Source of the DNA: a virus | IMG/VR virus record: IMGVR_UViG_3300030116_003063 | Span: 1-26,034 of that record | DNA length: 26,034 bases | Strand: one strand, 5' to 3' | Part shown: positions 1 to 26,034 of the stretch, piece by piece | How positions within the stretch are numbered: the first letter of the stretch is position 1 | Layout of the letters: each line of letters begins with the position of its first letter | Notes under the pieces: generated by a model | Database searches by the model: none | What the model was told of the DNA's origin: nothing | Seen by the model: only the letters and a program-made list of their open reading frames with translations | Position numbers and translations under genes: made by a program

Positions 1-184
1 CTATACCTGCTGCCTTTAGTGCTAGACCTATACCACTTATACCTTTGCGCAAAGCACCTGTGCTTTTTTCAGTTTTTTTAGCACTATCGCCTATACTCTC
101 AACTCCTTTTTTAACGGTTTCAAGTTCCTTTTTTAAATTGCCTATTTCGGCAGTTAATTTTAATACTACCTCTTCTTGTGCCAT
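1..184 (-). CDS. Tape measure protein, N-terminal fragment (cut by window edge)
   Basis: Only the first 61 residues are present; the reading frame runs off the left end of the window. They begin MAQEEVVLKLTAEIGNLKKE and are strongly heptad-like (LxxElxxVkkgveSig), followed by KKTEKSTGALRKGISGIG. This opening, an amphipathic helix followed by a Gly-rich hydrophobic stretch, is typical of phage tail tape measure proteins, which set tail length and are ejected with the DNA. Its position after the tail-tip genes and at the end of the tail module fits. The ATG at 184 overlaps the preceding 46-codon gene by 19 bases. The call rests on the N-terminus and context only; most of the protein is outside the window. 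Confidence 0.7.
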   Translation of the reverse strand, partial: MAQEEVVLKLTAEIGNLKKELETVKKGVESIGDSAKKTEKSTGALRKGISGIGLALKAAGI

Positions 185-306
185 TTGCCTCTAATTATAT
201 CGTTGTTTTTTGTTTTGATCTTTGTATTAGATAACATCGGTAAAAATGATTTCATTACAACCATACTTGTTACTAAACTTGCACCTACTAATCTTAACTC
301 TTTCAT
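166..306 (-). CDS. Small basic protein, 46 aa, between tail protein and tape measure
   Basis: This short gene starts MKELRLVGASLVTSMVVMKS, has a hydrophobic N-terminal half that could be one membrane segment, and ends in a Lys/Arg-rich tail (GKWHKKR). Its ATG shares bases with the stop of the upstream 279-residue gene (TAATG), and its end overlaps the tape measure start by 19 bases. It therefore looks like a translationally coupled member of the tail operon rather than a chance frame. I do not recognise the family. The hydrophobic part could be a membrane anchor or simply the core of a small tail-tip component. Confidence 0.6.
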   Translation of the reverse strand: MKELRLVGASLVTSMVVMKSFLPMLSNTKIKTKNNDIIRGKWHKKR

Positions 307-1145
307 TATCTTAAACTAGTTCTAATTTCGTTTACATATACTATAATAGTCCAATCTATTGTACACGCACTTTGCCCTGTTACCGTTGCTTTTATGTAAT
401 CAGGTGTATCACTTACTGCTACAAAGTCATTAGTCCAACCACTAATACCATCATTGTGATTTGTTTTGTTACTTAATCCTAATCTATCTAATGCGCCCCC
501 TGTAACTCTAAATGTACCATGTTGAAATTTGCCCATAGCTGCTGTGCTACTGCTATCTACTCGTTTTGCTACTACTCTACTCTCAAAACATATTACGCAC
601 TCTTTGTTTTCATCTACAATAAATCTTTTACCATCTACACCACCTAAAAATATTTCTGTTTCTGTATTGTCTGTTGTGCGACCTTGATATATTAAAACAC
701 TTCTTTGCGCTCTTGCAGGGTTGCCTATAGCTACTGTTTGCTCATGTGGTGTTTGAGCATGTACAAACTCACTATATCTAATAGCACTACCACTATTGCC
801 TATTATATGAGTAAAATCTTCACTAACTACATGACCTGTACCTACAACCTTTACATTATTACCATTGACTGTATTTTTTGTACCTTGTATATTTATGTTG
901 TTGCCTTTTGCAAAATTACCACCACCAACTATAACTTGCGTTGGCTTGTGTTTTTTTGTTGCTTCATACCCAGGTGCTACACATTGATTGTTTACAAAAT
1001 CATATCCAAATGCATCACAATCTGTTTTTGTACCACTTGTGCCTGCATCTGTACCATCATCAAATGTTACAACACCTGTATTAGTATCTATTTCTTTTAC
1101 ATCTAAAATAGTTACATCTGTATTTATTTCTTTAAATCTAGGCAT
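306..1145 (-). CDS. Tail-tip or fibre protein with repetitive beta-roll segment, 279 aa
   Basis: The first 60 residues are Asp/Thr-rich beta segments (TGVVTFDDGTDAGTSGT). Residues about 73-118 form short Asn/Gly-rich repeats (GNFAKGNNINIQGTKNTVNG and similar) of the kind seen in beta-helices or beta-rolls of trimeric fibres. The C-terminal 130 residues are a globular beta-rich domain with a repeated VxG/TVTG pattern, possibly the receptor-binding head. The ATG at 1145 touches the stop of the 708-residue tail protein upstream, and the next genes are a 46-residue protein and the tape measure, so it belongs to the tail-tip operon. No enzymatic motif is visible. The precise role (spike, fibre head or tip adaptor) is inference. 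Confidence 0.6.
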   Translation of the reverse strand: MPRFKEINTDVTILDVKEIDTNTGVVTFDDGTDAGTSGTKTDCDAFGYDFVNNQCVAPGYEATKKHKPTQVIVGGGNFAKGNNINIQGTKNTVNGNNVKVVGTGHVVSEDFTHIIGNSGSAIRYSEFVHAQTPHEQTVAIGNPARAQRSVLIYQGRTTDNTETEIFLGGVDGKRFIVDENKECVICFESRVVAKRVDSSSTAAMGKFQHGTFRVTGGALDRLGLSNKTNHNDGISGWTNDFVAVSDTPDYIKATVTGQSACTIDWTIIVYVNEIRTSLR

Positions 1146-3271
1146 TAGTATATTCTATATAGTTCTACTTTAGCTAATTTTTCGCCACCTGTTGTGTAAT
1201 CAATAGAGTTTACTCTATATATTTGATTGTCAATTCTAACTGTATCTGCAAACGAAAACTCATTTATATCTCTTGATTTTAAATTTATTCTAACAGTTAA
1301 TAAATGTGTTAAATTTATATACCTCTCTTCTATGTAATTTTTCCAATATTTATTATAGAATGTGTTGCGTGGCACAATGTTAGTAGGTGTAAATATGCTA
1401 CCTACATTACCAAATGTTAAACTACTATCACCTAATGCTAGTTGGTCTGTATCATCTTCGTAATGATGCGCATTAGCATATAGCGTTACTTGTGCGCCAA
1501 ATGAGCCTTGGTATAAACTTAAATAACTATCAAAAATAGCAGTAGGTGCGCTGTGTTGCCTATAGTTTTTAAATACTAATCTAGGTACATTATCAAACCT
1601 TTCAAACACTATACCATCGCTACTTGATGTAACAACACTTAATGGTGCATAACTAGGGTGCATTTCTACTATTGCACTAGCAGCAAAAACATCTAACCTA
1701 ATCTCATCTGTTTTTTCTGCCTCAACATCTAACAACACCTCTTGCGAGCCATATTCTTTACCTACGATTTGTTTGTACACCTCATGGTAAAAATCACTAC
1801 TATCTTCCGCCATTGCAAACAATATTTTACTAGGTAAATCAAACATTGTTTGTTTTATTTCTGACCTATCTACTTTATCACTCCAATTATGCTCAACACC
1901 ACTACCTACATAATCATTAAAAGGACTAATGTTTAATTGTTTTTCTACTAATTTATCAGGCTCTATAATTAGATTAAACATCTTTGTAATATCTCTAATT
2001 ATATCGGCTAATTTTATATCTCTTCTATTTCTTTGAAATATGTTTTGCGCACCACTTAAATTATTAGTGTAAAAATAGTATCTTGACCTTAATGTTGTAC
2101 CACCAACTGTAAACACATCTTCTATTGTCAAACCTGATGCATTAGCTTTTACCTGTATCTCTATTGTTTCACCATTGTTAATCATTATGTTTTCAAATGC
2201 AAAAACTTGATGATTATTAGCATTACCAGGTATAACCTCTGTATGTATAATAGGACTTGCAACTTGGTTTGGTGATGTACTATTGTGTAGTATTTTAATT
2301 TGTAATGTGCGTGCGCTACTACTAGAATTATCTATAAAAAATGAGCATGTAGGTGTAACCTCTAAATTGTCTTGTGGTGCTGTATATACACCTGTTGATG
2401 TGCTATGTAAACCATCTGCATCATCAGTTTCTACATCAAAAACTACAGTAACAAAACTAGTTGTAATAGTTGTAGTGCCTGATGGTCTAGCTACTACATC
2501 GCCATAGCTAGTTTGTAATGAAAAATCACCTTGTACACTACTATCCATGTAGATGTTTTTAAACTCTGTACTATCTAAAAAGCTGCTGTTATAGGTATAC
2601 CCTGCAAAATCAAATATTTTGTTTACAATGTAATGCATCTGCAAATGAGGTGCAAAATTGTATCTGCTGTTTATGTCTAATGTGCCTGCACCTAATGTAT
2701 CGTAACCTATCATACCATCATCTACTAATGGAAAAAATATATCATCACTTGTTGTACCATTAGTTAGTGTTACATCACCTGTAAAACTTGCTTGTATATT
2801 AGCTAATGTTATTTCGCAATCTATATCAGAAAAATCTAAATCATCTATTGTAGCTTCACCTAGTGCATTTAACAACCCTGTTGCGTTACTATATACGGTT
2901 ACATTGTATGTGTAATCTTGGTTTTTTTCTTTTATCTCGTTAAGAAACATAATGCCCTCTAGTATTAGAGAGCCTTCTGAATATACTAAAACATCACATG
3001 ATTTGTAAGGGTTAAAAGCGTTTAAAACAGCATTTGGTTGCCCTTTCATATCAGATTGTAAATCGTATATGTGCCTAAAAAACTTATTATTTTTCTTTGT
3101 AGCAGGTATATCGTAGCTTTTAGAGTAGCTAGAGTTTTTGCTATTAGCCTCTCTGATATTATCTACCTCGTATTTTATAGATATATTTTCATCGCCAAAC
3201 AAATCTAATTCTACTTGCTTTTTTAGTGCAGGAAATCCGCTAGTATATTGTGTAAACGCTACTATTCTCAC
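1145..3271 (-). CDS. Large tail-tip / baseplate structural protein, 708 aa
   Basis: This is the largest protein in the window. It starts with GTG: the GTG at 3271 overlaps the upstream TGA as GTGA, and the next in-frame ATG is deep in the protein. The N-terminal region (KQVELDLFGDENISIKYEVDN, then SYSKSYDIPATKKN) resembles a conserved opening of large virion proteins beside the tape measure gene in Bacteroidetes phages. The middle (about 200-400) is Ser/Thr-rich beta sequence. The end (FSFADTVRIDNQIYRVNSID) has the pattern of a hub or distal-tail protein C-terminus. It lies between a 464-residue structural protein and a fibre-like protein. No peptidoglycan hydrolase motif is seen. Assignment to the tail tip is by context and overall composition. 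Confidence 0.6.
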   Translation of the reverse strand: MRIVAFTQYTSGFPALKKQVELDLFGDENISIKYEVDNIREANSKNSSYSKSYDIPATKKNNKFFRHIYDLQSDMKGQPNAVLNAFNPYKSCDVLVYSEGSLILEGIMFLNEIKEKNQDYTYNVTVYSNATGLLNALGEATIDDLDFSDIDCEITLANIQASFTGDVTLTNGTTSDDIFFPLVDDGMIGYDTLGAGTLDINSRYNFAPHLQMHYIVNKIFDFAGYTYNSSFLDSTEFKNIYMDSSVQGDFSLQTSYGDVVARPSGTTTITTSFVTVVFDVETDDADGLHSTSTGVYTAPQDNLEVTPTCSFFIDNSSSSARTLQIKILHNSTSPNQVASPIIHTEVIPGNANNHQVFAFENIMINNGETIEIQVKANASGLTIEDVFTVGGTTLRSRYYFYTNNLSGAQNIFQRNRRDIKLADIIRDITKMFNLIIEPDKLVEKQLNISPFNDYVGSGVEHNWSDKVDRSEIKQTMFDLPSKILFAMAEDSSDFYHEVYKQIVGKEYGSQEVLLDVEAEKTDEIRLDVFAASAIVEMHPSYAPLSVVTSSSDGIVFERFDNVPRLVFKNYRQHSAPTAIFDSYLSLYQGSFGAQVTLYANAHHYEDDTDQLALGDSSLTFGNVGSIFTPTNIVPRNTFYNKYWKNYIEERYINLTHLLTVRINLKSRDINEFSFADTVRIDNQIYRVNSIDYTTGGEKLAKVELYRIY

Positions 3272-4662
3272 AGCCTTTGTGTTAGTTTTTCGTTAGATTT
3301 TTCAATGCTAATAACATATTGCTTTAAGCCATCATTAGCAGTAGTTTGCTTTGTATATGTTTTCTCTGCAACAACTACAGGTAGAAATGTATCAGGCGAT
3401 TGTGTAGTATCTTGCATGTATACTTGTGGACTTGTAAACAACTCTTCTAATGCAGTTGCCTCATCATCTGTAATAAAATCTGTATTTGCCTCTATAATTT
3501 CTATTGATCTTGACCTATACACACCTGTACCACCTAAAAAGTTTTGCCTACTAGCATAAACATTACCATAGTGTACAGGGTTGTGCTTCATCAAACCCTT
3601 GTTAGTGTCTACAGTTCTAGTAGATTTTTTAGTAAAGTTGTAATAATCATAACCACCTAATCTATTTAGATATGCTAATCGTATTGTTTCAAAACCTTTA
3701 CAATCATCATCTTCTAATCTAAAGGTGTATGCCTGCGATGAGGCATCACCACTACTATCAAATGCTTGTACTGTGTATGTAGCTGTGTTTGTAGGTATTG
3801 TAACACCTCTGTTTACTAAATTACCTGGACCTACACCGACATATAACAATGAGCCTTGTATTTCATCTTCATCTTCTATTGTTGCTACTGATTGTGCTAA
3901 ACCATCATTTGCAGAGTTATTATTTAAAGTATTTACACTACCTATAGCATTACCTGATGAGTTAAAAAAACTAGTTTTAATGCTACTTGCCTGTGAGGTA
4001 AAACTTATTATAGAGCCTACCTTTTTAAATGTACCATTAAGAAATGCAAATGTGTGGTAATCGCCTAATCTAATTTTTCTTTCTATAGTAGGACTTGTAT
4101 TTGTTAAAAATTCTTTTGTATCACCATTTAGTATGTATTTTAAATCATCAAAATCTGTACTGCCTTGCTCTAAAGGTTGCACACCATTAAAAAATGCGTA
4201 ATCATCGCCTAATGGTTGAAATGGCAAAAACACAGTACCATTTAACTCGTATTGTGGATATACTGCAACAACAACTTTAATAAGGTTTGACCTTTGCCTA
4301 CTATATCTATCTACTGTGTGTATACTAAACCTATCTGTAGGAAAAACACTAGCATGCGTGCCATTGTGCGAGCCAGATGTAGTACCTGTAAATATCTCTG
4401 TATCTGTAGTACAATAATCTTGTATTAGTTGCCCTGCATCAAAACTAGCATAACCATCTGAATTAGGTTTGACTGTAAATCTATGATAGTCATTCACACT
4501 ATCACCATTTTCATCTGTTGTAAATATTCTAACCTCAAATACAAACTTAAAACCACTTTGTGCTACAGTTGCGCTGCTACTTTCTCGTACAGTAAAAATA
4601 GTGTGTTTAGAATATGCAGGGTGTACAAACCTTAAAGGTCTGTCAAAAATTTGAAATGCCAT
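3268..4662 (-). CDS. Tail / baseplate structural protein, 464 aa
   Basis: A beta-rich protein starting MAFQIFDRPLRFVHPAYSKH. Residues 20-110 look like an immunoglobulin-like sandwich (FKFVFEVRIFTTDENGD, then HRFTVKPNSDGYASFDAG). A central region around 245-320 is rich in Ser, Thr, Asn and Gly and could be a second sandwich. The C-terminal part (DDCKGFETIRLAYLNRLGGYDYYNFTKK) resembles a segment common to tail proteins of Bacteroidetes phages. It follows the gp10-like gene by 6 bases and its TGA overlaps the GTG of the 708-residue protein, so the two are probably made together and may form one baseplate assembly. I cannot name the family more precisely. Confidence 0.55.
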   Translation of the reverse strand: MAFQIFDRPLRFVHPAYSKHTIFTVRESSSATVAQSGFKFVFEVRIFTTDENGDSVNDYHRFTVKPNSDGYASFDAGQLIQDYCTTDTEIFTGTTSGSHNGTHASVFPTDRFSIHTVDRYSRQRSNLIKVVVAVYPQYELNGTVFLPFQPLGDDYAFFNGVQPLEQGSTDFDDLKYILNGDTKEFLTNTSPTIERKIRLGDYHTFAFLNGTFKKVGSIISFTSQASSIKTSFFNSSGNAIGSVNTLNNNSANDGLAQSVATIEDEDEIQGSLLYVGVGPGNLVNRGVTIPTNTATYTVQAFDSSGDASSQAYTFRLEDDDCKGFETIRLAYLNRLGGYDYYNFTKKSTRTVDTNKGLMKHNPVHYGNVYASRQNFLGGTGVYRSRSIEIIEANTDFITDDEATALEELFTSPQVYMQDTTQSPDTFLPVVVAEKTYTKQTTANDGLKQYVISIEKSNEKLTQRL

Positions 4663-4668
4663 TGTGTT

Positions 4669-5193
4669 TTATTTTAGTATATCTGCTGTTGTTTGTCTTA
4701 AAAATTTCTCTACATCACTTGCATAGGCTTTTGTAAAATCACTTGATAAATTTCTGTAGTGCTGTCTAAAAGCATTACTAAAAAACCTAGTAGCAGGTAA
4801 ACCAAATAATGCTATTTTTCTACCTACTAAAAAGGCAAATGATTTGCGTGTAATAAACCTACCTTTTTTATCTCTACCTTGTATACCTTTGCGTTTTATC
4901 CAAGCCTCTATAGGTGCGTTTGGTATGTTATCGCTTTTAAATTTGTAAGGTGATTTGTATGCTCTACGCCCACTTTCTTTACCCTTAACACCTTTATCTT
5001 GAAACAAGCCATAATAAGGCATGTTAAAATTTAACTCTAATGCACCACTAGGAAAAACTTTTAAATCATAATTTAGTTTTTCTGCTAGCCTGCCTGTATC
5101 AATGTGGTCTTGTTTAGCAAGATTGCGAACAGATTGATTTATTACCTTATCGGCAAACATCTTAACTATTTTTTCTGTTCTATCTAGCTTCAT
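4669..5193 (-). CDS. HK97 gp10-like tail completion / neck protein, 174 aa
   Basis: Head-to-tail joining proteins of the HK97 gp10 group have an N-terminal helix, then an IDTGRL-type motif followed by beta strands and a Y-x-x-x-x-x-x-G motif. Here these are HIDTGRLAEKLNYDL at about residue 30-44 and MPYYGLFQDKGVKG at about 58-71. The centre is strongly basic (RRAYKSPYKFK; KRKGIQGRDKKGRF), as expected for a protein near the DNA exit channel, and the C-terminal helix (FFSNAFRQHY) is also typical. The ATG at 5193 overlaps the stop of the preceding gene as TAATG. The size fits the family. It sits with the other head-tail and tail genes of the P3 operon. Confidence 0.65.
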   Translation of the reverse strand: MKLDRTEKIVKMFADKVINQSVRNLAKQDHIDTGRLAEKLNYDLKVFPSGALELNFNMPYYGLFQDKGVKGKESGRRAYKSPYKFKSDNIPNAPIEAWIKRKGIQGRDKKGRFITRKSFAFLVGRKIALFGLPATRFFSNAFRQHYRNLSSDFTKAYASDVEKFLRQTTADILK

Positions 5194-5648
5194 TATGATG
5201 TAGCTATAAACAATTCTAAATCTAATGCATCACCACCATGAGGATTGTGTACAAATAAACTCTCTATATCATCTGTAGATGTTATACCTGCTTTGCTAGT
5301 TGCACCATTACCATTAGGTGTAAAAAATGTTACACTACAACCTGGTTTTAATTCTGTAGCTGCAGATGTAGCACTAAATGCTTTTGTTAATAGTAATACA
5401 TTAGTATCATCTAAATTAGTCACTCTAATGTACTTTATATCATCTACATCAAAATTTACACCATTGCCTGTGCCTGAAAATGTTGCTAATGTTGTTGTTG
5501 TACTAGCAGGTATTGTATGTATTCTTTTAGATACATTACCTACACCTGTAATTGTTTTTGTTATTGTCTGGTCGTAAGTTGTACCATTTAGAGTAATCTC
5601 TTCTGCTACTGATACATTTAATGTTGCTGTCGTTACCGTTGTTGCCAT
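5193..5648 (-). CDS. Thr-rich beta virion protein, 151 aa
   Basis: The protein is almost entirely short beta strands rich in Thr, Ser and Val (MATTVTTATLNVSVAEEITL at the start, then TKTITGVGNVSKRIHTIP). A Phe/Asp motif FDVDDIKYIRVTNLDDTN lies near residues 65-82 and a C-terminal NPHGGDALDLELFIATS segment closes it. It has no signal peptide, membrane segment or catalytic motif. It is coupled to the gp10-like gene (TAATG at 5193) and lies 17 bases after the 176-residue gene, inside the tail operon. It could be a small fibre, a decoration protein or a tail-tube-like protein. Composition and location make a virion role likely, but I do not recognise a named family. Confidence 0.5.
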   Translation of the reverse strand: MATTVTTATLNVSVAEEITLNGTTYDQTITKTITGVGNVSKRIHTIPASTTTTLATFSGTGNGVNFDVDDIKYIRVTNLDDTNVLLLTKAFSATSAATELKPGCSVTFFTPNGNGATSKAGITSTDDIESLFVHNPHGGDALDLELFIATS

Positions 5649-5665
5649 TTTATTTATTTATTATA

Positions 5666-6196
5666 TTATATTAAACCTGTGCAGACACCTCTATTAAAGC
5701 TGACTGTTATTGTAAAGTTTGCTGCCCACCCTGTAACCATACTATCAAAACGCTCTGTAAATGGCTCACATGATACATTGTCGCTTAATCTAAAATCATA
5801 CTCACCATTATAGTCGTTTACATTAGTCAATGATGTTTGGTGGCTATATCTTAACATAGATATATAATCGCCAACTAATTGTAGCGTGTCGCTTAACACA
5901 AAATTTTCATTGCTTACTTGTTCTTGGTTTGTATCAGCTACTTGTGTGCTTACTAAATCCATAATGTACAATCTAAAGTTGTACTCTAACTCATTAGTTT
6001 TATAGTTAGCACTTTCTAATGATAAAAATGCTACAGGGAATAGTTGTGTGTTTGCAATATCTAAATCAAATATATCACCAAAACCACCTTGTTGCAATCC
6101 ACTAAAATCTGCAACTATTGCATCATGTAATTGTATAATATTAAATAGAGTTACATTTTTATTTAATTGCCCTGCTGGATTTATGTAGTTACTCAT
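5666..6196 (-). CDS. Conserved head-tail / tail operon protein, 176 aa
   Basis: It starts MSNYINPAGQLNKNVTLFNI. A run of strands and helices follows (FPVAFLSLESANYKTNELEY, then YNFRLYIMDLV at about 72-82), and the end has a WAANFTITVSF strand near 158-168. Strand pairs around a small helical bundle are compatible with a tail terminator or neck protein, which also fits its place between the chaperone gene and the gp10-like gene. Its ATG overlaps the stop of the -1 frame extension of the chaperone (ATGA at 6193-6196), which is itself evidence that the extension is translated. The functional label is inference from position. Confidence 0.5.
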   Translation of the reverse strand: MSNYINPAGQLNKNVTLFNIIQLHDAIVADFSGLQQGGFGDIFDLDIANTQLFPVAFLSLESANYKTNELEYNFRLYIMDLVSTQVADTNQEQVSNENFVLSDTLQLVGDYISMLRYSHQTSLTNVNDYNGEYDFRLSDNVSCEPFTERFDSMVTGWAANFTITVSFNRGVCTGLI

Positions 6197-6950
6197 TGCT
6201 GTATGCTTTGTTTATCTTTCTCGTAGCTTAAATATGTAAATATTTGTGAAGCCTGTATTTTTGTTATTTCTGTTATTTTAGTTACATCACCATTTGCCAG
6301 GCTATGTATTACACCGTACCAACCCCATTTTCTACTAAACTGCTGCTCTGTTGTTTCGTATTTTTCATCTTGTTTTGTTTCTTCAAATAAGATTGCGTAA
6401 TCATTAGATACTCCTTTCCTATATTCAAAAAAAAACCTAGCGCACCATTTACCGTTGCTATACTTAAATTGTCTTTAAACATATCTGCATTAGCAACACA
6501 TTTTGCACTATCATAATCTACTATACTATACTTGCCTTTTTTCTCAAATGTTACCTCTCTATACAACACAGCCATAATATAGTGCAGGTTTTCTAATGGC
6601 TTTGTTAGGTAGTTATCTAAATCTACAAACTCACCAAATGTTATATCTTTTAGTTTAGGATGAAAACCAAACTTTTTACCATTAACCTCTATTATTAAAT
6701 TTAGAGTTGTGTTTACCTTTATTGAAGAAAGTTTTGTTACTGCCTCTGTTATCTGATCTATGTCAGTTTTTTTGCATTTTTCTAGTATTTCTAATGGCAC
6801 ACCTAACAATGCACTTATGCCATTCATGTTATTTGTATGCTCATCTAAATCATCGCTAGTAACATCCATAAATTTTTGGTAGCTACCTAGTGTTACCTCA
6901 GTCCATTTTTGAGGTATGTAATAATCTTTCTCGTTAAGTGTTAATAACAT
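6193..6950 (-). CDS. Tail assembly chaperone, long form by -1 frameshift, about 252 aa
   Basis: If ribosomes slip back one base on the T run at 6427-6435, translation continues from residue 174 for 78 more codons. The extension reads FEYRKGVSNDYAILFEETKQ, then a segment with FSRKWGWYGVIHSLANGD, and ends with FTYLSYEKDKQSIQQ. The WGWYGVIHSLANGD and FTYLSYEKD blocks are folded-looking, with a pattern I associate with the C-terminal half of tail chaperones in Bacteroidetes phages; the zero frame over the same bases is not. The stop of the extension (6193-6195) overlaps the ATG of the next gene as ATGA, filling the apparent intergenic gap exactly. A true frameshift mutation or a homopolymer sequencing error would give the same picture, but either way this frame is the selected one. 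Confidence 0.7.
6309..6950 (-). CDS. Tail assembly chaperone, short (zero-frame) product, 213 aa
   Basis: Tail assembly chaperones coat the tape measure protein while the tail tube polymerises, and are typically made in a short and a frameshifted long form. This gene starts MLLTLNEKDYYIPQKWTEVT and has a helical body with repeated FxxLDxYL and LHYIMAVLYREV patterns. After residue 174 the zero frame becomes low-complexity and basic (KKQNKMKNTKQQSSSL) and stops at 6309, leaving 112 bases that contain no zero-frame gene. The sequence switches to a -1 frame at a nine-T run (see the extension). It is the first gene of the P3 operon, six genes before the tape measure. The short form may be a genuine product or may end through low-complexity out-of-frame reading. 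Confidence 0.6.
   Translation of the reverse strand: MLLTLNEKDYYIPQKWTEVTLGSYQKFMDVTSDDLDEHTNNMNGISALLGVPLEILEKCKKTDIDQITEAVTKLSSIKVNTTLNLIIEVNGKKFGFHPKLKDITFGEFVDLDNYLTKPLENLHYIMAVLYREVTFEKKGKYSIVDYDSAKCVANADMFKDNLSIATVNGALGFFLNIGKEYLMITQSYLKKQNKMKNTKQQSSSLVENGVGTV
6427..6435 (-). promoter_or_regulatory. Candidate -1 ribosomal slippery site (nine T)
   Basis: In the mRNA sense the bases are GGT TTT TTT TTG in the zero frame. Both T TTT TTT and T TTT TTG satisfy the X XXY YYZ heptamer rule for simultaneous -1 slippage of P- and A-site tRNAs. Purine-rich AGGAAAGGAG follows about 8 bases downstream; I see no strong pseudoknot by eye. It is placed exactly where the coding-like frame changes. Confidence 0.65.
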
Positions 6951-6963
6951 TGTATTTTAGTTA

Positions 6964-6998
6964 TCTATTAGTAAATATAAATTGTTTAGATTTGGTGC
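6964..6998 (-). promoter_or_regulatory. Promoter-like motif P3, upstream of tail operon
   Basis: On the minus strand: GCACCAAA, 11 bases, TATATTTACTAATAGA. The 8-base and 11-base elements match P1, P2 and the internal copy at 10210-10244 with identical spacing. TATATTTA is one base from the Bacteroidetes -7 element TAnnTTTG. The chaperone ATG lies 21 bases downstream of the -7-like box, and a hairpin terminator lies immediately upstream. Confidence 0.65.
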
Positions 6999-7016
6999 GT
7001 ATTTCCATAATACTTT

Positions 7017-7059
7017 AAAAGAGAGGGGTTTTGTTTCACATTGTTTTGACCTCTCTCTT
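7017..7059. terminator. Bidirectional hairpin terminator after the terminase gene
   Basis: A 10-bp stem (minus-strand AAGAGAGAGG paired with CCTCTCTTTT, one G-U) encloses a 23-base loop. It starts just after the large terminase stop, with TTTT on the minus-strand side and CTTTTTATT on the plus-strand side. It separates the terminase block from promoter P3. Confidence 0.6.
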
Positions 7060-7060
7060 T

Positions 7061-8374
7061 TTATTGTATATAATACTTGCCTATATTAGGTCGCAACTCG
7101 TAATACATGCGCATCATTAGTGCATCACTATAATCAGGTGACCTACCTAACATTTGCTTTACTTTCTCTTTTGGCAATATAGCTAGTTTTGTATCTTTAT
7201 CTATCTTATCACGCCTAACCTGCTCTAACTCCTTTGTCAAACTATCTTTAATTAGCGTGTTGTTTGTACTTACAAATACTTTGCCTGTGTTTATGTACTC
7301 TGCTAGCTTGTAATAGCATTGTGTTTTTAGGTTTTGATAGTTTTCGTTATTTATTGCCTTGCTGTTATTTACAAATGGCTTGCAGCGTAGTATATCACGC
7401 AACCCACCACCTACACCATCATCATCTACAATTATATTGCCTAATGGTACACTCTCTGCTCTTTGTATATCTCGTATTATCTCTGCGGCTTGTGTAATAG
7501 TGTTAGTATCTAGCACCTTTATTTTCTCTGCTCTTAAACCATTCCAATATACAATAACTGTTTTATCTTTACCAAACCTAGCTATATCTGCTGATATGTA
7601 TTTATTACCACCCTCTATAGTAGTGTTTTCGTAAATATTTAAAATAGCATTGTAATCAATTAGCTTATCTTCACTATCATCATATTCCCAATTACCATAC
7701 AACAACCTCTGCTTGCTTATCTCATCAAGTTTTAATAGTTGCTCTTCATAATGTTTAGATATGTGTATATTATCGCTTGCTAGTGCTTGTACAAACTTCC
7801 TATAGGCAGGCAGTTGATTTTGTTTGTAAGGTAGATAAAACTCATTATACACCCAGGATTTAGCAGGGTTGCAACTCATAAACAATTTAGGTATTAAATT
7901 GTACTCATCTAACTTGTACCTTATTCTTGATGATAGTATTGCTTTAGCTTTTTGTGTAATTTGGTTGCACTCATCAATAAATGCAAGAGTAAGCTCCAAA
8001 CTACCGAGGCTATCAAAATTAGGGTCACTAGGGTAACTAAACAAATCTTTAAGAATAACCTCACTACCATTGCTAAATGTTAATACATTACTACTACCAT
8101 TAAATGTGTAATCTTTATTTGCTTTTAAACCCCAACTACCACACACTTGAAAAAATGTAGCTAGGGTTGTTTTCTTTAAGGTATCTAGCTTGCTACGCCC
8201 AATCAAACACCTAATGCCTTTGTACTTAATGCAAGAGTAAATTACCCAGGCACAACCTATGTAGGATTTACCACCACCTGCGCCACCACCAAACAATACC
8301 TCACTTGTTTCGTTGTCAAATAAGTATCTAATTGCTGTGCTTTGTTTAGGTGTAAACTCTAACTCAATCTTCAT
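7061..8374 (-). CDS. terL: Terminase large subunit, 437 aa
   Basis: The packaging motor: an ATPase pumps DNA through the portal and a nuclease cuts the concatemer. The Walker A loop GGGAGGGKS is at residues 29-37, Walker B LAFIDE ends at D134-E135, and the coupling motif SCNP is at 167-170. The RNase H-like nuclease domain supplies acidic residues in SADIARFG (D263), IVDDDGVGGG (D317-D319) and SPDYSDAL (D414, D417). All the hallmark motifs are present and the length is normal for the Terminase_6 type. The ATG at 8374 overlaps the small subunit by 11 bases. It ends its transcription unit at a hairpin, and an internal promoter-like motif at 10210-10244 would place it under late control. Confidence 0.95.
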   Translation of the reverse strand: MKIELEFTPKQSTAIRYLFDNETSEVLFGGGAGGGKSYIGCAWVIYSCIKYKGIRCLIGRSKLDTLKKTTLATFFQVCGSWGLKANKDYTFNGSSNVLTFSNGSEVILKDLFSYPSDPNFDSLGSLELTLAFIDECNQITQKAKAILSSRIRYKLDEYNLIPKLFMSCNPAKSWVYNEFYLPYKQNQLPAYRKFVQALASDNIHISKHYEEQLLKLDEISKQRLLYGNWEYDDSEDKLIDYNAILNIYENTTIEGGNKYISADIARFGKDKTVIVYWNGLRAEKIKVLDTNTITQAAEIIRDIQRAESVPLGNIIVDDDGVGGGLRDILRCKPFVNNSKAINNENYQNLKTQCYYKLAEYINTGKVFVSTNNTLIKDSLTKELEQVRRDKIDKDTKLAILPKEKVKQMLGRSPDYSDALMMRMYYELRPNIGKYYIQ

Positions 8375-8717
8375 CAGTTAGCTTAATGTTAATCTGTATT
8401 GCTTCATCATCAGTAGTCATATCCATTTGCTGTTTTTCCCAATACCCTCGCTTTCTACCTTTTGTCTTTAAGTAAAATATAGTTGCTGTTGTATTGTTTT
8501 CTTGTATCTGCTCAAATAGTTTACTCTCTGCAAAATCTAAACTAACATTTTCTATTTCTCTAACCTTTGCTGCAAACTCTACATCTGTTTTTAACCATTT
8601 GTAAAATGTGCTACGAGGTACATCAACTTTTTTACACGCAGTAGTAACAACGCCTAAACATTGCTCTAGCGCATCTAACATTGCCTCTTTTTTAATATGT
8701 CTACTTTTGTCTACCAC
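8364..8717 (-). CDS. terS: Terminase small subunit, HTH type, 117 aa
   Basis: The small subunit binds the packaging site on phage DNA and hands it to the motor. Residues about 14-45 form a helix-turn-helix (ALEQCLGVVTTACKKVDVPR, then STFYKWLKTD) like that of phage terminase small subunits with a transposase-like HTH. A helical oligomerisation segment follows (NVSLDFAESKLFEQI), then the family-typical FYLKTKGRKRGY at about 81-92 and an acidic tail. The start is GTG at 8717, overlapping the upstream stop by 17 bases; an internal ATG (M13) would cut just before the HTH. It lies directly before the large subunit with an 11-base overlap. Confidence 0.85.
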   Translation of the reverse strand: MVDKSRHIKKEAMLDALEQCLGVVTTACKKVDVPRSTFYKWLKTDVEFAAKVREIENVSLDFAESKLFEQIQENNTTATIFYLKTKGRKRGYWEKQQMDMTTDDEAIQINIKLTDED

Positions 8718-9123
8718 AACACTCGCATTTTTCAGGTAGCTTATCTAGATTAAATCCAAAATCTATTGATTTAAAACCCCATTCTTTTAGGGTGTCTATA
8801 TCAAACCAATTTGCTAATTTGTCTTTATCAAATTTACCACCTAGTTTATTTAACTTAATATTTGTTTCTACCTCTCTCTCGTAATCAAAATCTACCTCTA
8901 TACATGGTAGCGTTTCTATACCTAATTCTACTGCTATATTATACCTTTGATGCCCACCAACTATTATACCCTCTCTACCTTTATGTGTGTTTACTACAAG
9001 AGGTTGTAATATACCCTTATCTACTATATCTTGTTTTAGCTTATTGTATTGTGCCTTGCTTATTTCTCTAGGGTTGTAGTCAGCAGGCATCAATTCCCAG
9101 GTATTTTTATTTACTATTTTCAA
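8701..9123 (-). CDS. ParB/Srx-type nuclease-like domain protein, 140 aa
   Basis: A stand-alone ParB N-terminal-type domain. The conserved NPR motif is in ADYNPREIS (residues 17-19), followed by KLKQDIVDKGILQPLVV (about 28-44) and the signature GIIVGGHQRYNIAVELG (52-68). In phages such domains occur alone or fused to DNA methyltransferases, and act as DNA-binding, CTPase or nuclease modules. No methyltransferase domain follows. The end carries a CECC cluster (133-136) that could bind metal. The start is uncertain: TTG at 9123 keeps upstream residues that look homologous, while ATG at 9090 would begin right at MPADYNPRE. It lies immediately upstream of the small terminase, where it might help recognise or process packaging sites; that is inference. 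Confidence 0.8.
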   Translation of the reverse strand: MKIVNKNTWELMPADYNPREISKAQYNKLKQDIVDKGILQPLVVNTHKGREGIIVGGHQRYNIAVELGIETLPCIEVDFDYEREVETNIKLNKLGGKFDKDKLANWFDIDTLKEWGFKSIDFGFNLDKLPEKCECCGRQK

Positions 9124-9379
9124 GTTGCTCTAATTCAAACTCTAAATGTGCTATTGCTTTCTTTATGCAATCTACAGGTGTTTTGTGTTTACGCATTGCT
9201 CGCAATAAGTATGTTACTGCTGTGCCTATATTATACGACAAATCAAACTCATATATAACATCTTTAGCCATCATACCATTACGACCTACATAGTATGCAG
9301 GCACTTTGTTATCATTTTCTACCATTTCATCACATGGCATGTTTCTAGTATAGTCGTAATAGTATTTACTTTTTAACAT
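9107..9379 (-). CDS. DUF3310-like protein, 90 aa
   Basis: The C-terminal 50 residues match the pattern of DUF3310, a small phage family of unknown function: an initial Tyr/Val segment (VPAYYVGRNG), then YNIGTAVTYLLRAMRKHKTP, then a DCIKKAIAHLEFELEQL helix. I use the ATG at 9379 (MLKSKYYYDYTRN). A TTG further upstream (9415) would add 12 residues but overlap the upstream gene by 50 bases instead of 14. It sits in a run of short accessory genes between the sigma-like regulator and the terminase genes. Proposed roles for the family (nucleotide metabolism) are not shown by this sequence. Confidence 0.7.
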   Translation of the reverse strand: MLKSKYYYDYTRNMPCDEMVENDNKVPAYYVGRNGMMAKDVIYEFDLSYNIGTAVTYLLRAMRKHKTPVDCIKKAIAHLEFELEQLENSK

Positions 9380-9599
9380 TTTTCTTTTTAGGTTTCGCAA
9401 CAATTCCTTTGACAAACTCGTAACATGTATTTAAACAACTGCTACAGCTTGTAGTTAACTTGTATTTTGTTTTATTTAAATCGTTGTAGAATTTAATCAT
9501 TTCTACTTTGTAATGGTGGCTTTTAGCTACACCTGTTTTAACACCCTCCCAAATATAGGCTGCTCTTTCTTTCTCTTCTTTTGTTAGTTTCATTACCAT
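9366..9599 (-). CDS. Unrecognised small protein with Cys-rich motif, 77 aa
   Basis: It begins MVMKLTKEEKERAAYIWEGV; a second in-frame ATG two codons later may be the real start. Residues about 51-59 carry a Cys cluster (CSSCLNTCYEF) and the C-terminus is Lys-rich (KPKKKNVKK). The Cys spacing CxxCxxxC and basic tail suggest metal binding and nucleic-acid contact, but no known family is recognised. It overlaps its upstream neighbour by 7 bases and the DUF3310-like gene by 14. Confidence 0.5.
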   Translation of the reverse strand: MVMKLTKEEKERAAYIWEGVKTGVAKSHHYKVEMIKFYNDLNKTKYKLTTSCSSCLNTCYEFVKGIVAKPKKKNVKK

Positions 9600-9823
9600 T
9601 TGTTTTTAGGGCAATTTTCTGTTTGCCATTTTGCTTTTGTTTCTATAGGACATCCACACACAGTACACTCTAAATCTTTGTGATTTAAATAATTACACCT
9701 ACTGCAAGTGTGTACTCTATCGTAGTATGTACTGATCTCTACATTTTTAAAACCACCCTTTGCGTGCTTATAGCTTGCTTTCAGGAGGTTGTATGTTTTT
9801 ACCATTAAGTTTGGTTTGCTCAT
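9593..9823 (-). CDS. Phage zinc-ribbon protein, 76 aa
   Basis: Two Cys pairs form a zinc ribbon: CSRC at 40-43 and CTVCGC at 53-58. The typical tail is KAKWQTENCPKNKW, with a last Cys at 71 and a terminal Trp. The ending pattern (C, x, I, x, K, W, then C-P-x-x-x-W) recurs in small phage proteins of Bacteroidetes. The basic N-terminus (VKTYNLLKASYKHAKGG) may contact nucleic acid. Its start overlaps the upstream 77-residue gene by 56 bases in another frame, which is long; both frames look coding. The function is unknown, possibly a transcription or nuclease accessory. Confidence 0.65.
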   Translation of the reverse strand: MSKPNLMVKTYNLLKASYKHAKGGFKNVEISTYYDRVHTCSRCNYLNHKDLECTVCGCPIETKAKWQTENCPKNKW

Positions 9824-10001
9824 TGTTTCTTCTAATTTTTATTATACCATAAGGCTCATAATAATACCCAAACGCTATATCTATATCTTCAAAACTATAA
9901 TCATTTAGATTTAACATATACTCTAACTCACCATCTTCATTGTAAAACTCTATGTTAGGTATGTCGTAATCAGCGTATGTTAACAACTCTTTCAGCTTCA
10001 T
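9768..10001 (-). CDS. Unrecognised acidic small protein, 77 aa
   Basis: It starts MKLKELLTYADYDIPNIEFY, is rich in Asp, Glu and Tyr up to residue 52, then turns basic (KIRRNNEQTKLNGKN). No motif is recognised. It overlaps the sigma-like gene by 32 bases and the zinc-ribbon gene by 56 bases, so its last 19 codons are shared with another gene. It is the first complete gene downstream of the internal promoter-like motif at 10210-10244. Confidence 0.5.
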   Translation of the reverse strand: MKLKELLTYADYDIPNIEFYNEDGELEYMLNLNDYSFEDIDIAFGYYYEPYGIIKIRRNNEQTKLNGKNIQPPESKL

Positions 10002-10503
10002 TTATTCTTTCTTTTATATACCTTTTTACATTTTTTATTGTTGTAAAAATGCTACGCCTACTTATACCTGTTTTGTTAGCTAATGATTGTAGTGTGTATT
10101 TGTTGCCATCTAACTCACCAAAATAATATAGCTTAAACAATTCCCTATCATACCAATACAACTCATCTAATATACTCTCTATCAACTCTATGTTTTCTTG
10201 CTGCTGTGTATCATTAGTAAATATAAACTTCTGCATTTTAGTGCAATCTTGTAATGTGTGCTTATCGTAAAATCTTGCAATCTTGTAATAGTATGTACTA
10301 GTTTTACTGTGATACATGTTTGCCATAATTCTAGCTACAAAAAAAAAGAGTTTACCATCTTGTTTGATAAACTCCAATTTTTCTTTTGGGTATTGTAGTG
10401 TTGCCTCTAACGCTTCATGCAACAAATCATTTGCAAAATCTGTTTTACATATATTGCACGCTATATCTTTTAATCTTTGATATTCTGCATTAGTTAATTG
10501 CAT
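9970..10503 (-). CDS. Sigma-70-like transcription factor, 177 aa
   Basis: Small sigma factors recruit RNA polymerase to promoters. The N-terminal part (AEYQRLKDIACNICK, DLLHEALEATLQY, FFFVARIMANMYH) has the helical pattern of sigma region 2, including a DLLHEALE segment comparable to the D-x-x-Q/H-E-x-F motif. Region 4 is clear near residues 135-170: an ELFKLYYFGELDG helix, then YTLQSLANKTGISRRSIFTT and a basic recognition helix (IKNVKRYIKERI). I prefer ATG 10503; the TTG at 10518 adds five residues. A 14-base palindrome lies 22 bases upstream. The gene lies at the boundary between replication genes and the terminase block and contains a copy of the late promoter-like motif, so a role in late transcription is plausible but inferred. 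Confidence 0.7.
   Translation of the reverse strand: MQLTNAEYQRLKDIACNICKTDFANDLLHEALEATLQYPKEKLEFIKQDGKLFFFVARIMANMYHSKTSTYYYKIARFYDKHTLQDCTKMQKFIFTNDTQQQENIELIESILDELYWYDRELFKLYYFGELDGNKYTLQSLANKTGISRRSIFTTIKNVKRYIKERINEAERVVNIR
10210..10244 (-). promoter_or_regulatory. Promoter-like motif inside the sigma-like gene
   Basis: On the minus strand: GCACTAAA, 11 bases, TATATTTACTAATGAT. It matches P3 at 7 of 8 bases in the first box and all 11 bases of TATATTTACTA, with the same spacing. It is intragenic, so coding constraint could explain part of it. If active it would drive the genes from 10001 down to the terminase. Confidence 0.5.
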
Positions 10504-10524
10504 AGCGCATAATAACAAAATAAT

Positions 10525-10538
10525 TTACATATATGTAA
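10525..10538. promoter_or_regulatory. 14-bp perfect palindrome, candidate operator
   Basis: TTACATATATGTAA is its own reverse complement. It lies in the 54-base gap between ninG and the sigma-like gene, 22 bases upstream of the ATG at 10503. A dimeric regulator could bind here; no regulator is identified. AT-rich palindromes of this length are not rare, so confidence is modest. Confidence 0.35.
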
Positions 10539-10557
10539 CTTGTTGAAAACTAGTTGT

Positions 10558-10941
10558 TCACATTAGTTTGTTCAATTCGTTTTTGTAATATTCTATCATC
10601 TCTTTGTAATCATCCTGGCTACGCTTAACGCTTGTGTTAGATAGCTGTATAATTTCATCAAATTTATCTTCACCTATTTCTGATTTAAGTTTGTTGCCAT
10701 ACACCCAAATATTGCCCTGCATGAACATATTGCATTTTACACATTGTGGTCTGCAATTATTTGTGTGCCAACGAGTTGCGTAATGCCTACGACTTTGAAA
10801 GTGTCCACATTGCATCTCTTTAACAGGTTTTGTAGTGCCACAAGTATAGCACGATACAAACCCATTAGTATCTGCATAGTAATAGCGTATGTACTTACTA
10901 AATATTTGGTCAAGTTTCTTGACTAGTTTAGATTTACTCAT
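10558..10941 (-). CDS. ninG: NinG/Rap-type recombination protein, 127 aa
   Basis: Lambda NinG (Rap) is a structure-specific endonuclease acting on recombination intermediates. The sequence has the family order: KKLDQIFSKYIR at about 8-19, CYTCG (31-35), the core MQCGHFQSRRHYATRWH (43-59), NCRPQCVKCN (62-71) and a GNIWVYGNKL helix start. Cys31, Cys34, Cys45, His47, Cys63, Cys67 and Cys70 provide metal-binding positions. The length is shorter than lambda NinG (about 200 residues) but like many phage homologues that lack the long N-terminus. Its ATG overlaps the methyltransferase stop by 8 bases; the gene closes the replication and modification operon. Confidence 0.85.
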   Translation of the reverse strand: MSKSKLVKKLDQIFSKYIRYYYADTNGFVSCYTCGTTKPVKEMQCGHFQSRRHYATRWHTNNCRPQCVKCNMFMQGNIWVYGNKLKSEIGEDKFDEIIQLSNTSVKRSQDDYKEMIEYYKNELNKLM

Positions 10942-11989
10942 ATATCTTATTAAATAAGTGCATTAACACATTTACAGTTATAGTGTTGCCAGATTGTTTG
11001 TAAAGCTGCGTACAGCTAACATCTTTTACTTTGTAAAAATCCTCATCTTTAAAACCTTGTAAACGCCAGGTTTCTAATGGTGTGAATTTTCTAATTTTTT
11101 GTTGTTTTTCTATTGCTTGTAAATTAGGTGCATCTAAACAATATGTTGTACCATCTGATTTAGACAAATGCCCACTACCGCCTGCATTTTTGTTTTTTTT
11201 TATAGCAGGTCGGTTAGCACTTCTTTGTTGTAAATTGTGTACAACTAAATCGCTTTTATGTTTATTAAAAGTTTGATTTATTAAATTTTTTGTTTTTTTA
11301 TCACTTAAATAATACTTATTATCTACTTGATTTTGTAATATATCTTTTAGCTTTATAGATAATGGTATTTTTTTTGGAAAACTAAATTTTCTAAATTCTT
11401 TAAAACCTACAATAAAAATACGCTCTCTGTTTTGTGGTATACCATAGTGTTTTGTATTAAGCACTTGCCAATAGATATGATACCCTAAACCATCATCAAA
11501 CATGTCTAAACTTATTTGCCCATTTTGTGTACCACCACCATTAGATAATATATCTACAATAGTTTGAAATGTGCGCCCTTTGTCGTGTGATAACAAACCT
11601 TTTACATTTTCTAATACAAATACTTTAGGTTGGTTAATTTGTATAAACTCTGCTACATTAAAAAACAATGTGCCTCTAGCTTCATCAAAACCTTTACGGT
11701 TTCCTGCCATACTAAACGCTTGACATGGAAAACCTGCAATATATAAATCTAACTGATCTATTTCTTTGTGGTTTCTTCTAGTAATGTCGTTGTAAAATGT
11801 TGTAGGGTTGTGTAACTGCTCAAAAGATTGTCTAGCATATTTATCTATTTCACACGCAAAAACGCTTTTGTGATTTATGCCTAAATATTTAAGTGCCATT
11901 TCAGGCGCACCTATACCACTAAAATCTGTGCCTACTTTTATATTTTTTTGCAAAAAACTTTTGTTAGTGTTTGTTTCTGTATTGCCCAT
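10934..11989 (-). CDS. C5-cytosine DNA methyltransferase, 351 aa
   Basis: It transfers a methyl group from S-adenosylmethionine to cytosine C5 in a specific DNA sequence. The motifs occur in the canonical order: I DFSGIGAPE (22-30), IV GFPCQAFS with nucleophile C89, VI ENV (127-129), VIII QNRER (186-190), then a variable target-recognition region (about 215-300), IX RKFTPLETWRLQGF (300-313) and X QSGNTITVNV (332-341). It appears complete and active. Its first 52 bases overlap the end of a PD-(D/E)XK nuclease-like gene in another frame. Phage enzymes of this type usually protect phage DNA from host restriction; the target site cannot be told from sequence alone. Confidence 0.95.
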   Translation of the reverse strand: MGNTETNTNKSFLQKNIKVGTDFSGIGAPEMALKYLGINHKSVFACEIDKYARQSFEQLHNPTTFYNDITRRNHKEIDQLDLYIAGFPCQAFSMAGNRKGFDEARGTLFFNVAEFIQINQPKVFVLENVKGLLSHDKGRTFQTIVDILSNGGGTQNGQISLDMFDDGLGYHIYWQVLNTKHYGIPQNRERIFIVGFKEFRKFSFPKKIPLSIKLKDILQNQVDNKYYLSDKKTKNLINQTFNKHKSDLVVHNLQQRSANRPAIKKNKNAGGSGHLSKSDGTTYCLDAPNLQAIEKQQKIRKFTPLETWRLQGFKDEDFYKVKDVSCTQLYKQSGNTITVNVLMHLFNKIYE

Positions 11990-12429
11990 TTATCTACCTC
12001 TTTATGTTGTACAATCCATAGCTTTGCCCTTGCCATACCTAAACCTAATTTTCTAATAGGTTGTATAAACATGTATTTATCTATTAGTTTTTTTGGGTTT
12101 GTATGTGATACATAGTTTACCATTAAATACTTTGCGTAGTGTGGTATGTATTTTACATCTATTTTGCAACCCTCTACAACAACATCTGCCTCAACTTCTG
12201 GCTCTGTACCATACATACTTAATGCAGTAAACTCTCTATCATCATATATAAAGAAATGCCAGGCTATAAGTTCAGCTAACACACCTTGAACATTTAACTT
12301 TGTAGTATCATTACCCCAATAGTAATCTTTCTCTTTATAGTTTTTGTGCATGCCTTTTATCCTGTCGCTAGCCATGTCTTTAGATATGCGATGCAATACA
12401 TAAGGGTAATCTATATATGTATCTACCAT
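11938..12429 (-). CDS. PD-(D/E)XK nuclease-like protein, 163 aa
   Basis: A Glu in GVLAELIAWHF (E53), then EPEVEADVVVEG with D82 and KIDVKY with D91 and K93, reproduce the alpha-helix Glu, Asp and (D/E)xK order and spacing of the PD-(D/E)XK nuclease fold (29 residues, then 8). A strand (KLWIVQHKEVDKW) follows, as expected in the core. The N-terminus (HRISKDMASDRIKGMHKN) is helical and basic. It overlaps the start of the C5 methyltransferase by 52 bases, an arrangement that suggests a matching restriction-type or maintenance enzyme. It could instead be a DNA repair or resolvase nuclease. No close family member is recognised. Confidence 0.65.
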   Translation of the reverse strand: MVDTYIDYPYVLHRISKDMASDRIKGMHKNYKEKDYYWGNDTTKLNVQGVLAELIAWHFFIYDDREFTALSMYGTEPEVEADVVVEGCKIDVKYIPHYAKYLMVNYVSHTNPKKLIDKYMFIQPIRKLGLGMARAKLWIVQHKEVDKWAIQKQTLTKVFCKKI

Positions 12430-12554
12430 TTGTTAATTCTATCTCTAAATTCTTTTTGTTTTTTTTCTAACCTATAATTAAAGTACAAATGCAATGCTGT
12501 GTAAGCTATTGCTAGTATTAGTGTAATACAACTTAATGTTTCTATTAGTGTCAT
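12423..12554 (-). CDS. Small single-span membrane protein, 43 aa
   Basis: It reads MTLIETLSCITLILAIAYTA, then LHLYFNYRLEKKQKEFRDRI and a short end. One hydrophobic segment (about 4-24) is followed by a charged, probably cytoplasmic, helix. Its ATG overlaps the upstream small gene's stop (ATGA at 12551-12554), and its own end overlaps the nuclease-like gene's ATG by 7 bases. This tight coupling on both sides supports real translation. The function is unknown. Confidence 0.65.
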   Translation of the reverse strand: MTLIETLSCITLILAIAYTALHLYFNYRLEKKQKEFRDRINKW

Positions 12555-12676
12555 TTTTTTAGCTTTTTATACTTGTAAATTAAATAACTAGCTATAGGTG
12601 TGCCTGCTAGTAAAGTTAGTAAACTAGGGTGTGGCTCACCACACAATCCTGTAGCGTGTTTTAAAAATTCTATCAT
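12551..12676 (-). CDS. Small conserved membrane protein, 41 aa
   Basis: It starts MIEFLKHATGLCGEPHPSLL, then TLLAGTPIASYLIYKYKKLK and ends in Lys. The N-terminal helix, CGEPHPSLLTLLAGTPI and the basic end look like a small protein I recall from replication regions of Bacteroidetes phages. The single hydrophobic span is about residues 19-34. It overlaps its upstream neighbour as ATGA (12673-12676) and the next gene likewise. The role is unknown. Confidence 0.65.
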   Translation of the reverse strand: MIEFLKHATGLCGEPHPSLLTLLAGTPIASYLIYKYKKLKK

Positions 12677-13062
12677 TTTATCTGCTTTGCTTTGTTTATA
12701 GTATTGCCTATTTGCTTTACATTTTCTTGGTGCTTTTGATAATCTGTTATTAAGCGTTGTTGTCTTTTAAGCTGCTCGCTTTTTTTGTGTTGTTTTAGCC
12801 ACACATTCCAACTTCTAGCGTTAATAAAACAACTTAAATCTTCACCATCTCTAATGCCTTTCTCTAATGCAAACCTAACTTCATCTATTGTCATTGTAGA
12901 GTATCTATTTATTAAATCTTCATACAATAAACTAGACATCATTACTACTTGTTTTGCATCTGGTTTTTGCCCTAACATTAAATAACACTTGCTTAATATA
13001 TCTACACAATCATTTTTTAATTCTTTCTGATCTTTAGTATATCTTTGCCAAATTTTATCCAT
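12673..13062 (-). CDS. Replication-region protein, possible helicase-loader-like, 129 aa
   Basis: A helical protein starting MDKIWQRYTKDQKELKNDCV. It has a central IDEVRFALEKGIRDGEDLSC block (about 59-78), an ARSWNVWLKQHKKSEQLKRQ block (82-101) and a basic coiled tail. It overlaps the initiator gene by 8 bases and lies directly downstream of it, where phages often encode a helicase loader. The FALEKGIRDGE and W-rich patterns recur in proteins next to initiators in Bacteroidetes phages, but there is no P-loop, so it is not a DnaC-type ATPase. The loader role is inference only. Confidence 0.5.
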   Translation of the reverse strand: MDKIWQRYTKDQKELKNDCVDILSKCYLMLGQKPDAKQVVMMSSLLYEDLINRYSTMTIDEVRFALEKGIRDGEDLSCFINARSWNVWLKQHKKSEQLKRQQRLITDYQKHQENVKQIGNTINKAKQIK

Positions 13063-13714
13063 TGTTTATTATATTTCTTGCCTCTTGCCAAACATTTAGC
13101 ATGTGGTCAGTTTGTGATACTTTAGGTTTGTTAAAATCATTTTTCATCCACCTTTGCATCCTTCTGCGAACATCAAAAGTTTTTTGCTTTTCAAAACGCA
13201 TTTTTTTACCTCTTGGACTTTTTTCGGTCCAATAATCTATAAAAGCATCTAAATCACTAAAACCAATTTCATCTGCTACATTATTCCAATATTTTAATAA
13301 GGCAGGCTCTATAAAATATTTACTTTGTATAGTATTTACTTTGTTATTATTAGTATTTAGTAGTTGTTGATTTTCTTGATTAAGATTTTCTACATTAAGA
13401 TTTTCTACATTAAGGTTTTCTAAAATAGGTGTTTCAGATATAATGTAATCTATGCCACCTAGTTTACCATCAATGCGTTCACGCTTACGCCTAACATATC
13501 CTAACTCTGTAAGTTCCTTAAATGCGCTGTAAATAGCACTAATGCCATCTTTATGGTGGTTTGCTAACTCTGATACATACAACACCCAATCATTAGGTAG
13601 TGACAATACATAAGCTAATAACCCTTTGCTTTTAAGAGATAGGCGTTCATCACGCAAAAACACATTAGATATAACTGTATAATCAGTTTTTTTCTTTACT
13701 ACTATTTTTTTCAT
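13055..13714 (-). CDS. Winged-helix replication initiator / replisome organiser, 219 aa
   Basis: Phage initiators of this kind bind the origin through an N-terminal winged helix and recruit replication proteins through a C-terminal domain. Residues about 10-100 form the winged helix: FLRDERLSLKSKGLLAYVLS, PNDWVLYVSELANHHKDG, then AIYSAFKELTELGYVRRKRE and a wing. Residues 97-120 are an Asn/Glu-rich linker with the repeated ENLNV unit. The rest (YWNNVADEIGFSDLDAFIDY, then FDVRRRMQRWMKNDF) resembles a DnaD- or loader-contacting domain. The linker's DNA is a set of 15-bp direct repeats, a possible origin. It overlaps the DnaA-like gene upstream and the next gene downstream, in the middle of the replication operon. 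Confidence 0.75.
   Translation of the reverse strand: MKKIVVKKKTDYTVISNVFLRDERLSLKSKGLLAYVLSLPNDWVLYVSELANHHKDGISAIYSAFKELTELGYVRRKRERIDGKLGGIDYIISETPILENLNVENLNVENLNQENQQLLNTNNNKVNTIQSKYFIEPALLKYWNNVADEIGFSDLDAFIDYWTEKSPRGKKMRFEKQKTFDVRRRMQRWMKNDFNKPKVSQTDHMLNVWQEARNIINNG
13366..13425. repeat. 15-bp direct repeats (iteron-like) inside the initiator gene
   Basis: Four tandem 15-bp units. Two are identical (TAAGATTTTCTACAT at 13381-13395 and 13396-13410), flanked by divergent copies: 13366-13380 matches at 10 of 15 bases, and 13411-13425 keeps TAAGGTTTTCTA. They encode the ENLNV repeat. Iterons inside the initiator's linker are known from lambda O and many other phages and mark the origin there; that this is the origin is inference. 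Confidence 0.55.
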
Positions 13715-14142
13715 AAGCCTAATAATTTACTTTCACGCTCTAAATGTAGCATTTTTCTATCTATATCTTTTTGTTGTTGTTTTACCTCTTCTAGTTTCTC
13801 AAACCATGATACGGTATTTTTGCTAGCTAACAAACTGCTATCATCATTCATATAAGCATTGTAAACACATTTGTATAAATTATTGTATTCAGGGTATATA
13901 CGCTCATCGCTCATATACTCTAAATGCTTTTTGCGATAAAAATAAAAGCTAGTTCTATCTCTACTCATTAAATCTGATGCCTTTGCTATATCTATACCTA
14001 AATCACAAATCATAAACGCACCTACTACTTGCCTGGCTAGTGATATGTTTCGTTTTCTGTTTGGACTATCTATAGAGCCAAAAGGTATATCTAATATCTC
14101 TTCGGCTATATACTTAATTTTGTTTATTTCTTGTTTTATCAT
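13711..14142 (-). CDS. DnaA domain IV-like DNA-binding protein, 143 aa
   Basis: The segment RNISLARQVVGAFMICDLGI (31-50) followed by DIAKASDLMSRDRTSFYFYR (51-70) copies the DnaA C-terminal helix-turn-helix: ISLARQVxxAFM, then the DnaA-box signature region (D-H/R-T-[ST]-xxx). This is domain IV only; no AAA+ ATPase domain is present. The C-terminus is a long coiled-coil (FEKLEEVKQQQKDIDRK). Bound to DnaA-box-like sequences, such a protein could recruit or compete with host DnaA. It overlaps neighbours by 4 bases on each side and lies just upstream of the winged-helix initiator. Confidence 0.8.
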   Translation of the reverse strand: MIKQEINKIKYIAEEILDIPFGSIDSPNRKRNISLARQVVGAFMICDLGIDIAKASDLMSRDRTSFYFYRKKHLEYMSDERIYPEYNNLYKCVYNAYMNDDSSLLASKNTVSWFEKLEEVKQQQKDIDRKMLHLERESKLLGL

Positions 14143-14468
14143 AATACTGCCTCTTTACAATGTTTGCATCTACCATAATCTTCATAAATATCTGCGCCAC
14201 AACAAGGCGAAAATCTTTCATCATACTCTCTTAAAAAATCTCTTCTTGTAAAAGTTTTGTAAGTATCGTAATATAAATCTTCAAAATCATACGCTACATT
14301 TGTATCTTTATCTATAAGGTACAAACGCATTTTGTAATCTCCTAAAATTACATCTTCTAACTCAAAACCTAATGCCTCTACATTTGCTTTTACATCTTTC
14401 TCGCACCACTCAAAAGGTGCTTTAGGGTGGTCGCTATCGCAATAACCTATGTCACTTCCTGCTCTCAT
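14139..14468 (-). CDS. Small protein with C-terminal zinc ribbon, 109 aa
   Basis: The N-terminal 85 residues (MRAGSDIGYCDSDHPKAPFE at the start, then KMRLYLIDKDTNVAYDFED) look like a small alpha/beta fold with no motif I recognise. The end is a zinc ribbon: PCCGADIYEDYGRCKHC, with Cys at 89, 90, 101 and 104. It is joined to both neighbours (TAATG at 14468; ATGA with the DnaA-like gene), within the replication operon. DNA binding or modulation of a host protein is possible; the function is unknown. Confidence 0.6.
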   Translation of the reverse strand: MRAGSDIGYCDSDHPKAPFEWCEKDVKANVEALGFELEDVILGDYKMRLYLIDKDTNVAYDFEDLYYDTYKTFTRRDFLREYDERFSPCCGADIYEDYGRCKHCKEAVL

Positions 14469-14671
14469 TATTTATAGTATTTGTGTTCAAAATCTGGTTT
14501 ATATTTTTCATCTAGTTTCATATCTAGATAATGTTTATAGTGTTTTTGCGCTTCATCTAATGCACTTTTTAAATCAATCATTTCATAATCAAAATTACTT
14601 TCTTTAATGTGCTTTGCTAAATTGCGCAAAATCTTTGCAGCTTTTCGCTTGTGATTTTTATAGTAACTCAT
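14468..14671 (-). CDS. Unrecognised basic helical protein, 67 aa
   Basis: A Lys/His-rich protein starting MSYYKNHKRKAAKILRNLAK, with a heptad-like helix (ESNFDYEMIDLKSALDEAQK) and an ending KPDFEHKYYK. It has no hydrophobic span and no Cys motif. It lies 2 bases after the SSB-like gene and shares TAATG with the next one. Nucleic-acid binding is possible from composition; no family is recognised. Confidence 0.5.
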   Translation of the reverse strand: MSYYKNHKRKAAKILRNLAKHIKESNFDYEMIDLKSALDEAQKHYKHYLDMKLDEKYKPDFEHKYYK

Positions 14672-14673
14672 AA

Positions 14674-15099
14674 TTAAAATGGCATGTCTTGAGGTTGCTC
14701 TTGTGGTTTATCGCCTTTAAGCACCCAATTAGTAAACATCTCTGCAACCTCTATAACTTTTCTTTCATCACCACCATTTGCTATAACATAATCTGTTGCA
14801 CACTTTAAGGTGCTTTGTTTAATAATATACTCTTGTACATCATCTTTTGATTGTTTTGGTGTAGATGCTTGCGCATTAGGTTGCCAATTATTTATAGGTT
14901 TTACTTTTGGATATTTACCATCTATAAATTCGTACTCTGTTTCTTGACCTACTACAAATTTAGTTTGGTACTGATCTTTGCTACTATACTCACCACTATC
15001 GCCATTTTCAAATGCAATTTCATGCTTGTACATTGTACCAAATTTACCTTGCCATGTACCATTTGCTTGTGCTTGTTTTACTACTGATTTTTTAATCAT
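14674..15099 (-). CDS. SSB-like single-stranded DNA-binding protein, 141 aa
   Basis: The N-terminal 70 residues are short beta strands in OB-fold style (GTWQGKFGTMYKHEIAFENGD, residue 14 onwards; then YQTKFVVGQETEYEFIDGKY). A linker rich in Gln, Ala and Lys and a helical region (DYVIANGGDERKVIEVAEMF) follow. The last residues, PQDMPF, resemble the conserved C-terminal tip of SSB (DDIPF), which binds partner proteins of the replisome. It is the first gene of the core replication operon with a folded domain. The fold is shorter than E. coli SSB, and assignment rests on strand pattern and the tip. Confidence 0.55.
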   Translation of the reverse strand: MIKKSVVKQAQANGTWQGKFGTMYKHEIAFENGDSGEYSSKDQYQTKFVVGQETEYEFIDGKYPKVKPINNWQPNAQASTPKQSKDDVQEYIIKQSTLKCATDYVIANGGDERKVIEVAEMFTNWVLKGDKPQEQPQDMPF

Positions 15100-15103
15100 C
15101 TTT

Positions 15104-15229
15104 CTATTTAATTAAGTTAATAAATGCTTGTATAATTTCTCTACCACTATAGGTAAAGATTAACCAAAAAGGCACAATAATTACTAATAATGCACCTAAT
15201 GTTTCCCAAATGCTTTCGTTTCTGTTCAT
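15104..15229 (-). CDS. Small single-span membrane protein, 41 aa
   Basis: It begins MNRNESIWETLGALLVIIVP, then FWLIFTYSGREIIQAFINLI and a final Lys. One strongly hydrophobic span covers about residues 11-27. Its ATG shares bases with the preceding stop (TAATG at 15229), which supports coupled translation. It lies 4 bases before the SSB-like gene. The function is unknown. Confidence 0.6.
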   Translation of the reverse strand: MNRNESIWETLGALLVIIVPFWLIFTYSGREIIQAFINLIK

Positions 15230-15522
15230 TATAGTACCTTTTTATATATTTCGTGTTGTATATCTTCTAAATGCTCTATAGCCTCTTTGTATGTATCAAT
15301 TCTGCCTTGTATGCTATGCCTCATACACACATCAATATCTTCATCACTATTGTTGTATTCTATTAGCATCTCTTCACACGCTTGTATCTTTGCATTGTAT
15401 GCGTGTTTCTTTTGCTCTATGTTAAACATAACATCGCCAAATGCTACCTTTTGTACTTTAGGCATATCAATACCATAATGTTGTTTTGCTATTTGCTTAA
15501 AATAATCTTTGTTTAGTTCCAT
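15229..15522 (-). CDS. Unrecognised helical protein, 97 aa
   Basis: It begins MELNKDYFKQIAKQHYGIDM and is mostly charged helix, with YNNSDEDIDVCMRHSIQGRI and YKEAIEHLEDIQHEIYKKVL in the second half. No membrane segment or enzyme motif. It is the first gene after the hairpin terminator at 15534-15560, with leader TTTAAAAACA before the ATG. It may start the early replication operon; no promoter box is clear. Confidence 0.5.
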   Translation of the reverse strand: MELNKDYFKQIAKQHYGIDMPKVQKVAFGDVMFNIEQKKHAYNAKIQACEEMLIEYNNSDEDIDVCMRHSIQGRIDTYKEAIEHLEDIQHEIYKKVL

Positions 15523-15533
15523 TGTTTTTAAAT

Positions 15534-15560
15534 AAAAAAAGGTAGGGTGTTAACCTACCT
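15534..15560 (-). terminator. Intrinsic terminator after the 102-aa gene
   Basis: The minus-strand sequence is AGGTAGG, loop TTAACAC, CCTACCT, then a run of T. The 7-bp perfect stem plus a T-rich tract is a textbook rho-independent terminator, 8 bases after the stop at 15568. Confidence 0.85.
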
Positions 15561-15567
15561 ATGTTAA

Positions 15568-15876
15568 TTAGTAATTTAATTCTTTATATACCTCATCTGC
15601 GTACTCGCAATACTCGTATAACTCTTTCTCTATAGGTGCTATATCTTTTTCTATAAAATTTTCTCTACCCAATATTGTAGAATGTAAACCATCTTTATGT
15701 TTAAAAATATAGTATAAATTATCGTAAATATATACACCCTCTACAGTATCTTGCCACTCTTTATCATAATCATATTCATCATAAATATGTCTATAATCTG
15801 ATTGTTGTAATCTTTGTAGTCCTTTAGTATCTAATAGTAAATACTTTTTTGTTTTTGTAAATTCTTGTATTGTCAT
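15568..15876 (-). CDS. Unrecognised Tyr/Asp-rich protein, 102 aa
   Basis: It starts MTIQEFTKTKKYLLLDTKGL, is rich in Tyr, Asp and Glu (YDYDKEWQDTVEGVYIYDNL in the middle), and ends with an acidic helix (PIEKELYEYCEYADEVYKEL). It has no recognised domain. It is framed by an intrinsic terminator on each side, so it is a one-gene unit or relies on partial read-through. The A-rich leader AAACAAAACA before its ATG is shared with the 104-residue gene upstream. Confidence 0.55.
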   Translation of the reverse strand: MTIQEFTKTKKYLLLDTKGLQRLQQSDYRHIYDEYDYDKEWQDTVEGVYIYDNLYYIFKHKDGLHSTILGRENFIEKDIAPIEKELYEYCEYADEVYKELNY

Positions 15877-15915
15877 TGTTTTGTTTATAGTGCTTGGCTT
15901 CGTTGCCTTGCACCC

Positions 15916-15944
15916 AAAAACCCCGCATTTCTTTCAGTGCGGGG
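15916..15944 (-). terminator. Strong GC-rich intrinsic terminator
   Basis: The minus-strand sequence is CCCCGCA, loop CTGAAAGAAA, TGCGGGG, then TTTTT. The 7-bp perfect GC-rich stem stands out in an AT-rich genome. It follows the 104-residue gene (stop at 16000) and a separate AT stem at 15953-15987. Confidence 0.9.
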
Positions 15945-15952
15945 CGGTAGGG

Positions 15953-15987
15953 TCAAAATTACATTCTTTAATGTGCAGTAATTTTGA
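15953..15987 (-). ncRNA. AT-rich 10-bp stem-loop in 3' untranslated region
   Basis: TCAAAATTAC pairs perfectly with GTAATTTTGA around a 15-base loop, 13 bases after the 104-residue gene's stop and 9 bases before the strong terminator hairpin. Two consecutive hairpins form a structured 3' end. It could protect the transcript, be a small RNA, or be a weaker first terminator; none of these is shown. Confidence 0.35.
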
Positions 15988-15999
15988 TTTAGTTTTTGT

Positions 16000-16314
16000 T
16001 TATTTAGCTAAATGATAATAATTACTGCAATATGTAGGGTATTTGTCAAGCGTATTTCTAAGATTTCGTATTGACTTGTGCATATCGCTATATGAATACA
16101 TTACTTGTAGTAATCCTGCAATGTATAGATACGCCTCTCTATCATACACACCTTTATCAAATGCTTTTTGTGCTTTGTCTAAAATATCTTCCATAGCACC
16201 TGTGTAAGTGTCAATTTCATAATCCTTGTCTTTTGTGAAAACTGTTTGCATAGTTTCTAAAGTACTTTTAAAGCTATAATAGCCTTTAGGTCTAATTCTT
16301 TCTTCTGGTATCAT
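16000..16314 (-). CDS. Unrecognised protein, 104 aa
   Basis: It starts MIPEERIRPKGYYSFKSTLE, contains DTYTGAMEDILDKAQKAFDK and AYLYIAGLLQVMYSYSDMHK, and ends in a helix with YCSNYYHLAK. Mostly helical, with no Cys pairs, membrane span or catalytic motif. The leader is AAAAACAAAACA. A 134-base gap upstream holds a promoter-like TATATTTA box (16357-16364) and a terminator-like hairpin (16436-16457). It is followed by a structured 3' end and a strong terminator, so it seems to be its own transcription unit. Confidence 0.55.
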   Translation of the reverse strand: MIPEERIRPKGYYSFKSTLETMQTVFTKDKDYEIDTYTGAMEDILDKAQKAFDKGVYDREAYLYIAGLLQVMYSYSDMHKSIRNLRNTLDKYPTYCSNYYHLAK

Positions 16315-16356
16315 TGTTTTGTTTTTTTAATGTGTTGCTTAATTGCAAACACAGGG

Positions 16357-16383
16357 TAAATATACAACTATTTTACAATTACT
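16357..16383 (-). promoter_or_regulatory. Candidate promoter P4 (weaker match)
   Basis: A minus-strand TATATTTA at 16357-16364 is preceded 11 bases earlier by AGTAATTG, a partial match to the upstream box of P1-P3. A TTTG lies 21 bases upstream of the -7-like box, close to the Bacteroidetes -33 spacing. It is placed 42 bases before the 104-residue gene. It could be an ordinary host-type promoter. Confidence 0.4.
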
Positions 16384-16435
16384 AACAAAAAAAAGTTAAG
16401 AAAGTAAAGAAATAATTAACAATACTAGATAAATA

Positions 16436-16457
16436 GAGTTGTTAATAACTACAACTC
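16436..16457 (-). terminator. Weak terminator-like hairpin over the stop of the phosphoesterase gene
   Basis: GAGTTGT pairs perfectly with ACAACTC around an 8-base loop, and the stem includes the last two codons and stop of the metallophosphoesterase gene. The following bases are TATTTATC, so the T tract is poor. Confidence 0.35.
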
Positions 16458-17177
16458 CATAGGGCAAACAATAGGCAGTTTACCATTGTCAAGAATAACT
16501 GCACACCCTAATATAGGTTTAGCAGTATGAAATTTAGCATAAGAATATGCCCATGATTTATAGTCAATACCACAAGGTACTTGCATGCCAAATTTTAGTT
16601 CAGTTAGTGATGCAGTCCAATCTACAAAAGATTGTGTATGTATATGCCCCTGCACCATAGATTTACCCCAATTTTGCACACGCTTCATAATACCTTTACC
16701 ACTACAACCTGTACCATGTACATATAATACATCATCATGTACAAATTGCTCTTCAAAGTTCCACCCAGGGCAACCTAACACCTCGTTAAAATCTCTAATC
16801 CAACGCTTATCTATACCACCATCTTCTGCTTTACGGTGTACAATTAAATCATGGTTACCTATTGTTACATCTACCTTACTAAACGCTTTATTCCAATCTT
16901 TCATTTGATCTATACACATATCTAATTCATACTTTGCGCCATGTGTATTTGTATGTGTGTGGTGAAATGAGGCAAAATGACTATCTATTACATCACCTGT
17001 TGCACTAAAAGCTGTGCAATTATACAACTCTGCTATGCGTTGACAATGCTCTAAATATTTAGGGTGTGTGTATGGTAGGTGTATGTCACCTATAATTAAG
17101 CGATTTACTTTAGGCTTGCGTAAATCTTTAAGTATTGTTATTTCGTGTGGCTTTAATCTAAATCTATTGTCTGCCAT
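16449..17177 (-). CDS. Calcineurin-like metallophosphoesterase, 242 aa
   Basis: A two-metal phosphoesterase. All five motifs are present: GDIHL (D31, H33), GDVID (61-65), GNHD (107-110), YVHG (H154) and GHIHT (177-181). The length is normal for a phage or bacterial single-domain enzyme. It has no signal peptide, so it acts inside the cell. Such phage enzymes may hydrolyse nucleotides, cyclic nucleotides or RNA ends; the substrate cannot be told. Its ATG overlaps the 3TM holin gene by 14 bases, so it is co-transcribed with the lysis genes, the last gene of that unit before a weak hairpin. Confidence 0.9.
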   Translation of the reverse strand: MADNRFRLKPHEITILKDLRKPKVNRLIIGDIHLPYTHPKYLEHCQRIAELYNCTAFSATGDVIDSHFASFHHTHTNTHGAKYELDMCIDQMKDWNKAFSKVDVTIGNHDLIVHRKAEDGGIDKRWIRDFNEVLGCPGWNFEEQFVHDDVLYVHGTGCSGKGIMKRVQNWGKSMVQGHIHTQSFVDWTASLTELKFGMQVPCGIDYKSWAYSYAKFHTAKPILGCAVILDNGKLPIVCPMEL

Positions 17178-17550
17178 GCTTTATTTTTTCTAACCCTCTA
17201 GAGCCAAAATAAGCACCTATAACTGTTATTAGCACAATTTGTAATAAATCTACCCATTTATCCTCTACTACAAATTCTATTGCGCCTGCATCAATAAATA
17301 TTAGTAATGTTGTTGCTACTACTAACCATGCTAAAACTAAAGGGCGTATTGATTTAGTTAACCAATTACCTTGCATGTCAGCTTGCCAACGCTTTGTTAC
17401 CTCTTGCTCTATAATACCTTGATGCTCATTTACAATTTCTTGTAACTTATTTTTTAGAGTTAATTTTTCCTCTTGCGATGTTACAACCTCATCAATTACT
17501 TTATCAGCATTGCCTAAAAGTTTTGAAAATAGTGATGTTAATATAGCCAT
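17164..17550 (-). CDS. Holin of the 3TMs type, 128 aa
   Basis: Holins permeabilise the inner membrane to time lysis. The N-terminal helix (EEKLTLKNKLQEIVNEHQGI) leads into the family signature, RWQADMQGNWLTKSIRPLV (R54 to V72), followed by two hydrophobic spans, about 70-87 (PLVLAWLVVATTLLIFID) and 100-116 (VDLLQIVLITVIGAYFG), and a short basic end. The RW-x-D-x-WL-x-RP pattern is characteristic of the 3TM-type holin family first noted for gene-transfer-agent release. It overlaps the endolysin gene by 13 bases, a direct lysis cassette. Confidence 0.8.
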   Translation of the reverse strand: MAILTSLFSKLLGNADKVIDEVVTSQEEKLTLKNKLQEIVNEHQGIIEQEVTKRWQADMQGNWLTKSIRPLVLAWLVVATTLLIFIDAGAIEFVVEDKWVDLLQIVLITVIGAYFGSRGLEKIKHGRQ

Positions 17551-17891
17551 ATTGCGTTTGGTTTTCGTTCATCGCAATCACAATGTACAAAGGTTTCAGC
17601 TATTCCTAATCTTCTAAAGCCTGCTTGTATTAGTGCTGCTACAATTTTTGACCTGTCTACTGAATTGTTACAATGTATATCTGCTGCACAACCTATAATG
17701 TGACTGCTAGTATCTTTTGACCCTATACTGCGATTATGAGCAATTGTGCGCATGCCACTATTTATTTTAAATGGTATGCCTGCTATGCCTCTTGCGTTGT
17801 CTATCATTTGCAAAAAATCATCACACATTTCACTTTCACTACCTGGCAAATCAGGACTTGCAAACTCGCTTAATTTAAAATATTTTAACAT
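17538..17891 (-). CDS. Endolysin, peptidase M15-type, 117 aa
   Basis: A zinc peptidase cleaving peptidoglycan cross-bridges (D-Ala-D-Ala-type). The zinc ligands are H64 and D71 in SSHIIGCAADIHC and H103 in FVHCDCDE. The opening YFKLSEFASPDLPGS is the short helix preceding the domain in the M15_3 group. The length is typical of the minimal catalytic domain; there is no signal peptide, so export relies on a holin. The ATG at 17891 lies in an A-rich leader. Neighbours are a holin-like protein upstream and the 3TM holin downstream. Confidence 0.9.
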   Translation of the reverse strand: MLKYFKLSEFASPDLPGSESEMCDDFLQMIDNARGIAGIPFKINSGMRTIAHNRSIGSKDTSSHIIGCAADIHCNNSVDRSKIVAALIQAGFRRLGIAETFVHCDCDERKPNAIWLY

Positions 17892-17963
17892 TTGCTTGTT
17901 TTTTTCAATTTTGTTTTTTTGCCCATTTTAAGCTGTTTTAACAAACTTTGCTTGTTTTGGCAT
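17885..17963 (-). other. Two tiny Lys-rich frames in the leader of the endolysin gene
   Basis: The 198-base gap 17892-18089 is AT-rich with A and T tracts. Near its end two very short frames occur in series: MPKQAKFVKTA (17928-17963) and MGKKTKLKKTSKC (17885-17926, overlapping the endolysin ATG). The stop of the first lies 2 bases before the ATG of the second. They could be leader peptides, or chance. Nothing else is recognised in the gap. Confidence 0.25.
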
Positions 17964-18089
17964 GTGTATATATTAAAAGTTTGAGATATTGCATTAGCTG
18001 CAAATTACTAGGTTAAGAAATTTACAATATTTTTTAAAAAAAAAATAACTAATTATCTTGTATATTACAATACTTTTTATATAGGTATC

Positions 18090-18299
18090 TTATTTTTTTT
18101 CTTTAATAAATTCTAAAATAGTATCAATTTTGCTTTTAATATACTGCATATCTTTAGCGTTATTTTCGTGATATTTAGAAAACTGATCTTTAACTTCGTA
18201 TATAGAAAAAACGAAAAACTTGTAAAGTGCGTAACAACTACCTAACAATAAAACTAATGTAATACCATAAGTTTCTACTAATTTTAAAACCTCTTCCAT
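18090..18299 (-). CDS. Holin-like small membrane protein, 69 aa
   Basis: A short N-terminal helix (MEEVLKLVETYG), one strong hydrophobic span (ITLVLLLGSCYALYKFFVFS, about 13-32), then a charged coiled helix (HENNAKDMQYIKSKIDTILE). This is the layout of BhlA/UviB-like phage holin proteins. It shares its ATG with the preceding stop (TAATG) and lies upstream of the endolysin, from which it is separated by a 198-base AT-rich gap. With the 3TM protein it may form a two-component holin or holin-antiholin pair; that is inference. Confidence 0.65.
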   Translation of the reverse strand: MEEVLKLVETYGITLVLLLGSCYALYKFFVFSIYEVKDQFSKYHENNAKDMQYIKSKIDTILEFIKEKK

Positions 18300-18394
18300 T
18301 ACAGTTTACAGTATTCACATTTACCAAAACAAACTTTTTTAAATGTAGCGTAGTATAATAATACACACGCTGCCGCCTTTATTTTATCTATCAT
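18299..18394 (-). CDS. Very small Cys-rich membrane protein, 31 aa
   Basis: It reads MIDKIKAAACVLLYYATFKK, then VCFGKCEYCKL. It combines a short hydrophobic stretch with four Cys, including a CxxC, and ends exactly at the next gene's ATG (TAATG at 18297-18301). Its start lies 11 bases inside the 75-residue gene's end. This coupling supports translation, but the gene is very small and I do not recognise it. Confidence 0.5.
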   Translation of the reverse strand: MIDKIKAAACVLLYYATFKKVCFGKCEYCKL

Positions 18395-18611
18395 TATTAC
18401 AGCTTTTGATTGTTGCTAACTCCTTTTCAAGTTCTACTATCCTATCTTCACACTCGTTAATTATCTTGATTTTTTTTTCTAATCTGTTTTCTAATACTAA
18501 AATATCTTCATCAAGCTGTGCGATTTGGCTATATGCTATGCCCATTGTAAAGATTATACCAACTATCCAAATAATATTACCTACAGATAATGTTAAATCT
18601 TTTTGTATCAT
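18384..18611 (-). CDS. Membrane-anchored coiled-coil protein, spanin-like, 75 aa
   Basis: An N-terminal segment (DLTLSVGNIIWIVGIIFTMG, about 4-23) gives one membrane anchor, followed by a coiled coil from about 30 to 70 (DEDILVLENRLEKKIKIINE, then CEDRIVELEKELATIKS). A signal-anchor plus periplasmic coiled coil is the architecture of i-spanins, which help disrupt the outer membrane in Gram-negative lysis. Its start overlaps the basic 40-residue gene as ATGA. No partner o-spanin with a lipobox is visible, so the spanin call is tentative. Confidence 0.55.
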   Translation of the reverse strand: MIQKDLTLSVGNIIWIVGIIFTMGIAYSQIAQLDEDILVLENRLEKKIKIINECEDRIVELEKELATIKSCNNDR

Positions 18612-18730
18612 CTACCTTGACCTCTATATTTCTTCTTGTAACCCTTTTGCCCTTTAGAGGCGTTTTTAGAGTGTTTTCTGCGCTTAACTTTAGGCTTTGC
18701 TATAAAACTACTTATTATCTTTCTTGCCAT
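18608..18730 (-). CDS. Very basic small protein, 40 aa
   Basis: The sequence is MARKIISSFIAKPKVKRRKH, then SKNASKGQKGYKKKYRGQGR. Half the residues are Lys, Arg, Gln or Gly. The terminal motif KKYRGQGR is one I associate with a recurrent tiny protein near connector genes in Bacteroidetes phages. It overlaps both neighbours (23 bases upstream; ATGA with the spanin-like gene). It probably binds nucleic acid or acidic protein surfaces. Confidence 0.7.
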   Translation of the reverse strand: MARKIISSFIAKPKVKRRKHSKNASKGQKGYKKKYRGQGR

Positions 18731-18881
18731 TCTTATAGTCAATAAATCTTTGTGCTGTATAAAGTATAGAAAGTAGCAACAATAATATCTGTAACATTTG
18801 CTCTACCTCTGTGAAACTAATAAAAAGCGTAACGCTATTTAGTCCTAGTACATCTGCGTTTTGTGTTGCTATCTCTTTCAT
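18708..18881 (-). CDS. Small single-span membrane protein, 57 aa
   Basis: It begins MKEIATQNADVLGLNSVTLF, then ISFTEVEQMLQILLLLLSIL forms a hydrophobic span (about 29-41), followed by YTAQRFIDYKNGKKDNK. The SFTEVEQMLQILLLL pattern resembles small proteins in the lysis and connector region of Bacteroidetes phages. It could be a holin-like or scaffold-like membrane peptide. It overlaps the preceding gene by 47 bases and the basic gene by 23. Confidence 0.65.
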   Translation of the reverse strand: MKEIATQNADVLGLNSVTLFISFTEVEQMLQILLLLLSILYTAQRFIDYKNGKKDNK

Positions 18882-18939
18882 CTTTTTTATCTAAATATGC
18901 TTTTAGCTTTCTAATATTTTTAGCTTTTGGTTTATACAT
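18835..18939 (-). CDS. Very small basic protein, 34 aa
   Basis: It starts MYKPKAKNIRKLKAYLDKKD, then ERDSNTKRRCTRTK. Its ATG shares the stop of the connector gene (TAATG at 18937-18941). Its last 47 bases overlap the next gene in another frame. It is highly basic; the function is unknown. The overlap with the next gene weakens, but the TAATG strengthens, the case for translation. Confidence 0.5.
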   Translation of the reverse strand: MYKPKAKNIRKLKAYLDKKDERDSNTKRRCTRTK

Positions 18940-19508
18940 TATGGTTTTAAATCAGATGTTAAAAAATCATCTAGTGTAATGTTGCCTGGGCGTTTTCTAA
19001 CTCCGTCTAAATTCATGCCACTATAGTAGTTTCTTTTAGTAGGCGCAATATCTTCATTAGTATTTGTGTTGTATTCTGGCACTAAATGATTGTTGTGGCG
19101 TAACCAATCTATCATTCTTTCTGTATACCACTCTGCGGTATTACGCACTACCTCACGCAAAAAATTTAACTCTTCTAAACTTGTATTTTCTGATGTTTCA
19201 CTAGTTTTACGCACTATGTTTGCGTTCATAATTCTATAACCTAGAAATGGTATTGCCTCATATAGTGTCCAATGTACCAACGCATCTTGCACATAATCAT
19301 CTACAAGTGTTTCATAATTACCTGCTAATGAACTGCCTATAACATCAGCTTGTAACTTGTTATATAAGTCAGTACCTAATTTAGGGTGTATATGTAAATC
19401 TTGTGCAACTTTCATATAAGGTCGCAACAACATAGCATCAACATTACCATTTATAGTTGTTGACTTTTTTAACTTTGTTTCTGATATAAATAATGCTGTT
19501 TGGCTCAT
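18939..19508 (-). CDS. DUF6712-like head-tail connector protein, 189 aa
   Basis: Opening MSQTALFISETKLKKSTTIN, then DAMLLRPYMKVAQDLHIHPK and LGTDLYNKL (about 45-53) are hallmarks of a Bacteroidetes-phage family (DUF6712) placed where gp6-type connectors lie. The body is helical: YVQDALVHWTLYEAIPFLGY (71-90), then NFLREVVRNTAEWYTERMID and a conserved end. Connectors form a ring below the portal. It is 10 bases after the coiled-coil gene and precedes the cluster of small genes. Confidence 0.8.
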   Translation of the reverse strand: MSQTALFISETKLKKSTTINGNVDAMLLRPYMKVAQDLHIHPKLGTDLYNKLQADVIGSSLAGNYETLVDDYVQDALVHWTLYEAIPFLGYRIMNANIVRKTSETSENTSLEELNFLREVVRNTAEWYTERMIDWLRHNNHLVPEYNTNTNEDIAPTKRNYYSGMNLDGVRKRPGNITLDDFLTSDLKP

Positions 19509-19518
19509 TTTTTACTAA

Positions 19519-19902
19519 TTAAAACTCTATGTTATACATTGACTTAATTTTTTTAATCAATGTTTCTTTATTTTTTATATTTATCTCTGCTGATAAAATT
19601 TGATTTTTAATTCTTTGTGGCAATTCTACACCTAAATCTTTTGCACTTTCTTCTATTTGCTTGCCAACTTTCAAAATTTTCTCAAGTTCATTTTTTGTCA
19701 CTTTAGCTGCATTTTCTGCTTTTTTTAAATCATCAATAAAAGCACTAGATGCTTTAATGTCTTTATCTAATATTTTACCAAAATCAGTATCAAAATCATC
19801 TATTGCACCTAACTCTACTTTTTTAGGTGTAGTAACTTTGTCTAGTTTAACATCTTTAAACATTTCGCCTAATGCTATTTGTACTTTCTTGTTAAATTCC
19901 AT
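19519..19902 (-). CDS. Coiled-coil protein with KVELG motif, 127 aa
   Basis: I use the ATG at 19902 (MEFNKKVQIALGEMFKDVKL), which starts 5 bases after the portal stop; a TTG at 19938 would add 12 residues overlapping the portal gene. The protein has KKVELGAIDDF at about 27-37, then long helices (NAAKVTKNELEKILKVGKQI) and AKDLGVELPQRIKNQI. The protein at 25613-25957 has the same KVELGxxDD motif, then helices and AKDLGI. Both seem to be members of one small family. The role is unknown; position after the portal suggests a virion or assembly role. Confidence 0.65.
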   Translation of the reverse strand: MEFNKKVQIALGEMFKDVKLDKVTTPKKVELGAIDDFDTDFGKILDKDIKASSAFIDDLKKAENAAKVTKNELEKILKVGKQIEESAKDLGVELPQRIKNQILSAEINIKNKETLIKKIKSMYNIEF

Positions 19903-19906
19903 GTCT

Positions 19907-21745
19907 TTAGCTTTTATATCCTTTGTTTGGCATGTCAATAGGTGCTACAGGCACTTCCTGTGCATTTGGTGCAGGTTTAAAACCTTGACTTCTTGCCTTT
20001 GTTGTTGTTATTACTCTATCAGTATTTATGTTTGGTTTACCCTCGCCAAACTTTCTGAAATATATTCTTCTAAACCATTTGTGGTGGCAGTTAGCACCAC
20101 CTTTAAAACGCCAAATGTTGTAAATGCCTGATTTGTTGCCACTCAACTCTGGGTTTGCTTGTATGCTAGATAATGAGTGTGCCTGTCCAATTATATCTTC
20201 TTTGCGATATACTTTGTTTGCAGCCATCATTTTTTTACAAAACTCTCTTTCACCTGTATCAGATTTAGATTTACCTGTGTAAACATACCTAACTCTATAT
20301 AGGTTTAAGTTTTTATCATAACCATCTTGCTCGCTCTTTCTTTCTGCTCTAGATGTGCCTGTTCTAGCTAAATGTAGTTTTTGTAGATTGTACTCAAAAT
20401 CAAAATCTTCATGCTCATCTGCTGCATCATCTTCATCTAACAATTCCCAATTCTCTAAATCTTCATCTTCACCATAATTAGCTAGAAAGTTATCTAGTGC
20501 GCTCTCTTCACTACTAAATCTGCTGTTAACCTCTTGTGCTTGCTCTAATGGCTCATATCCTAATGCCTCTCTAATCTCATCTTGTGTTAACACATCTTCT
20601 AATATAGAGGTATCAAACATAGAGTTTAATGGACTTACCTCGCTTAATGATATAGGTAGGTTTGTATTGTTTACATTTAACACCATTTTAAGACCTTTTA
20701 AGACCTCATCTTTCATCGGTGCTACAACTGTGTTACTATACAACTCATAAGCTGTTAAAAGTTCATCTCTACCACCTAATTGCCCCTCTGTTTTTACACC
20801 TAACAACATAGGTGATACAACACGATGCCCAATCATAATGTTTTGTACACACAATTTGTTTAGTGTTTCATACATTTTATCTGCATCAGATAGTTGTATA
20901 GGTTGTAATTGTGGTGCAGAGTTAGCATCATCAGAGAAAGTTAAAACGAATTTGCCACTATTACCAGGTGAGGTGAATTTGGATTGTATTTGTTGCTCTA
21001 TTTGGTATCGCTCTTCATCTGTTGGTATACCATTATTAAAGTTAATCCAAAAACTAGGGTTAAAAGAGTTTTGCACATTAGATAAATGAAACTCTGATGT
21101 TAGATTTTCTGTTAAAATCCAATTAGTAGATGCAAGATAATCAGGTGTGTAGTACGCCTCCATGCCTGGCGAGTACAAACCGCAATAAATAATTTGTGAT
21201 GGCTCACTTCTATCTTGTGTATTAAACGCTGCAACTCTATGTGGTGTGTATTCTTTCTTTCTATATTGTGTCCAATCACTACTAACCCAATACTCATCTA
21301 TAAAACCACTCTCATTTTTTTTACCTACTCTAACTTTCTCTGCGCTAACATGGTGTACCTCGCTAATTTTTGTTTTGTCTTTACTCCAAATAACATTTAA
21401 TGCGTATGCACCAAAAAGTTTAAGATCAAACGCACATTTTTTTATTATTTCGTGTGCAGTTTCGCCATTTCTGTTTATGCTAGCTAAAAACTTTTTTAGT
21501 TGTACAAATGTTGACAAATCACCACTATCTTCATCTATAACAATATCTTTACCTGCAATCATTGCGCTAGTTGCATTTACTATTGCTGCGTGACTAGCAG
21601 AGCCATTGTATATATCTATTAAAAAGTTAGGGTAAACATTAGTATACTCACCATCACCGTATGTTATCCAATCATTACGCCCTGTTTCAACAATTTTTGG
21701 TGCTGTTTGTTGTTTTAGATATACTTGTAGTAGTCGATTATCCAT
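19907..21745 (-). CDS. Portal protein with C-terminal MuF-like domain, 612 aa
   Basis: The portal forms the dodecameric ring through which DNA is packaged and exits. Residues about 1-420 have the portal pattern: DWITYGDGEYTNVYPNFLID near 25-44, KKCAFDLKLFGAYALNVIW near 102-120, then FHLSNVQNSFNPSFWINF (219-236) and LTQDEIREALGYEPLEQA (386-403). A very acidic linker (422-450) leads to an extra domain at about 480-560 with a TGEREFCKKMM motif (C503) and FKGGANCHHKWFRR (C553, H554, H555, W557). That Cys/His pair resembles the C-terminus of MuF-type minor head proteins. No separate MuF gene is seen nearby. The ATG shares the LamG gene's stop (TAATG). Confidence 0.85.
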   Translation of the reverse strand: MDNRLLQVYLKQQTAPKIVETGRNDWITYGDGEYTNVYPNFLIDIYNGSASHAAIVNATSAMIAGKDIVIDEDSGDLSTFVQLKKFLASINRNGETAHEIIKKCAFDLKLFGAYALNVIWSKDKTKISEVHHVSAEKVRVGKKNESGFIDEYWVSSDWTQYRKKEYTPHRVAAFNTQDRSEPSQIIYCGLYSPGMEAYYTPDYLASTNWILTENLTSEFHLSNVQNSFNPSFWINFNNGIPTDEERYQIEQQIQSKFTSPGNSGKFVLTFSDDANSAPQLQPIQLSDADKMYETLNKLCVQNIMIGHRVVSPMLLGVKTEGQLGGRDELLTAYELYSNTVVAPMKDEVLKGLKMVLNVNNTNLPISLSEVSPLNSMFDTSILEDVLTQDEIREALGYEPLEQAQEVNSRFSSEESALDNFLANYGEDEDLENWELLDEDDAADEHEDFDFEYNLQKLHLARTGTSRAERKSEQDGYDKNLNLYRVRYVYTGKSKSDTGEREFCKKMMAANKVYRKEDIIGQAHSLSSIQANPELSGNKSGIYNIWRFKGGANCHHKWFRRIYFRKFGEGKPNINTDRVITTTKARSQGFKPAPNAQEVPVAPIDMPNKGYKS

Positions 21746-22557
21746 TATGTGTATTTTTCTGTAAGGTAGTCAATTAGTTGATTTGTTTCTGTTGAGTTTA
21801 TTACTTTATCGTATATTCCTAACTCACCTAACAATCCATCATAAGGTGAGCCACCTGTACCTGCTAAACCTATTCTTTCTATTCTATAGTTAGTGTCACT
21901 ATTTGTAGCATCACTAGTATCAGTTGCTATAACACTTTTTTCTTTATTTACAAACCTTATTGCTTCGCTTGCATCTCTTGTAATAACTAATATCTCAAAT
22001 GTATCTTCACCAAATGCGTAATTTACATCACCATCTGTACCTGTGCCTGTTGTTGCTTGGTTGCCATCAGTTCTAGTTGTGATTGAGTTGTTGTTAGAGC
22101 CACTTGTATTACCCCTAAATTTAGTTTGTATAGCCACACCATTAGCACCTGCAAGTTGTATAAAGTTTTGGTTACTACCTATATCACCTGCAAAAAATAC
22201 ATCACTACCTGCTCGCCCTGTTCTAAATGCGGCAAAAAAAGTAAATGTTTGATTTGTTGTTACATAAACATTTGCCAAATTCAAAACATCATTAGAATTG
22301 TCAAAACTAACAGAGTTAGCACTTAATGTTGTTTTGTCTAATGTAGGTTGACTTATTGCTGTAGATTGTGATGCGTTGTTAGTTGCGCCTGTGCTACCAC
22401 TATTTGCCCACGCTGTAACATTATCACCATGTGAGCCTGTTATAGTACTAGCGTCAAAGTGTAATGTTAAATCGCTAATATCAGAAGGCACAAAACCACC
22501 CATACCCTCTAGGTTTTCTGCTCTTGCGTTTATGCCTAATCCTAGTGCTAGTTTCAT
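21745..22557 (-). CDS. LamG/ConA-like lectin-domain protein, 270 aa
   Basis: The domain has the jelly-roll features of Laminin_G_3/ConA-like proteins: SDISDLTLHFDAST (27-40), a VTAWANSGS element, SVSFDNSNDVLNLAN (87-101), FTFFAAFRTGR and the ending LGELGIYDKVINSTETNQLI. Such domains bind carbohydrates and occur in phage fibres or decorations. No signal peptide is certain: the N-terminus (MKLALGLGINARAENLEGMG) is only mildly hydrophobic. It lies between a small beta protein and the portal, unusual for a fibre but compatible with a head decoration that binds host or mucus glycans. Confidence 0.75.
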   Translation of the reverse strand: MKLALGLGINARAENLEGMGGFVPSDISDLTLHFDASTITGSHGDNVTAWANSGSTGATNNASQSTAISQPTLDKTTLSANSVSFDNSNDVLNLANVYVTTNQTFTFFAAFRTGRAGSDVFFAGDIGSNQNFIQLAGANGVAIQTKFRGNTSGSNNNSITTRTDGNQATTGTGTDGDVNYAFGEDTFEILVITRDASEAIRFVNKEKSVIATDTSDATNSDTNYRIERIGLAGTGGSPYDGLLGELGIYDKVINSTETNQLIDYLTEKYT

Positions 22558-22558
22558 A

Positions 22559-22828
22559 TTAGTTGTTGTAACCTATTGCTAAACCACTTGCTAAATCAAT
22601 CGCTGTAAATGGTGCAAAAATTACCGTACCAGCAGGTATAGTTTTACCATCTAAATTACTATCATTTGTAGCACCTGTAATAGTACAGTTAGTAATTTCG
22701 CTGTCATTTACAAAATGAATTGCGTAAAAATCTTTACCTGTTTGTGCTGCTGTTGTAAAAACCTCAACACTACCTTTTTTACCCAACATCTCTTGTAAAT
22801 GGTCGTTTGTATTTTTGTAAGTTGACAT
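22559..22828 (-). CDS. Small beta-rich virion protein, 89 aa
   Basis: It begins MSTYKNTNDHLQEMLGKKGS, then forms short strands (SVEVFTTAAQTGKDFYAIHF; DGKTIPAGTVIFAPFTAIDL) and ends LASGLAIGYNN. The composition and small size fit a decoration or tail-fibre-adaptor protein. It lies 4 bases after the 143-residue gene and just before the LamG gene. No family is recognised. Confidence 0.5.
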   Translation of the reverse strand: MSTYKNTNDHLQEMLGKKGSVEVFTTAAQTGKDFYAIHFVNDSEITNCTITGATNDSNLDGKTIPAGTVIFAPFTAIDLASGLAIGYNN

Positions 22829-22832
22829 ATAA

Positions 22833-23264
22833 TTAAATATTTAAATATTGTGTGTTAGTTACTGTATCATCTGGTGCTATATAATTACTATCACCATAGC
22901 CATATATTTTACTTGCGCTACTATGTGTTGTAACATTAGAGTTGTTTTGGTCTAAATCTGCTTGTGGAAAACTACCGCTATATGCTCTAATCTTACCTCT
23001 ATCAACAATTTGCCCTACAGAGTTACTAATAAGGTAACTAAAACTACCTTTAACGCCTTTTAGGTCTACATTTGTTGGCTCAACTAAATTAAATATTGCC
23101 TTTCTAGGTAATTTAATAGGTGAAAAAGTATAGCTAACTGTATTATTATCTACACTACCCTCTACATCATTCCAAATTTTTATATTGTATGTCGTGCCAC
23201 TACCTCTATCTTTATCAAGGTTTATACTCATACTATTAGTAGCATCGTGTTTAATATATAGCAT
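22833..23264 (-). CDS. Unrecognised beta-rich virion protein, 143 aa
   Basis: It starts MLYIKHDATNSMSINLDKDR and has beta strands (TTYNIKIWNDVEGSVDNNTV), then a block KGVKGSFSYLISNSVGQIVD and a C-terminal Asn/Thr/Ser-rich tail. The pattern suggests a small structural or fibre protein. It is the first gene of the unit after promoter P2; its ATG is only 10 bases from the -7-like box, so the mRNA leader would be very short or absent. Confidence 0.5.
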   Translation of the reverse strand: MLYIKHDATNSMSINLDKDRGSGTTYNIKIWNDVEGSVDNNTVSYTFSPIKLPRKAIFNLVEPTNVDLKGVKGSFSYLISNSVGQIVDRGKIRAYSGSFPQADLDQNNSNVTTHSSASKIYGYGDSNYIAPDDTVTNTQYLNI

Positions 23265-23266
23265 CT

Positions 23267-23301
23267 GTTTATAGTAAATATAAAAAACCTCGTTTTGTTA
23301 C
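23267..23301 (-). promoter_or_regulatory. Promoter-like motif P2, upstream of portal/connector operon
   Basis: Minus strand: GTAACAAA, 11 bases, TATATTTACTATAAAC. It is identical to P1 in all 24 fixed positions. It lies directly downstream of a terminator (23313-23337), making a clean transcription boundary. Confidence 0.75.
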
Positions 23302-23312
23302 GCTTGTATACG

Positions 23313-23337
23313 AAAAAAGACAGGTTTAACCCTGCCT
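23313..23337 (-). terminator. Intrinsic terminator after the capsid operon
   Basis: The minus strand gives AGGCAGG, loop GTTAAA, CCTGTCT, then a T run. The stem is 7 bp with one G-U pair, plus TTTTTT. It lies 47 bases after the stop of the 183-residue virion gene and just upstream of P2. Confidence 0.8.
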
Positions 23338-23383
23338 TTAATCAAAAAATCAAGTAATATGTAGTCCTGTTAAGGATAGTAGA

Positions 23384-23935
23384 TTACGATGCAGTAATAG
23401 TTACCGTAAATGCTGCGTTATCAAACGGTGTAGATGTGTAGTCAGCAACTAACAAACATGGTGCGCTTTCAGCTCCTGTAAATGTTAAGTCGTAACCATT
23501 CATATCTGCAAACGCTGCACCTGATGCGCTAGTTCCTGCCGATAATTCTAAACCATTTTCTAAACCTAAACACCAAATCAAGTTTTTACCTGATGTGTTT
23601 ACAGCTTGTGTTTCTACGAATACTATCAATCTGTTTTGTGCTAGTAATCGTATTTCATTTCTATCTGCTACAGTTAATTTATGTAATTTTATGTTAACAC
23701 TTGGCTCATAAAATACTGTACCATTTTCTTGTGATGGTTGGATAGTTTCAGTAAAACTAGCTGTACCTCTTGGTAAAGAGTATTTAAATAAGTTTGTAGA
23801 TAAATCTACATCACTAACTGCACCTGCCGATGATGTAATAGTAGCATCTTCATGTTGTACAAAATAGACAGCTTTTACGCCCCCCATGATGTCTCGGCAG
23901 TCGAGACCCCTGCCCTTGGTTAGTTCACATGCCAT
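23384..23935 (-). CDS. Conserved virion protein, probable tail tube type, 183 aa
   Basis: It starts MACELTKGRGLDCRDIMGGV then KAVYFVQHEDATITSS, an N-terminus (MACxxTxGRxLxCxDxxGGxKAVYF) repeatedly seen next to the capsid gene in Bacteroidetes phages. The middle has ENGTVFYEPSVNIKLHKLTV and RLIVFVETQAVN, and the end is a beta sandwich (DMNGYDLTFTGAESAPCLLV). The strand-dominated layout and position after the major capsid protein suggest a tail tube or a head-tail joining structural protein. The first codons form an unusual GC-rich hairpin (23891-23907). Confidence 0.65.
   Translation of the reverse strand: MACELTKGRGLDCRDIMGGVKAVYFVQHEDATITSSAGAVSDVDLSTNLFKYSLPRGTASFTETIQPSQENGTVFYEPSVNIKLHKLTVADRNEIRLLAQNRLIVFVETQAVNTSGKNLIWCLGLENGLELSAGTSASGAAFADMNGYDLTFTGAESAPCLLVADYTSTPFDNAAFTVTITAS
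23891..23907 (-). other. GC-rich hairpin near the start of the virion protein gene
   Basis: GTCTCG pairs with CGAGAC around a 5-base loop, codons 10-15 of the 183-residue gene. It lies in a roughly 40-base GC-rich island using codons (GGC, AGG, CTC, GAC, GGG) rare in this AT-rich window. It may be a translation or RNA-stability element, or follow from the conserved peptide. Confidence 0.4.
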
Positions 23936-23958
23936 AATTTATATGTTTTAGGTGCTTT

Positions 23959-23986
23959 TAGCAAAGGGTTTTTACACCCCTTGCTA
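23959..23986 (-). other. Stem-loop between capsid and tail-type genes
   Basis: In the minus-strand RNA, TAGCAAGGGG pairs with CCCTTTGCTA with one G-U pair, around an 8-base loop. No T tract follows, so it is not a typical terminator. Its place in the 65-base gap suggests mRNA processing, stability or partial attenuation. Confidence 0.4.
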
Positions 23987-24000
23987 TTAGCTGTTAATTA

Positions 24001-24915
24001 TTAGTCCAATCTTACAATATCGCCACCTTGTGCGTGTTGTGTTCCGCCCGTAAATTTTGCCACAACTCTCAGATTATCGCTCCCATCTAGCTCTTGCATA
24101 TCTAGTACACGCACCTCTGTATGGTCTGATAATAAATCTGTACCAAAGAATAGGTTAGATTGTTGTGCTGCACACATTTTGTTTTCTACCATACCTGGGC
24201 AAACTGCGATTTTTAATCCTTCAAACATATCAGTATACTCACCCATGTGTTGCATAGGAAAACCTTGTAATGCAGAAATAGCAGATAGATATAATCTGTA
24301 AGTCGTTGGTGACATGTATAGGTACAAATCTTCTTTAGTATAAACAGCACTAGGTATTGCAGCAGCTAAAATTTGTAAGTTAGCAATAATGTTAGATGAT
24401 GTAAATGCTGTACCTGCACCACCTGAATTATCAGCCTCTACAATAGCAGCATCATTTTCAAAGTGACCGTTACCTGCTTGCATAAAGCCTGTAAACTCAC
24501 CTGCATTTGCATCTAAACCATCCCAGATATTAGTTTCTACATGGTTAGCAATCTCTGCTGCTAGGTGTGAGAATAAAAACGCTGTGAAATCATCAGACAT
24601 TCCACTATTAAATGCACCTGCTCTCATTTGTGCAGCCTGGAAATCAGCTAAAAGGTCTTTTTTACAAAGATCAATATTGATTTGTAAGTTTTTAGGTGTT
24701 AACACTCTTTCTGTTAGTGTAACTGTACCTGCATCAGTAAAATCACAATTAGCATCAGTAATTAAACCTGATGTTGCAACTTTAGTAATGTTTCTTTTAA
24801 ATTTAACATTCTCTAATACTGTCAAGTATTCAAGAGATTTTGCAGATTTTAGAGCAGCAGCAATATACTGCCCTGCGTGTTCACCTGCATAATTTGATGT
24901 AATTGAAAAACCCAT
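24001..24915 (-). CDS. Major capsid protein, 304 aa
   Basis: It builds the icosahedral shell. It begins MGFSITSNYAGEHAGQYIAA, then LENVKFKRNITKVATSGLIT, LTERVLTPKNLQINIDLCKK, and a central AAEIANHVETNIWDGLDANA, then LYLYMSPTTYRLYLSAISAL and FEGLKIAVCPGMVENKMCAA, ending with FTGGTQHAQGGDIVRLD. Residue patterns (spine helix around AAEIANHVETNIWDG; P-domain-like end strands) agree with HK97-fold capsids of Bacteroidetes phages. The size is typical. It follows an acidic coiled-coil scaffold-like gene by 22 bases and precedes the tail-type virion protein; no head protease gene is seen. Confidence 0.85.
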   Translation of the reverse strand: MGFSITSNYAGEHAGQYIAAALKSAKSLEYLTVLENVKFKRNITKVATSGLITDANCDFTDAGTVTLTERVLTPKNLQINIDLCKKDLLADFQAAQMRAGAFNSGMSDDFTAFLFSHLAAEIANHVETNIWDGLDANAGEFTGFMQAGNGHFENDAAIVEADNSGGAGTAFTSSNIIANLQILAAAIPSAVYTKEDLYLYMSPTTYRLYLSAISALQGFPMQHMGEYTDMFEGLKIAVCPGMVENKMCAAQQSNLFFGTDLLSDHTEVRVLDMQELDGSDNLRVVAKFTGGTQHAQGGDIVRLD

Positions 24916-24937
24916 TTCTTTTAAATTAAAATTATTA

Positions 24938-25570
24938 TTAGTTATTTAAGTTGTAAAAAAATCTCTCTTGTGCTGTCAGTTTGTTGTATTCAGCTTTAGA
25001 TAATTCTACTTTTTTATCTTTTTTTGCAAATTTATTTAAACTTACAGGCTCTGTAGCAGGCTCTTTACCTAACTCTACAACCTGTGCAGATAAATTTGTA
25101 TTTTCTTCTTGTAATTCAGCAATGTTTTCATCTTTTGCTAAATTCTCGCCTCTTAACTCATCTAGTTCAATGTTTAAGCGTGCGATGTCGTTTCTAACCT
25201 CTTCTAAAAGTTCCTTAACAACTGCGCCAATCTCTGCAAACAACTCTGCATTGTCATTAGACATCTCTTCTTTTTCATCGTACATTTCTTCATCCTCATC
25301 TTCATCTTTTGCTTCAGTTTCTTCTACCATAGATGAAATAACACCCTCTTCTTGTACGATAAATGCAACACCATCTTCTGTTTCGTATTCGCCTACAGGT
25401 AAAGGTATTTGCGTACCATCTTCTACTAATACGCTAACTGCGACACCCTCAGCTAGGGCATCTGCCTCTGATACTATAATAGTACCATCTGCTAATTTAC
25501 CCTCGTATGCTAGTTGAGTAGTTTCTTCCTCAATACCTAGGGCAACTCTAATTCTAGTTTTTAAGTCCAT
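24938..25570 (-). CDS. Head scaffolding protein, 210 aa
   Basis: Scaffolds guide capsid assembly and are removed before packaging. The N-terminal half (LADGTIIVSEADALAEGVAV, then GTQIPLPVGEYETEDGVAFI) is a small beta domain typical of this family in Bacteroidetes phages. The middle is strongly acidic (EETEAKDEDEDEEMYDEKEE, about 83-102), followed by a long coiled coil (ELLEEVRNDIARLNIELDEL, then AKDENIAELQEENTNLSAQV), and the basic end KKDKKVELSKAEYNKLTAQE could bind the capsid protein. The position directly before the major capsid gene supports this. No protease motif is seen. Confidence 0.75.
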   Translation of the reverse strand: MDLKTRIRVALGIEEETTQLAYEGKLADGTIIVSEADALAEGVAVSVLVEDGTQIPLPVGEYETEDGVAFIVQEEGVISSMVEETEAKDEDEDEEMYDEKEEMSNDNAELFAEIGAVVKELLEEVRNDIARLNIELDELRGENLAKDENIAELQEENTNLSAQVVELGKEPATEPVSLNKFAKKDKKVELSKAEYNKLTAQERFFYNLNN

Positions 25571-25612
25571 AGTTATTATTAAAAAATTGTTGTTTTTATT
25601 TATTGTAATATG

Positions 25613-25957
25613 TTATATATTTTTGTAAATTTTCATAGAACTTTCAACTATTTCTTTAGCTCTACTTTCTATTTTATCTAGTTTATTTACAACATCATCT
25701 ATACCTAAATCTTTAGCTGCTTGTTGTGCTTTTTTTAAGTTTGGTGGTATATTTTGGTCTGCTAAAATAAGCGTATTGCTAAAAACATCTTTTGCTTTTG
25801 CTAACTTATCTTTAGCATCTTTAAATGATTTTTCTGCCTTTTCTAGTAATTTTTCTACATCATCTACTAAACCTAATTCTACTTTTTGCAGTTCATTATG
25901 CTTGTTAAATTCAGCTAGTTTTTCAACATTTAATTTCTCAAAATATTGCTTATTCAT
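25613..25957 (-). CDS. Coiled-coil protein with KVELG motif, 114 aa
   Basis: ATG at 25957 is preferred; GTG one codon upstream also fits. It is mostly helix (MNKQYFEKLNVEKLAEFNKH, then LLEKAEKSFKDAKDKLAKAK) with KVELGLVDDVE near residue 25 and AAKDLGIDDVVNKL near 80. The protein at 19519-19902 shares the KVELGxxDD and AKDLG landmarks with similar order and distance. It is the first gene after promoter P1, upstream of scaffold and capsid. The function is unknown; it may assist head assembly. Confidence 0.65.
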   Translation of the reverse strand: MNKQYFEKLNVEKLAEFNKHNELQKVELGLVDDVEKLLEKAEKSFKDAKDKLAKAKDVFSNTLILADQNIPPNLKKAQQAAKDLGIDDVVNKLDKIESRAKEIVESSMKIYKNI

Positions 25958-25977
25958 CACAACAAAGTTTAAGGTGT

Positions 25978-26012
25978 GTTTATAGTAAATATAATAATGT
26001 TGTATTTGTTAC
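25978..26012 (-). promoter_or_regulatory. Promoter-like motif P1, upstream of capsid operon
   Basis: Minus strand: GTAACAAA, 11 bases, TATATTTACTATAAAC. It is identical to P2 at 24 of 24 fixed positions despite an unrelated 11-base spacer. The -7-like TATATTTA box lies 28 bases before the ATG at 25957. Confidence 0.75.
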
Positions 26013-26034
26013 TTTTTGCTATCAATTTCTTTTA

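Follow-up and report, generated by a model that had tools for sequence, protein, structure and literature searches.

The window under analysis, 26,034 nucleotides of the IMG/VR virus record IMGVR_UViG_3300030116_003063, carries on its minus strand a gene whose coding sequence is divided between two reading frames (6193..6950). The N-terminal part is read in the zero frame up to a run of nine T's and the C-terminal part in the -1 frame, and the trans-frame product would be 252 amino acids long. The zero-frame ORF (6309..6950, minus strand, 213 aa, with its stop at 6311-6309) encodes the N domain followed by a 38-residue alternative tail. The run, a candidate slip site, occupies 6427..6435 on the minus strand and is read in the zero frame as GGT TTT TTT TTG AAT. 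The surrounding sequence CTAGGTTTTTTTTTGAATATA, minus strand 6440-6420, contains exactly nine T's (6435..6427), and two heptamers can be read at the run on the same strand: T TTT TTT at 6435-6429 and T TTT TTG at 6432-6426. The -1 ORF (6193..6474, minus strand) encodes the C-terminal domain, including KWGWYGVIHSLANGD, and has no ATG from the run to the WGW motif. After the run this frame adds 77 codons (78 with the shared Phe). Comparison of the frames shows that the stretch read in both of them, namely the zero-frame tail and the start of the C domain, spans 6309..6426 on the minus strand. The gene ends in an ATGA overlap (6193..6196, minus strand), in which the TGA of the -1 frame (6195-6193) shares bases with the ATG (6196-6194) of the next gene (6196-5666).

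The upstream neighbor on the minus strand is the terminase large subunit (7061..8374), recognized by PHROG and Pfam Terminase matches; a two-frame gene also comes after the terminase large subunit in the cultured Nonlabens phage P12024L. On this strand too, some 6 kb further downstream, lies the start of a tape-measure-like protein that is cut by the end of the window (2..184, minus strand), its assignment resting on a weak PHROG tape-measure match (E=0.003). The original prediction had described the nine-T run, both heptamers, the -1 extension and the stop/ATG overlap, all of which are present on the minus strand, and had correctly placed the end of the zero frame at 6309 (ORF 6950-6309, 213 aa). 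It erred in assuming that a true count of either 8 or 10 T's would create one continuous frame: only 10 (or 7) would join the two frames, whereas 8 would lead into the third.

Homologues were found through their protein sequences, with the run left unused, and each junction was read without any assumption about the run: profile HMMs located the N and C domains, whose frames were then compared. The resulting set comprised 188 loci with 140 distinct N-domains, forming 43 clusters at 70% identity; some of the loci overlap, so that counts by cluster are preferred. They came from marine and other viral contigs, from phages, prophages and genomes of Flavobacteriaceae and Bacteroidales, and from the cultured Nonlabens phages P12024L and P12024S. 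At least nine T's were present at the junction in 188/188 loci and 43/43 clusters, and runs of 7 or 8 T's were found at none of these junctions. The length was T9 in 32 clusters, T10 in 10 and T11 in 1, with one T9 cluster including a sole T10 sequence, L023. In 185 of the 188 loci the -1 frame holds the C domain, and six more loci beyond the main set gave the same junction pattern. An unbroken run was observed in all 41 of the 41 clusters compared, against the 6.8 expected once the amino acids specified there and the codon preferences of these loci are taken into account, which is far beyond chance. The T count recurred in independent assemblies and in the two cultured phages. Protein searches started from the single distant relatives L187 and L185 returned no further relatives. 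A near-identical contig (IMGVR_UViG_3300030406_002876, L006/L007) carries a copy of the gene that is broken at about codon 70, apparently by an indel.

Aligning both frames with homologues, the check proposed with the original prediction, showed conservation of the T run and of the -1 frame alike. Judged from these sequences, tailed phages of Bacteroidota share a conserved gene that would yield two products. A literature search, covering open-licence papers, found no prior report of a two-frame family built on a T-run.

The run was found in three codon registers (NNT TTT TTT TTR; NTT TTT TTT TNN; and TTT TTT TTT followed by CAG or TGG). Where it starts at codon position 3, the preceding codon specifies Ser, Gly, Ala, Asn or Thr and always ends in T; where it starts at codon position 2, its first two T's end a Leu, Val or Ile codon, and the Tyr, Trp, Ser, Cys or Leu codon that closes the site always begins with T. 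Starts at codon position 1 also occur. The surplus T's are retained through differing codons after the Phe pair (TAT, TAC, TGG, TGC, TCT and TTG). On an N-domain tree built without the junction, the register changes at least eight times and the length class once, both counts being approximate because many forks are weakly supported; a further T10 locus, L206, is absent from this tree. Within the T10 clade the run slides while its length is kept (ATT TTT TTT TTG TGG versus ATA TTT TTT TTT TGG). As these comparisons indicate, the conserved feature is the length of the run, not its codon register.

Three of the 188 loci lack the -1 arrangement. L023 (T10 within a T9 group) and L088 (T11 beside a T10 group) each carry one T more than their relatives, and both domains fall in a single frame. 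In L014 the run is an ordinary T9, and the apparent +1 shift is due to a separate downstream indel. The in-frame protein of L023 has a high-confidence predicted fold (pLDDT 90.0, pTM 0.84), in which the slip site falls inside a helix (164-184) that is followed by a helical C domain. For the zero-frame product of the window, AlphaFold2 predicted the same N domain as in L023 (pLDDT 84.5), with the zero-frame tail extending the last helix to residue 204 before a disordered end. Across the relatives this tail is alignable, and between 25 and 85 of its codons overlap the C frame.

Homologues encoded in a single frame come from cultured phages (of Flavobacterium, Cellulophaga and others) and from Bacteroidales genomes, and the longest T-run anywhere in their ORFs is 4-6. 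Among them, the Duneviridae flavophages 23T, Ingeline and laban6 (PHROG 25418, found by profile) encode proteins of ~300 aa with the same N and C parts as the two-frame gene. These are read in one frame with a T-run never above 6, in contrast to the at least nine T's of the two-frame family, and presumably yield one product. The Microcystis phage Mea-Yong924-1 (2956-3780, L216) also carries a single-frame homologue of this Bacteroidota phage protein, and its host label may deserve a check.

By analogy, the protein pair is probably a tail assembly chaperone together with a rarer extended form. The tail assembly chaperones of lambda (G/GT) and P2 (E/E+E') are reportedly produced by a ribosomal -1 frameshift (Xu, Hendrix and Duda 2004; Christie et al. 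2002). The gene described here is like them in being a small gene upstream of a putative tape measure that would give an N-only product and a rarer -1 extension, and P2 likewise uses T's for slipping (TTTTTTG) and has no hairpin at the site. It differs in its place after the terminase large subunit in the window, not adjoining the tape measure, and in its slippery unit, which in the Bacteroidota phages is an unbroken 9-10 T's in any register rather than a heptamer. The name tail assembly chaperone, given in the original prediction, is plausible from the two-product -1 architecture and from the Cellulophaga phage Ingeline, whose single-frame homologue lies a little upstream of the tape-measure gene, with two genes between. 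The same architecture, taken with the tail module, makes a chaperone role quite likely. Neither a sequence nor a fold match connects the protein with the lambda and P2 proteins or any other characterised chaperone. Pfam and PDB sequence searches for a named family gave no match, and neither did a fold search of the PDB, a result that does not show a new fold. PHROG 32199 and 38404, both of unknown function, cover parts of the protein or its relatives, and of the hits to viral models, 46 were to uncharacterised phage proteins and one, a weak one, to a 'Tail assembly chaperone protein' (E=0.016).

In the mechanism that we propose, reading of the zero frame would give the N-domain protein with its alternative helical tail, while a minority of the product would carry the C domain from the -1 frame. 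The control element would be the uninterrupted run of at least nine T's. On this run the host RNA polymerase would slip back by one and add one U, since its RNA:DNA hybrid of 9-10 bp can pair again along its whole length, and ordinary translation of the resulting U10 messenger would pass directly into the C domain. RNA polymerase slippage depends on the length of a run, not on its register. At least nine T's in any register and no conserved structure fit polymerase slippage better, and on the pattern of the aligned junctions we favor it, with moderate confidence, over slipping by the ribosome; we infer both the agent and the ratio of the products. The original claim that the nine T's bring about a programmed -1 change of frame was upheld in its outcome, conservation strongly supporting N-only and N+C products, while the ribosomal heptamer that it had put forward is not the better reading of a run of at least nine T's found in three registers with no conserved RNA structure.

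Bacterial slippage has been described where 9 A or T follow one another, the hybrid being 9-10 bp long (PMC5009743), and on A/T runs insertions rise exponentially with run length (PMC5574713). In Shigella mxiE, an extra U at a U run lets the gene be read (PMC1088944). The other coding sequence of these loci, 157 kb in all, contains a single run of at least nine A's against 13 expected, an avoidance that fits slippage-prone transcription; runs of at least nine T's elsewhere in coding sequence (1 against 1.1 expected) were not depleted and are too rare to test. The window itself holds nine-A runs in the sense of two minus-strand genes (11193-11201 and 18470-18478), despite this depletion in related loci. 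It also holds a second sense-strand nine-T run at 10339-10347, in a sigma-70-like gene (9970-10518, minus strand, KLFFFV), which is absent from P12024L gp35 (annotated sigma-70 domain). A ten-T run between genes (18036-18045, minus strand) is possibly part of a terminator.

A ribosomal -1 frameshift, in which the tRNA pair on UUU UUU (or UUU UUG) would slip back one base at U UUU UUU / U UUU UUG as in P2 E/E+E' and the extra T's would only add slip positions, is a real but clearly less likely explanation. Phage tail chaperones classically use ribosomal frameshifting, the T TTT TTT heptamer is available in the zero frame in every register, and a long stretch of U's might simply make slipping easier for ribosomes. 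However, such a heptamer needs only 7 T's, yet lengths of 7 or 8 are missing from all 43 clusters, and the surplus T's sit at different ends of the site in different registers. Nor is there a stimulatory structure downstream, which is common, although not obligatory, for a ribosomal shift: in 43 representatives the mean folding z was +0.02, against -0.31 for controls, with no structure enriched. Values of z below -3 occurred in three representatives (L004, L018 and L032) and were not common to other clusters. A downstream hairpin or pseudoknot was rejected in view of this lack of an overall signal. P2 E/E+E' slips on TTTTTTG without a stimulatory structure (PMC3091744), and for this reason the missing structure does not discriminate between the mechanisms. 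Slipping of both polymerase and ribosome may also act together.

Other explanations do away with slippage altogether. Variation of run length at the DNA level within a phage population, with some genomes making the fused protein and others not, would have precedent in homopolymer contingency loci and could account for L023 and L088, each one T longer and in frame. A switching locus, however, should show both states at comparable rates, whereas in-frame lengths are found in 2 of 188 loci, and across deep divergence the length has hardly changed whereas the register has moved; we regard phase variation as very unlikely. It is highly improbable that the two parts are separate proteins, with the C part translated by re-initiation where the zero frame stops, as the annotation of P12024L_40/_41 would have it. 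P12024L does have an ATG at the zero-frame stop, but any -1 frame ATG before the WGW motif is found in 2 of 41 representatives (none in the other 39, and none in the window), on which count a separate start for the C part was rejected, and re-initiation would leave the conserved T-run unexplained. It is scarcely credible that the split reflects a mistake in sequencing or assembly, or a damaged gene, and that the intact form has 10 T's in one continuous frame. Homopolymers are error-prone, and the relatives L023 (T10) and L088 (T11) do read in frame; but among the 188 loci, drawn from many independent metagenomes and including two cultured phages, 185 have the out-of-frame length, which refutes an assembly error at the level of the family, and the run occupies three registers with both frames open and conserved.

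Polymerase slippage, the preferred reading, has known counterparts outside phages. Shigella mxiE and spa13, Thermus dnaX, C. rodentium tssM and IS genes are read through transcriptional slippage. Like the phage gene, they carry an A/T homopolymer of about nine or more at which an added base changes the frame, and in mxiE a U added at a U run leads to a longer product, as proposed here. They differ in being cellular or IS genes with mostly A runs, whereas the two-frame gene would serve phage morphogenesis and, unlike those genes, keeps its T run in phages whose hosts span at least two orders.

Gene callers split such genes, as in P12024L_40/_41, or catch the N part only, which leaves the C domain unannotated. 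In P12024L and P12024S (L008/L009) the two-frame gene is annotated as two separate hypothetical proteins. The two-frame and single-frame homologues offer a clean natural comparison, and the Nonlabens phages P12024L/S a cultured test system. Two-product tail chaperones are a textbook case of ribosomal frameshifting; a register-free T-run, kept by phages from at least two orders of Bacteroidota, suggests that an equivalent result is achieved during transcription instead. We lean toward the view that, across the phages of a whole phylum, the ratio of two virion-assembly protein forms would be set by slipping of RNA polymerase on a run whose 9-10 T's match the RNA:DNA hybrid, so that the two proteins would come from two messengers and not from a shift of the ribosome.

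Follow-up and report, generated by a model that had tools for sequence, protein, structure and literature searches.

A phage-encoded ECF-like sigma factor and its predicted late promoters in an uncultivated marine phage

We analysed a window of 26,034 bases that makes up an entire IMG/VR virus record of an uncultivated marine phage, and found four copies of a bipartite promoter-like motif together with the gene of an ECF-like sigma factor of 176 amino acids (9970..10500, minus strand, ATG at 10500), which is predicted to recognise these sites. Very probably, the four sites are promoters of the structural and packaging genes that are read by the host core polymerase with this phage sigma factor. 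The sites, their conservation, the homology of the protein to sigma factors and the co-segregation of promoter version and sigma gene were established directly.

The four sites, each with two boxes separated by an 11-base spacer, are all on the minus strand, where a preliminary description had placed them. Promoter 1 (25978..26012), before the capsid/scaffold operon, and promoter 2 (23267..23301), before the head connector/portal operon, both read GTAACAAA-N11-TATATTTACTATAAAC; promoter 3 (10210..10244), inside the sigma-like gene and upstream of several small genes and the terminase block, reads GCACTAAA-N11-TATATTTACTAATGA; and promoter 4 (6964..6998), before the tail operon and directly after the large terminase gene, reads GCACCAAA-N11-TATATTTACTAATAGA. 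As had been claimed, the spacer sequences are unrelated among the sites and only their length is constant. The exact core common to all four sites is AAA-N11-TATATTTACTA. It occurs 4 times, where shuffles that keep the dinucleotide composition lead one to expect 0.01 (sd 0.10). Counting mismatch-free matches, the 11-mer TATATTTACTA has no further copy in the window, and the box is extended by one T at its 5' side in all four sites (TTATATTTACTA). Since every gene in our gene list for the window lies on the minus strand, each site is oriented along transcription.

The positions proposed earlier for promoters 1, 2 and 4, in front of the capsid, portal and tail units, agree with the gene content. 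Promoter 1, which has a homologous site in the relatives, is followed by a gene (25613..25957) with the conserved start MNKQYFEKL; the putative major capsid protein (24001..24915), assigned from its position and conservation, matched phrog_11320 (unknown function) and had no Pfam match. The first gene behind promoter 2 (22833..23264) starts with an ATG at 23264, which the first T of the box precedes by 18 nt, and the same gene run contains the portal protein (19907..21745; phrog_33693, E 1.5e-71). Behind promoter 4, the first gene of the tail operon is at 6309..6950 (phrog_32199). The terminators reported before two of the sites were also recovered: an intrinsic-terminator-like hairpin with a 9-bp stem and a T run (23316..23339, z -3.8) is just upstream of promoter 2, and a hairpin in the gap from the large terminase gene to promoter 4 (approximately 7013..7061, z -3.8) occurs in relatives too, with a differing stem sequence. 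For the remaining site, the earlier placement has to be amended: promoter 3 is indeed upstream of the terminase block, about 1.5 kb from the small subunit gene with several small genes between, but it is not intergenic. Further downstream, the putative gene of the terminase small subunit (8364..8717), assigned by its position and a helix-turn-helix-like sequence, adjoins that of the large subunit (7061..8374; Terminase_3, E 5.8e-11). The preliminary description had mentioned neither the sigma gene nor its overlap with one of the sites. No near-identical DNA to the window was found among 50,697 phage records, and the nearest terminases in named phages, those of Flavobacterium phage 11b (55% identity) and Cellulophaga phage phi10:1 (51%), suggest that the host is likely a member of the Flavobacteriia.

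Scans of IMG/VR gave 60 loci for the putative capsid protein, 20 for the sigma factor and 80 for the terminase, and a search with the sigma alignment gave at least 567 matching stretches. The sigma gene is at the same locus across the group of relatives, and the motif recurs at the same four homologous module boundaries in the related contigs, with all four sites in six genomes (the window among them) and three sites in each of three others. Such a common motif before the late operons, conserved in relatives, is what is expected of a phage late sigma system. In a sister lineage, the same places are occupied by TATATTTTATA (the TATA class). The 63 distinct sites comprised 36 of TATATTTACTA and 27 of TATATTTTATA, and no locus carried both versions; box-preceded sites of the opposite version numbered 0 in both genome sets (some sites were counted twice, and the zeros alone are used). 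Distant lineages have TATATATTATG, TATATATTAATAAT/TATATATTATTTTG or TATATTTATAATAA before the same tail gene. The classes distinguished include TATATTTACTA, TATATTTTATA and TATATATTA, with at least three versions beyond the first two, and where the promoter sequence differs, every site of a genome differs together.

In the TATATTTTATA lineages, 33 of 50 distinct sites, spread over three operons, have an ATG whose distance downstream from the first T of the box is exactly 13 nt, and in two other classes the distance at the tail gene is 14-15 nt. Flavobacterium -7 elements have their first T at -12, with 4-5 nt to the transcription start (PMC6847099). Together, the fixed distance and this geometry put the box where a -10/-7 element is expected, and predict that the TATA-class mRNAs are leaderless or nearly so. 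The window distances of 18, 29 and 36 nt would give leaders of about 5, 16 and 23 nt, with the predicted transcription start of promoter 1 at about 25980-25981. Relative to the first T of the -10/-7 box, the second box starts 19 nt further upstream, which corresponds to about -31 to -32. The earlier comparison of the boxes with host promoters is borne out, in that the resemblance to the -7 element is kept except for the G at -5 of TAHHTTTG, which is an A in each of the four window sites, and the upstream box is GYAmnAAA in place of TTTG. No further upstream sequence or operator is shared across the four sites of the window. Canonical TTG-N17-22-TAnnTTTG sites on the coding strand of the window were at chance level and within coding sequence, and matches to E. 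coli-type sigma-70 promoters were fewer in the window than in shuffles. The rarity of the motif in shuffles, its retention at the module boundaries of relatives and the -10/-7 geometry support the reading as a late regulon that was first proposed, with the late timing and the transcription starts as predictions.

The protein encoded at 9970-10500 is most readily interpreted as an ECF-like sigma factor with two domains. The NCBIfam model sigma70-ECF (TIGR02937) matched residues 19-165 of the protein over profile positions 25-164 of 165 (E 3.8e-7), and it matched 38 of 39 members of the sigma family, with a best E of 2.1e-12. Because the window protein scored below the curated cut-offs of TIGR02937 (29.9 bits vs 42.9) and Pfam Sigma70_r4 (16.8 vs 24.1), we call it ECF-like and not a formal ECF (group IV) member. 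It has the ECF layout of sigma regions 2 and 4 with a linker, without regions 1.1 and 3, and region 4 is the best conserved part of the family. A PHROG family of RNA polymerase sigma factors was matched by 13 of the 39 members. An AlphaFold2 model (mean pLDDT 78) showed helical domains, with a linker of low confidence at residues 81-97, and its fold matches in the PDB were predominantly sigma factors, led by sigma32, SigA region 4, SigH and SigW. For region 4, the match probability was 0.99, and the TM of target went up to 0.74. None of the matches had E <= 0.001, in part a consequence of the flexible joint between the two domains, and the whole-chain TM was low. By sequence, the protein had no useful match among PDB chains. 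A protein-level search of isolate phages gave only one weak match to the family, a Microcystis phage sigma factor, and a sigma profile search of phages 11b, phi10:1 and P12002L found nothing significant. Three matches were found in bacterial genomes, on contigs filed as Pseudooceanicola, Euryarchaeota and Bacteroidetes MAGs; since these are three different organisms, they give no host assignment. The sigma gene is flanked by ninG and the terminases, a position in which the late regulator is found in many phages.

Promoter 3 overlaps conserved coding sequence and is the least secure of the four sites. In all 19 distinct sigma genes of the clade that are at least 59% identical to that of the window, the codons ATA TTT ACT AAT of the site are invariant, with a variable linker around them. 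A single codon is used in 12 of 66 amino-acid-invariant columns with a synonymous choice, and four of these 12 are the codons of the site. The sister clade has TTTATATTTTATA at this place in another reading frame, encoding L-Y-F-I instead of F-I-F-T-N, and the exact 11-mer is retained at the site in only part of the sigma genes of the TATA clade. The codon constancy and the frame change favour selection on the DNA. We had also considered a truncated sigma factor (region 4 only) made from this site, and dropped it, since no in-frame ATG follows the site in the window.

The promoter version co-segregates with the sigma gene. The 60 contigs used all have the sigma and terminase genes as well as the tail promoter, at which the class was scored; the terminase genes lie between the scored promoter and the sigma gene. 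The sigma tree required 4 class changes, the minimum for five classes, as compared with 7 on the terminase tree, and region 2 alone and region 4 alone (both without the linker that contains promoter 3) also required 4 each. On the same rows, the trees of the terminase small subunit and of a ParB-like gene required 8 and 7 changes against 4 for sigma, and that of ninG 5 against 3. On the capsid tree, with the class scored at the capsid promoters, 3 changes were required where 1 was needed. A single origin of the TATATTTTATA/TATA class on the terminase tree was rejected (p-AU 2.7e-5), and that of the TATATTTACTA class was not (p 0.45). Of the other genes tested, only the one adjoining the scored promoter, to which it is physically linked, also reached the minimum; a DnaA-like gene did so on no more than a reduced set, on which the terminase does too. 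The TTTAT class consists of two distant lineages with similar boxes that are not one clade on the sigma tree. Concrete recombinants were found. L116 and L117 combine a terminase about 80% identical to that of the window with the sigma gene of the other clade and TATATTTTATA promoters. In L119, whose terminase is 83% identical to that of the window, the sigma gene and the promoters are each of a third type. An assembly chimera is unlikely for L116 and L117, because two independent assemblies from two different metagenomes agree. The co-segregation is a correlation; covariation of the promoter sequence with the sigma protein is likewise what is expected of a phage late sigma system.

For recognition, timing and transcription starts, we infer the following scheme. 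The early block would make the sigma factor first, and with it the host core RNA polymerase would then start at the capsid, portal, terminase and tail operons. The predicted target of region 2 is TATATTTACTA (about -12 to -2), and that of region 4 is the GYAmnAAA box, which lies 19 nt further upstream. The embedded promoter 3 would serve as the late promoter of the terminase block; since it is inside the sigma gene, late transcription would start downstream of the region 2 codons and add no complete sigma factor. The sigma factor and its promoters may diverge and move between lineages as a matched set.

The sigma-like protein could also act as an activator, in the manner of RinA, ArpU or Ltr, that switches on the host polymerase with the host primary sigma factor. 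Its gene is just before the terminases, as are those of Ltr regulators (PMC13123087), TATATTTA is near the host -7 element, and phrog_36 ('transcriptional regulator') gave a weak match to the protein. We consider this unlikely, since the shared sequence stops at the -35 and -10 boxes with no common operator upstream, the nearly invariant host G at -5 (PMC6847099) is replaced in all four window sites, and the protein matches sigma factors across regions 2 and 4, with region 2 alone tracking the -10 sequence. The ArpU and RinA models were absent from the best 25 of the 44 NCBIfam families that the protein matched.

It is very unlikely that the sites are ordinary promoters of the host sigma factor and that their versions reflect different hosts. 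In favour of this reading, distant terminase relatives occur in phages of Flavobacteriia and Bacteroides; the sites of a genome change together, however, and track the phage sigma gene better than other phage genes, and the canonical host sites in the window are no more frequent than by chance. It appears extremely unlikely that the repeat, instead of being a promoter, is bound in packaging, replication or recombination (for example as a boundary for module exchange). The sites are at module boundaries, where modules do recombine, but their orientation strictly follows transcription, hairpins are upstream of two of them, a -10-like core is at a fixed 13 nt from the start codons of three operons, and one site is inside the sigma gene. 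Promoters read by the phage sigma factor remain our preferred reading.

Phage-encoded sigma factors for late genes are already known from phages phiEco32 and 7-11. Of the described cases, Salmonella phage 7-11 is the closest; its sigma factor SaPh711_gp47 has the late promoter GTAAtg-(16)-aCTA (PMC8948821, PMC4331800). As proposed here, this late promoter is bipartite, is repeated in front of structural genes and is used by the host polymerase under the direction of the phage sigma factor, and its -35 GTAAtg and -10 aCTA resemble the GTAAC... and ...ACTA ends of the window sites. However, the distance from the G to aCTA is 22 nt in 7-11 (16 between the boxes) and 26 nt here, which is 4 bp wider than the 7-11 type, and for 7-11 we met no description of a site within the sigma gene, of versions specific to lineages or of a 13-nt rule from box to ATG (PMC8948821, PMC4331800). 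In phiEco32, the small sigma factor gp36 drives middle and late operons, but its promoter is the single element tAATGTAtA and gp36 has no region 4 homology (PMC8948821); in the present family, conservation is highest in region 4. RinA, ArpU and Ltr, which are regulators of Gram-positive phages (PMC13123087), differ in that the present protein matches sigma factors over two regions. Promoters of the Bacteroidetes primary sigma factor consist of a -33 TTTG and a -7 TANNTTTG (PMC6847099); they share the -7 geometry, TATATTT and the 4-5 nt to the start, and differ in that their G at -5 is A or T in the phage boxes and in their upstream box. In the open-access PubMed Central papers searched, we found no description of this sigma family, the promoter series or their joint inheritance. 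Thus, the principle is known, and the sigma family, the promoter series and the co-inheritance appear to be new.

We regard it as reasonably probable that, in a large group of uncultivated marine phages, the radiation of an ECF-like late sigma factor gave rise to five or more promoter specificities, that the sigma factor and its three or four scattered promoters, one of them inside the sigma gene, were re-matched or exchanged as one set in recombination, and that several lineages have leaderless late mRNAs with the AUG at a fixed 13-14 nt from the box. It is an old question how the specificity of a regulator can change in step with that of several unlinked target sites, and for it these phages offer a natural matched set of at least five related sigma-promoter pairs, plus recombinants that have the structural genes of one lineage and the sigma factor and promoters of another. 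The pairs are small (176 amino acids and a promoter of about 30 bp), differ mostly at a few bases of the promoter and in two regions of the sigma factor, and can be cross-tested. The promoter signal also lets late operons be located by sequence alone in a phage group for which no isolate was found in our searches. In Bacteroidetes, promoters taken from other bacteria mostly fail, and the sigma-promoter pairs are candidate tools for these bacteria.

A divergent version of the putative major capsid protein, which shares 44-53% identity with that of the window (24001-24915, minus strand), was found in both promoter classes, the lineage-specific versions of the promoter box (related loci L187 and L190; L196 and L197). 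The presence of the divergent capsid in both classes indicates that the capsid module is swapped between lineages and that its promoters fit the resident sigma factor.

Among the intergenic regions of the window, 16315-16448 (minus strand), which precedes the gene at 16000-16314, contains TATATTTACCC with a GTAA about 18 nt upstream. Judged by its sequence, this is a possible fifth promoter, which may be weaker or of different timing. On the same strand, at 7013-7061, the large terminase gene is followed by a hairpin (z -3.8) whose long loop lies around CAAAACAATGA. A long-loop hairpin is found in the homologous gap in most clade relatives, with stem sequences that vary. Since the loop is kept among the relatives, the hairpin is suggested to be more than a plain terminator.

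In the related contig L117/G031 (30,248 bases), the sigma gene is at the opposite end of the contig from the terminases, an arrangement that circular permutation or terminal redundancy of the genome would produce. Two phage contigs from genome assemblies with this sigma gene, L203 and L204, were assigned to Pseudooceanicola and Euryarchaeota MAGs, probably by mis-binning.

Adjoining ninG on the minus strand is a gene for a C5-cytosine DNA methyltransferase (10934-11989; E 6.6e-73), and only a few relatives have one at that place. The 243-base gap between listed genes at 12430-12672 (minus strand) seems to contain one or two short, membrane-protein-like frames.
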